A stretch of 64,000 bases of DNA, taken from NCBI RefSeq assembly GCF_019649055.1, contig NW_026570281.1:124001-188000 (forward strand), in the 5' to 3' direction. The translations under genes were made by a program, and so were the position numbers. Shown here in pieces: positions 1-64,000 of this stretch (its first letter is position 1; the number at the start of each line of letters is the position of its first letter). Source of the stretch: Paramacrobiotus metropolitanus (lineage: Eukaryota > Tardigrada > Eutardigrada > Parachela > Macrobiotidae). Under the pieces are notes generated by a model. That model ran no database searches. It had not been told where the DNA came from and saw only the letters and a program-made list of their open reading frames with translations.

Positions 1-913
1 TACGAAAAACAATATATAGTTAATCCTGACGAACAAGGCCGAATGCACGACATTGTATAATTTGCATGTGTTGGTGTAGCCCTGGCCCCTTATAACGTTT
101 GACTGCATGGAGCGAGTAAGTTTAATTCTATAATAAAGCTGTCACAATGCACAAACAACAGCCGCGTGATGCACAAACAACAGCCACCTCTCTACAAATA
201 GTACGTAACACATTTGCCTGTATGATTAACGTTGCTCTACACAGGCTGGAATACTTGTACAATGCGTGCAGTACATGTAGCCTTTTCTCTACTCAGAAGA
301 GTATGGAATTCGGCTGAATTTCTGGCTGTTTCATATTTGCTTGTCTCTGTGGCAGGCTTGCAGCCAGTACACTGTACAGGTAAAAGACTGCGTAAAAAAA
401 GTGTGCATACCCGGAGAAATTTTTGTGATGAAAAACTTGCGAAAAATGTCCTCGAAGCGTTACTAAGCGAATACTTGCATAAAAGAAACCGCTACCACTG
501 TGGAACAAACAAAATGAGTAATGGGTTGTTTTGAACCAGTGTCGCTGCGGTGTCGAGAGCTACCTCCCTCCGGCTGTGCATACCACGGACCCAAACCACA
601 AGTGCATCGCAGTGAACAATGCTGAGAAAAACTTGTTACTCACGATCAACGTAAAATGTGTGATGCAGTACACAAGCCTTGACTGTTAATCATCGTACTC
701 TGTAGAACAATTATGCGCCGGAAGTTGCCAATCGGCATGCGCGCTTTGTACTAATTAGCCGCGACCGCAGTGTGGCTTTTTTGCCAACACAGAACTTGCT
801 ATATAAATAAACCACTTGCGGTTTTTCGAAGCAAACAATCCTGCAACTTTCGACAAACTACAAACTTTCCTGTTTGCTATCAAGTCATTAAGTATCACAT
901 ATCAGCTGCAGCC
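1..913. other. Upstream flank of the first CQNN gene
   Basis: No gene recognised. Short ORFs near 230-530 on both strands lack any recognisable domain or splice context. The last ~110 bases hold the TATA box and leader of the gene at 914. Confidence 0.5.
802..809 (+). promoter_or_regulatory. TATA box (TATAAATA)
   Basis: TATAAATA lies 112 bp upstream of the ATG at 914. The near-constant TATA-to-ATG spacing in this family (about 106-114 bp for the + strand copies) supports it as the core promoter and predicts a leader of about 80 nt. Confidence 0.7.
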
Positions 914-1375
914 ATGAAGTGCATCTTGGTGACCCTTCTCTTGGTGGCATGTGTCAGCGCCAACGTTATTCGTGAACGCAGACAACTTTTGGGCGGTAAC
1001 GCTAGCTGCACCGCGGCTCAACAAGCGCAGTGTGGTGAGTGACCTTTTTGGATTCACGTGTTCAAAGGCCGCTGTTCACAAAATTAAAAGACCCTTTTAA
1101 TGCAAGCTATAAATTTGTATTTGTAAAGAGTGATTGTTGCATTGAAAAAATTTAATTATCTCCGGTCTGTAATTGCAGGGTCGGCACAGTGTCAGAATAA
1201 CGGCAACACCAACACTCAGGTGCTGAGCGGCGGTAACAGCGGTGGTGGTGGCCTGATCAGCGGCGTGCCCGTCAACCTGCTGAACGGTGCTGGCGTCCAG
1301 CTGCCCATCAACGCCAACGTCTGCCCGCCCGTATCCGTATGCAATGCATGCTTGGGTGCCAACGTTCTCGGTTAA
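914..1375 (+). CDS. Secreted CQNN-family protein, copy 1
   Basis: Two exons, 914-1034 and 1179-1375; the intron has donor GTGAGT and acceptor TTGCAG, phase 1. The 105-aa product has a signal peptide (residues 1-16, ending VSA) and a processing site RERR|Q after residue 23, which would leave an N-terminal Gln able to form pyroglutamate. A short linker with Cys-32 follows, then QC|GSAQCQNNGN across the splice junction, a Gly-rich LSGGNSGGGG run, and VQLPINANVCPPVSVCNAC. The mature chain has six Cys, consistent with three disulfides. ATG 914 is the first in frame after the TATA box. AATAAA at 1502-1507. The intron carries TGACCTTT (1040-1047) five bases after the donor. No known family is recognised with certainty; a structural extracellular or cuticle-surface role is inference. 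Confidence 0.85.
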
Positions 1376-1629
1376 TTGATTACAGCAACCGATAGTGTAT
1401 TATTCTTTTTATTCTGATGTTTCTTACGACACATTGGCTGTGGACGAATAGTGCACCTGACGAATCCGAAATCTTGTTGACTTGTTAGTATTTGCACATA
1501 CAATAAATTAAATTACTCCGTTTCCTTCTGCCGGGATGAGTTCACAAATATTACCTCATGTGGTTGCAGCGCGATCCGTTGTGTCAAAATTACCTAACGC
1601 CATTTGTCGCAATCTCCAGGCCACATTAA

Positions 1630-2020
1630 AGCAGTAATTAAACACAGTTTATTAATTTTTCACGCATTGCGGTAGTGATAATTAAACTCTTAATTATGCT
1701 GGGAATTAAACATCATGATTAATTCAATTAAAATTATGGCAATTTTGAATTAAGCTTGAGCATAATTAAAATTGGTCAATTCTAATTATACTTAAGCTTA
1801 ATTATAAGTCAAATTAAAAATAATATTTTCTGATAGATCAAAAGAAAATTGAATTTTAATTATGATGAGCAAAATTAAAATTGGGCAATTTTAATTATGC
1901 TCCAGTTTAATTAAAATTGTTGAATTTTGATTATGCTGATCATAATTAAAACTCAGCGATTTTCAATTATGATTAGCTTAATCAAAATTATAAGCAAAAT
2001 AATTTTGATGAGTTTAATAT
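1630..2020. repeat. Degenerate AATTAAAATT tandem repeat
   Basis: About 390 bases made of diverged units of the type AATTAAAATTG..CAATTTTAATTATG, in both orientations. Many units are self-complementary. It looks like a decayed minisatellite or a fold-back array; I see no coding potential. Confidence 0.6.
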
Positions 2021-2811
2021 TCACTACACTGCGGCTTCAGGCTGCTGAGCACCAATTAAATATCAAGTGAATTTTTTTGCTAACTGCAGATACAGGTAAA
2101 TATTCAGTCAAAGCAAACAAAACTGTCGCTAACAGTGCACATACATAGTGACTATAACGCTCCAAATACGGATTCAGCACATTGCTGCTACACTCGTACT
2201 GTAATTAAATGCATGACATGTGTGGAGAAGGCTCAGCCGATACAACATTGAGTTATTATGTTACAATTCAAAATAATTAAATCCTACAAAATTTACAGCG
2301 AAATTTTACACGAACTAATTTCCAGATGAATAATTCAGTACTTGCTGCGCTGTTTAAAGTCATGAATGGTAAACACTGGCTCATATCCCGCAAGTGGCCG
2401 CAACATAATAAGCACCATACATACCATTAGTAATGAAAACAGATTTATTAAAGTTAACAGCGCAAAGTAAACGTTAACAGAATAATTCAACACTATTATT
2501 ATGTTAAGCTTTAATTTTGCAATATCCGGACACTACATCGGAAAGCGGCACGCCGGATGTTATTTTACGATATATACGATTGTGTTGTGCTTAATGCGGT
2601 GTTTATCGTGCATACTGTACATATGTTGTCAACAAAATTTGCCCTTTGGCTATCAACATCGCTCCGTCAACCGACAACCAAGCAGCAATTACACAGTAAC
2701 TTCGCACTAACGAGAAAATAGCGTTCGCTCACGTTTAATGCACCGTGGTAACCGAACACGCGAGCGAAACGGAAATTTCCTACGTGGTCAAACAAATTTA
2801 CTCCTAATGAG

Positions 2812-2819
2812 TATATAAA
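2812..2819 (+). promoter_or_regulatory. TATA box (TATATAAA)
   Basis: TATATAAA 114 bp before the ATG at 2926, matching the spacing of the neighbouring copies. Confidence 0.7.
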
Positions 2820-2925
2820 GAAGCTTCTCGTAGACAGATAAAACAATCCAATTTCACTAGCAAATCTTTACTTCTTCTTCTTCTCTTTACGTCCTAAACG
2901 CTTCCGTCCCTCCTTCGCCGCAACC

Positions 2926-3332
2926 ATGAAGTGCATTCTGGTAACCCTTCTCCTGGTGGCCTGCGTCAGCGCCAATGTTATTCGCGAAAAACGACAACTG
3001 ACCGGTGGTTCCGCCAGCTGCACGGCTGAACAGAAAGCTCAGTGCGGTAAGTAAAGTGTAACCTTTAAAGATTCTATGAAAGTGTTAGGTCTCACCCATA
3101 GTGGCCGTAATTTCATTGATTTATGGTTAATGTAGGTTCGGTGCAGTGCCAGAACAACGGCAACACCAACACCCAAGTTAACAGCGGTGGTAACACCGGT
3201 GGCGCTGGTCTCATCAGTGGCATCCCTCTCAATCTCCTTAACGGTGCCGGTGTCCAGGTGCCGGTCAACGCCAATGTCTGCCCACCCGTGTCCGTGTGCA
3301 ACACCTGTTTGGCTTTCAACATCCTGGGTTAA
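2926..3332 (+). CDS. Secreted CQNN-family protein, copy 2
   Basis: Exons 2926-3046 and 3136-3332 (89-nt phase-1 intron, GTAAGT...TGTAG), 105 aa. Signal peptide, then REKR|QLTGGSASCTAEQKAQC, then GSVQCQNNGNTNTQV in exon 2 and VQVPVNANVCPPVSVCNTC near the end. Exon 1 is almost identical in DNA sequence to exon 1 of the copy at 7518 (about seven differences in 121 nt, clustered at the 3' end), whereas the two exon 2 sequences differ much more. This suggests recent gene conversion or exchange limited to exon 1. The intron has AACCTTTAA where several sisters have TGACCTTT. AATAAA at 3475-3480. Confidence 0.85.
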
Positions 3333-5554
3333 ACGCCAACTCGTGTAATTCTCCTGTCTGGATCGTTTTCGAATTTATGTCCAAAGTTCGGAAAATGTGA
3401 ATGCCACAGTTTCATAATATTTATGAGCTATAAATCCATGAAAATGTGATCGATGAACATTGGTTGACCTTATAAATAAAACGTGAATCAACTAAATTCT
3501 TACAGCCGTATTGTCACGTACTCGTGTATTCGCATACTTCTAGAGTTGTCTGAAAGCATGTTACGAATTAATCGGCGAAAAGTACGCGGTAATACAAATA
3601 TCACACAAGGTTGCTGGCTAAAATGCAGTTTATGAAGCACTAATATTATCTGACACCAACACACTATTTTTAGTGTTATATCTTCTATTATGTATACATG
3701 CAGCAATCTTTTATTAATATATCTTTTGGTGGCCTTTCATTAATTCTGTGAAAGGAGTATGGAGCTTCAAACATTCGGCCACAATATAGTCATTAATCTC
3801 CATATATACGTAAATTAAAACGACAGGTTTTGTATACTCCTTTCTGTTTAAGGTTTTGCTGAAAAGGCTTCGTATTCATAACAAACCGTTATTTAATAAC
3901 CCTTGGTTGGTCTTTGAGGAGAGAGGACTGAGCAACCCACAACTGCTATAAAGTGCAGGTTTTAGCACTTTTTTAATTTAAGTTTTGCTTACTTTAGGTT
4001 TTTACTGTTTATCGATACTTTGTGCAAGACGCGTCGCTGCTAGGTTCACTTTTCATAGCACATACCATCGACCTCTATTGTAAGAATAGTCAGGTTCTTT
4101 TTCCATTGGCCCTCGTAAGTCTTGATATTGGAGAAACATAAATATCAAGACGATTCTAAACCAGAGCCAGGTTTAAGCCGTTTTTCTAATATTTCAGAAT
4201 GATTGTAAATATGAGTTATAAAATGGTGAAAAAGTATTCGGGGTTTGGTTCAGAGTCGTTCGCAAATTTATTTGCCTGTAATTAAAGCTTTGAGAAAGAT
4301 GCGATGATAATCTGATTTGATGCTCCGAAACGCGCTATTTTAGGTGTTACGCGTTACGCACTTAGGGCAAGCGCTTTAGTCCGTTTTCATGAAAATTAAA
4401 ATTTATTTCTAGTACAGCTAGCACTAGGACAACTTACAAACCTCAGTACTCACAAAGGAGACTGCCCTCCGAAGATGCAGTTCTGCAGTTTCGTGACCTT
4501 TTGTAGGCAAGATCTGGCTTAAATTTGCAGCTGCGTATGATTACTGTAGAGCTAGACTACAGAGCCGACAGAAGCGTAGCTCCAGGAAAAACGTGTTAGT
4601 CACGACTCACGGGCGGTCCGCATAAAACGCTATCAATTCCGAGCGACAACGATCCGCAAAATGTGCGGCACAGACCGCACTGTAAACATCCTTATGATTG
4701 TCCGCTTTCTTAGAACAAACTGTACACGTGAACTTGGTCTGTGAGTCGCTCCAGTTCCATTTAAGGTTGCAGGACTAATGCCGCATATTTATTTACTCCC
4801 GTATCGAGTAGGAGTACTTTAAAGGGGCTGAATAATATGATTGCATTGAGTAAAAAAAATTAAATTTCAGAACTAACTTATGGTTAGTGACATACTGTGA
4901 TTTCCATTGAAATCATAATGACAGAGTAAAAAAAACTTGCTTTCAAATTACCTACATGTATTCTGGTGAAAAATGAATAAATTACGAATAACGGCCAACG
5001 CCAGAAATTTCTTTATGTGTAATATTAATGACGACCGGATTGTTTTGCGTAGATATTTTCTCTGTAATTACACGTTCTAACTGTGTATATTATTATGTTT
5101 CTTGGTTCAAAAATGTAATGCTGCAGATAAACGCCATATTCTTTCTCCAACAAAACCACTGAACATTAAAAATATTATAAACGGCTGATGCACAACACGT
5201 TGTTATTGCCAATCAATATGTTGCACCCAGTGTTAATGTTGTTTTTCCACACGTGGAATTGTGGTCAACAAAACATGCCCAGCGGCCTCGCATTCCGAGC
5301 AATAAACCGCAAAATTGAATCGGCAAATACTACTATCGAGAAAACACAGCGTGTTCACGTTTAACACCAGCCGTTAATCATCCATGCGAACGCAACGGAA
5401 TATTCCGCCTGTCGCCAGTAAGTCGCGTGGAAACCACGTCTGTCCAACTATATAATCCGTCGCAGTTCGCGAATAAACTTCACAACCGCAAAACTGCTAA
5501 AAAACTATTACTAACAATTTGTTAAGCCTGTCAAGCCGTTCTTAATCTCTCACA
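3333..5554. other. Intergenic, 2.2 kb
   Basis: No gene recognised on either strand. The distal part, about 5340-5410, contains TTCACGTTTAACACC, similar to TCACGTTTAATGCACC upstream of copy 2 (about 2730), so a shared upstream regulatory block is possible. Confidence 0.45.
5449..5455 (+). promoter_or_regulatory. TATA box (TATATAA)
   Basis: TATATAA 106 bp before the ATG at 5555. Confidence 0.7.
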
Positions 5555-5942
5555 ATGCAGACAGCCGTGTTGATTCTCCTAGTTGCGTGCTCGGCCGCCA
5601 ACGCCCTTCGCTTCGCTCGTCAATTGCCTCTGCCTCCGCTGACAGGCGGCAGCGCCGGTTGCACCGCTGAACAGAAATCCCTCTGCGGTAAGTGCAGCGA
5701 CTGGTGACCTTTGCCAACTCAGCGTGATTTTTTTATGTTTTGCAGGCATGGCACAGTGTCAGAATAACAACAACCAGAACACCCAGGTGATCACCGGTGG
5801 CAACAGTGGAGGCGGCGGCCTTATCAGCCTGATCCCGGTCAATCTGGGCAATGGTGCCGGTGTGCAGCTCCCCATTAACGCAAACGTATGCCCGCCAGTC
5901 TCTGTCTGTGGTGTCTGTGCCGCCGCCAACGTCGCTGGTTAA
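5555..5942 (+). CDS. Secreted CQNN-family protein, copy 3 (MQT subfamily)
   Basis: Exons 5555-5687 and 5746-5942; 58-nt phase-1 intron (GTAAGT...TGCAG) carrying TGACCTTT at 5705-5712. 109 aa. It founds a second subfamily: signal peptide MQTAVLILLVACSAANA, then LRFARQLPLPPLTGGSAGC, so the processing site is reduced to a single Arg before QL. Exon 2 reads CQNNNNQNTQV and ends VCGVCAAANVAG, replacing the VCNAC of the first subfamily but keeping all six mature cysteines. It is nearest to the copies at 43485-43930 and 46794-47191 on the opposite strand of the far cluster, so both clusters contain both subfamilies. Confidence 0.85.
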
Positions 5943-7517
5943 TAAGAGCCTTTATAATATGCGTCTGCTGATTATGTGAACCATATTGGTTTTCTGTATA
6001 TGTTTTGACAAAGCTGCTGTGACCGAATTGTTTCCTGAGACGATATTGTTAAAATGATACGGATGTTGAATTTCCGAATGAATTCATTAAATGACTGTCA
6101 AACACTTTATAAGCGAAGCCGGTAATCAGTACGAAATATAATAATTAAAGTACCGTACGTAAAAATCAATTTGGAATTGTATTAAAGAGCCAGCAATAAA
6201 CAGCACAATGAAAAACAGTTGTAAAAAAAGAGGTCATCTCGAAGCTCTTTATAACGACTTGAGGTTTTTATTAATGTTGTGCTTCCTCGGCCACGTTAAG
6301 TTTTCTTTGTGGGAAAACAGATCAACGGACCTGAGCTCGACCTTGCATTTCTTTGGTGCCTTTGCCGCGACGTATTTGATAAAAGACAAAACTTATGAGG
6401 TCAAGGTTTCTGAACGCGTACATTTCCGGTGCTGGGAATTTCACTTGCAAACTGTACGATCAGTAATCAGAATGCTAAAATTAATAATCATTTCTGCTAG
6501 AACGGTTCTGTTTTAACTTTTAAAAACTACTTGAAAGCCCATTCGTTGTCGTCACTGTTGTGGGAGCAAGGTCCAATAATGCCCAACCCGGAAATGCTGC
6601 AGCGCACGCAACAGATTCACTGTACATACCCGTACCTACAGGGTACAGTGAATTTTGACGGAAAGGTTTCGCACATGAGATGATTTTTAAGGCTTCAGAG
6701 GAACAGTAACCGCGCATAAGTTCATAACTATGAGCGGAAGATTTTAAGTGATGAACCAGCGTGAATGTGCCTAAGTTATTCATTTTTGTATGGTTAATTG
6801 CTCGGCTGTAAATATCGCTGCAGCATAACCACATGAACGAAATACATTTCCTTTTGCAGCGTTAATAATTATTACACCGATTTTCCGATGTGAAAATAAA
6901 TCAGTGTTTCGTTGCATGTTTCTTGGCGAGAATAACATCTTTATTCGTTATGCACGAAAATGCTTTGCCTTCATTACATTAAATTTGTTGGATATCCATA
7001 AAGTTACATGCTTTCAATCATTTTATGTAATATTATTATTTCTATCTGGCGATTATAACTTGTGATTGGGGTTAGTAATAATATCTGCACATACTGACTG
7101 TGTAATTTATGATTCCATAAGAAACATATTTTGATAAACATTGTCCACGCGTAAATAATTATGTGGCCACAAAACAGCCGCAAGGTGTTGTACATGCATA
7201 GGTGTGTATCTCTACGCTGCATACCGCCGCTATTACGGCGGCCCCCATGCGAAAAAGCGGAGCAATCCGGCGCCACCAATTAGCAGCAACATTTTCACGA
7301 AAACAGCCTTGTCACAGTCGTTCGTCCTTGCAAACGAATGGCAACACACATCCATCGGCACTTCCCCAAGTTGTTTACGCCAAAATACAGGCGCCGGTGT
7401 CCGAAATATAAAACCGCATTCACCCGAGACGCTGATCAGCATTAAGCTAGTCGACTTAACACAAAAGCACTTTTTCTTCGCAAAATACGCGTCTCTTCTC
7501 CTCCCTTCGCCGCAATC
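5943..7517. other. Intergenic, 1.6 kb
   Basis: No gene supported. ORFs at 6208-6516 (+), 6520-6834 (-) and 7004-7279 (-) have no recognisable domain or splice context. An AATAAA at 6195-6200 may end the transcript of copy 3. Confidence 0.4.
7407..7413 (+). promoter_or_regulatory. TATA box (TATAAAA)
   Basis: TATAAAA 111 bp before the ATG at 7518. Confidence 0.7.
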
Positions 7518-7894
7518 ATGAAGTGCATTCTGGTGACCCTTCTCCTGGTGGCCTGCGTCAGCGCCAATGTTATTCGCGAAAAACGACAACTGACCGGTGG
7601 TTCCGCCAGCTGCACGGCCGAGCAGAAAGCCACATGCGGTAAGCGTCACCACTGTAACATCAACTCGTTTTCTGTACCTGAACAGTGTGTTTTACAGGTC
7701 TCGCGCAGTGCCAGAACAACGGTAACAGCAACACCCAGGTGGTCAGTGGCGGTAACACTGGTGGCGGCGGTATCCTCAGCCTGGTGCCCATCAACGCCCT
7801 CAACGGAGCCGGTGTGCAGGTGCCCATCAACGCCAACATCTGCCCACCCATCAGTGTCTGCAATGCCTGCTTGGCTGCCAATGTCCTTGGTTAG
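7518..7894 (+). CDS. Secreted CQNN-family protein, copy 4
   Basis: Exons 7518-7638 and 7698-7894; 59-nt phase-1 intron (GTAAGC...TTACAG), 105 aa. REKR|QLTGGSASC processing region as in copy 2, exon 1 ending EQKATC; exon 2 GLAQCQNNGNSNTQVV, then VQVPINANICPPISVCNAC. This intron lacks the TGACCTTT octamer, so the element is not needed for splicing. A 139-aa ORF on the opposite strand overlapping exon 1 is a shadow. AATAAA at 8168-8173. Confidence 0.85.
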
Positions 7895-8893
7895 CGGCTT
7901 TAATGTGTTCTTACTTGTTTGACCTGTTTGATGAGCGGACGTAGCTGTCTGCATGGGTGATACCGCTGTATTCATTAACTGATTTAATGAGCACTTCCTC
8001 GGGGCCCTCATAATATTTATGAGTTATGGCACTAGATTTTTTCTCAAGTCAGCGTCTTTTGTGGAGACTACTCAAATTAAAGAAAAGCCAAATTTAATTA
8101 CCGCATTCCCGTGCTGCCACAGAAAACAACCTGTTGCTTGCATCAGTGCGTACGTTAGTACAATTCCAATAAATTAATATGCAACGTCTAACGACTTCAT
8201 TGTACTGACTTCCTCTCGGACCAGTAGTTTGAAATGTTCCCCGAACGAAAATTAGACCACCTTACACAACTATTTCGTTGCGTACTTTCACTGCCGTACA
8301 CAATATTAACTGTGACCGTAAAAGTTTTTCCGCAGAAATTTTTTCACATTAAAAATCAAAAAAAGTACTGTACACAAACTAGAAAACTGAATCCGGCAGT
8401 GTCAGCCATACAAGTACGCATTCTTTGGTGGCTGTCATGGCTGCAACACAGGCACAGCTATTGGCGGACGGTTGTTGTTGTTGCACTTGCTACAGTTCTA
8501 TCGAGCAGCTATACAGCAGCCGATTGATAGCAAATAACAAGTCACGTTGGGAATTTTCTGTTCTAAAATAATTATTAATCAAAATCAATGCCGGCAGCAT
8601 ACACTCTGTACACTTCGTTACTGCGATAAAGTAGGCAGCGTTACGAAGAAACACTGAATTCTTGTTTGCTCTAAATGCGATCCTAAACATGCTTTCCAAA
8701 TTGCAATTATACCCATCATTGATTCGTACGTAGTATACGGTATACCCAACAACTGCTGGCACACTAAATGTTTTTTAGCGCATAGTTTTCATCACAATAC
8801 ATTTCCTACGAGGCAGGAAGCAGCGCCGACTGGAACGAATATCTGCAAGGCATTACTTCAGTCTACAGATTTGGCATTTCTGTCGTTGTTATC
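7895..8893. other. Intergenic, 1.0 kb
   Basis: 3' UTR of copy 4, then no gene recognised. I see no clear TATA box at the expected place (about 8780) for the next gene. Confidence 0.45.
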
Positions 8894-9325
8894 ATGAAGT
8901 GCATTCTGGTAGCTCTCCTTCTCGTTACGTGCACCGAAAGTAGTGTCGTCCGCCTGCGCCGGCAACTGCCTGGATTGGACAGTCTGGGCGCCTTGGCCGG
9001 TGGCAGCCCGTTAGGCGGTTTGACTGGCGCTCTGGCTGGTCAGCCGGGTGGCGGAGCAACCGCTGGTGGTGCCGGCTGCACAGCCGACACAATTGCACTC
9101 TGTGGTACGCAGAACCTGCTTTGTTACATATATGCTCAAAGAATGCGTTCGTTATTCGATGGTTTGTTTATTTTAGGAATTCCGCTGTGCAAGAATCAGT
9201 TAGGTAGCGGCGGTAACGTGCAGGTGATCAGCGGTGGCAATACCGGTGGCGCGGCTTCCAGTGGTGTCTGTCCACCGCCTTCTGTGTGCAGCATGTGTGC
9301 CGGCGCAAGTATCCTCCCAGGTTGA
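8894..9325 (+). CDS. Divergent CQNN-family protein, copy 5
   Basis: Best model: exons 8894-9104 and 9177-9325, phase-1 intron GTACGC...TTTTAG, 119 aa. The signal peptide MKCILVALLLVTCTESS and RLRR|QL site are kept. Exon 1 then carries a Gly/Leu/Ala-rich insert of about 40 residues (PGLDSLGALAGG...) before the conserved GCTADTIALC. Exon 2 is shortened: GIPLCKNQLGSGGNVQV keeps the first Cys and the VISGGNTGG run but loses the VQVPINAN block, going straight to GVCPPPSVCSMC. The 72-nt intron is a multiple of three with no stop, so the unspliced reading frame is open (143 aa). Donor GTACGC is shared with the other divergent copy (32226-32935). AATAAA at 9484-9489. Confidence 0.75.
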   Translation: MKCILVALLLVTCTESSVVRLRRQLPGLDSLGALAGGSPLGGLTGALAGQPGGGATAGGAGCTADTIALCGTQNLLCYIYAQRMRSLFDGLFILGIPLCKNQLGSGGNVQVISGGNTGGAASSGVCPPPSVCSMCAGASILPG

Positions 9326-10479
9326 CTTCCCAAGGCAACTTCCCGTGACTGGAGTCTACGGATTTTTAATCATTAGGCCGTTTGTTGATACGCTCCTATA
9401 TGGTCTACATGCTGTCTGCTCATTTTTAATTATTTTCCGAAAGGAAAAAATTGTGGTCGCTCGTGTGTTTCTGGTACTGAACGAATAAATTTTGGTTTCC
9501 TATTGGCAGTAAGCAAATAAGCCAAATCCGTGCTAGAAGTAAAGTGTTAAGTGCTAACTGTCGAGTTTCCTCACAATAGGTCTTGAATAACAAAGGGTTT
9601 ATAATTTATTGTTACAGTAATTTCATAAGTACGTATGTAATAATTCCAGCCGATCAGAATTTGCAAGATACGAGTACATTTTACGGGCTTTTTCACACTT
9701 ATTGGCCTTGCTGAAGGGCAAGTGTGTTTTTTGTACTTCTACGGCATGCTTCGTCATATTCAGAAACAAAAAAATTTCTGTGCTGAATACATTCCAAGGA
9801 TTTGTTGACGCTCTAGAAAGCACAAGCGGAACTGAATTACGTACGCAGAACACAAAGAGACCGCCTAGGAATAAACCACGGCAAAATTTTCCGCAAACGT
9901 GTCACCAGTTTTTAGGTTAATGAAGTTGAAAATCACAGTGACAGAAACCACTCAAGCGAGCCATAGTCGTTCTCTAATGCCGGTATACGAATTAACATTT
10001 GATGCCGCAACGTTATTCATTGCCACAAGTTGTCCGGTAAAGTTAAAGTAATAATATCCCATGCCAAATGACACTTAACTATTACTCAATATACAAAAAA
10101 CAATGCGTGGCCCTTATATGGAGTCGACTGTGGACGTTGTAATAGCATATGTTGTCTACCCGTGACAGGCCACAAGTAGCGAAGTCAAACGTTTAGCTTC
10201 CGGAAACATGACAGCATCGAACAAAACTTCCTCAGCCGCTGTTGTAGAAAGAGACAATAACAGCATCTTTGCGTCGTAGGCTGCTGGAAATATTCTGGTG
10301 AATCACAAACATTTGCCCCGAACGGGACAATTCCGAAACCAAGTACCGCATGCCGACAGCGACTTGTATAAAACGCTGTGGCAAACCGCAACTGAAGCAC
10401 TTGATTATTGTCGGTCTCACTAAAAAATCATACGTTTTTAGCATTACTATTATATTTTGTGATCGTTTTTTAACCGAAA
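9326..10479. other. Intergenic, 1.15 kb
   Basis: 3' UTR of copy 5 and promoter of copy 6; nothing else recognised. Confidence 0.45.
10367..10373 (+). promoter_or_regulatory. TATA box (TATAAAA)
   Basis: TATAAAA 113 bp before the ATG at 10480. Confidence 0.7.
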
Positions 10480-10971
10480 ATGAAGTGTATGTTTGTGGTA
10501 ATTCTTCTGGTGGCCACTGTGAGTGCCAAGGCCTTCCGGGAACGCCGTACAGCGGACGTTGGAGCCAGCGGAGGAGCGAGTGCGGGAGCCGGTGCCAGCG
10601 CAGGCGGTTCCCTGCCGGGTCTGCCTTCTCTTCCCAACCTGCCCACCGGTGGCGGTGCTCTGACCGGCGGCTCGGCTAGTTGTACGGCCGATCAGAAGGC
10701 AGCATGCGGTAAGCTTAATAGACAATCATGACCTTTTGCCCAGCAAGGCTGATAACATAATACTTATTTGGCAGGTATGGCGCAGTGCCAGAACAATGGT
10801 AACAGTAACACCCAGGTGATTGGTGGCGGTAACAGCGGTGGTGGTGGCCTGATCAGTGGAGTGCCCATAAACGCTCTGAACGGTGCTGGTGTCCAAGTGC
10901 CCATTAATGCCAACATCTGCCCGCCGGTCTCCGTCTGCAACCTCTGCTTGGCCGGAAATGTTCTCGGGTAG
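10480..10971 (+). CDS. Secreted CQNN-family protein, copy 6, with long Gly/Ala/Pro linker
   Basis: Exons 10480-10708 and 10775-10971; 66-nt phase-1 intron with TGACCTTT at 10729-10736. 141 aa, the longest copy. Signal peptide MKCMFVVILLVATVSA, processing site RERR|T (the usual Gln replaced by Thr), then a low-complexity insert rich in Gly, Ala, Ser and Pro (SGGASAGAGASAGG, LPGLPSLPNLPTGG) before the conserved LTGGSASCTADQKAAC. Exon 2 is standard in length and sequence: GMAQCQNNGNSNTQVIGGGN, VQVPINANICPPVSVCNLC. Length variation in this family is confined to exon 1, just after the processing site. ATTAAA near 11203 may be the polyadenylation signal. Confidence 0.85.
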
Positions 10972-12780
10972 AGCGACAAAGAAATGCACCACTTTCAGAT
11001 GTTTCCGGACTGTGATGTATTAAGTACATTATACTTATTCATACTACGAGACTTTGTTACTGTTTGTGAACCGTCTCGCTGACACGAGTTCGGCTCTGCC
11101 CAGTTGCTGCCATCTTTGTTGGTTAGCTTTATGTCAGCTGTTTTTGATTATATATAGGTGCTATGTTTTCTGATGTACACTATCATACAAACGATCTAAG
11201 AACATTAAAGATACCAAAAATTATTCGCTAAGTTGGCTTGCATTAATTCTTGTATGGGAAAATTAACCCATATACATAAACATTCAGTTGATTAACTGCC
11301 AATAATTTAAAAAACATCACTACCTGCTTCGTAAATTCATTTTCTTCCTGGTCCAAGCGCGGAGTGTTTGAGTATTGTCTGAACTCTCTTCTGGTGCACG
11401 CATTTCTTGGCACCATTTTGCCAATCGATGGAGATTGGTGAAACAGAGTGACTGTATATCTATTTGGAATATTTTGGTTTTGGTAAATTTACATGCACAC
11501 ATTGGTGATACAGCTACATACAGTAAGTACCTGCTGTAGTCCTATGCATAAAAATAACATTAGTATGCAAGGCAATGAGTTGTTTTGTATGTCTTTGTAA
11601 GCCATTCCGCAAGAGTTTGGTATGACACTGATGGAAGAGATTCTGACTTGTTCTCGTTTTCGCTCGCAAAACTATCTCGGTGACATCCTGAAAGAAGACC
11701 AGTTATCGTACATCGGTGTCAGTTGATAACTTTTAGCACGAACAAGAGCGCATTTAGTAGGTTAGTGGCGGCAGAGCCGACGACGAGGGCAAGGAGTCTG
11801 CCATACAATACTGGAAATCCTGGAGACAAGGTTGTTGTGAAACTGTACTCGTGTCTTATCTGTACTCTATGACAGTTTGTGTAGACCTGGAATCTATGGT
11901 TCGCCAAACCGTCATGGCGGCTTGGCGTGCGCTATTTTGGGCGTAACTTCGAAGCCCGGGTTTTAAAGCCCAGCAATATGTATGTGCGAGTACTTATAAT
12001 CTTCTGTACAGTGCAGCGGATAGCAAAGTCCCGGGCATATAGCCCCGGTAGGTATAGCTCCTATTTCAAATTCCTATAATTTTTAAATTACGCTTTGCAT
12101 TACGCATTTATTATCTAAAGCGAAAGTCAGATGCTGACCAATTGGCTTGCCATATCCTGAATATGTCCTTTACTAACAACCTGGCTGCAAGCCTGCAAAC
12201 GTTTAATCAGTGGAAATTAACGGAAACTGGGCACTGTCACGTTACCAGTCAGCGGTGCGACTTTTTCGCTAAAAATACGCACTAGTTGTTGTCTTTTGTA
12301 GAAATATGTTATTCCGCTTCTCTAACTCAGCCATTTTTCAGCACCGCTGCACAGTTGACAGTGTGTTATACAAAGAAAGCAATTACCAAACTGTTGTGTG
12401 GTTGCTGAAAGCCTGAAATACTATTCGTTGCCGCAACGTCTCGATTTCGACAGCCGAGACAGCGTAAAAGCCAGAACGTTTCCGCGGAATGGTACAATCC
12501 TCCTCCCAAGTCAGCCGATGAGCGCTGACAATGCGTTCAACAGTCTCGGCTTTTGCGTGCATGTGAAACTTGAATGCGGCTCCCGGCAAAATGACAACAT
12601 TCTATTTCGAATTATAGGGTTTTACCTAACAGAAATTTATTTCAATACTTTGTCTCGAGCATATCCGTATATAAACAACTGGATGGTTGCGAGAAAACCA
12701 TACGAGTCCGAATCAAACCGGTGCAGATTAAATACGAAATTGTACAACTTTCTGTTTCCCAGCTCTATTTCGCAACAGCC
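10972..12780. other. Intergenic, 1.8 kb
   Basis: No gene supported. ORFs at 11320-11502, 11719-11907, 12383-12589 (-) and 12398-12799 (+) show no domain or codon pattern I trust. The promoter of the next copy lies at the end. Confidence 0.4.
12668..12675 (+). promoter_or_regulatory. TATA box (TATATAAA)
   Basis: TATATAAA 113 bp before the ATG at 12781. Confidence 0.7.
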
Positions 12781-13299
12781 ATGCAGATCATCCTGGTGAC
12801 CCTTCTTTTGGTAGCCTGCACCAGCGCCAGTGTTCTTCGTGAGCGCCGACAGCTGACCGGCGGCAGCGCCAGCTGCACCGCCGAACAAAAAGCTCAGTGC
12901 GGTAAGTGAAAGTGACCTTTGTCTAGAATGGCCGTTGCTGTGTCAAATTACTTATTTCTGCATGTTTCCTTATTTGACGCCTACAGCAAAAAAAGCAGAA
13001 AGTGCGTTTCATACGAAAATCACCAGATCCTTATTGCCCCCGTCAAGCGATAATTTATAGTATAAATAAACTGTGGAACTTTAACAATATGGTATCTTTT
13101 AGGGATGGCACAGTGCCAGAACAACGGCAACTCAAATACCCAGGTGATCAGTGGCGGTAACACTGGTGGCGGCGGTCTCCTTAGCTTGGTGCCAATCAAC
13201 GCCCTCAATGGAGCCGGCGTACAGGTGCCCATCAACGCCAACGTCTGCCCACCGATTTCCGTCTGCAACGCCTGCTTGGCTGCCAACATCCTTGGTTAA
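12781..13299 (+). CDS. Secreted CQNN-family protein, copy 7
   Basis: Exons 12781-12901 and 13103-13299; 201-nt phase-1 intron (GTAAGT...TTTTAG) with TGACCTTT at 12913-12920, eleven bases after the donor. 105 aa. The signal peptide starts MQII rather than MKCI, as in most - strand copies (35227, 38108, 40416), then RERR|QLTGGSASCTAEQKAQC. Exon 2: GMAQCQNNGNSNTQVI, LLSLVPINALNGAGVQ, VPINANVCPPISVCNAC. An in-frame ATG 60 bases upstream (12721) is judged not used because sister genes align from 12781. AATAAA at 13370-13375. Confidence 0.85.
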
Positions 13300-14430
13300 T
13301 GAGTTCATTATCTTGAGCTTTATTTAAGTTGCTAGTACTTAACAGCGCCCTCCGTGTAACGCTTTTCAGAATAAAACTATCTGCATAAACCTCCTAGAAA
13401 ATCTGGTCGACGTGCACTTTTAGTGTACTATAAAACGCTACATAGGCGGTCACTTTTTGCCGAGTATTTTGCAAAATGCAGAGCAAGAGTAGCTCGATCT
13501 TACATTTAGAAACACAGGGCTCAAAAACTGGAATTAGTTTGCAATGAAAATGGTTAATGAGCCAGAAAACAGTTTGCTGGCGTGCCATGACCTTTATAAG
13601 CTTGGTTGCTTATCGAAAATATAGCTACTGCAGACCATCTGAAATGCCGTAACTACCGCGACCAGTTACCTTAAGGATTTATAGTACCGCATTTCTGTTT
13701 TAACAAGAATCAAAATATCGGCTTTGTAATAAGCATCACACGATATTTGGGTTTACCAATTATCTATAGTTTATGATACATTAGTACGTACATACACTAT
13801 TATTACGCGCTAGAACCCACCTGATAAACCACTGAAACGTGCCACATAACAATGCAATAAATACCGTATTACAACTCAATATTAAATCAGGTAGGGCTTA
13901 TTTAACTGCATGTCTTTGATACCAAATAGTAGAATTTGCTATTCGGTCCCAACAAATTATTTATTATGGGGGATTCAACGCGATGCTGCCCATGAGGTAC
14001 CGTAATAAGTGATCCCGCCCATCTTAAATTCTTAATTAATTTGATCCCGACTACGAGATCGCGCGTACTACGAGCTACGAGATTGTCTTAACTGAACACC
14101 ACACATGGAAGACTTGCACAAATTGTGCATTATAAAGGTAAGGTAAGTACTTGTAAACTATCATCAAGCCTTTAGGTTTGACTTATCTAAACTGGGACAA
14201 TGCAGCCGGTATATGTTATCGTGTACGATACAAATATTTTATCCAACAACCACTGTCATTAGAATCAGGTATTATTATCATCTGGTGGATGATAAGCGCG
14301 GAAACATTGTTTTCCCTAAAGAAATTCCTCGAAGCTGTGTGCTGTTTAGTTTGCATTTTCAATAAACGTTTCTGCAAGAAACAGACACCAAATAAACCAA
14401 CGCAGCAGTGTTTTGCAAAATGCGTATATC
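13300..14430. other. Intergenic, 1.1 kb
   Basis: End of the first gene cluster; no gene recognised. TGACCTTTAT at 13588 is one of the dispersed copies of the octamer. Confidence 0.45.
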
Positions 14431-15371
14431 ATGTCACCCTGTTACATAAAAAACATTGTAATTGCTGTTGTATGCCTGGATCTGGTTGTCGGCGGCGCGG
14501 CAATCTCACCATTATTAGATGTTAAGCGATCGCCATTGCCGCTGGAGGTTGCGGCTGCGAAGGGACAGCAAGAGAAAGATCAGTCACAGAATTCCTCCAC
14601 CTTAATACCAGGTACAATCATATTTTGTTTAGCAGCGCCGCAGGGGCATGTTAGAGTTATGTCTGCAATAATTTCCGTGTGGGTAAAACTAATGTTATCA
14701 TCGTTGGGAAACTCTGTACTCCAGATTGCATTTAGTATAATGCACCATAATTAGATTAATTGTGGTACAAGGCTGCACTTTTCTTGAAGCGGCGGCGGGG
14801 CGCTTAAACGCGCTCTATGATTAGCATGTGCAACCTTACCAAACTTAATTTGAATTTAATTCTTCTTATTTAACTGAAATATTTTCTGATGGAACAACAA
14901 GAAACTACTATTTAAATACCTATGCCAGAGGAAAAATGGATTTAACATTAGTTTGTAAGATAGTTTTCAGGATAACGGCGATCGCCAATCGACTTGTGAG
15001 GTTTCCGTCAACGACGGCACAGACATTTCGCAGTATTGTTTGGTATTTGCGCCGGAGAGTTGATTAAACCGTGCGGGCAATAATTCGTACCATGCTGGTC
15101 GCACCATCAGGATCAGCCAATGGAAGGACAGCTGCGATTACTCCAGTGCTCATTTGATCCGTACCCCCACAATCAGCCGTTATCAGCCACGTGGGGCAGT
15201 CTTTGTGTGCGGCGTCAAAACTCAACCTGCAAATCACTTGTGTCTCATGCGTCTAAAGGTCGCCGGTGCATCCGGTGCACAGGCACACTGAATACATATT
15301 GCAGGCACATTAGGATTATGCAGAAGAGCCAGTATCCGTGGCATATCAACAGTGATTATACATTCCTGTAG
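14431..15371 (+). CDS. Candidate secreted Cys-rich protein, three exons
   Basis: Not recognised. Proposed exons: 14431-14682, 14971-15042 and 15111-15371, all junctions phase 0 (donors GTAAAA and GTATTT; acceptors TTTTCAG and CATCAG); about 194 aa. Residues 1-24 (MSPCYIKNIVIAVVCLDLVV...) look like a signal peptide. The middle exon reads DNGDRQSTCEVSVNDGTDIS; the last exon is Cys-rich (LLQCSFDP, SLCVRRQNSTC, RRCIRCTGT, NTYCRH). A stop codon at 15061 falls inside the proposed 68-nt second intron, which supports that splice. The first donor is the weakest point: GTACAA at 14611 would also be a donor but gives a stop after splicing. Could instead be chance ORFs. Confidence 0.35.
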
Positions 15372-15872
15372 CTTGCAGGTTTGCTGTGCCGATCCATGAT
15401 TACACCTGTTTAACTGTATAGTTTAAGTTCTGCTAGATTTTGGTCAGTTTAAAATTATTGTCGAAAACGCGATCATTGGCATTTACGTCGCCACCATTTT
15501 GATTAAAGGATTGAGATGCACCTGCCTATGTTGAGCTTGTTTGGTGTAATCACTAAAGCAAAACTGCTTTTCGATCCGGCATATTCGGTTGCCTAATTGT
15601 AAGCATATTAGCATACAAAGCAAATGTACATATAAAATAAAATATATATTATAATTTGTATATGCAGCTTGAAAATGACCAAGCAAAAGCAACTATAAAA
15701 CTGGAAGCGCTATAGAATACTCGTATATGATGATTAGTTATGTGAATACTCTGACAGAGTTTTCAGAATCAGGGATTATTCAAGCAGTTCTTTACTGCTT
15801 GCGAACAATCAGTTGCTGAATAACTGCATGCATAGATAGCTATATCAAACTCATAATTATGTATTTACAGCC
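15372..15872. other. Intergenic
   Basis: Nothing recognised except a probable splice acceptor (ATTTACAG) just before the next ORF, suggesting an intron in its 5' UTR. Confidence 0.4.
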
Positions 15873-16454
15873 ATGGATCGCTTCCGCAACCACTCATCCT
15901 TTGTCAATGGGAGCGCCAGCCTGCCGTTCAGCAGCCGGCCGACCAAACTGCCGCGGAAGAGCGTGGTTGGCGCCGGTCCGCTGGCCTCCTCTTACTACAC
16001 GTCCAGCGCCTGGATCAACACCATCAAGAGCATCGCCGTCTGCTGGGCTATCGTGGCCTGCATTTGGATCTTCTTCAAACTCCTCACCTGCTCCACTTTC
16101 GCCTACCGCCTCTGGTACCGCAAGCGCCTCACCGAGGCCCGCGAGATGGCGTTGCTGGAAGGGGCACAGAGTGGCGTGCCCAGCGGTGGTTGTCCCCTTG
16201 GACTGGGCTTCGCCTCACGCTGGACCCAAGTTAACTTCCTAAAACAAGGCGGGGAGGCAGCCATGGAGGCGCCGCCGGGTTATGAACAGTTCTCGCCGCC
16301 GGCATACGAGGATATTGTCGGCATGGAAATGTGTGCGCAGTTGATACTGGAGCGGGTGGATGAGACCGTTGGCGGCGGTGGCACCGCAGGGAATGCAAGT
16401 GACGAAGGGGAAACAACGGCGCTGACCGCCGATGCACAAGATGACCGCAGCTAG
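15873..16454 (+). CDS. Single-pass membrane protein with two PPxY motifs
   Basis: 193 aa uninterrupted ORF; ATG in context GCCATGG just after a TTTACAG acceptor, so the leader is probably spliced. One hydrophobic segment at about residues 51-73 (SIAVCWAIVACIWIFFKLL), followed by a basic stretch (YRLWYRKRL), suggests a Ser-rich N terminus outside and a cytosolic tail. The tail holds PPGY (134-137) and PPAY (142-145), the ligands of WW domains in NEDD4-type E3 ligases, and an acidic, Thr-rich C terminus. Single-pass proteins with paired PY motifs (NDFIP-like, Commissureless-like) act as adaptors for ubiquitin-dependent sorting of membrane cargo; that role is inferred from architecture, and no homology beyond the motifs is claimed. 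Codon use is clearly coding (G/C-rich third positions). Confidence 0.75.
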   Translation: MDRFRNHSSFVNGSASLPFSSRPTKLPRKSVVGAGPLASSYYTSSAWINTIKSIAVCWAIVACIWIFFKLLTCSTFAYRLWYRKRLTEAREMALLEGAQSGVPSGGCPLGLGFASRWTQVNFLKQGGEAAMEAPPGYEQFSPPAYEDIVGMEMCAQLILERVDETVGGGGTAGNASDEGETTALTADAQDDRS

Positions 16455-17623
16455 TATCGGCTGGCTCCTGTCTCTTTTTGTATTATAATTAAGTATCTTT
16501 TTTGTTGAGAATTTTTGGTATTTCACGGCCTTTTCACTCACTCATACGCTGCATTACTTGCATGTTGAATTTATTTAAGTACTGATAATACTTAATTGTT
16601 CTATCGCACATACAGTAATTTAGGAGGGCTTGCAAGTTTGCGCAAGAGACTGAGTACTTATATCAGCATTTTCCATTGTGGCGTTAATTATTTACTGAGG
16701 TTTTTCATGACAATATGGGTTGAACTTATGAAGTAATACTGTAGAGGCTCGATCAAGTGGCACCACAGAGTTTGTGTACGGGAAATCAGCACCTGCAATA
16801 TGTGCACTGATCGTGCATGTGAACGCATGGGCATGCACACGCTGCGTGTGTGCTGCTTTCCCATACACAAACTCTGTGGTGCCACTTGATCGAGCCGCTA
16901 CAGTACGCCTACTGGTCGATGAATGTACTCGAAAATAAATTCAGTGTCAAGTTATCTGGGTGCTACAATATAACTTACGTTACTTACGGATACTACAAAC
17001 ATGAAGCATAGTCGACATTACCAATGATAAATCACTCGTTTCGTTTCTAGTTCTGAATTTTTGCCGTTTGCAACTGTCGTATACCGTCTTGTCAGATCTT
17101 ACGGAGTAGATACAACAATTTACGTGTAATATTGTGAAACTGATATGATGCTGACGCGTTCACCGGAGGAAAAATTCAAAAATTCCTTACACTGTTACAT
17201 TGTGGCGCAGAAATTTGTATAACTAACCGTAAGTACTATTACGTACAGCCTAAGCCACTGCGCTGCACCAGCTATCAGCCAAATGGCTGCTGACCTTTAC
17301 GTCGGAGGACATCGGTGCCGGATAATGTGGGTGTCGCCCCTGTGCGTCAACCTTTGTTATTATCAACCTGATATGCCCACTGACGTGCACGCTGAGACCG
17401 GCAGCAAAATGGATGATGCAAATGGGGGGATGTAGCAACAGCGAGCGCACAGCTGCAGGACAGCGTGGGTCACGACGGACGGGAAGCGGATCGCCGCTTC
17501 TTATAAAATTCGCTACTGCGCATCCCATGCTGCTCCCATTATCGTTTTTTGTCTGGAGAAACGTTCAGTTGTGTCGCCGGTTAGCTACTGCCTGTAGTAT
17601 GGCTCCGTAGCATGATCGCTATT
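16455..17623. other. Intergenic with a MITE
   Basis: Contains the palindromic element at 16739-16903 and a GC-richer stretch (17250-17530) with overlapping ORFs on both strands that I do not support as genes. Confidence 0.45.
16739..16903. mobile_element. Palindromic MITE, family A, copy 1
   Basis: 165-bp near-perfect inverted repeat starting CTGTAG(A)GGCTCGATC and ending GATCGAGCCGCTACAG, flanked by TA on both sides. The arms share GTGGCACCACAGAGTTTGTG. Here both arms come from the same end of the element (the CACAGAGT.TG.GTACGG end of copy 2). TA target sites fit the Tc1/mariner or related DDE groups; there is no coding capacity. Confidence 0.8.
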
Positions 17624-18568
17624 ATGGCGAAATATTTTATCTCCTTTTTGGCCTTCGTAATCCTGCAGCGTGCACTGACCTCGCATGCCAGCCCCATTCT
17701 GATGCCAGCGTGCCGTTATGCTGGTAAGCAGATGTACACATTTTAATGATACTCTAATGTTTGTAGTATGGTTGACGTTCTGGCTGAGCAAACTTAATTA
17801 TCGCAGAGTATCGCGAATACAATCCCTTTTTTATTTTTTCATTTGTCTCTATGATGACTTTAACGGGGCAAAATAGCTGCGTAGTTTCTCGACAATTCGC
17901 AGCTGCAGATGGAGAAAGGTTTTCATTAGGATAATAACATTGAAAGCCTTAAGTGATGTTTTTTATGGCTAGCCAATAAAAGCAACAAAGCTCCACAATC
18001 CAGCTGCACGAAATTACATATAATACGATATCATAATAAATTTTTAAAGTTTTTCTTGTCCTAATACTGCAAGTTTGGCGTTCCACAGCACTAGTAACTA
18101 GCACAAGTAACTGGTGACCTTTGATCAGTTTTACAGTAACGTGGTTTAGCGATTGGTTCAATTGATTCTATTGGTTCAGTTGAGCATAAGCTCTTCTTCT
18201 GGGCAGGTTCCATTTGCAAGCGCCAAGAATTTGCATCCTCATACGGAACTATTTCGCCGCGCGTCACCAAAAACTCTGGCTCGCCCAAAGCCCAGTGGTA
18301 CCTGGGCAAACGAACACCTATGGCCGCTGCGGTACTCTCACGGCTTTTTGCCAAACCAAAAGCCCCGGCGGTTGCAGCAGGAAATTCCTTGAAAGGGAAC
18401 GTCCTCACCAGCTTCGACAAAATACCCCGCAAACTGGCCGGTGAACCCCGTATCCGCCTGGGTGCCGGTTATCTGCCCACCGCCAGCCTGTGGTATCATT
18501 TCCACTTGGACAAGGCGAATCCTTCGCGCCCACCAGCCCCAACCTCAAGCTATATGCCAGTAATTTAA
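17624..18568 (+). CDS. Neuropeptide-like precursor with amidation site
   Basis: Not recognised by name. Two exons, 17624-17723 and 18207-18568, joined in phase 1 (GTAAGC...TGGGCAG) to give 153 aa. Residues 1 to about 22 (MAKYFISFLAFVILQRALTS) form a signal peptide. A short segment ACRYAGSICKR ends at a Lys-Arg site (38-39); then Q40 begins a 27-residue peptide ending ...SPKAQWYL at residue 66, followed by Gly-Lys-Arg (67-69), the standard signal for prohormone cleavage and C-terminal amidation. N-terminal Gln could form pyroglutamate. A long C-terminal part (70-153, Ala/Pro/Lys-rich) has no further clear dibasic site. The frame continues across the splice without a stop, and the ORF starting at Met-73 (18320) is only its 3' part. 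Function as a peptide hormone is inference. Confidence 0.55.
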
Positions 18569-20335
18569 CCAACATATACAAACAATCTTCTTTTTATATT
18601 CATTTCACAATAATTATGAGAATCGCGTGCCGCATCTTTTTGCCGTAGCCCATAGCCTTAGCGTAACTCAATTAACTTCTCGGCTGCACTTATTAGTGCG
18701 GCCCATTTGCGATATAAGTAATTATGTAAGAGTATTACCTGTTATGACAATGGCATTCACTACACTGTGGAAACTAAGTACCTTTACCTTACAATTATAA
18801 GTGCTGCTTTATTTAATGGGAACTCGAGTGCATAGAAATTACAGCACGTTCATGTATTAATAGCCTTTTACTGCTTTGTGAAGAAGTACTACAGTAATTT
18901 AAAATTTTGTACACTTGTTAACTGGTTCAGCAATAGTATGGTGCTACTATTATTATTAATAATAATGTTTATCTTGTTAAGTTGCGTGGTTCGTCGTTTG
19001 TACAGTTTTCGACTATGGCTGTGGCAGTGTTGAAACCACTACACGTAGAAGTACTTACTTTCAGCTTACGGTAAGCTGTATGTGCCTATGTGGTACTTAA
19101 AATCCTTCCCAAAATCTGGAGATCCAGCGTTCTAAATAAGCTGATGGTAAGCTATAAATGAGTGATTAATTAACAGCGCAAATGTACAACTACCGCATGT
19201 CCCTATCCAATCAAAGATAAAGCTATTACGTACCATCTTGACAAAATTTACTACTCTAGTAGTATTCAAGTGTTGAGCGCTATAACGCTATACAGATGTG
19301 CTGATGGACGACTACCCTGGCCGGATGTCCACATTCAGTTAGGCCACTACTGGAATGTCCAGTGGGCCCAGTGGGCAGTGGGTAGCAAAAAAATTCCTAG
19401 ATGAGTGTGTCCAGAGAGAAAAATCGCTACTGTAGGTGAGCGAGTGACCGAGCTACTATCGCAGTAAAGCGCTAGCTGCAGTTTGTAATTTTTAGAAGGG
19501 AAACACCAACAGCCCGACTTCGAGTATTCAGATTGCTTAAAAATCTCACATTAACTGGCAATGCAGTCATTGCATTTGCTGAAATAAAACGAAATAATAT
19601 AATTCGTTTAAGCCAGCCGTGGATCATAAGAAATGGAAGGCGAAGCCGGAGAGGTTTCTTGCAATGCAATATGTATGCATAGGAAGATAATGAAATAAGT
19701 AATAAGTAATGTTTATATCACTGGGAATTTCTTTCCAGTAAAATATTGAAAGTGTTTGTTTCTAACCCGATGCTCGTACCTTACTTTAGCATGTTTTGTA
19801 CATAAGTTACGATAAGAATAACGTTGTACTTAACAAAATTTTTTCAGTCGATAATAATTAGCGTTCTTATGTTGCATTGCTGCCGTTTGTTTTCTAAACT
19901 ACTGTATAACAGTAAGTTGGATTGATACTGTTTAGCAAACACATGTACATAGACTAATAAATGTATTTTGCATCATTAAAGGAAAAGTATTTCTTGTAAA
20001 AAGAGTTAACTTAAAAGTTAAAACTGAAATGTAACACTTAAAGTAAAATGGCAATATTTATAAGTCATTATTAGAACTTTCCAGTAGTGCGGTACGTGAT
20101 ACGTATCTGTACGATGAGTGCAGGTACGTATATGTACGTACTTGCACCAGATCGTATGCAGTAACTAATGACAGTATACTTTAATAATACTGCAGAGAAC
20201 TGTTTAAACAATTTGCTTGATCATTTTATAGCTAGAAAATAATCCTTCAAGCAGGCTCTCTATATTGGAGACTTGCTGCATATTTTTCTGTAAAACATAA
20301 ATAATTCATGGGATGAACTAGAAATTACTTGAACT
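18569..20335. other. Intergenic, 1.8 kb
   Basis: AT-rich; no gene or repeat recognised on either strand. Confidence 0.45.
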
Positions 20336-20655
20336 ATGTCAAATCACTCCCATTCCCAGAGAAAAAAGAATCCCAGCAGCGTGTCATTTGACGAGAAAAT
20401 CAAGGACCGCGGTACAGTGATTTACCTCTACCATTGTCGTGACAGAATACTAAAAGCGACAACAATCATTGATTTACAGAAGGCCGAGTGTACCCGAAGA
20501 CTCCCGTTAAAAAAGGTCAACTGCTAAATGTCCCATCTGATTCCGATGAGCGCAGCAGCACTTCCAGCTCCACCACTTCTTCCCATCCTGCCAAGCAGTC
20601 CACCACGACTTCCAAACAGAAAACAAACTCCACTTCCGATCAACGCAAAAAATAA
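20336..20655 (+). CDS. Small disordered Ser/Thr/Lys-rich protein
   Basis: Two exons, 20336-20411 and 20480-20655, phase-1 intron of 68 nt (GTACAG...TTTACAG), 83 aa. Not recognised. Entirely hydrophilic: basic N terminus (SQRKKNPSSVSFDEKIKDR), a short ordered-looking stretch EGRVYPKTPVKKGQLLNV, then a Ser/Thr-rich tail (SDSDERSSTSSSTTSS...) ending in Lys. No signal peptide or membrane segment. SSVSF after a basic run is a loose match to a PP1-docking RVxF-type motif, given only as a suggestion. The unspliced ORF (63 aa) ends early and loses the Ser/Thr tail, so the splice is preferred. Confidence 0.5.
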
Positions 20656-20989
20656 TACAACCTGTATACAAAGACTTCCATACGGTTTTTCTCAGTAATT
20701 GCCACGTTTTGCCTTATACGACAGTGTTTATGCGTTTGATTAAGTAAAATTTGTTTCTTTACAAAACATAGAGTGCCATAAAGGTCACGTTTCTTAATTT
20801 TGTGGCGTTTCTGCCCCGTGTTGGCTCTTTCGATGAGCACAATTACGTAAACTCTATCCACATTGTTAATATCAGAGACGTTTATGTCAAAAATCATGAT
20901 GGCAGGTTAAATTTTGCTTAATAATGCGACTAAGCAATAGATTTGTGACGGCTAACATCATGGCTGTATTGAAAGAAGCTAGACATTGA

Positions 20990-22339
20990 TTAGGAAGGTG
21001 CACACTGGTCATCTTCCGTTAAGGCCTTGAGGACGTTGTCGGCCATAGTACAAGTGACACCAGTGCCGTCGGGCTCTACGAACATTTTCACCACTTTCCC
21101 ATTGTTGATAATCATGGCAAACCTGCAAAAGCCAACATTACGTTTACGGAAATTTCTATCTTTGCAAAATAATCCTTCTGCGAGTGGTGACCTTTTGCTC
21201 CTCCAGTTTCCCAAAAGTTCGGTAAAGTCTTTCTCCATCTTAATGGCCTAAAGAAACACAAGAGTTAGCTTTTAAGCCGGTGTCAAACGGCATTTTTGAC
21301 GCATTGTGTGTACTTTGGTGAATTTGCACTGTGGGTCGGCTAACATGCGAATTTTGCCTTCGGTCTTTAGTTCTCGCGCCCACGCTTGCATCCTGCAAAA
21401 GACAAAGTATACACAGTGCATCTGAAAGATCACCGAATGAGCGGATCGATTAACTGGATCTAACTTACACAAAGGGGTCGTTGACGGAGAGGCAGGCGAT
21501 GGTGGCCACCCCTTTCTTCTGAAAGTCACCGTGGCGGTTCAAATAGCTAGGCACGTGTTTCTGTCACACACAAGACTTGATTATTGTGAGAAATTACTAT
21601 GGCTGCAGTCGGGATGTATTTTGGCGCGGCAGTACAAACCGAACTACATCCCGGCGTGTAGGCTCCCGGCACGCCGAACATGACGGCCTTCTTCTGGCCG
21701 AAGATCTCCGAGGCGCAGAGCTTCTTCATCGGGTCATTCTCAACCAGCACGGAATCATTGGGCAGCGTGTCGCCCTCCTACATGTTGACAAATTAAATGC
21801 TATTACTGATTTTCCAAGTCATAAGATACCATCAAATTAAAGAGTAAAACTTATTTTTGCAGGTAATTACGTAATGCTTAAACGACTATGCGCATATTAT
21901 ATCTCGCACTAGAAGTGCAGTTGAAGTGTGCCTTTATAAATAAACAGCCTTGTACGTATTTGTTCGTTCAAAATAATAATATGTTCGTTTTTTTCCTGAT
22001 TTCTAAATTTCCCTACAGAAAGATTGTTTACATGCGAGTAGAGACTAAGAACCACCCGGAGACTTTTCCAATTACAACGTAAGTGCACTTTTAAAAAAAC
22101 ACTGATTTTAATTTTTTTCTATATTTATTGCGATGAGACAATCCACGTACCTTGAAGCTCTTGCCTGAGCCGGAGCTTTTGCTGGAGAAGATGGTGCGAA
22201 CCATCCGCTGTCCTGTCTGTGCCCATTGCCCGCTAACAGAACTGAATAAGAGCTGAGTGGTTGCGCGAGGAAAAGCCAAGTTCATCGTATAGAAACTGTG
22301 GCGGCAAATAGGGGAAAAGCACAGAACAAACCTATTCAA
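20990..22339 (-). CDS. PRDX5: Peroxiredoxin-5, mitochondrial (atypical 2-Cys)
   Basis: Six exons on the - strand: 22339-22151, 21777-21640, 21560-21469, 21392-21314, 21247-21192, 21122-20990; about 228 aa. Thiol peroxidase that reduces H2O2, alkyl hydroperoxides and peroxynitrite using thioredoxin. Residues 1 to about 60 form an Arg/Ser-rich presequence, so mitochondrial import is likely; Met-19 (22285) is an alternative start. The core EGDTLPNDSV... leads to AVMFGVPGAYTPGC, with peroxidatic Cys-107, then KKGVATIACLSVNDPFVM, KIRMLADP, and FVEPDGTGVTC with the resolving Cys-209. The resolving Cys position is that of animal PRDX5. The C terminus ends APS, lacking the peroxisomal SQL-type signal of the human protein. 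All splice phases agree; the donor of exon 5 (GTCACC) is weak but required by conservation (GNWRSKRFAM). Confidence 0.93.
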
Positions 22340-24566
22340 GATTTACTGGGTACCTTCTGCTGTTAGTATTACATGCGACATGCAGCGTGAAAAAAAACAC
22401 ACGATCCACAAAGGTGACGTACTGTAAGTACTCAGAATGCACCACCATTCTTACAACGAAATCAGCGCGGTAGCTGTTGCTACGCTAATAATAGCAAATG
22501 AATGCAATCAACGTACTGGTACGATTGCAATACACACGTTGTAGCTATACTGGCATTTTTACTTAATGCATTATTAGTATTATTAAGAAGTACGTAACAA
22601 AACAAACTTACGACCTTTTGTGACCGACAGGAGCGAAATAACAGTACTAGTACCATTATTTTTTAAGTGCCAGATCTGTTTGCTGCTGTGCATGTACTAG
22701 CATACAGATTACAACGTTAATAATACTTAATATACGGGAAATCGTGCGCACCCCTACAGACGCCCTAAGAACAATATATATGGATATTATATTATACGTA
22801 TGGCAAAAACTACTTTGTACATGACTTTAAAAAGACTCTTCATCACATTGTTGTGGAATACTACTCTACTCTTTCCTCGTAAGCTTTGAAATCGACCGCG
22901 CTGTTATTAATTGGGAAATTTTTAGACGTAAATAATTTTTTGCAACTTTGAAAAACATCCGTAACCCTGGCGCTGCTTTGTCGCTGTGTCGGTATATTTT
23001 TGGTGTCGGTATATTTTTTTAAAGCAGTGATAAGTCCGTAACAAGTAATACAAAGCCTTTGATAACTGGCATGCTTTATTCTATGTCGGAGCCGGCACGA
23101 GGAGAGCCAACTCAGGGAAAAACTGGTTGCCGCAGATTTGGTAAATCTAAAGAAAATGTTGCAATACGAATGTTTGCAAGATATAATCGAATATACAGAG
23201 AAGGTGGCATTTGAGTCTAGTCCAATATTCGTGGCAACATGTCAGTACTGTGCATGTTCGGGACCGACAGGAGCGATCTGTTCAAAACGACTCCATATTA
23301 TAAAAGCCGTGACTTTGTCTAAAGGGAAAACAACATCCGCAGCACCTCTTGAATTTGATAATCTTTGCGATTCTTCGATTGTGCGGTATACTGCAGCAAT
23401 CAATATCTCTTAAACATAATACAAATAATAACTTGCAGCCGACATCCTCTTAATTCCCAGCAAGTACAATGGGCACCGGCAGGAGATTGAGTTACGAGAA
23501 GTATGTTTGTTGAGCTGGTTTGTTGACCCAGTTGTCCATTAACGCCTACGTATGTCCCACGCCGTCCCAACATACTCATGATCAGGTACAGCTACCAATA
23601 ATCCGTCACCAATAATCGCTAATAAGTTATCACGTAATACGACAGCTACAAACGGTGGAGGTGCGCAAGGGACATAAATGCAGCTATCAACTGGAGCAGT
23701 TTTAGACGATCGCGACTTCGTCTGTGACGAGCAGACTAATTGCATGAAAATCGGCAGGATACATTGTATGTAGTTGCAAGTGAAATTGAACTGACCATTG
23801 CGATTAGCAGTAACTGCACTTAAAACGTGACCTTTATGTGTGCTAGTTGACCAGAATGGCACCGTATACCGCAGCTGACTACGCAATTGCCACCACGCCA
23901 TTATTGTAAGTGTACGAAGCAACTATGCGTTGCAACGAGCTTATTAACGTAACGCATTATGATTGTACAAGAGAAGTGTACAAGTACTGATCGAGAATAT
24001 AGCGCAATCAACAGTTACTCTTGTGACCATAACTGATCTATAACAGGCCTAGGCGCAAGTAGTGCTTTACCGGTGGGACGCTGTTCTTAAAGGGGGCTGT
24101 AGAAAACTAAGCACTGTAGAAAACTGTATAAGTAAGTACAGTAGCTGTTCACAATTTTTTTAACAGAATATTTTTAACAGAATTTTTTAACAGTTCACAA
24201 TTTTTGGGTTTGGATTGCTTTGGAAAATTTGTTGATTCGCATCCCTAACTTGTAAGGTGTGTTGTATAAGTACTGTACCGACCATACAGCTGTAAAACCA
24301 GCAGTACTGCATGCAGACTTACATGTACACCTATTCGCTACAGACTCGCAGCTTACAGACCAAGTTATTCGGCGTTACAAAACTTTAAACCGTCACACCC
24401 GGTGTACAGTTATATTTTTATTTTGCTACAATGTCATGTACGTGTATGTGGAGCACGATGAATTCAGTTTGACAGTTACCCCATTTGCCCGATAACTACC
24501 TTATTCTTTCTTTCGTCGACCATTACAAAGTTATACGATTCGATTGTTTTACACGGAAACTCTTTT
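22340..24566. other. Intergenic, 2.2 kb
   Basis: No gene supported. ORFs at 23138-23413 (+) and 23539-23922 (-) have no recognisable features. Confidence 0.4.
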
Positions 24567-24890
24567 ATGGATAAGATTGCCGGCCCGTATAGATTAGATT
24601 ATGCGCTGCATATTGTAGCTTGGATACAACAGCTTCACGTGTACGATAAAAATCGGTTTAAGGTATGTGCATACAATACAATAACATAATATTGTGCACT
24701 TCTGCATTCTCCGCTTTTATCGATTTTCCTCTGCGCAATCACTTTGCAGTGCAGCATTTACGGCATAATGCAGGCAACGTTTAGTCGCTTGTACCAGCAA
24801 CAGACGCCAGAACATGGGCGCAGCGGGATGAATAGGTGGTTTGTACAAGCAGCCCTCTCCATTAAGCCGTCGACGATGAGGGCCACATAA
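24567..24890 (+). CDS. Hypothetical small two-exon protein
   Basis: Not recognised. Exons 24567-24662 and 24750-24890, phase 0, with good consensus sites (AAG|GTATGT, CTTTGCAG|T), give 78 aa: MDKIAGPYRLDYALHIVAWI... then KCSIYGIMQATFSRLYQQQ and a Ser/Arg-rich end. It reads as a compact helical, cytosolic-type protein; no signal peptide or membrane helix. It may be the 3' end of a longer gene, since I cannot exclude upstream exons. The support is the two in-phase exons with strong splice sites, nothing more. Confidence 0.35.
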
Positions 24891-27873
24891 ATATGTAACG
24901 GCTTTTGTGCACGCTAACCGGAAATCCCCGCCGGCCTTCAGGCTGCTGCTCCTCTAACGCTATAGACTACCATCGAAATGTTATTCGCTTTGCACAACTT
25001 ATCTCTGCTGCTTTCAGATAACTGCCTGCTGCTAGCAAAATCTTGCATCTAAAGACGCACTGAGATTAGAAATTATACTAGAAATTAAACTAATTGCATC
25101 GAATTATTGTTATTAATTCTACAGTTATTACTTTGAGCAATTATTATTAGCAGTTCAAAATGGTTAGCTGTATACTGTTGCATTCTGCACAGGTTTTTAT
25201 ACATACATTTTCATGAGTGACAATATTTAAATCGAACGAGCTGCAGCTATGTATTAGAAATATTAGTTTCAAATTAGCTTAAATGAAAGCAAATATCGTA
25301 AAAACTGAAAAATGAGAGACCAGATTTAAAAAATATTAAACGGAGTGCGTGACATTAAGTTTTTCGTGTCGGTACGCTTTTGTGCTTGAATAGGTCAGTC
25401 CCAGAATTGGGCTAATTGCTCTAGGGAAATCGACAGGTCTGGGATTGGGCAGATCAGACATAAACGGGAACTAAGTAATTAAGACTTTTAGCTGCCGCTT
25501 TGGTCTTTACTAATTATAATATAATACGTTGACCAGTTTTAAAATTTGGCCGACGGTAAATATAATTCGATCCAAAAAAACCATTCAAATTTAATTAGTT
25601 TCAAATGTCCTATTTCTAGCATGTCAAAAATTCGCTACAGCAGAAATGCTGCTCTGCAAAACTTGCTTGCAGAGAAGAAAAATGTGTGCCCGTTCGCACA
25701 CGCATTAAAAAATCTAATGTCGATGGTCAATTTCCACTCAGTCTATCCTAACGTTTTACATGCGATATTTTTGACCGTGTAAAGCTTGGCGTTGCACATC
25801 CGGCGAGCGGGTGCATATTTCGTATACGCGCTATGACTGTGGGCGGGGCGGAAGCACCGGAAGGCTGAGAAGCGGTTGTACCGGCACACTGCACGAGTCA
25901 CAGTCACGCTTTTACACACTACCCAGTGCACAACTGGTCCCATTTGACGGTACAGCATCGATTTCGGCTACTCTCGTAACGTTCTCATACTATCATCTCT
26001 GGCTAGTTCGATCCGGCTGTGTGTACGCGGGGCTAAGAAAATATATTTATTCCGGTCTTGTGCCTTCTAACCCAACATTCCCTTTTGCCTCTCCTTATCG
26101 ATCGGCTGCGACTCCATTTTGGAGAATAAATTCAGTCTTCTGCGTGCAGTGCGGAAAACGGTTCCAAGCCGAGTGATTGTTGGGAAAACGTGATCGTATA
26201 ATTATCGCTCTTTTTACGGTTACTGTTTAATTGTTATCCAACGTGTGGATGGTCAGTTGGCCAATAGGCGGGGCTGGGGAGCGTCTCCCGAAGAGGCGTT
26301 AGATATCGGGAAAATAATTGCCTTGGGGATCAGGCAGCCCTACCGCGGCGGCCTCATCTAATCCCATTGACGACTTCCGTTGGTGACTTGGTGATCGCCA
26401 ACGCGCTTTTCTGCTTGGAGGTACAGTACACTCCGTGTTGCATTGGTTCATGCTGTTTCCACTCGGGCTAATTAGTTTTTAATCCAAGTGACACCAAAAC
26501 TCTGACATTTTTGCGTCAGCTTCCGCTTAAAATTTGTTTCTTATGGCTTCGCCAATTTTCTTACGTATAACATTTTATCGATTGTGCATAAATTTGACAC
26601 TGCTGCAAATGTTTTACTTAATAAACTGCCAATTGATTAATTAAAAACTTGCTAATCCATTTTTTTTGCGTACGCGGAAAATGCATAAGACAACACAATA
26701 CGCGATCAATTTATTATCTTCAATAATTTATAATAACTCCCAAGGTTCGTTTTTAGGGGAGTTTGTTTTAGTGTTGTAGTGTAGCCCTTCTAATTGCGGG
26801 TTTCTCCTAAATACATATTTACATACCCACCGTCCAAAAACGTTTATTACTTGCCAGTTAAGCCTGCACTTTTCGTTTTTGATGAATGTTGTCTATAAAA
26901 GTTAAATTTTAGTAAGCTTAATTTGCTATCGTTTGCTACCGTCAAATTTAATGTTTAAGACATCTTTTCCAGCATTTTTATATCACACTTAATTGTTTTA
27001 TTAACTTTTTTGAATTGAAATGAAGCCCCCACGCTCGTTCATCCGTAGCACACTGTGTAAGTAATGGACGTAAGAAATGTTAATTGCATTTTTTGCACGC
27101 GTGGTTGACTGAACACTTGGCACTCACTTGTTTACTGTAGCCGTGTGTGTTGACGAAGCCGCAGTAATAAAGCGGTGGGAGATAAGAAGCGCTGGCATCA
27201 GCGCGTTGTGCTCGTGTTTGCCATTGATCAGCTGTATCGGATTAAGGAGCGTGTTGGTTATCAAGCGGTGGTTGAGTTGAAAAGTTTTCTCTCAACAACC
27301 GTTCTCAAGAGATCCACTGCGCGTGACTCATCCCTCAAAGTGTCCAGGGTTTAAGCGGGTTTTCACCGAGTGCATGAATCACCGCAATTTCAGGACCGAG
27401 TGTTTGTTTGCGGGAACAAGTAGTCTTTCACCTTGTGCAGTGACGCGAAGCTTTTTTGTAACATGTGTTCATAACGGCACGTCAATCTGTGGTCAAGTGT
27501 CTTTATAAACTGGTCTTATCACCCGTAAATTATTATTTCATTATTATGTAGCACACGGATTACGTGATAAAGGAACATTTCATGCAGAAGGGATACCGAA
27601 ACTTATTTAAAACATTTATGCCGGTAAATATTTGCAAGGATTTACTGGAGAATGTGAGTTCCTGACTTCAACTTGTTAGTTATATTTTTTATACCAATAT
27701 TTCATCTAAAAGTTATCGGTGATTACGGAAGACGTAAATCATTTGCGAGTTGTGACAGCTGTCGCATGCGCAATAAAACGACATAAGGAACTGTAGTAAC
27801 AAGAGTCGACTGATTTAATTTGCGATGTCTTATCATGTTGAACAGATTTTACGCTCGACCGGTGGAGATCATC
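24891..27873. other. Intergenic, 3.0 kb
   Basis: No gene supported. The ORF at 25811-26176 (+, 121 aa) has no domain or signal peptide. Includes whatever 5' UTR or promoter TPPP has; no TATA box recognised. Confidence 0.4.
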
Positions 27874-30618
27874 ATGGCCAAACAGAATGGCAGCGCCGGC
27901 TCGGAATCGGGCGACTGGGGCTTCCTTTCCGACATGGACAACAAAGCGCTGAACGAAGGCTTCAAGAACTACGGAAAATTCGGCGACCGCAACTTTACCG
28001 GCAACAATATGACCCTGAAGAACGTGGACAAGTGGCTGAAAGAGGCCGGCGTCATCGGCAAGACCATCACCACCACCGACACCAGCATCGCCTTCAAGCA
28101 AGTCGTCGGGTAGGTCGCCTAACAGATATTTCATGCAGCTGTTAGTTGTGCATTCGTTTCCGCTGCGAATACCTTACCACAAGATAATTTGGAAAATTAA
28201 TTCAGTCTTATTATACGATTGCCGGTTAAACTCTGTATGCGGCGTCGCTTCGAATTACCCACACGGGCGGAATGAGTGTCAATAGCCTCGGCTGTGGTAG
28301 ACGAGAGTTACACGTCTGGCCAACTGCTCTCTGTCAATCAAAAATAGTTGTTTCTTCATTTTTTATTACCGCGTTACATCCTTCAGACCACGTTCGGGTC
28401 CTTGCTTAACGTAGTATCGCTGAATTAGTGAAAGACATTTACCAGACGTTCTCTGCGACACTGTTTGTGAATGTATCTGGATCCTCAGATTTTGGCATCC
28501 GCACCGGCATACGACAGTAGTTTCCTTTTTGTAATGTGGTTAATCGCCATTTCTGTAACTCTGTGCGTTATTTTTGCAATAAGTTATAATATCACTACAT
28601 GTATTTTCAAAATGCTTTGATGATTTGTTAATTTTTGCTGTATGATTACATTCAGTAACGCCTATTAGCAGTCTCTGTGGTACGTCATCAATATTTTGCT
28701 TCTTTTACCGGTTGTGTAAATCTCTTACTGTTAGCCATGAATTCGCATCAAATACTGGCTGAATGGGTTGTTGAAAAATTAAGCGTTTTAATCATTGGTT
28801 TTACGTGAAAAAACGTATCCGTATTGCTTAAGTTGTGTGATTTCGTGAGTTGTGATTGAGTTATGAAATAACAGACTGATGTTATTGCGAATAAAAGCTG
28901 TACAACCCATCTCCCAATTTAATGAAAGCCGATTTTATCTGTATTACAGGAACAACGAGAAAGTGATCACGTACGAGAAGTTCAAAACATTCCTCTTCAA
29001 ATTGGCCCAGCGCGCCAATAAAGATGCCGGCCAGGATGAGCTGACCAAACTAGTCGACAAGCTCCAGACCAAACTGGAGCCCAGCCTTTCCGGCACAACG
29101 GTAATAGCAAACACACCAAAATGTCTTCACGGTTACATGCCACTTCCATAATATCTATATTGTTACTATTTAACGGGCATACAGAGCGCAGCCTCGCAGT
29201 CATTTAGGACGGTGTATTAATACTGGAAAAATGTGCACTAGAAAAAAAATTATTATTGTACCGATAATAGAATAATCATTAATTATTAATGTGCACTAGA
29301 ATAATGTAATTATTAATGCACTAGAATAATTACTAATGTGCACGCCCTGAACGGAAATACGTATACCGACTCGAAGTTCGCTGGCATTAAAAATCTTGTT
29401 ACAGAAGGAATATTACTTTGTATCGTGTGAATTCCTTCGGATTTGGTGCTGTATTCAATATTGTACGAGTATGTGCGTGCTTTGCGACATCAGTTCGCTG
29501 CTGCTCGAAAGAAAATCAACCATACCCGGGTAGTATGTACTCTGTATCTAGCTTCTCCAGCAGTGTAGCAGCTACAACAGTGCTTCTTCTTTTTAATGCT
29601 AGCTTTTAGCGTGGTTTCATCGAACTGAATTTTTGCTTGCGAAAATTCGATAATAGTTATTAAATTTTGTTTCAAAACTCTTTACTGTTCTAGCACCCAT
29701 ATAATTAACTTTTATTCTAATTTTTGCCAACGCATACGGCAAGGTTGATCTGACCGGAAGGGCGGCATACGTTGTGTTATCGGCCGGATTTTTGGCGGTA
29801 TTCTATTTTCGGCAACCCTTATGTTTATAACTCCGTTTAAATATTTTTGCAGTTATATGCAGCTATTGTATAAAATATCAGACTTAATTATAAGAAAACT
29901 CCGAGTACTGTAACCGATTTAAGATCCTTAGCTTCCCATAGAAACGTGCCGCTTGGAAACTGTGAGTCCGCGATCGAGGCGCATCTCGTATAACATAACG
30001 ACATAACGAAAGGGCATGCATATAATTCGCTACTTTTGGGCGCTGTGCATATTCATTTCTGCAATGATTGTCATCAGCGATTTGGATTTTGCGCATACAT
30101 TTTATATGAAGAACCTTGGTAAAAAATTACGAGGAATTTAAGTAAATCCTGTCAAGTACTAATAATTATTAAGTTGAATAGATATAATAGTTAATTTCCT
30201 GATATAAAAAGCGATGGAAGTAAGAATGTCCTTGGTAGCATGCGGTATCACTTTTGCAGAGTACAGTCCAGGCGAACGTAATCGACAGATTAACCGACAC
30301 CAGCAAATACACAGGATCTTCCAAAGAACGATTTGATGCCGAAGGCAAAGGTCGTGGAAAAGAAGGCATGTGCAGTATAGCTTATAAATTACTGTTAACT
30401 TTACCCTTATAATACGAGTAGGCATTTGCAGTTAAATAAATAATTCGGACAAAAGCATGTTAAATGCTTTATATGTGCCGTAAATGAATACGCACTACAA
30501 ACGCACGCAGTTTATGCTTAATGTGGTTTTAGGTCGAGAAGACGTTCCCAACAAATCCGGTTACGTTACCGGTTCCAAGATTGGCGATCCCACAAAAAAA
30601 CCTGTAACGAGACCTTAA
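27874..30618 (+). CDS. TPPP: Tubulin polymerization-promoting protein family (p25-alpha)
   Basis: Four coding exons: 27874-28109, 28950-29100, 30260-30365, 30533-30618; about 192 aa. p25-alpha proteins bind and bundle microtubules and occur in ciliated and neural cells. Residues from about 20 form the p25 core ([54 protein letters not shown]). The third exon carries the diagnostic [16 protein letters not shown] and the last [15 protein letters not shown]. The vertebrate zinc-binding His and Cys (LCKDCKV region) are absent: here the sequence is WLKEAGVI. The junction after exon 3 fits family alignment best with a GC-AG intron (GAAG|GCATGT); a GT donor nine bases on would insert three residues. 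AATAAA at 31050-31055. Met at 27874 chosen as it directly precedes the conserved region. Confidence 0.92.
29220..29345. repeat. Short AT-rich tandem duplication in TPPP intron 2
   Basis: AATGTGCACTAGAATAAT-type unit occurs about four times, separated by ATTATTAAT. Simple local duplication within an intron. Confidence 0.55.
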
Positions 30619-32225
30619 CACTGGCATTCTGCCCTTGCCGCTATTTAAACATCCAAACGTGCACAAAAAGGAATTCAAAAGATTTAAGACTTATCGAATA
30701 GCCAAATGTTTTGCCTATACAAACATAAATGCATGCACCGAAGGTCCAAGCAAATTTTCTACAATATGTGTTTCCTTGGTTTAGGGCGATGAGAAGAACT
30801 GATCTCTACAGTTGTACCTACTGAAACGCATCCTTTTGCATAAGGTGACCGTGTGTGTCACTGTGATGTGTGCCGCCGTCATGTGTTTTGTGTTATTTTA
30901 GGTTTCTCATTACTTCGCCGATTATGCCAACGATTGCGGCTGCGTGTCAAACGAACGTTATACTTGTAACCGTTAACCGTTCAGCGATAATTTTTTCGTT
31001 TTTGAGGTTGGCTTAAATTTACGGTAAATTTTGATTATTGTATAACATTAATAAAAGGTTTCCGTGCAAATAAAAGCACGGCAGCGTTGGTCTGCAGCAA
31101 AATTTAGTATAGGCAGCATAGTGCCATACGGACTTGTCCAAGTTGTCCGATACGGGAATCGGCGACTCGTATCCGTCGCAAACCTGCTGTAGTCCGCTTT
31201 GAATACGAATCCGTTAACGTTGTGGCCTCCTTAATCAGCAAATAATTAAAAATATATCTTACTTCTAATTTGACAGTGGGCACAAATTATAACATTCTAG
31301 CATCTAAACTCTTCCACTAACCGTAATTAACTGTAAGGACTGGCTAACTGACAGGCTACGCTCATGGTGTACATACTTATAAGCGCTTGCTAAACAACTC
31401 ACAGCATCTTAAAAACAAGTGGAAATAAGCAACTTGATCGAAGAGAACATTAGGAGTTTAATACTGGTATTTGAAACCAGTTTCCAGAATGACGTTGTAT
31501 TTTTTCGTTGGTCTTCAATACTGATTGGTGGCTCAGATGTAATCCTTTCCCGTATGCTACCTGTTTCCTGGCGTATCTTCTTTCTCACTTTGGTATGGGT
31601 CGCTTCCGGTCCAAATGTCCAAGCGTTTTTTTGGGGTCCAGAGGTCAAGATAAATAGACCTAGGTGGATGCTCTATGATTTCGCGGATTTATTCTGTTCA
31701 GCCTGATGCTGTTCAGTGTTCCGTCGCTCCCACGACTTTTTTACTTCTTTATGAGACATTACTTTCAACACAATATATTTTATGCGAATACTTGCTTGTA
31801 TATCCAGTATTATCACTGTTTTGTCTAAAGATTGCTTAATACAGCACAGATAAATTTCATCCGTTCTGAAACTAGACATACATTAATTTTTATGGTGCAT
31901 GTGAAATGTGAACACTTCTAAAGGTTGTGGTACTACTGCGTAACGATAGTTTATTGCGCCTCGTAAGTGTGAACACGGTTTATGGATTCGTTTGTCGTGG
32001 AAACTTTGATCAAACATCTAGTAACAACACGTTGCAGTTCAATTTCTTTAATGATTTTCTTCATATTAATTACGACTTACGAGTATAATGACGTGCAGCG
32101 GAAAACAAAAAGGGTCAGTAACAGTCCGTTGCAAACTATGTCGTCTATCACATTTCAGTATTGCACAGCAATTTTCGAGTAACAACACCGTAGAACGCGA
32201 TGCTATTTTTAAAAATTTGAATATT
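30619..32225. other. 3' UTR of TPPP and intergenic
   Basis: No further gene supported. A pair of overlapping ORFs at 31409-31706 (both strands) could be a decayed transposon fragment, but no domain is visible. Confidence 0.35.
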
Positions 32226-32935
32226 CTAGCCGCCAAGCCCACTTCCGACGGAAGCTGCTAAACAAACATTGCAGATTTGTACTGATGGGCACAGATTGAC
32301 GTTAATGGGAGCTTGCACGCCGGCGCTGTTGAGGACGTTGGCCGGCACCACGCCCAACAAAGCTGGCCCGCCACCGCTGTTGCCGCCACCCAGCACCTGT
32401 GTGTTCTGGTTGTTGTTGTTCTGACAAACGATGTTTCCTGCAAAAATTCCCGTTTTCATTTACTATTTACTCATTCTTTGTATTCGATCGAATAACTATT
32501 TAAACCAAAAAATTTATCTACGGAAACTGCAAAAGACGCCAAACTGCTAGCTAAACCGGATTGGATGTTTCGGGTCACGCACTTACGATCAGTTTAGTAC
32601 TAGAAACTGTAGAAGCAAGTATATCGGTTACCATTACCAAAGCATGTAAAAAAAAATAAAATTATTCATTTCCATTTCGCATTTGGTACTGCAATTTGGT
32701 TAGCATGCGTTTAACGGCAAGTATCTGTACAAAATTAATAGCATTTGACTATATATTACAGAGAATGCGTACCACAAAGAGCTCTGTCATTGGGAGTGCA
32801 GATGGCGCCGGGGCTGATCCCTCCTGCTGGGACGAGGCTTCCGACACCGGGAAGTGGAGGAAGTTGGCGACGGAAGCGGTGATTATAGGCACTCACGCTG
32901 GCGAAGAGCAAAAAGGCGAAGATCACACACTTCAT
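32226..32935 (-). CDS. Divergent CQNN-family protein, copy 8
   Basis: Exons 32935-32773 and 32437-32226; 335-nt phase-1 intron with donor GTACGC, as in copy 5. 124 aa. Signal peptide MKCVIFAFLLFASVSA, then YNHRFRR|QLPPLPGVGSL, a Pro/Gly linker and GAICTPNDRALC. Exon 2 begins GNIVCQNNNNQNTQVLGGGN and then diverges: VVPANVLNSAGVQAPINVNL is followed by CPSVQICNVCLAASVGSGLGG, so CPP is CPS and the tail is longer. An in-frame upstream ATG (32965) is rejected because the signal peptide starts at 32935. The only TATA-like box (TATAAAATA, 32967-32975 on the - strand) is 32-40 bp before the ATG, unlike the sister genes, implying an almost leaderless mRNA or another promoter. Confidence 0.8.
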
Positions 32936-34837
32936 TGTTAAGCGCTTATTGCTATTAGGAAACACGTATTTTATAGTATCGCTGGCTCGCTTTCACCTCA
33001 AACTTTTTTCTCCTTCTGTGTGACAGACACAATTGACGATCATTGGGCAACCTTACAATGATTTTTATAGCAACGTACAAAAGTGTTGTTTACCGCCAAA
33101 AGTGGGGATTTGCCGAGTTGCATTGTTGTAGTAACAAACGTTTCGTGTAAACGGTAGCGGCATGCGCGGACTGCTACTGTGGTAGTCATGCTTGTTTACG
33201 GCGCCGCATGCGTGCGAGATCGCACGAGCCTCAGGTCACGTTGGCCGAGGCAGGTCCTTAATTGGTGTGGTTGCGTTATTCTATAGGCCAATAGAAACCG
33301 CAACAAGAACGATGATACTGCAATAATTAAAAAGTTAATGTTCACGACAATTTTTATGGCTCGAAGTAGGCTTGTTAATGAATGCACAAATGGTTAAAAC
33401 ACAAGATCTGGAGGAGTTTAAAGCATGTAACTAGCAATATATAAGCAAGAATCCCGGGGTGTAAACCTAAAACAAATGCAAACCGTGAGAAAAAAAAGTG
33501 TAACACATAAATATATTATTTAACATATTATTTATTTAACATATTATTATTTAACATATTATTTAACACTTATCGTCGTTTTCTATCAATTTGCGAGGGA
33601 CCTCCTACTGGAACATTGCCCTGACGGCTGCTCAACATTCGCTTAGAAACGACTTTGTGCTTAATTGTTAGCATGGGATTCGGCCTGCGTTAAATACCGT
33701 GTCATCGTCACACATGTACATAACATTAGTGAATTTATTCACCTCTCATCAATACTGCTTCGGCTGCAGTGCATTCGGAAAAGGCTGTGTTTTCCCCTGC
33801 AACGGAGCAAGGTTTTGGCGCCGACTGCTTTTAAACAACGATCAGTTTAAAGAGCAGAATACTTCTATAATACGTGACACTGATACGCAAAATTTTTGGA
33901 GTCCGCGTTTTTGTTTCTGTTTCCTGTTTCCGCGTTTGTTGTAAATGTGATCTTATTATGATTGCCTGTGTATCCTACCTCGCTTCTTACCTATCCAAAT
34001 ACAGCCTCGGTAACTATTTTGCGGTTGACAACTCGCTGCACTAAATTTCTAAATGTAATATGGAGACGCTGCCTTATCGGTTTTCGGTTGTTAGCGAACA
34101 CTTGTCTGAACGGTATACACTGCTGAATGCACTTCTGCGACAGTCTAGCTGAGTCTACTCATATATATATCGCAACCTTTATTGAGTTCCGCTTGCTGTT
34201 ATGCGGCAAAAAAACCCCTATTACAAATTAGGGGAAAAGGCACGCATAACCTATTCTTTTTTAAAGTTTTGTAAACATGCTTACTACGGTATATGTACTT
34301 ACTAGGTAGTCCCGTTGGTGTAAATAGCGGCTGTAGTCACGTGCATAGTCTGCAGTGACTCTGCACCGAAACTGCCAAAAAGCATACTCGTACGAGTACA
34401 ATCGATTGCGCCAAATTTGTTGTTAGGAATGACATAAACCTTGTATGATGTTGCGATAATAGAATGGATGTGATATAAAGAATTATTATTCTTTTAGTTG
34501 CAGTTAAAATTATATTCTTCCACAAGCAGGCAGAAACTTAGTACAAGGCACAATGTTTTTCTCGGCCAGATACAAACCGTGAGTAGGACATTAGAAATCA
34601 ACTTACAAATGTAATAGCTTTCGTATTTATTGAGTATAAATCAACCGGCGTGACACAATATCACAACAATAATACTCGGTCATGGTCAACAGTCATGCAA
34701 TTCAACCTGGAGCTATACTCGTAAATATTACGAAACCGCAAAAACAACAGCCTGTTTAGAGAGACAATATCTGTGCAACAACAACAAGCGATCTTCTGGG
34801 CGGAGTTGTAAAATTTCGAGTTATTGAACCGTTGCTC
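32936..34837. other. Intergenic, 1.9 kb
   Basis: Contains the conserved upstream block of copy 8 (about 33080-33260; see findings) and a short tandem of TTTAACATATTA units at about 33515-33570. No gene recognised. Confidence 0.45.
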
Positions 34838-35227
34838 CTAACCCAGAATATTGACAGCCAGACACGTGTTGCAGACAGAGACCGGCGGACAGACATTGGC
34901 GTTGATGGGCGCCTGCACACCGGCACCGTTCAGCAAATTCAACGGGATCAGACTGGCCAGACCGCCGCCTCCGCTGTTGCCGCCGCTGATCACCTGCGTG
35001 TTGGAATTACCGTTGTTCTGGCACTGAACCGAACCTGCAAATCCATATGAATTGCTTTTAATTAAGCCTGCTATTTTTAACTTTAAAGGTCACTTACCGC
35101 ACTGCGCTTTTTGGTCTGCTGTGCAACCTGCGCTTCCGCCCGTCAGGGAAGGCAGTTGTCGGCGTTCACGAATGACATTGGCGCTGGCGCAAGCCACCAA
35201 GAGAAGGGTCACGAGAATGATTTGCAT
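34838..35227 (-). CDS. Secreted CQNN-family protein, copy 9
   Basis: Exons 35227-35098 and 35034-34838; 63-nt phase-1 intron with TGACCTTT on the sense strand (35092-35085), five bases from the donor. 108 aa. MQIILVTLLLVASASA signal peptide, RERR|QLPSLTGGSAGCTADQKAQC (a three-residue insert after QL), then GSVQCQNNGNSNTQVISGGN, LASLIPLNLLNGAGVQ, APINANVCPPVSVCNTC. Exon 2 is close to the copy at 37730-38108 but exon 1 is not, another sign that the two exons have mixed histories. Confidence 0.85.
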
Positions 35228-36901
35228 GGTTGCGGAAGACGGCTGCGTAAATAAGCTTTGGAAATTTAGAAAGAAGTGATTCCTAGCAAATGCTGCTGTG
35301 TATGATTCTCTATGTTGCAGGTGCGCTGTGTTTTTAAAGGTTTGCAGCCATCAAAAAATTCTTTCGGTTGTGTGTTTGTGGAATTTGCCGAATGATAGCG
35401 TGCTTTGTCACCAACGTTTCGCGTAAACGGTGCCTTTACTCTCATTTTACGGGCGGTTTAGTCATGCATGTTTACGGCGCCACATGCACGCACGCAAGCT
35501 CGCACGAGCCTGAGGTCACGTTGTTCAGCGCGGTGCCTTATTCGGTTGGTACTTATATGAGTAATGTTTTAATTAATTGTAAGCACAGCAATAAATGCAG
35601 CATTTGAAAATATGTTGTCACTTCAGACTTTCCACAACGCCAGTTGCATTCTGAGGAACTGTTAAAATGGCGGGAAATTCCAAAAAATAGCAATATACCG
35701 AGTCACGAGAGGATTTTTACCGGTTTTGGAAAGTATATCCAGGAATTATGTATGAGATAGACAAGATATGAGACACACTGGAAGATGTTTTAATTCGTTA
35801 ACCGTATTGTTACATTCGACTTAACAAAATCTGTAATAGATTTTCTGCTGTGTCTGAAAATCATATGGAGTTTTTTCCAATTTTCAGCGGTCGAGGACGG
35901 ACAGAAAGCAACGTTAAATCTGCCGACGGCACTTTCAGTGCCACTAACAGCAGGAAACCTCTCTGTCATTATAAATAAAAGAATTTAAAAATGTTTCCCA
36001 AGCTACAAACATTTTGTAGACTATCCGAAATTTACAGAAGTGAGACATGCACGCCCCTAAACCTTCAACTTTTAACTACTACGCGCTACATATGTGATAA
36101 GAATAAATATAACGAGGCTTGCAAAGAGAAATTTGATGTCTTCCAGGAAATAACACATGTTTACCAGCTAATCAGCTAAAGAAAAACGCCGAAATTCTTC
36201 TAACACACCAACCGGATGTGAGATACTCGTGCACAGCAACACGTTATTTTCTGGATTGTTATTACTGACGTAAATATTTGTTTGTCCTTTCTTTAGCTGG
36301 TACAAAGAACAGTAAGATTTGGCAAAACTTGTCGTGTATATATTGCAACGTCATCAGAGGGAAAGTTTCACTCTTTAGATTCCCTGACGTACTCTTATTG
36401 TTAGCTCTGTCGACAACAGAACTAATATACCACCCGTTTGCATTTTTCAGTGTTGTGTTGTTTGTTTGGGTTTTTTCGGTGGCAAAGGTAGCTACAAAAA
36501 GTTTTTTAATGCTTTGCATTTGTACTTCTATATAAGAAGTTTAGGTGCAGGAGTGAAGTTTGCAGGTTTGCTTGGAATTAGAGATGCTTCGTAGCGAGTA
36601 TTACAAAGTCTCCAGTGCTCCACCGTCCAGTTACACATCTTTGAGAAGTGAGCTAATTGTAAGTAACCCACCCCGTATGCGAAAACGTTAATATGCTGGC
36701 TACAGATTGTACTTTTATGTGCACAGATTAGCGCTCCCCTAATAATTATCAGGACCTTAATGTGATCTCATAATCGCATTAAGTGTACATACTGTACGTC
36801 TGCTTGTACAAGTATATCTGTATTGTGTACCGAAACAGTCACAGAATCGGCTGTTTTTTGCAGTGGTTTCCATAAATTGCAGTCTGCAGACGCTACCTGG
36901 A
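35228..36901. other. Intergenic, 1.7 kb
   Basis: Upstream block of copy 9 (about 35380-35550). At 36584 an ORF (MLRSEYYKVSSAPPSSYTSL...) ends at a GTAAGT donor (about 36659) and may be a spliced leader exon of the next + strand gene. Confidence 0.4.
35331..35338 (-). promoter_or_regulatory. TATA-like box (TTTAAAAA)
   Basis: CCTTTAAAAA on the - strand, about 104-111 bp before the ATG of copy 9. Confidence 0.5.
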
Positions 36902-37204
36902 ATGAAAAGAATCGTCCTCTTGTTGATCGGTCTGGCCGTGCTGGCTACGGCCGTGGCGCACTACGTTCCCGGGATTCCGCTCGACCAGCTAGAAGCGCAC
37001 GGTTATCAACCGGACGAGACGCAGCCGGGTCGCTACAAGCGCCAAGTTCCGGCGGATCCTCGACGGGCACTGGCACCCGGCACCGGCGTCGCCGCACCCA
37101 CAAAGCCTCCAACCACTGTTATCGTCGCGACATCTGGCGATTGTTGCTGCGTTATTATAATAAATGGAAATAGCGTGTGTGTTATTTGCGTCTGTCAAGG
37201 ATAA
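36902..37204 (+). CDS. Small secreted protein with Cys-rich hydrophobic C terminus
   Basis: Not recognised. 100 aa, single coding exon; ATG 36902 follows a TTTTTTGCAG acceptor at about 36862, so the leader is probably spliced. Signal peptide MKRIVLLLIGLAVLATAVA (1-19). R44-Y-K-R47|Q48 is a furin-type site followed by Gln, like RERR|Q and REKR|Q in the CQNN proteins around it. A Pro/Arg linker and PTKPPTTVIVA lead to residues 81-98, CCCVIIINGNSVCVICVC: six Cys alternating with beta-branched residues around an NGNS turn. It lies within the - strand CQNN cluster but on the opposite strand. It may be a partner or very distant relative of that family; homology cannot be shown from this sequence. 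A long ORF in another frame over the same bases (36823-37173) is considered a shadow. Confidence 0.65.
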   Translation: MKRIVLLLIGLAVLATAVAHYVPGIPLDQLEAHGYQPDETQPGRYKRQVPADPRRALAPGTGVAAPTKPPTTVIVATSGDCCCVIIINGNSVCVICVCQG

Positions 37205-37729
37205 CATATGGGTCAACTAAGCACCAATTTGCACATAGAAGTAGTAACAGTTACTTACATTACCCAATTGCAACTGTCAGATGTCACCGCTGTAAAATTT
37301 CTAAACTAAGCGGACATGTACGTACAGTTCTTTAAGTTGTGCATCAAGTGTCACTGCTTTTTACGAATGTCCGTCTGACCGTTACAAAAGATTTTAAATT
37401 GTTTTTCCAGCTTTCGCGACAATTGGCGAGAACGTCGAAAAGATTAAAGCTTCTGAAGTAATAATAATTTATTTGATTTGCGGGATTCAAATTAAATCGA
37501 CTTTTCATTGTATTAGTATTTGATGGTAGTTTTATAGTTCGACTTTTAATTATCCCAACGCAGCCTGTATAACAGGAAGTGTGTCGAAGTTTGTAAAAAA
37601 TCAGTTTAGCATAGTTCTCGTAAATATTACGAAATTGCAGAGACACTAATGGCACCGTTAAGAAACAATCGATGCAACCGTAAGCATAATCGTGCAGCGC
37701 AATTGAAAATCTCAATTAACTGAACGATA
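37205..37729. other. Intergenic between convergent genes
   Basis: 3' UTRs of the + gene at 36902 and the - gene at 37730; nothing else seen. Confidence 0.5.
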
Positions 37730-38108
37730 TTAGCCCAGAATATTGAGACCCAGACACATGTTACAGACGGAAACCGGTGGGCAGACATTGGCATTGATGG
37801 GCGCCTGTACACCGGCTCCATTGAGAAGATTCAGCGGGATCAGGCTGGCCAAACCACCACCCCCGACGTTGCCGCCACTCAACACCTGTGTGTTCTGGTT
37901 GCCGTTATTTTGGCATTCCACCGAACCTGCAAGAGTACATTCATTACCTACGCGCACCGTAATTGTTTTTTCGCGAAGGTCACTTACCGCACTGCGCTTG
38001 CTGGGCGGCTGTGCAGCTGGCACTGCCACCGGTTAGTTGGCGCCGTTCACGGATGACGTTGGCGCTGGCACAGGCCACCAGGAGAAGGGTCACCAGAATA
38101 ATCTGCAT
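37730..38108 (-). CDS. Secreted CQNN-family protein, copy 10
   Basis: Exons 38108-37988 and 37926-37730; 61-nt phase-1 intron (GTAAGT...TTGCAG). 105 aa: MQIILVTLLLVACASA signal peptide, RERR|QLTGGSASCTAAQQAQC, then GSVECQNNGNQNTQV (Glu instead of the usual Gln before Cys), LASLIPLNLLNGAGVQ, APINANVCPPVSVCNMC. The intron has TGACCTTCG, one mismatch from the octamer, in the usual place. Exon 1 is very similar in DNA to that of the next copy (40416). Confidence 0.85.
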
Positions 38109-38202
38109 GATTTCGTAGCTAACACAAGAGTCGAGAAATAGTTAGAGGAATGATTTTTTTGCGAGTGCTGTTGTATGATCGGGTTGGAGCGGAATGGTTG
38201 CA

Positions 38203-38208
38203 TTTAAA
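38203..38208 (-). promoter_or_regulatory. TATA-like box (TTTAAA)
   Basis: CCTTTAAATG on the - strand about 95-100 bp before the ATG of copy 10, similar to CCTTTAAAAA of copy 9. Confidence 0.45.
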
Positions 38209-39450
38209 GGTTTCCTGGTGCGACAACAGCGATTATTTTTTTGGCGGGGCCGTGAATGGGATTTGCCGCTGTGTTCACGTTTACTAAGCTAATGTGAGAT
38301 TTTGTTGCACGGTGTTCACCTGTACGGCATGTGCGGTTGTGCGTGAGCGAGCGCTTTCTTTTGTCAGCACGTGCGTGGATGTACGTTCTAATACTTATTG
38401 GACTTCCTATGATTGTTTCGTTGAACTGTTGTTGCATTCTTACGTATACGATGTTGTGCCCGGAAGGCAAATTGTGTTGATCAGACGCATTGCGGTTGGT
38501 AGCATGTTTTCGCAGTCACTACTGTTTTTTTCTGGATGCTCATTGAAGTTCATATTGTGCTCCGAAAGCTTGTTTTCCTTTCGACTGCGCTTATAAACAG
38601 GCAATAAATTTCCGCTGTTATGTAAGGATATGGCTAACAACTGGCCAGAAAATGCAGAAGATAACGATTTATACGACAAAAAACTTAGAAATACCATAAT
38701 TAATAAATTAGATTTTGGCTTTTTTAGTGTTTCGAACTTTCCAAAACGATTATTTAGCCAGCATCTTTTAGAGTTACTTGATATAATTGTACCAATTTAA
38801 AGAGTAGCATCTTACTAAAATCTTGCATTTTACGTGCATAATAGTCCGCCAAGTGTATTTCAAACACGTTTTTATTACATAACGGGCCAGCGGAGATGTA
38901 CAAATGCCCGAGCAACTTCCAATTGTCGAGTGAAATATCGATTCTAAGAAAACTAGTTAGTCGTTACACATGCATCTCTTTGCTTGTTATGAATTAACCA
39001 ATACGAAAAAATGAGTTGGCAGTCAGTTGGTGCTTTTTTGTAGATAATTTTTCACAAAAGGATTTGGAAAATTCCGATTGCTGGGTTCCAATTTGCGAAT
39101 ATTACCAGGCTGTGACAAGCAGTTGTAGCGCCTGCAGGACAAATGTCGATGGAGCGGAAGCCAATAAACATACCGGTCCGTGCGTGGCGGCTTCCGCCGT
39201 TCGCACCTCTTATGCAGCTGCTATTGTGGGAACCTTAAGTGGATTGGAGAAATTTATTTGTTTTTCAGTGTTTAAAATTTTAAACAGTACAATTATTGTT
39301 TTGCTGTGCAGGTTTGTAGGAATGCAAATTGGCCACTGCCTAATAAAATGCAATACGAGTAGGTAATTAAGTAGCTTTGAAAGCCGAAATATGGTTCCGG
39401 TGTTATGCAGCGCATCTAAAATCTTGTGTTTATTTTGCTTTCGCCATATA

Positions 39451-39592
39451 CTGTAGCCGCTAGATGAAATGGCACCACAGAGTCTGGTGTACGGAAAACA
39501 GCGCACACGCTGCTGTTAACTTGTGCGCTGTCCGGCAGGGGGCAGGCAGCGGCCGGATCTAAAAGTGGTGCCATTTCATCTAGCGGCTACAG
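39451..39592. mobile_element. Palindromic MITE, family A, copy 2
   Basis: 142 bp between TA dinucleotides. Ends CTGTAGCCGCTAGATGAAAT and its near-exact reverse complement. Inside the left arm lies GGCACCACAGAGTCTGGTGT; inside the right arm CCGGATCTAAAAGTGGTGCC, so the two arms are distinct subterminal sequences, and copy 3 has the same two in opposite orientation. Confidence 0.8.
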
Positions 39593-39851
39593 TATAAGAA
39601 AACGACTTGCTGCAGGACGTTCGGCAGAAGCACGCTATCGTATCCTTCAGTTTATTTTCCACATTATAATACTATGAATGAACTGAAGTTCAAATGACAA
39701 AGCTTCCCGCAAATATTTGGCAAATCATTATTAGTGCAGTATAAATTAGATCAATCAACCGGAAACCCAGTTAACCGATACCAGTAAAAAGAACAGGATA
39801 ACCGAAACATGAAGCGCCATTCACAGAAGGTCACTATATATTTGCAACGGT

Positions 39852-40416
39852 TTAACCAAGGATGTTGAGACCCAGACACGTGTTACACACCGACACCGGC
39901 GGGCAGACATTGGCGTTGACCGGCACCTGGACACCGGCACCGTTGAGGGCGTTGATGGGCACCAGACTGAGAAGGCCACCACCACCGCTGTTGCCACCGC
40001 TCAACACCTGAGTATTCTGGTTGCCGTTGTTCTGACACTGCGCCGAGCCTGCAGAATGAAGCGATACGGTCAAAGCAATGCACAACTCCCACTATTTCCT
40101 TCAGTTTTTGACAATTCATTTACGGGATGTAACGCTAGTTAACATTATATGCGTGTATCCGATACTGAAACAGAAACGAACTGACAAAAATCTTAAAAAA
40201 ATGCAAGTGTAAAAGTTTTACACGATTGGTTAATATATTATAAATATATCGATGCGGTGGAGCTTATTCGTTGGAATATTAAAAGTGTCACTTACCGCAC
40301 TGCGCTTGCTGCGCAGCCGTGCAGCTGGCACTGCCACCGGTCAGTTGTCGGCGTTCACGAATGACATTGGCGCTGGCACATGCCACCAGGAGAAGGGTCA
40401 CCAGGATGATCTGCAT
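39852..40416 (-). CDS. Secreted CQNN-family protein, copy 11
   Basis: Exons 40416-40296 and 40048-39852; 247-nt phase-1 intron. 105 aa: MQIILVTLLLVACASA, RERR|QLTGGSASCTAAQQAQC, GSAQCQNNGNQNTQVLSGGN, LLSLVPINALNGAGVQ, VPVNANVCPPVSVCNTC. The intron begins GTAAGTGACAC, an incomplete version of the TGACCTTT element. Exon 1 differs from copy 10 at about a tenth of positions or less, mostly silent. The long ORF covering the intron (39852-40085) is read-through from exon 2. Confidence 0.85.
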
Positions 40417-41724
40417 GGTTGGGCGAGAATTTACACGGAACGTTTACTACTTGGAGAAAAAATCTTAATTTCCAGAAATGCTACTGTTTGCTTCCTACGC
40501 TTCTGCAAAGGGTTTATACCTTGTATCTGCGGTAGATTATACCGTCTTTGAATGGATTGTTCTTTCTCTACCACAGGAATTTACCATTTATTACACCGTA
40601 ATATCGCGCAATCTTTTGTGATTGGTGGTTTCGCCCGAGGTGTCACTTTTTTAGTAGGAACGGTTGCTTAATTTTGTGATTCATGACATTGTTGTCGACA
40701 TTTCTTTGCTGCAGCGGCGCTGCTCGTCGCCAGGATATATTCGTTTGCCAAAAAAATAGCAGAGCCAACTCGTATTTAAAAATTATTATCAATTTTATTA
40801 TTCTGAATATCGTTTTATATATACGTACTATCCACCTGTTGCATCAAAGCTGTGAGACTGAAGCTCGAGACGGCATGCAGACTTAAAATTAAATTTGGTA
40901 CTCTTTTGTTTATATCTTGCAATTATTAATTAACGTAATGTTTTAAGGCGCTTTAATGATACATTCTGAACAGCCTAAACCAAAAATTTTAGACATCGTT
41001 TAAGTAGAAATTGGTGGCCACAGTAGTGTTAAGACATGTATTATTCTGTACATGATTGTGAACGATTAACATACGTACTCTAGGCACCCCTTTGAGAATA
41101 ATTATTTCGCATTCCGTATTATAAGAATGATATAAGCACCCCTTTTTAAAAATAAACTGTTGAACGTTACGTTACGTTTTTTCTCATAACCTAATTCTAA
41201 GGTTGTTTACCATTTTTAATTCTAAATTGGTTAGTCAGTTACTCAGTGAGTCAGTGGCCCCAATGCACAGCACGCAATAACAACAAAATTATTAATGTTG
41301 TGATTAGATAATAATTTCACAGTGCCCTGCACTAAATGCGTACAGATACATACGCGTAGCGGAAGTTAGAGTACAACATAAAGATAAAAAACATAACTGC
41401 AACATAAACAGGACCAATTAAAGGCAAAATATTGCCGATACAGTTAAAGGCAAAACTTTTCCTCGATACCCGGTTTTATAGCAGACGTACAGATAGGTGT
41501 AAATGTCCTACTAAAAAAATACTGATGTATTTGTTACTAAATTCGAACAAATAATGTTTTGTGCAAGTTTTATTGGGTTCGAGAAGACCTTGGCGCGGAC
41601 TGCGTTAAGAGTCACCAAAGTTTTCTGATACAATATGCATCACGGACTTGATCACGAAACATTCCATTTATGGAACAACAGGTGATTTATAAAACAACAG
41701 AAGACATGCTCCACGCGGTCGATA
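40417..41724. other. Intergenic, 1.3 kb
   Basis: Promoter of copy 11 at its left end; otherwise AT-rich with nothing recognised. Confidence 0.45.
40513..40518 (-). promoter_or_regulatory. TATA box (TATAAA)
   Basis: TATAAACC on the - strand, about 97-102 bp before the ATG of copy 11. Confidence 0.6.
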
Positions 41725-42343
41725 TTATCGTCTTTGGTTTGTAGCTCTGCACACACTGCACTGGGCAGAGGTGGGACAATTGTTTACGCTGGAGCCCGGT
41801 GGAAGCTGACCTGAGCCGCTTCCGCTGACAGGAATTTTAATACCAAACATGGACTGCAGGACAGCGGCGGCGGCAGCATTATTCGCCGCGCTGTTACCTG
41901 ACCCGCCGACCTGCGTGTTTACATTCCCGTTGTTTTGGCACTGCGCCGGCTGACCTGCAGAGCCGAAAAAAGATAAGTATTTAAAAAATTTGCAAATTGC
42001 CAGGAATCGTCTTACTTATGATATCAACCTTAGCGCAAAGTAACTAAGAGTTGACGCAATAATAAAAATCAGAAGGTTTCCCGGTGCATTACTGCCGAAA
42101 ACAATACTCGTATTCGAAAAACAAACGTCATCTCAACTCTGTCTGTACTCTGTACAATTATTGTATGAGTGAAGTGGGATACTGTTGCTCATTAATGGCC
42201 ACATAATCTTAACGACACTTACTGCACTGCGCTAACTGTGCGGCCGTACATGTGACGCTCCCGCTGGTCTGCCGGGAGAATCGGAGGGCATTAATACCGC
42301 CAACACAGGCCGCAACGAACAGGATCAGCAAACCGGTCTGCAT
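41725..42343 (-). CDS. Divergent Ala-rich CQNN-family protein, copy 12
   Basis: Exons 42343-42223 and 41954-41725; 268-nt phase-1 intron (GTAAGT...CTGCAG). 116 aa. Signal peptide MQTGLLILFVAACVGGINA, LRFSRQTSGSVTCTAAQLAQC. Exon 2 starts SQPAQCQNNGNVNTQVGGSG, recognisably the family, but the middle is replaced by NSAANNAAAAAVLQSMFGIK and IPVSGSGSGQLPPGSS. The end is NNCPTSAQCSVCRATNQRR, so the C..C..C spacing survives while CPP, VQVP and the hydrophobic terminus are lost. The predicted C terminus is basic. It has no start-codon ORF of its own in exon 2, so it is easily missed. Intact frame and sites argue for a working gene. Confidence 0.75.
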
Positions 42344-43484
42344 CTTCAATCTGCTGCGAAAAAAATATTTTACTCACGTACGGTAAGTTGGGAGGAAGTC
42401 ATTAATTGCACTTAATATTAATGTGGTGTGTGACAGCGGATGTCGACTTATAACTTTATATATGCGGCGGTTAGCGTGACAGAAAGTTGGTGTTGTTATC
42501 CGCACAGTTATAGTACGAGTACATACTAATGAATGGAAATGTCCGTATTGCGTATACCGTTAAACTGCAATGCGGTGAGTGCACGCTTGCTTGTTGACAG
42601 CCGTGACGCGGCGATTCAGAAGCATTGATTCACTTTCCCAAAAGTGTTGACTTGTTGATCAAGTCGACGCTATATCTCTACAAAACAGTTTGAGTGTATG
42701 TTTTCGTATTAATTTATTGTGAGCGGCGATCAATTTCTCTCAACGTGCAGACTACTGTAGATACATTTTTATAAGTGTCGTGCATGCAGCGTGTCTTTAT
42801 CAAAACAACTGTACGTACGCTGGACTTCAAAATGGTGATAACACATTTACCTACCCATATACAGAGCGTTATCTGCTGTGGGTGATACCATAATTATTGA
42901 GTGCACTGTATACCTATACTGCTCCATGAATTACACCGTGTGAGTACTTGAGTTACGAGTATTACTGTTGTCAACGAATATTTGCAGCTGCTTTCTTGCC
43001 AATTATTTTGCACGTGGACGCCGCGCCGGCAACAAAACGTGCACAGATGTCAACGTTTTCTTGTACCTATACGTCGGAAGTTAATAAGGCAAACCCCAAC
43101 CATTTTTTTGCAAAGGCATGACGTTTTAAAATAAGCGGCATTTATTCTGCCATATTACATATATGTATGTATATATTACACCGGCTGTGATCTGCCATAT
43201 TACTTATTTACATTGTCTTAATCCCATTAGAATTTTGTATAATGATTTCGCGGTCTCGTGAATCCTGATCGTGGCTTATCAACGCTGCGCTGTTTAATCA
43301 GAACCACTCGGCGCGGGGAGGCAAATTAGACCGATTTTCAATTTATTACCGGATCACTATAAATGACAACCAACATGGTGTAAATTCTTTACAACAAAAC
43401 ATTCGTGAAAATTCGATCTCCGCATAACAACATGAGAAAATCAAGATAAGAGAAGAAAGTTAGTCGCACAAAACGTATGTTCCC
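42344..43484. other. Intergenic, 1.1 kb
   Basis: Promoter of copy 12 at the left; an imperfect duplication of TCTGCCATATTAC at 43147-43205. No gene recognised. Confidence 0.45.
42455..42462 (-). promoter_or_regulatory. TATA box (TATATAAA)
   Basis: TATATAAA on the - strand about 112 bp before the ATG at 42343. Confidence 0.7.
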
Positions 43485-43930
43485 TTAGCCAGCAACATTA
43501 GCAGCGGCACACAACCCACAAACGGAGACGGGCGGGCAGACGTTGGCGTTGATGGGCAGTTGCACGCCGGCACCGTTGCCTAAATTGACTGGGATGAGGC
43601 TGATGAGACCGCCGCCTCCGGTGTTGCCACCGCCGATCACTTGCGTGTTCTGGTTGTTGTTGTTTTGACACTGCGCTTGACCTGCAAAAACACGGAAAGG
43701 TCAGGCCGGCTGGTTTATCCGTCGGTCATCAACCGTTGTGCACCTACTACAGGTCAGCCATAGTGTGCTGACAAAATAAAGTGATTGTTGCACTTACCGC
43801 AAAGGGATTTCTGTTCCGCCGTACAGCCTGCACTGCCGCCCGTCAGCGGGGGCAGCGGCAGTTGGCGAGCGAAGCGGAGAGCGTTAGCGGATGCGCACGC
43901 AACGAGGACAATCAACACGACCGTCTGCAT
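43485..43930 (-). CDS. Secreted CQNN-family protein, copy 13 (MQT subfamily)
   Basis: Exons 43930-43798 and 43681-43485; 116-nt phase-1 intron with TGACCTTT on the sense strand (43703-43696), here nearer the acceptor than the donor. 109 aa: MQTVVLIVLVACASANA, LRFARQLPLPPLTGGSAGC, TAEQKSLC; exon 2 GQAQCQNNNNQNTQVIGGGN, LISLIPVNLGNGAGVQ, LPINANVCPPVSVCGLCAAANVAG. Its closest relative in the window is copy 3, 38 kb away on the opposite strand. The residue after the splice Gly (Ser, Met or Leu in most sisters) is absent, so the junction reads CGQAQC. Confidence 0.85.
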
Positions 43931-45704
43931 TTTGGTAAGAAGCAGCGAAGTTCCAGAGAAATGAATAGAATTTTAAAACTGTTTAGTTATGAATGCTTGT
44001 GTGACTGCTTGAATTTGTTTATATATTCTCCTAGTGTTGTTTGTCCAACGCTCGACTGACCCAGAGAAGCACGCGGGGAAAACACCGACGCCAGCCAGCA
44101 TGCTTCATAATTGTTACGAGTATGTACGCGGCGGCGATTATGCAGTGTGTATGGTGCTTTCTGGAAAATTGTTTGTTGTGGCAGCAGTTTCGCGGCAGAC
44201 AGCAATGAGTACAGCCGCCGAGGGCTGTTGTGGTGGTAGCTGAGAAGTTGCTAACCGCAAGATCAGGTGTAAACCGAAAACAATATCATGTAATTCTGCT
44301 CTGCTCGGTTCGACGCACGTGGTCCAGTTGTGCATTCTGCAAAAATGGAGCGCTTACAGCACGACAACCAAAACCATATATGGTCGAACCCTCCCGGTTA
44401 CTCGAAATTAATTCGTATAAATATAATATGGGTAAGAAAACATGCAGGGTCGATGTTGATGTTGATGGGTCGAAGTTAACCGATTTTTTCCATAATATAA
44501 TATAATGTTTTTACAGCTTTTTTCTTTCAAGGTTTCGACTTTTTGTTGACGGCAGTTGTTTTTAACATTTTTTTCATGGACGGTCTCCTATGTGGTGCGA
44601 CCTGATCACTTGGTGACAAAGATACCGGCACTGAGCGAAGTGACTGAAATTACTATACATAATGGATAAAATGAAACTCGTTTGCTTGAAAGCGAAAATA
44701 GGTTCAAATGTTTTCAATGTCAGGACTTGAAATTAGTGACATTTTTTAGGGCGTAACACTACGAATAAAGTAAAGACACGCTAAGAATGGCATAAAGCTT
44801 CGAAGTGTTAACCAAGAAACGAAACTGCGAGCAAATGATAACCACTAAACAAAAGTTGAAACAAACTATTAAAAATTTAAAACACTCAGCAACAACCATG
44901 TATGTACTGAAGTCCAGCGATGTAGTGTTGGTATCAATTAAAGCACCTTTATACTGTATCTGCAATTCACTCAACACCTTTAAATTCCTGTCACAGAAGA
45001 GTGCCGCATGTATCATGTGACAGAAAAACATACCATTGCATGGTAGTCTCAGAGAAACAGCGAAGAAATCGGTGGCCGCTGTAATTGTGGTTAATTCAAG
45101 ATGAGTAAAGTCTCCATGAAATGCATGAATGGATGACTCAGTGTCTCTACTTCTGTCGACAATGTGTGCGACTCAAAAACAACGACAAATGCGAAGCGAT
45201 TCGATGTTCACATACGCAGGCTTTGTTGTTGTAACAGCTCGGATGACCTTGTTGTTACCGCTTATTATTGCAAACATTGTTAACGGCGCACTTTTTGAGC
45301 GAACTGCACGCATTGTAAGCAGCTGACTGGATTAAGAAGTATACTCGCCGCGCTGAACGAATGCAAATTGCAACTGAATAAACGCAAACCGTGCTACTCT
45401 GTTTTCGCGTTTGTTTCGCGGTTTTAGTGTTCATCTGGCTAACAATGACTAATAATTGATATTAAATAACATGCTGACCTTTATCCAGTTAATCGCTTTT
45501 TTTCCGGTGAACTATGATTGTTTCCCGAGTTTGACGACGAATATGACACTGGCATGTGTACGAGTAGGCAAACAAAAAGTGTTCTTGCTGTATACGAACA
45601 ACGATTTGTATTTCACAAAAAAATTTCTTCGGCTGCGAGCACTGCCAGCGCTTCGACGTTCCTAACTTACAATTGTTTACATATACCTACATAGTCTCGT
45701 CAAA
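43931..45704. other. Intergenic, 1.8 kb
   Basis: Promoter of copy 13 at the left; several ORFs (44034-44505, 44759-45031, 45129-45326) without support. Confidence 0.4.
44018..44025 (-). promoter_or_regulatory. TATA box (TATATAAA)
   Basis: TATATAAA on the - strand about 88-95 bp before the ATG of copy 13. Confidence 0.65.
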
Positions 45705-46140
45705 ATGCATACTGCTATTCTCATGATCACTCGTTGCCTGCGCTAGCGCCACGAGAAAATGGAAACGGGAGAGAAAATGGAATTTTTCCTTCCTCGTGGC
45801 GCTAGCTCTCCTGGTATACTCGCCAACTGCCTGCACCGTTGGCGGGGCTGCCAGCTGCTCCACCACTTACGGGTGGCAGTAGTGTCTGCGCCGCGGAACA
45901 AAGAGCATACAGTAATGCGGAAAGTAATGCGGAAAGTATTCGTATACAGAGGAGGAGGTGCGTTTTGCAGGTCTATCGCAGTGTCAAACTAACGGCGACA
46001 GCAACACACAAGGACTGTTGCAGTCGGGCAACCAAACGGGTCCGTCATCAGCGGCGTTCCCATTAATGCGCATAGCGGCGCCGCCGCGCCGGTATCCAAG
46101 AGCCCATCAACGCCGATGCACTTCACACTGGTTAACCGAG
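45705..46140 (+). pseudogene. Broken CQNN-family copy (MQT subfamily)
   Basis: Remnant of a two-exon family gene on the strand opposite to its neighbours. Exon 1 begins MHTAILMITRCLR and meets a stop at 45744. The stop lies in a 65-base segment bounded by perfect 14-bp inverted repeats (45742-45755 and 45793-45806) that looks inserted. After it the frame resumes with QLPAPLAGLPAAPPLTGGSS and VCAAEQRAYS, matching the subfamily linker. After an acceptor-like TTTTGCAG, exon 2 starts GLSQCQTNGDSNTQG and then shifts frame; VISGVPINAHSG and PINADA are readable only in other frames. Several independent lesions make it non-functional. Confidence 0.75.
45742..45806. repeat. Inverted repeat inside pseudogene
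   Basis: Arms GCTAGCGCCACGAG and CTCGTGGCGCTAGC, perfect complements, with 37 bases between. Probably a small inserted hairpin that broke exon 1. Confidence 0.7.
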
Positions 46141-46793
46141 CAACTGTACAAGTACAACAGTGTTTCACGACCTAAACGTACTGTAAGCACGTAGTAACAT
46201 TTTCATCGAATTGACGCCCACTAATATTCAGTGTGAACTTAATTATCATGATGTAGGGCATTGCTTGTCGGCCGGTTATTTGAGATCTCTGGCTAGGTCT
46301 TTGCAATGGCTCGGTCTCTCTCTCCTTTCCAACGGTTCCGGTTGCTGCCCTACGGCAGCCTCTTACTGAAATCGGCACTGTCCTGGGTATGAGAGTGTGC
46401 GACCGACTAGTCTTGAATAATTGTATTTATCGAGTCCGGAGTTTTTATAAGCAGGCGCGACTCTTATCAAGTCCAGCATCATCATAAGACGGTGCCGGAT
46501 GCACAGCGAGCTGATACGGTTACTTGTGTTTCAACTTTTTCTTGTCGTCTACCGTTAAACTCGCAAAATTCACTTGGATTCTGCAAAATCTGCAACTGCA
46601 AAATCAGTTTTAATTATTTAAGGATCGATTATTTAAGGATTTAAGGATTTAATAATTGGCGATCTTTACTTTGAATCCACTCCAAGAAGCATATTTTCAA
46701 CAAACATAGTTGTGCAACAAAAGTTCTCTCAAGATCGAAACCATTAACCAAAGCAAGTGAGTTGCATAACATATTTATTACAATTTACAACGC
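46141..46793. other. Intergenic
   Basis: Repeated ATTTAAGGAT units at about 46610-46650; nothing else recognised. Confidence 0.45.
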
Positions 46794-47191
46794 TTAACCG
46801 GCAATATTGGCGGCCGCACATGCGCCACAAACAGAGATTGGCGGGCAGACGTTGGCGTTGATGGGCAACTGCACACCGGCACCGTTGCCCAGGTTGACCG
46901 GGATCAGGCTGGCCAAACCGCCACCACCGTTGTTGCCACCGGTGTTCACCTGGGTGTTTTGGTTGTTATTGTTCTGACACTGCGCCAGACCTGCATAGAT
47001 AGGGAAAGGTCACGATGAGCTGACAATTGTAATCAAGAAATGTTCTTACCGCAGAGGGATTTCTGTTCAGCGGTACAACTAGCAGTGCCACCTGTCAGCG
47101 GGGGCAGCGGCAGCGGCGGTAGTTGGCGAGCGAAGCGAAGGGCGTTGGCGGCCGAGCATGCCACAAGGAGAATCAAAACGGCAGTCTGCAT
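46794..47191 (-). CDS. Secreted CQNN-family protein, copy 14 (MQT subfamily)
   Basis: Exons 47191-47050 and 46990-46794; 59-nt phase-1 intron (GTAAGA...ATGCAG) with TGACCTTT on the sense strand (47012-47005). 112 aa: MQTAVLILLVACSAANA, LRFARQLPPLPLPPLTGGTA, SCTAEQKSLC (three residues longer than copies 3 and 13 through a PPL/PLP repeat). Exon 2 GLAQCQNNNNQNTQVNTGGN, LASLIPVNLGNGAGVQ, LPINANVCPPISVCGACAAANIAG. Signal peptide identical in sequence to copy 3. Confidence 0.85.
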
Positions 47192-47287
47192 TGTGACGTG
47201 TGAGGAAGGATTGCGATTTATTCAGTAAAAGATAAACCTTTTGGAGTCACTTGTTTATGAGTGGTTGTTTCGGACTGCTGAAGCCTG

Positions 47288-47295
47288 CTTATATA
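47288..47295 (-). promoter_or_regulatory. TATA box (TATATAAG)
   Basis: TATATAAG on the - strand about 97-104 bp before the ATG of copy 14. Confidence 0.65.
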
Positions 47296-48997
47296 CGACT
47301 GAAGTTTTATTTGGGTGATGTTTGTCTGGCCTAAAATTTTAGACAAAGTATGTAATTTCGGCTTGTGCAACGTAAGCGGCTGTCCTTGCAGTACGCAGGA
47401 TTACATATCGCTCTTTCTTAAAAATATTTGTTGTTGTCTTGTTGATGCGGTTGTGAGGCATACTATGGATGCCTGTGGCTGCTATTCTGCCGACTTTCGG
47501 CCGACTGCTACTTGGTAAATATTAACCAGCCACAGACCAACTTACCAGCAATGCTCAATTAGCACAACAAAACATGTTGCTCTATTCCGTATACTGGAAT
47601 AATATTATGTTGTACGAGTGATAGACATACATACATAATATAGGTGATTTCATTCATCACTGCATGAATCCCGTACGAAAGTGATGCGGAAAAACTATGC
47701 TGATTTGGTCATCTTTCTGTATATTTCCAATTAACTTCGCGCAAATCCGACTGTTGAAATTATGTAGTTAGTTGGTTGTCTCTAAATCGTATGCCAGGTA
47801 TGCGCTATCTTACGGAAATTTAGACGCTTGCGCACATTTTAGTACCACTTTGCAGAACGACTACTTTTTCGATTGAGCTAGCACGAAATCCGATCGACAT
47901 CAACCACTGGATTTCTGACCAGCAGGGCTTTTAACTGAAGTAGAAAAAAATAATAGCAGAGATTTTTAAAAATTCGTTAGATTGAGAAATCGTGCAGAAT
48001 AGAAGAAGCCAAAATGCACGCGTTCGCATTCTGACCGCATCACTTTCGTATGGGAATGAGATTCTTTTCATTTACTAACCGATTGTATTCCGTCCTTCTG
48101 TTCCGTACCCAACATCGCTTATTATAATTTTGTCCATAAATAGTGCTCTAATTCCGTAATAAAACTAGCTGTACATCAACTGTACATGTACAACCACTCC
48201 AAGACAGTTTCACCTATATATCGAGGAAATACTTCCACGCCGACCGGAAATGAGTTTACTGCTGGTACTTGTTCAGAAAGTGCATCCCTTGCCGTGTTAC
48301 CTTGAAGTTCTTACAGGACAAGAGCCGCATAAGCAAATGCAGGAGAGAAAAAAAATTGCACTCAAAACAGCAGACTTTTCCTGAGATTTAATTGTTATGG
48401 ACAGGCAGCAAGCAGCAACGAGCAAATGGAGCAAAAGCTCATTACAGCAGCATGCCATTTATTTTCTGACATTACTGGCAACTACTGCAATTTGCTAAAC
48501 TGTGTGTTTTAAATTTTTGTGTTCAGATTCATTGACAGAAAAAAGATTAACAGAACCACATAAAACATGCTTTAAGGTGCTTAAAGTTTGCCGCCCATTC
48601 TTCTGCGATTATTTCTGTTTAACGCTTAACTTTTTGGTCTAGATCATTCTGCAAAAGTACGCCTAGTGATTTCGCCGCTCCTTTTCCACACTCATGTAAT
48701 TATTGAGAACACGTGCAAAGCTCATGCGTAACTGTGACTGTCAGCTAGAATTGACGGCATATAAACAACAATATGTATTCGTAATAATTATAAGGAAATC
48801 TGCAGTTCTGTCCTGAACATTCTTAATTTGATTCATTCATTGCAGAAAAGTCTGTTCATGAAGTGTTTTTGACCGACCTCGCATACGTTTTGCGGCTTCG
48901 TATTAATTCGTCCTAAACCTCCGTAATTACCGGCAGACTTCAACTTATTTTCATGGGTAGGTGCGATAGACTACAAACAGAAAAATAATATTATCGA

Positions 48998-49085
48998 GTC
49001 TACAAATGGGCTGAGTCTCAGTAATTGTCTTCTCTTTACTACAAATGGGCTGAGTCTCAGTAAAGAGAAGACAAGCGGGCTGAGT
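48998..49085. repeat. Local direct and inverted repeat
   Basis: TACAAATGGGCTGAGTCTCA occurs twice, 40 bases apart, and GTCTTCTCTTTA is followed by its exact complement TAAAGAGAAGAC, so the unit is both duplicated and folded back. Confidence 0.65.
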
Positions 49086-49384
49086 CATTCATTCATGCAT
49101 TATTTTACGCATCAAACGCATAAACGAGACAATCGAAAGAGTTCTGCGATTTCTTTTTGGTAGAAATGGACTAATACTGGCAAGCGGTTGAGCGCAAGTG
49201 TAAACATTTTTCAGTATTCCACTTTGAAAATTACTTTCTTTTGACTTAAGCTTCACATAAACACTCAACGTTTGTCCGAAAGACTGTTGTTTGAATTAGT
49301 GTGGGCTGACGAGATGAATTCATATTAATTCCTTACTCATGTCCTGCCAAACAAATACTGTTTCCCGAATTGCCCGGCAAAATA

Positions 49385-49851
49385 CCGTAATTATCGAATT
49401 TGCACCCCTGGGGTGCAAATAGTTCAAACGTCCTGGTGGAGGGGGACTTATTTCGGGGAGGGGCGTTATTTCGGGGGGTGGTACTATTTTTCAAAGAGCA
49501 TTTTTTGGAGGGGGCCGTTATTTTTTAAATAATTGCGCATCCTGTTCTGTTGATACTGAACGCAGTAGATACCGGTATTTGCCGTTTTACAACCTTACGA
49601 GCAGCATTCTGAAGCATCGCACAACATTATTTTTGTGACTGTTAACTGTTTATTCATTAAATCATAACAATTATTATGAAGCAGTCTGCGGTATATCTAT
49701 CATTTTGTGGCGCTAACCATTTAATAACGCCCCTGGGCGGTAAATTCGGGGGGAGGCGCTATTTTTCAAACGGCTTGTGGGAGGGGGGCTTACTACTTAC
49801 GATTTGCACCTCCCCCTTATTACGGGGGAGGTGCAAATTCGATAATTACGG
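49385..49851. mobile_element. MITE, family B
   Basis: About 467 bp with 22- to 24-bp terminal inverted repeats: CCGTAATTATCGAATTTGCACC at the left and its reverse complement at the right, flanked by TA on both sides. The interior has G-rich repeats of the form TTATTTCGGGG(A/G)GGGG and palindromes next to each end (CCCCTGGGGT, CTCCCCC..GGGGGAG). No transposase ORF. Confidence 0.75.
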
Positions 49852-50016
49852 TATCACCGTTTTGCCCGATAAGTAAGCGCATTTGTACGAGTACATAAGC
49901 GAGAACAGAAGTGCGGACTTCATACCTTCGACGAGTAAAACAGAAAAAAACCTTCACGTTCCAGTCGTGTCTCATTGGTTTATTGATTGTCATCCGAAAC
50001 ATACTTGAGCAGTAAA

Positions 50017-50628
50017 ATGCAGACGATTGCTACGATTCTGATGATCGCGTGTGCCAGCACCAACGCGCTGCGATTCCCTCGTCAGGCGGTTGCACCGGCT
50101 CGACCGGTTCCAAGTGTCCCGTCTCCAAGTGCCCCTCTCCCGAGTGTGCCAGCTCCAAATGTCCCCACCTCAGGTGTTCTCGTTCTTGCTCCGAGCATTC
50201 CCGCTCCCTGCCCCTGCCCCCAGCGCCCCTGTTCCTTTCCCGAGCGCTCCATCGCCGTCTTCCGGTCTGCCGGTTCCTGAATCGGTTGTGCCGGTCGCTC
50301 CGCCGCAAACTGGTGCCGGTGCTATCTGTACCGCAGAACAAAAGGCGCAGTGCGGTGAAGAAGCGCACTGCTCGCTGACCTTTTAAATGCTCAGCTCGAA
50401 TTGCAGGTTTAACGTGCTCGTGTTGCAGGTTTGGTGTAGTGCCAGAATAATGGCAACACCAATACACAAGTCTTGCAACAAGCCGGCAACTTGGGGGGAG
50501 GATCCCTCATCAGCGACATTCCCTTAAACCTGCTGAATGGCGCAGGATTTCAGGTGGCCATCAACGCCAACGTCTGCCCCCCGGTATCCGCCTGCAATGC
50601 CTGCGCCGCTGCAAATATTCTAGGCTAA
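50017..50628 (+). pseudogene. Broken CQNN-family copy with Pro/Ser/Val-rich linker
   Basis: Exon 1 from ATG 50017 to 50354 and exon 2 50429-50628, phase-1 sites intact (GTGAAG...TTGCAG). It starts MQTIATILMIACASTNA, LRFPRQAVAPARPVPSVP; the linker is a repetitive P-S-[VA]-P series. The reading frame changes within the linker (between about 50190 and 50240): the start is in one frame, the conserved GAICTAEQKAQC in another. Exon 2 then has an in-frame TAG where sisters have CAG (GLV-stop-CQNNGNTNTQV), with the rest intact to NANVCPPVSACNACAAANIL. The intron still carries TGACCTTT (50376-50383). Two separate lesions argue for a young pseudogene rather than one sequencing error. Confidence 0.7.
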
Positions 50629-53600
50629 TTAAGACGCCGGAATGGTGCAATCCGACCAGCACTAATGCTTTTGTTTGGAGGAGTTTTTGGAAATGTTTAA
50701 TATTTAATTGTTGAAGCGGTACAAATGTTAGACTGGGCTCTAGAGAATTTAAAGTTTTATTATGTTGCATTAAGGCTGTGTCCTCGCACCATACAAAAAT
50801 TATAGAGTATGTTTGCATGAAAATCATTAAAATTGATCTTTTCACTTGCCAATTTTGCTTTACATATTATACGCGTTGTGAGTCGGGACTACAATATGTA
50901 AGTGTAAGGACTTTTCAATGTACATAGAATGCCCGCGGTTCCACCTTGTATTACTTATTTGATGGCTATTGCCTAATAAACGGTTATTGTAAGGTTTGGC
51001 GTTTGTGCCCGGTATGCCAGCGCAGGCAATTGCCTAGTACTGCATGTATTTATTACTTGTGCCTCTTAGATGCCGCGGAAAGCTGCTTTTCCTGGGTAAA
51101 CGGTATGTGCCTATGTTTCACTTCCCGAATTCGAATTTCAAGCGTTTTTTTTAAATTTGGAGTTCGAATGGTGTGGCGCATGCGGAGATCCGAATAGCTG
51201 ATTTTTGTTAAGGGTCATTAATTCGTATAGCAACAACAGTCACGAGAACGCAAGAAACATATCGAATATCATGTGGATGACTTGATGGTCTATTTGTTTT
51301 CCTGTGGTATTTGTGCTGAAATACTTCCCAGACCCGTCAAAAATTAAATGTTTGGTGGAACTAAAAGATATAATTGTTGTACTAGCGAAACTGAAAGACG
51401 TTGCACTATGCTTGTCCGACCCCACACTGCCGTTCACGACACAATCGGTAAGAGCACTCTTGTATCTCAAACTGCTACGGAAGGTTGCAGATGGTAAAGT
51501 TGACCTTTGAAAATGACGAAGAAGAAGTCCGGAATCAGGAATCCCTGCTGCAAACACGAGAAATATGCACGAAGAGTATACGTTACCTGTCCTGACGCTA
51601 GATGTAAGCAGAAGCGTATGACAAATCCATCAACCTGGCGCTACAGGGCACGAAGATGAAGAAAGAGACCGAAAGGTCAAGAGATGCAAGCGGGAGCTAA
51701 AGGTCACCTATTACGCTGCGAGACTACCTGACTGAGAGTAGTGCAGTGAAGTGTAGGAGTACCACTGACGATAAGTGAAAGGTGACCCAGAGGTCAGATA
51801 GCTGACCCACACTGCGAAAGAGACCAGAGCAAAACCGTGAAGTTACTGTAGCCGCTAGACCAACTTGCACCACTTTCAGATCCACCCGCTGCCTTCACCC
51901 TGCCGGGTATTTAGCACGAGACACCCTCCCACCGGGCAGCGCCCACGTTGCCTTTTACATTTTAATGCTTTGAAGCCAGCCAAACTGTAAAATCTCTGCC
52001 CCTGCCAGGGGCACCCCAAAAACCAAAACAAACCTGAGTTTACACTTAAATGAAACTATATCAGCGCTCTAAATTTGTCGTTTCTTTTAATTTGTGTTGC
52101 CAATAAGTAAAATAAAAATTTAGTTTCTTCTAGAACATCGCCAAGGAGAATGGCTCGAAATTACAAGCAAACTACCAGATATTTTCGCAGCCAGCAAAGT
52201 GTGTATATTAGAATTGAATTTTTGCGTACACCAGACTCTGTGGTGCAAGTTCGTTTAGCGGCTACAGTAATCACAGCGAGAACAAGTCTCTGTTTTGTTG
52301 GGATTACAACTCTTGGTGTTACATTGGGCGCCGCTGCGCTTATATAGACTCTCGACATACGCAGATGCCTCACATATCGTACAACTCGTATTGAAGAACA
52401 AAAGGGATTTCGAAACTAGCCACTGAACTACAAGAAATTAACACGTGGACTAATGAGAACAAGAGGCCAACTCGTACATGAGAACAATTGGTAGAGCTAC
52501 GTCAGGGAACACTCGGTCACCTCAAAATGAACAGTCGCGGTCAAAGTTCTCTGCTGGGGATTTCTGAGAAGGCACGACTCGAACACGGGGTCATGACTCG
52601 AGAAGCCGAAATAGTAAATCGTAGAGAAGGGGCAGTAGAAGTATTAAAATAGTACGATGTGTACGGTGGTACACCAGTACACATCATAATAATCATTTTA
52701 ATCATCGGCCTACTTGTCATTCGATAGCAGCGAGTCTTTAGAACAGCCAGCAAAAATCGGGTTAGAGAAAAATACTACCAGCTTTATGAAAATTTCAAGC
52801 ATTTGACATGCAGAATCTACGGGATTATGAAAAGATAGAAAGGATAACCGCGGGACTCTGCCAGTACTGTAATAATACGATGCACATGTTACGAGTATTA
52901 CTGGCTACCTAACCATGTGTCATGTAGCCGTGGGCTTGCGTCCAGAGTGGGACTTTACATGTAAACTACTGATTTGCTACCTCGTTGATCGCGTGGATGA
53001 TCGTGAAATAGTGAAAATTACGTTTTACTTATGATAGTTGAAAGCGTGCTTCAGTCTGAAGGTCATGTGTTTCCATTAATGTTGCTGAATAAGCTGAGTA
53101 CAGAGTAGTTTCATTTGCCAAGAACGCATTGGAAGCATTCACTTTGAATAGCAGTGAGGGGAAAACAAAATATTATAATAATAATTATGTTTGCCTTACA
53201 TCAGTTTTGATAGGTTGTTATATCAAAACTAAAACGCATGCACGAGTTTAATTTACAACCATGAACACGCATTTCAGCGAAATAAGTCCGGATCAAAATA
53301 TAATAATTATCAGATGAACAAAACGAGGATTATCCCCTTAGTACCGGCATTACGTCAAGACGCTTTTCATACTAGAGCAGTAGTTCTTTTACCAGCCGCA
53401 ATGGTTATGAATCTTTTTTTATTAAATCCTGTCATTACAAAAAACTATATTTGAATTTTGAAGTACTGCACGAGTAGCAATGCACGTAAACATGCTACCG
53501 TACAGTAATGTACGTACATCAAAAATGACAATAATAGCTTGCTAAAATGAGTTAGGCGAAGTTATCAGCTGATGAAGAGGCGGCGAGTGTTTACGAATCC

Positions 53601-53645
53601 GCTGAATGGGTCACAATGGCCGTATTAGCTGGCATCCTAATGCGT
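50629..53645. other. Intergenic, 3.0 kb
   Basis: Holds a cluster of AGGTCA half-sites (51501-51800), MITE copy 3 (51846-52267) and no gene I can support. Confidence 0.45.
51846..52267. mobile_element. Palindromic MITE, family A, copy 3
   Basis: 422 bp between TA dinucleotides. Left end CTGTAGCCGCTAGACCAACT then TTGCACCACTTTCAGATCC; right end CACCAGACTCTGTGGTGCAA then TTTAGCGGCTACAG. The two subterminal blocks match the right and left arms of copy 2, i.e. copy 3 is in the opposite orientation and has a longer centre. A 65-codon ORF crossing its right end is not a gene. Confidence 0.8.
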
Positions 53646-54725
53646 TTACGCTTCCCCATCATCGAATAAAGGGCCCACTTCGTACACGTCCTTCTTGAAA
53701 CGGGGCAGCACAAATTTCGGTTGATGGAAGTCGCGTGTCATCGTGGAAAGCATTTCCTGGAATATCTGCTTCTGTGTGGGGATGCGCGGCCGCGCCGGGA
53801 TTGGCCGCGTACGGGGAATCGGATAGCCTTGACCTTGCCGCGGAAGGTGCATGCGCATGGCTTTTCGTAGCGCAACCAGTGGACTGCTGCCGATGCCTGT
53901 GTTCAACATCAATTATATCAACTGGCGTTTGCGGATTTTGGTCTGATTGCTCAAAACAAATTGCTGATTAACATTGCAGTATCTAATTCCCAGCTTCAAA
54001 ATTCGGCCGGATGCCCCATTAACGTATATACAGATATATATACCGCCGGCTATCCTAGACGTTGCTTAGACATCTCTAACATCGGCGTATCATCGTAATA
54101 TTACCGATTACAGCGATCTAAAATTACCGATTACAGCGACCAGCGGGCCAACTGATCTAAAATCTGCAAATTTAACGCTTCTGAGTAATTTTACCAATCG
54201 AGCAAAATGTCTTTCGTAAATTTCGAGACAAAGCTCAATTTTGGTTTTGCATCAAATCCTTATCTGTGAAGCATTGACAATCACCTGTAACACAGTATGT
54301 CAAACCGTAACTGGACTACAAAAGGTCGCGAAACCTAACCAGTCTAATGCATCTTTGAATTAAGTAAAGCCAGTTATGACATTTACGAAAACTGTCAAGA
54401 ATACACAACCCTTGCATGACGGCGCAAATTCAGGTAGTCTAATACCGAAATTTTTTTTATTTTTCATGACCTTTATGAGATCTACTTAACCTGGTTGGCT
54501 TCATGTGGCTAAAAAATCAAGCGATTGTTGGTTCTACGGATTGGATAACAAATTTGATACCAACATGATGCAACATCTAGTGCATTACAGAACTGCCATC
54601 GACTTACTTTCAAAGCGCTGCGCCGAAACGAAAACTTTGCGTGGTGAAGCCGGCATGACTGAACATGATCCAAGAACAATCCACAACGTGCATAGAATAA
54701 CCAACGGAACGACAATCCGTGCCAT
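53646..54725 (-). CDS. Secreted precursor-like small protein
   Basis: Not recognised. Exons 54725-54608 and 53896-53646, phase-1 intron (GTAAGT...AACACAG), 122 aa. Residues 1-22 (MARIVVPLVILCTLWIVLGS) are a strong signal peptide. The mature part is basic and Pro/Arg-rich: SIGSSPLVALRKAMRMHLPR, GYPIPRTRPIPARPRIPTQK, then IFQEMLSTMTRDFHQPKFVL, PRFKK and an acidic end DVYEVGPLFDDGEA. One Lys-Lys pair after PRF could be processed; there is no Gly for amidation and only the Cys of the signal region. It resembles a peptide-hormone precursor or a basic secreted protein; the exons join in phase, and the acceptor has a fair pyrimidine context. Confidence 0.55.
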
Positions 54726-57145
54726 TTTGCCAGCCAAGAGATGGGTAAAGAACAGCGTGCGACAGAAGTGAATCCGGTGGGAAATAAAGAATTCCGGCTT
54801 TAAAAGTCCAGGAAAGGCCAATCTCAGAGCCACCGCCAATCAGGGTTCGGAGAATAATTATCCACCGCTATGATTTATAATGATAAACCCGAGCAGATTT
54901 AATCAATGTCGATTGTGTCCTTTCCTTTCGCTGCTGTGCCGGGGCGTGTATTGGTAAAAACGAAGGTACAGTAAGTCTGATGAAGCCGCTATGTCAAAGA
55001 ACATGTAATCAGCAGCTATATTTGATTCGCATGACTTTATGTACTCCAGTAATATGTCATATGTAGAGCAATAGGCACGCCTGCCGTCAGCGGATGTCCT
55101 GCCCGTTTAAATAGTTGTTTTGTCCCGCGCTATGGTAAATTAGATTGTGGAAAAAATCACCTATCCGCGTCAGAGTGCTAATGCGGTTAGATGAAGTTAG
55201 GCGCTGATCGATGCCGGTATGAATGATAACGGTTGTGGATAGATCCTGTTGAGGAGGCAAATTAAAAGGGACATCCACCGGTGCGACGACAAGGCATGCC
55301 GGGCCGCGTGTTTGCTCACCCATCAAGTGCAGCGAAAAACATGATTAAGTTGTTAAATGACGGCGGAACAGTTTTAGCCGCTGCTTGCAAAACACTTGAC
55401 ACTGTGCATTGTTTGCGTCTATACGGCAAAATAGTTGTTGAAACCACATGAAAGTCGTTATTTGCTGTTTGCTATAGGTCACTGGAAATGCGTATTTGTA
55501 AGTAGCTATCGATGTCGTGTTATCTGGAAGTATTTTTCCCGGCTCATTTTGGCCCAATGAAATATTATTATTTTTATCAATCTCATCTTTCACCGCATTT
55601 CAATTTTACTTTGCATTGACGAACCGGTGTAAATATGCAATGTAGACCGTGCTCGCAGTGACGCCTAAAACAGAAATAGTAAGTAGCAAGCCAATGATTT
55701 TCCCGCTAAATAACACGTTTAAAAGTGAGCGGTAATCAGTTAATGAATCATTAGCTGCATTGTAATTTCGTGCATCTGGTAGAAGAACGCTCTCTTTCTC
55801 CGGTTGTTAGTGGAATTTGGAAACGCCATCTCAGACAACCTCTGATATGTCAGTACACTGAAACCAAGTACGAATGACCCATTGTCGTTCTGTGTTCTGC
55901 TTACGCTTCGACTGTCAACGCAGGCTTTACGCAGCAAGTCGCAAATAGCGCAGCGTGCCGCAGCGTATCTTACGGATCTGGCGGGCCCTTCTGTTTTCAT
56001 TTCGTTAAAAGTCAAGCTTGGAAAGACTCTTGTACGGCGTCTAGAGTAAGCGGAAAAGCCGCTACAAGTACCAGATCGCACTATAACAGCTGTTATGCCT
56101 TTTGGCTGTTGACATTCTTTCACGTCCATGTCGCTGCAAAAATAGACACGAGCAGCTTCATAAAGAATGAAGACTTGAAAAAGAAAAGGCTTTAATTTCT
56201 AGAATTTGTCAATTTTTCCGCGATGTGCATGCCCAAGGGCCGTGCGAGAAACGTGCCACTCACACTATGATCGTTGGTTAAATAAGCCGTTTCAAGCAAA
56301 ACTACATAACATGCGAAGGCTGTGAAATCCTTGTACAATTGAATACAAACCCGCTTAATCGAAAGATTCTACTTTGAGAAGAGATTTTAGGGATTCCGTT
56401 AGTTCACATCTAAAAAAACATCAAACAGTCTTCGAGCGAATTCCAGATGCATTGTTCACGATCATAAGGCGTTTTGCTCAGATTTGGCGGTCAAGCGCAC
56501 TGGCAGTACAGGGTATTTATGTGCTGGCAGCATATCAGTGGCCTATGAGCCGGCCGGCTCCGGTGAAGTTGCAAGCTTTGCATGCAAAAGCGGAACCGAA
56601 TTTTCAGCGACTAATGGTAAGCGGAGATTTCCGTTCGTGCACGAATTACGTGAAAGCGACGGTAAAGTGTCGGACTGCTGCCTTGAAATACCAATCAAAT
56701 AGGAGGAGTTAACCAACGCAAAATTTTGAGGAAAATCCTGATGGAAACATTTTCTCTCGAAACTGCTAAAAAATGAGCAATATGCGCCTCGAGACTCGAG
56801 GATAATTTTCACTATGTTATTATGGTCATAGCAAAACCTGGTTTTGCACCAGTTATACGCGGATTTTACAAAAGCATTTATTAAACGCATTTGATTTTAA
56901 AGTAGAAGCTATTGTATACCAACCTCTTGTTGCGAGAAATGATTTACGATCAGATTAGTTTAGTTGAAGTACAACATTTTTATTGAAGTCTCCAGTTGTT
57001 CGCATTTCTTCCTGCTTTTTTGAAATAAAGCAACATTTGGCCTGTTAATTTGTTCAACGCATGCAGAATAATTGACTTGAATATTTTTTCTGTTTGTATT
57101 GGAAGTTTACTGGTGACTGGTGTTAAGAAGATTATTGTTGAAATA
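54726..57145. other. Region with unresolved possible exons
   Basis: Several stretches read well as protein between plausible splice sites but I cannot join them. On the - strand: from an acceptor at about 56133 down to 55740 (MDVKECQQPKGITAVIVRSG..., Cys-containing), and 55326-55087. On the + strand: 55924-56046 and 56471-56702 (SISVAYEPAGSGEVASFACK...). At most one strand is likely real in each place. Confidence 0.25.
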
Positions 57146-59393
57146 ATGGAATCGATACCGGTATATGGTTGGCTAGTCGCATTGGCAGCCGCCATGGGTG
57201 GATTTCTCTTTGGTTATGAAATGGGTGTCATTGGGTAAATAGCGAACCTTTGTTATAAACATTGCAGCTGTTGCTTATGGGAATGGTTTCATTTGCTTTT
57301 CTAACTACTGACTTTCAAAGTCACAATGGTACTTTAAGTTTAATAAATATCACAGAGCGTCGCAAATTTATGGGTTTATGCGCTGTCTGTGCTGATTAAT
57401 GTTGCTGCATAAACAAGGTATCCTAAAAATTTTGTACTTAAACATGTGCCTTTTTGATGGTCTGGACAAACTTAAGAATTTATGAAACTCCTGACCTTTT
57501 AAATAATCATAAACTATTATTACGACCGATATGATACGACGCAACTAGCTAGGACCTAGAAACTTTACCCACCCGACTGAACATGTTCTCCGGCTTTGTG
57601 CAATCAGTTCACTTACTCCTATGTATAATCTGCAGGCAAGTGATGGGCATGAACAGCTTCGGTGTGGAATTTGGCCTCCGACACGAAGAAGCGGTTAATG
57701 TGACCCTCGAGGACGGCACCCTCCTCAACGGTACCGACGACCGTCCCGCGCTGCAGTACGAAAACGGCACACTATGGGAAAACATAAATGGCTCTTACCT
57801 GGAAATGACTAATATTTCCCTGCCGGAGACCCCGAACGCCCCGGACATCATGGGCTCTATCCCTTTCACTTTCCTGGTCGGATGCATCGCCGGCGCCGCT
57901 TGCGCCTCCATTCTGGCTGACTTCCTAGGTCGGCGCTATTCCATCTTCACCGGTTCTGTGTTTTACATGGTAGGTGGAGCCATGCAAACCGGCTCCAGTC
58001 ACTTGGTTACGCTTTATATCGGCCGCGTGGTCTCTGGCATTGGTGTCGGTCTGATGAGCGCCGTGGTCCCGTTGTACATCTCCGAGACATCCAAGACATC
58101 CATCCGAGGGCGACTGATCACAACCTTCCAGCTGATGATGGCCTTTGGTGTGTTGGTGGCATGCTCGGTCAACGCAGCGATTCTGACGGTACTCCGCGGA
58201 GATTTGCAGTGGCGCCTGGCGTTGGGAATGCAAATGATTCCCGCGGCGATTCTTTGGCTGCTGATCATAATCTTACCCTTTTCTCCACGTTGGTTAATCG
58301 ATCACAACCGGGATGACGAAGCGCTAAAGACGTTGGCTAAATTGCGTAACAAGCGGCCAGATAGTGAGAAGCTCTTGGCCGAATTCGCTACCATCAAAGA
58401 GAATGTCAACTACGAGAAGAAAGTGGGTAACGCTACGTGGTTAGAACTGCTGCAGCCCGGCATCCGTAATCGCGTGGCCCTGGGTGTAACACTGCAGTTT
58501 TTTCAACAGTGGACCGGCTGCAACGTAATGCTGTATTATGGCGGGAAAGTGTTCAGTGCCATTGGGATGCCGGTGATTCATGCCTTTATTACCCTGATAG
58601 TTCTCAATGCCGGAGTTAATTTCCTCTCAACCTTTTTTGCCATGTGGTGGGTGGAACGGATCGGGAGAAAATTGCTGCTAATTATTGGCGGCTTCCTAAT
58701 GTGCCTTTGCCACGCCATGATCGCGACGTAAGTCGAAAGTAAAGCGCAAGCATAGCTACAGTAAAAAACTTTTATATGTTTTTTGTTTTGTAGATTTCTG
58801 GGATTGTCGGTGCACGTAAAAGAGGAGCTCGTATACGGCGCATTAGTATTCATATACTTGTACACCGTGACCTTTGCTGCCACCTGGGGTCCGGTGGTGT
58901 GGGTGTACCAGTCGGAGATCTTCCCCATGCGAGTGCGCGCTAAAGCCACTGCGTTGTGCACAATGTCCAATTGGACGTGGAATGCCATTATTTCCAAATT
59001 GACGCCTATTATGCTGGCGGATATCGCATATTATACCAACGTGGTAAGCCGGTTTTTAGGACTTGCACTCCCAACCAGACTTACTGTATTATATGCATAT
59101 GCAATAATGATGTAATTTACATTACAACGCTATGCAGTATGCACAATTGCTGAGCCTTTAATTTAATTTCAGGTATTTGCCTCGTTCTGTTTAGTAATGG
59201 CAATTTTTGTATGGGTTTTCGTGCCGGAAACTAGGGAAAGAAGCTTGAGCGCATGGATGAAATCTTCGGATCCACCCCAGAAGAAGAAGAAACACCGGAC
59301 AATAATCGCAACAAGAAGATTCGCAACATAATGGCGGAAGAAGCCGACAAACTTAAAAACGAGCAGCTCGATGATTTGCAACCCGGCGCTTGA
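57146..59393 (+). CDS. MFS sugar transporter, fungal-like, with 3' frameshift
   Basis: Exons 57146-57234, 57636-58727, 58794-59043 and 59173-59393. Twelve-TM sugar porter of the plasma membrane. TM1 GGFLFGYEMGVIG; a long first loop with five N-glycosylation sites (NVT, NGT, NGT, NGS, NIS); ADFLGRR; PLYISETSKTSIRGR; LPFSPRWLIDHNRDDEALK; LQFFQQWTGCNVMLYYG; ERIGRK; WGPVVWVYQSEIFPMRVRAK. The wording of these motifs is that of fungal hexose/quinate/inositol transporters. Exon 4 reads FVPETR, then in the next frame GKKLERMDEIFGSTPEEEE and an acidic tail ending at 59393. One base is missing in GGG at 59234-59236; without correction translation ends at 59330. About 550 aa if the frame is continuous. 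Upstream Met at 57050 is possible. Confidence 0.85.
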
Positions 59394-59712
59394 AGGTCGT
59401 GCGGTGGTGTAGCTTTTAGTAGTGTGAATACTAAATTTGTTATTGATCTCAGAAATTATAATTCTTTGCTTACCTTGTTAGAAAATACAGGACTTGCCTG
59501 AATTAAATACAATTTTATCGTTCATGTGCTTGGAGAGCGCTGTACAGTACGTGTACGTAACACCGCACAAATGATTCTAAAGAGAATTAAAACAGCTATA
59601 CAGACACAGTCACCATATGTAAAATAATGCACTTTTTAGGGTCAACATCAGCCACAACATTTCAGTTCAAAACGAAACATGGTTTATAATGCCGCCAGAT
59701 TAGAGCGATGGG

Positions 59713-60250
59713 TAAAATCACATTATACGGTGGGCGAGCAAACCGACTCTACTATACGTTTTTAGTATCCAGAAGCATTCCAGAACCTATCTGAACTTGT
59801 TTCAAGTGAGGAAAACTGATTTTGACTAAAATATGTTTTCCCAAATTTAACATAGTAGTTCATGCAAGCGAAACATGGCGCATGTGGTTTGGTCACTGTA
59901 CAAGCTGTGGCAATGAGGTCGATCTGTAGGCGGTTGTTTTTTATCCTAAGAAACCTAAAAAAACCTAAGAAAACTAAGAAACCTAAGAAACCTAAGAAAC
60001 CTAAGAAACCTAAGAAACCTAAGAAACCTAAGAAAACCTAAGAAAACCTAAGAAACCTAAGAAACCTAAGAAAACAACGTTAACTGTGGTAAGCTTCCAT
60101 AGACCACCATGTTAAGTTTGTGGAAACGTATTTCAATCAGGATTAATTTTCCTCACTTGAAACATGTTTAAATATATTTTAGGGTGCTTTTTAAACCTAA
60201 AAACATATACTAGAGACACTTTCCTTGCCCACCGCATAAAGTGACTAAAC
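59713..60250. mobile_element. Foldback element with central satellite
   Basis: Two diverged inverted arms of roughly 200 bp: for example TTTCAAGTGAGGAAAA on the left and TTTTCCTCACTTGAAA on the right, ATACGGTGGGC on the left and GCCCACCGCAT on the right. The satellite at 59945-60074 sits at the centre. No ORF. The arms differ enough to suggest an old insertion. Confidence 0.65.
59945..60074 (+). repeat. (CCTAAGAAA)n satellite
   Basis: About 13-14 head-to-tail copies of CCTAAGAAA, some with one extra or missing A. Not the TTAGGC or TTAGG telomere unit. Confidence 0.9.
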
Positions 60251-61066
60251 CGATGGGTCTGCATTTCATTGCATCAATGTTTGAAAACTCCAATATGCGG
60301 AGCTTATTTAATAAAGCCGAATAAAGACTGGTTTCCCAGCGAGACTCATTTGCAATGGCCCTGCACAGGAGTTATTCAAAAACGTCCGTTGCACGGCAAA
60401 CAGCTCAAACATTTCAACATATCGTAAAAGGTCAACACTACTTTCGTAGCTCTTTGCAGCTAATTACATTATTTACGAGTAATTTTTGAAAACAGAAAGT
60501 AACAGCTATTCGTGTCCGTCCTCGGTAGTTAACAACAACCCAAGTAGAACTATTTTGCAAATTAAACAGGGCTTTTTAACCGGCAGTCGCCTGGGTACAC
60601 TGAGACTGACATCGACACCAAGGTATATCTATATATAGGTATCTTATAAACATTATATAATCATTATATATTCTATTTCTTATATATATACCTTGCTGAC
60701 ACTGTGTAATATTGACTGCGCCTTCTCTACGCCAATCTGAAAGCGGATATGCAAAAGTGGTTCATACTTCAAAAATTCCGGAGTCTCGTTGCATTACAAC
60801 TGCACAAAAGTAGTAACTTCATACAAAGTCATGACATAGGTAAAATACTAGAAAGTAGAAACGAAAGTCGAAAAGTATAAAACTTGAATATTATTCATCT
60901 TCAATTATCAAAGCAGCTTTGTTATCGTAATACCCGCCGATTTGAGACTATCACAAGTGCGGGTTGACCACATATGCAGCTTAAGAACAATTAGAGCCCT
61001 TGATCCGACAGTAATCAATGGAAAACCGGAAGCTGATCCTGGACATGTGTATGTGTCATCCTGTCT

Positions 61067-62967
61067 CTAGGCGCTGGATGCCACCACAGCGCTGGAAGGT
61101 ACATGCAGGAAGGGACTTCCTTCCGTTACCGCGGATCCGGTGCGCATGTTGCTCAGCATGGCCGAAGGTTGACGACGGAGCCGCTCCGACCGGTTTCTTG
61201 CCGACAGCAGCCGGAAAATCCCGTAGATCACTGGATTGAGCACGGTGCTCGTCATTCCTTTAAAGAAACTAATAAGTTATTCTGAACTTTCCTGCAAAAC
61301 CGGTTGTTACCTAACCAAAACAATTTACCGAAACACAAAATAATGGTCATCCAACTGCTGGGTAAGTGGTAATGGAAAACATACGCAACCATTGACGCAT
61401 AATACGGACCTAGAACAAAAAATGTGCGTGTCATCGGAAATCAAACGTATCGCGATAAATTGTCTTAAATTTTAAAATAGGTTCAACTATATGATTCATT
61501 TTGACAATATTCAATCAAGATTGCTAATTCCTATTTATTTCCCTAATTAACATTAATTAGCATTTGATTAATTCAAAAGATTATTATTTACTTTTTATCA
61601 GAATTTAATCAATACGTAATTTTCCATGCATTTAGCCATCTGTTCAGTATTTCTTATTTCTAACACGGCAATCAAGTACATACATACACTGATGCACACG
61701 TGCCGTGGTTTTAACTGGTTTTCTATAGATATACCAATATAGGTTTAAATAGAGGCTGCGTTTTACAGCCGTTATGGGTGGTTGACGTACACCAGCAGAG
61801 CATGTATATAAACGCAATACAAAATGTGGTCCAAAGCGAGAACTGGCGTGTCCGCCGGTACGCTTTTCGACCCAGCCCCGGGTCTTGCATAGAGGCGATG
61901 CGCACTCGATATCCATTTTGAAGTTCGGTACGCCGCGATCCTGAAAAAGCGCATTATCGGATTTATTGACACCCGCACGCAATTACTTAGAATCGCATTA
62001 AAGGTCAAAAGAGCGTGCGAGCTGCGTCAAACAACGACCTTTAAGACCGTTGTCGAGAATACAAGCGTCTTGAAACAAGTTACCGGCAGCCATCTTGGCT
62101 TCGTTGGAGACTAAGACGGAGATAGTAATACAGCAGATGACATTGATGATGAGGGGAAAGACAAACATTATCAGTAGAGTGGCCAGCGTGTAGGCCACCT
62201 CTTGCCAGGGCTCCGAGTAGGAGCCGTACGTGACACACTGGTAGAAATCCACGCAGATCGGCGCACGTTCCACACGGAAGATAAGCATCTACGAGGTGCA
62301 GAAACTTGCTACTTGTATGTCATATAAAGCTGCCTAACTGCCCGATTTCAGGTAACTTGATTGGCTGATAAAGTACAGAAACAGTACCCGGTTACAAAAT
62401 GTTCTGCAACTGGCAAGATGCCCCATCCTGCATTTCATTTTTACTAAAAATTTTCGAGAAAGTGCTATGATTTCACCGCTGTAAAAATCGAGAGTGGTTG
62501 TTACAGACTGATTTCAATCTGGAAACAACCACTCTTGACTTTTACACGGTGTGTTATTATTTCTGACTTCATTAAAATGGTGATTTAATTATTATTTATT
62601 GTCACTTCTTAGAATGATATTGTTCTACGTTTCGATACTGACTTAATTGCGTTTATTCGAAAGGCAGCTGCTTTGCCTTTGCATCGAAGGATTTCGGAAT
62701 GTGTCGCAAACTGTCCCGCAGTTCTTGTCCCAAGATATTACAGTAGTCTGTGCTTTTTATCATGAGAAACGACTGAAAACTATCAAATTTATTTATGCAA
62801 GATTTACCTGAGGGGTACTAAAAACGATGGCGAAGAACCACACCACTATGGAGACAGTTCGCGCTCTCTGCATGGCAATATGCGGCTGACATCGACTGAG
62901 CGGATAAATGACGGTAACGCATCGTTCCACCGTCATGCCGGTCAGGATCATCGTCGAGGCGTACAAA
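61067..62967 (-). CDS. Rhodopsin-family GPCR, AKH/corazonin/GnRH-receptor-like, 5' partial
   Basis: Five exons in consistent phase: 62967-62808, 62288-62084, 61940-61791, 61409-61329, 61257-61067. Cell-surface receptor for a peptide hormone coupling to G proteins. Visible: TM3 LYASTMILTGMTVERCVTVI (ERC in place of DRY), TM4, then STPQ and the second extracellular loop DFYQCVTYGSYSEPWQE with the disulfide Cys, TM5, an intracellular loop RKAYRRTRQF, TM6 IYMLCWCPYYASMVAY (CWxP), TM7 LNPVIYGIFRLL (NPxxY) and a Ser/Val-rich tail ending SSA. QCVTYG.....WQE and CWxPYY point to the GnRH/AKH/corazonin group. The N terminus, TM1 and TM2 are not found in the 1 kb upstream and probably lie beyond the window edge or in exons I could not see. 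Confidence 0.85.
62474..62551. repeat. 78-nt hairpin in GPCR intron
   Basis: CACCGCTGTAAAAATCGAGA... pairs with ...TCTTGACTTTTACACGGTG; about 28 bp of stem with few mismatches, and the centre (CAGACTGATTTCAATCTG) is itself nearly palindromic. Either a tiny foldback element or a structured RNA. Confidence 0.6.
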
Positions 62968-64000
62968 CTGCAAACGATAACGTCAGTTTTCCATTTACGT
63001 AACTGTGAGTCTGTGCATACAGTTCTGTACTTCCTGCGCATAATTGCCGGCCATTAAGCGTATCCGTGGATATTTGTGCAACCCCGGAACAGACATCGAA
63101 ATAAAAGTGAATACGTACCATCGAAAACATTTGCGTATGCAACTACGACCTAAAACTTAAACTTTGGCTTGCCGAGAATCAGCTTTCACAGTTGCTGGAA
63201 TTTTACGTAAAGCATATTCTGGTGCGTGATTACGTCAAACGTACATAGAATATTTAATTCCTATCTTTTTGAATTACAGTGCCTATGATATGTGCATTCT
63301 TAAAACCGAATAATATTCGTACTGAGGTGCTACTGCACACTGATATCAAGACGATTTGTAATGCTAAATTACCAATTGCCTATTGTCTGTACCTTCACGC
63401 TAGATAAGCGAGTCAGCCAAACAGAATCAATAATAAGAAAATTAAAACACTGCTTTGTCTTGCTTAGAGCCGGGCCGGCGAAATCCTGCCGATAGCGTGG
63501 TTAATTTACATAATTTACATATTGCTCGTGAGTCGCGTATTTGGAAGTGATAATTGACGAATAACAGTAAGTATACCGGCAGAGGTAGCAGTGAACTGGG
63601 GCCCTGTCGCCCAAAGAGTTGGGCTACAGCCTATGGAAATCCACAGTTCAGGCCCCGGGGCCTCCGCAATAATCCCAAGCTACTGATTACCGGTATACTG
63701 TATTGTACTCTGTATATCGCTGGCTAGCTTGCAATCTTGTCACTGAGCTGATGCTGAAAGTGACTGCTAACGCATCGCCCGATGTGCACACACAATGCGT
63801 CGGCCGGCCAAGAACTCCCGGTCGCACTGAAAAAACTTAACTACGCACTAGATCCTCAGTGGATCCCCTATTGATTATTCAGTTACATGACCCATTTCCG
63901 CCATATGGTTCCCCTGCATTCCTTACTCTTTCTCCATTTCCGACTGCAGCACGTGCCAAGAATTAAGGCCCGCGTCGTGTGGTTCACTGGTTGTAACACG
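62968..64000. other. Upstream of GPCR exons; edge of window
   Basis: No TM1/TM2 exon recognised. An imperfect inverted repeat with arms AGTATACCGG / CCGGTATACT spans about 63566-63709, perhaps another foldback remnant. Confidence 0.4.

Follow-up and report, generated by a model that had tools for sequence, protein, structure and literature searches.

A multi-copy family of small, secreted-looking, six-cysteine proteins in Paramacrobiotus metropolitanus as a candidate extracellular coat material

The genome of the tardigrade Paramacrobiotus metropolitanus contains at least 26 intact copies of a two-exon gene encoding a small, secreted-looking protein with six cysteines in its mature part, with 17 copies on contig C61 and nine on seven other contigs. 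Gene anatomy, constraint and TATA-like boxes together show, as far as sequence can, that these are maintained, expressed-looking genes whose mature chain is constrained. The family is without a relative in Pfam, NCBIfam, the PDB, GTDB genomes and IMG/VR. We put it at slightly better than even that the array encodes a dosage-expanded extracellular coat protein, organised by analogy with the chorion arrays of insects.

Gene array, protein anatomy and copies across the genome

The window, a stretch of 64,000 nucleotides (C61, positions 124001-188000), holds 14 intact two-exon genes and two broken copies, detected by tblastn with both exons (Table 1). An earlier sequence-only reading of this DNA had given the same numbers; all 14 genes read to a stop, with the frame open through the exon 1, intron and exon 2 model in 14 of 14, and both broken copies were verified. 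Seven intact copies on the + strand (914 to 13299) are followed by seven on the - strand (47191 to 32226), the orientation described in that reading, and exon 1 starts at 914 in the first gene and at 47191 in the last, matching the range that it had given. As the full extent of the array that range is too small, with three further intact copies on C61 to the left of the window and the array passing the left window edge. Ten further open reading frames of the window were scanned as well, and a family above the cut-off was obtained only for the second piece of a sugar transporter.

Table 1. Family members in the window (window positions; exons in reading direction; a slash marks the predicted cleavage site or the intron junction)
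Feature	Coordinates	Strand	Structure and remarks
Intact copy 1	914..1375	+	exon 1 914-1034, intron 144 nt, exon 2 1179-1375
Intact copy 2	2926..3332	+	exon 1 2926-3046, intron 89 nt, exon 2 3136-3332
Intact copy 3, RFAR/QLPLPP subfamily	5555..5942	+	exon 1 5555-5687, exon 2 5746-5942
Intact copy 4	7518..7894	+	exon 1 7518-7638, intron 59 nt, exon 2 7698-7894; acceptor by homology
Intact copy 5, divergent	8894..9325	+	exon 1 8894-9104, short exon 2 9177-9325 (149 nt); six Cys retained
Intact copy 6, Gly/Ala/Pro-rich linker	10480..10971	+	exon 1 10480-10708, exon 2 10775-10971; Thr replaces Gln after cut
Intact copy 7	12781..13299	+	exon 1 12781-12901, intron 201 nt, exon 2 13103-13299
Intact copy 8, divergent	32226..32935	-	exon 1 32935-32773, intron 335 nt, exon 2 32437-32226 (212 nt)
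Intact copy 9	34838..35227	-	exon 1 35227-35098, exon 2 35034-34838
Intact copy 10	37730..38108	-	exon 1 38108-37988, intron 61 nt, exon 2 37926-37730; acceptor by homology
Intact copy 11	39852..40416	-	exon 1 40416-40296, intron 247 nt, exon 2 40048-39852
Intact copy 12, divergent	41725..42343	-	exon 1 42343-42223, exon 2 41954-41725 (230 nt); junction C/S; C-terminus Arg-Arg, not Gly
Intact copy 13, RFAR subfamily	43485..43930	-	exon 1 43930-43798, exon 2 43681-43485
Intact copy 14, RFAR subfamily	46794..47191	-	exon 1 47191-47050, exon 2 46990-46794
Broken copy	45970..46117	+	exon 2 remnants: three pieces, three frames
Broken copy, Pro-Ala-Pro-linker subfamily	50017..50628	+	exon 1 with stop and frame change; exon 2 with stop

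Exon 1 encodes a signal-peptide-like start, a short propeptide, an R-x-x-R site and two cysteines of the mature part, and exon 2 encodes four cysteines and then the stop. The signal peptide, also claimed in the sequence-only reading, was recognised as a hydrophobic N-terminus by eye only. Exon 2 measures 197 nt in 11 of the 14 window genes, exactly as reported before, and 149, 212 and 230 nt in the remaining three. A single intron, of phase 1 and with GT-AG ends, separates the exons of window copies; it measures 58 to 335 nt and directly follows a Cys codon. In three of the 26 copies read genome-wide the acceptor site was placed by homology, at the position common to the other copies. The R-x-x-R site, the phase-1 intron after a Cys codon and the six mature cysteines are each present in 26/26 copies, the cysteines having been counted correctly for the window (14/14). 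Two motifs proposed earlier were too narrow. At the intron junction, given as QC/G, phase 1 and the preceding Cys codon hold in 14/14 and Gly follows in 13/14 (Ser at 42343), but Gln precedes the Cys in only 7/14, and the motif is better written C/G. The cleavage site, given as R-x-[RK]-R/Q, has that form in ten of the 14 and is R-F-[AS]-R in the other four, with Gln next in 13 (Thr at 10480). Genome-wide, Gln directly follows the cut and Gly is the last residue in 25/26 copies each.

Mature chains are 82 to about 160 residues long, rich in Asn, Gln, Gly, Ser and Thr or else in Pro, and nearly uncharged, with 46 charged residues in 2,466 (1.9%; 26 copies, one gene model having one surplus Gly) and no more than three aromatic or His residues in any chain, some chains having none. 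Net charge is -1 or 0 in 25 of the 26 and +4 in the divergent copy at 42343. The linker between the cut and the first cysteine varies widely in length, the commonest form having 8 residues; it is Gly/Ala-rich in the copies at 8894 and 10480, and of a Pro-Ala-Pro-Ser-Val type, about 80 residues long, in copies on C8 and C128. A single AlphaFold2 run on exon 2, with sequences from 12 of the 14 window genes, gave a mean pLDDT of 43.9, a confidence too low to count for or against assembly.

The genome search covered a 169.8 Mb assembly of 533 contigs, and its copy counts are lower bounds. The nine intact copies on other contigs lie on C19, C360 (two), C8 (two), C97, C128, C427 and C68. Those on C427 and C68 sit in surrounding stretches that are 95.5% alike over 1.9 kb and so could be alleles, in which case the distinct loci would number perhaps 25. 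Of the 25 matches to exon 2, 24 fall in intact copies and the last in the broken copy at 50017; the copies at 8894 and 42343, both divergent, are not represented. The E-values of these 25 matches, from 2.2e-17 to 2.8e-34, exclude chance resemblance. Exon 1 returned 26 matches, and the hits on C149 and C57 among them probably represent noise.

Two places in the same genome encode KR-NSEILNTLIGLPAKLRLR-G and KR-NSEILNTLIGLPARLKLK-G, which have NSEILNT and IGLP in common with two pigment-dispersing factors of the tardigrade H. exemplaris, He-PDF-2 and He-PDF-3, as given in parts of PMC11879619, and so fit a tardigrade genome. GC content is 43.6% over 208,925 letters of this genome (overlapping parts counted twice, one sequence omitted), next to the 43.46% published for P. 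metropolitanus under the name Paramacrobiotus sp. TYO (PMC8277472, in part).

Constraint, promoters and introns

Substitution patterns indicate that exon 2 is under purifying selection. Exon 2 has 65 codons in 20 of the copies, and the 190 pairs that these form give a mean pN of 0.15 and a mean pS of 0.56; median dN/dS is 0.16 and exceeds 1 in none of the 186 pairs with finite dS, values that are rough because synonymous sites are near saturation. A TATA-like element lies within -160 to -25 of the ATG in 22/26 copies, and between -119 and -95 in 21/26, as compared with 10.8% of 5,000 random window stretches, the copies being related and hence not independent. Codon bias was rejected as a proxy for expression (family ENC 37.8, GC3s 0.71, pooled), several of the control exons being wrong-strand or actin-related rather than actin.

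The motif TGACCTT occurs in 13 of the 26 introns, in the forward direction only, against a mean of 0.2 and a maximum of 3 in 500 shuffles, and a best count of 8 for any 7-mer in 100 shuffles. Its rate in family introns is about 20 times that elsewhere in the window, although 23 of its 31 window occurrences fall outside introns of intact copies. The genome holds 180 occurrences of GTAAGTGACCTT and 40 of the reversed control, and TGACCTT may be a general intron feature. A role as branch point does not suit those copies in which the motif sits at position 6.

Exchange between copies was considered for exon 1. Among 14 copies of one subfamily, the first 66 nt of exon 1 have a mean pS of 0.39, compared with 0.51 for exon 2, and exon-1 pS is below half of exon-2 pS in 14 of the 91 pairs. 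For 12/20 copies, exon 1 and exon 2 point to different nearest relatives. Gene conversion or exchange in exon 1 is thus plausible but weakly supported.

Database relatives and the chaplin-domain genes of the same genome

That the proteins belong to no obvious known family, as first claimed, holds for Pfam, NCBIfam, PDB sequences, GTDB genomes and IMG/VR. Pfam gave no family for two whole proteins at E<=1 and none credible for exon 2 of 22 of the 26 copies (a single stray at E 0.12); NCBIfam likewise gave none credible, the best stray being 0.075, and no chitin-binding cuticle domain or other curated secreted family was matched in either collection. The best PDB profile match, DJ-1 at E 0.013, was judged a chance result of Gly-rich composition. 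A bacterial or archaeal origin of the array family was rejected, no relative having been found in GTDB genomes or IMG/VR. Among the papers listed on tardigrade secreted and cysteine proteins, cuticle and eggshell, none describes the family in its title or abstract.

The same genome has apparently acquired Streptomyces-type chaplin genes by horizontal transfer, judging from three chaplin-domain genes on C167 (109047, 113827 and 119656). Each has a signal-like start and a basic site, and its chaplin motif (SPGV..G/N) is interrupted by a GT-AG intron in phase 1, 115 to 123 nt long, with in-frame stops when unspliced. All three spliced products match ChpA-C (PF03777), the first with 65.4 bits (E 4e-18). 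In GTDB genomes, 467 of 528 pattern-matching stretches encode relatives of these proteins, with identities of up to 80% over 40 residues and 83% over 35, and the best 80 of the 467 come, by title, from Streptomyces or near relatives (one is named just 'Actinobacteria bacterium'). The gene adjoining the C167 chaplins belongs to a family that is matched 53 times at E<=0.01, over many contigs and also on large ones, so C167 is part of the animal genome and not a bacterial contaminant. Diverged chaplin copies were detected on C41, which at 23.7 bits passes the cut-off of 21, and on C32, which at 18.1 falls short of it; a weak ChpA-C place on C318 is unconvincing as a chaplin. In a tree of the short cores, calculated without support values, the three animal chaplins form no clade of their own, their common ancestor having 11 tips, eight of them bacterial. 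Among the papers listed on chaplins in connection with tardigrades or horizontal transfer, none reports such genes, and the main texts of PMC5531438 and PMC13342648 do not use the word 'chaplin'.

An extracellular coat protein and the alternatives

A secreted chain that is uncharged, bears cysteines and is encoded by more than 20 near-redundant copies is most readily understood as a structural material outside the cell. Duplication, mostly within one cluster, would provide many promoters making a nearly identical product. A furin-type protease would cut off the propeptide, and the exposed N-terminal Gln may cyclise to pyroglutamate. The near-neutral chain, rich in Asn, Gln, Gly, Ser and Thr and with a hydrophobic four-cysteine exon 2, would suit bulk secretion, after which disulfides would lock it into an extracellular coat such as a cuticle surface layer, eggshell or secretion; the variable linkers (Gly-Ala or Pro-Ala-Pro) that follow the cleavage site and precede the cysteine core would presumably set the spacing. 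Eggs of macrobiotid tardigrades are laid free and are ornamented, and the cuticle is shed in moults, which makes eggshell and cuticle both candidate sites, and glandular secretion likewise. The sequence-only reading had called the array a dosage-driven system for extracellular material, an interpretation that is partly supported overall: the signal-like start, R-x-x-R site, near-zero charge, conserved cysteines, purifying selection and TATA-like boxes agree with extracellular material, and 'dosage-driven' is a label that can only be inferred from the genes themselves.

The closest organisational parallel drawn here is the chorion locus of the silkmoth Bombyx mori, which, in the parts of PMC4639761 that describe it, is likewise a clustered array of genes for small secreted proteins with TATA boxes and a coding sequence of which exon 1 holds the minor and exon 2 the major part. 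Silkmoth exon 1 is better conserved than exon 2, and late Cys-rich members cross-link the coat (PMC4639761, in part); in the tardigrade family exon 1 is only mildly better conserved. The same parts of PMC4639761 describe A/B chorion genes as mostly divergent pairs with a common promoter region, whereas the tardigrade arms run head-to-tail. Tandem two-exon genes with a small signal-peptide exon (the signal peptide by eye) are found in the window, but divergent pairs sharing a promoter are not, the arrangement being seven + and then seven - copies, and no Pfam family matches the tardigrade proteins. The secretory abundant heat-soluble (SAHS) proteins resemble fatty-acid-binding proteins and are not known to have the cysteine pattern of the array family. 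A Lipocalin search of the genome for a SAHS protein led to an ordinary fatty-acid-binding protein. SAHS proteins share with the array family that they are an expanded secreted tardigrade family, as stated in part of PMC8277472.

The chaplins suggest a different use of such chains, namely chaplin- or hydrophobin-like self-assembly at air-water interfaces, either derived from the acquired chaplin genes or convergent, which we regard as unlikely. Both groups are small, secreted, nearly uncharged chains (1.9% charged residues in the family, 2.1% in 80 bacterial chaplin cores) with a short Gln-Val-Pro / Asn-x-Cys motif: the family segment NGAGVQVPINANVCPP resembles chaplin SGNxxQVPVHVPVNVCGN (NGAGVQ-P-I-NANVC against SGN-QVPVH-PVNVC). 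The three chaplin genes also share a signal-like start, a basic site and a C-terminal Gly, and their phase-1 intron lies in a Gly codon behind an exon 1 of 133, 133 and 136 nt, the family exon 1 being 121 or 133 nt in 16 of 26 copies. The array proteins have six cysteines, however, and the chaplin cores inspected have two. ChpA-C was not listed at E<=10 for the exon 2 of any of the 22 copies scanned (of 26), although HMMER discards most matches with E above 0.1 in such a search. A genome-wide ChpA-C search found six places, and no array-family copy is among them. Alignment by hhalign to the three animal chaplins only gave no result; with 80 bacterial and three animal cores the profile-profile score was 12.1. 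Shuffling the columns of the chaplin alignment gave at least this score in 49 of 200 trials, shuffling those of the family alignment did so in 54 of 200, and the reversed chaplin profile scored higher (15.65). Chaplin homology is accordingly unsupported, and it seems quite improbable that the family both forms a chaplin-like interfacial layer of amyloid or hydrophobin type and is a far-diverged product or functional partner of the acquired genes. If true, such a film would give animals an equivalent of the chaplins and hydrophobins.

Expansion for diversity rather than dosage would be expected of soluble proteins that serve in defence or surface interaction, be they antimicrobial, opsonin-like or anti-parasite, and the small, secreted-looking, Cys-rich tandem genes with their subfamilies and two broken copies fit this. 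It is nevertheless rather unlikely: the chains carry almost no charge, with the net positive charge of cationic antimicrobial peptides found only at 42343, dN/dS above 1, as a sign of diversifying selection, is seen in 0/186 pairs, and a Pfam match is absent. The R-x-x-R cut, the Gln that follows it (25/26), which could yield pyroglutamate, and the final Gly (25/26), which could yield an amide, are also what is expected of a doubly blocked secreted peptide, so a signal or pheromone was considered; mature chains of 82 residues and more, Asn/Gln/Gly- or Pro-rich and nearly uncharged, together with 26 near-redundant copies, in our judgement unusual for a hormone, leave this distinctly improbable. 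A passive cluster of tandem duplicates drifting by birth and death, with no special dosage role, would account for the two broken copies, the three very divergent window copies and the scattered extra ones, but frame, splice sites and six cysteines are kept in all 26 copies read, 20 tested copies are under apparent purifying selection and 22/26 have TATA-like boxes, which makes drift very unlikely.

To our knowledge, the make-up of the tardigrade cuticle, ornamented eggshell and mucus is poorly worked out. The array shows an animal keeping a large set of genes with a conserved mature chain and TATA-like boxes, and this conserved multi-copy secreted family provides named candidates for a component of the cuticle, the eggshell or a secretion.

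Non-coding elements of the family genes

Six of the 26 family copies carry a palindrome around TAATATTTA, 71-112 nt 3′ of the stop codon, and its arms covary, reading CATAA..TTATG in four copies and CGTAA..TTACG in two. This element may be a 3′ UTR hairpin or a DNA element. Of the 26 introns of the intact copies, 13 contain the word TGACCTT in forward orientation and none contains it reversed; the word resembles a nuclear-receptor half-site and is also common elsewhere in this genome.

Coordinates of features (window positions unless a contig of the assembly, G000, is named; L-numbers are loci outside the window)
Feature	Position	Strand	Loci
Palindrome-bearing copies, by exon 1 start	2926, 7518	+	
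Palindrome-bearing copies, by exon 1 start	35227, 38108	-	
Palindrome-bearing copies outside window			L002, L006
Intron TGACCTT, window examples	1040, 5705, 10729, 12913	+	
Intron TGACCTT, window examples	35092, 37982, 43703, 47012	-	
Linker subfamily	50017-50628		
Linker subfamily	C8		L005
Linker subfamily	C128		L007
Separate secreted-looking ORF	36863-37204	+	
Sugar transporter gene pieces (Pfam Sugar_tr)	57553-59112	+	
9-nt repeat	59945-60073		
Inverted arms	59702-59890, 60072-60260		
Chaplin-domain genes (3)	G000:C167:109047, 113827, 119656	+	L010-L012, L112, L113
Diverged chaplin-domain copy	C32:1099036 area		L015
Diverged chaplin-domain copy	C41:792532 area		L114

A linker subfamily and the neighbors of the array

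In one subfamily the cleavage site is separated from the Cys core by a long Pro-Ala-Pro-Ser-Val linker; the sole member of this subfamily in the window is broken, and the other three read are intact. Sited between family copies, a single ORF encodes a separate secreted-looking protein with KR|Q preceding the mature part, a hydrophobic, Cys-rich C-terminal tail (CCCVIIINGNSVCVICVCQG), and no matches in Pfam. Right of the array lie sugar transporter pieces, and a 9-nt unit (CCTAAGAAA) repeated 14 times is bracketed by inverted arms of 189 nt each with 71% complementarity.

Chaplin-domain genes

Elsewhere in the genome, three tandemly duplicated genes, each split by an intron and starting with a signal-peptide-like segment, encode a bona fide chaplin domain of the Streptomyces type (Pfam PF03777) that scores up to 65.4 bits on spliced sequence and is up to 80% identical to Streptomyces over 40 residues. 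Their presence in a tardigrade genome is an apparent horizontal acquisition from actinobacteria. Among the papers listed by the literature searches, none was found to report it.
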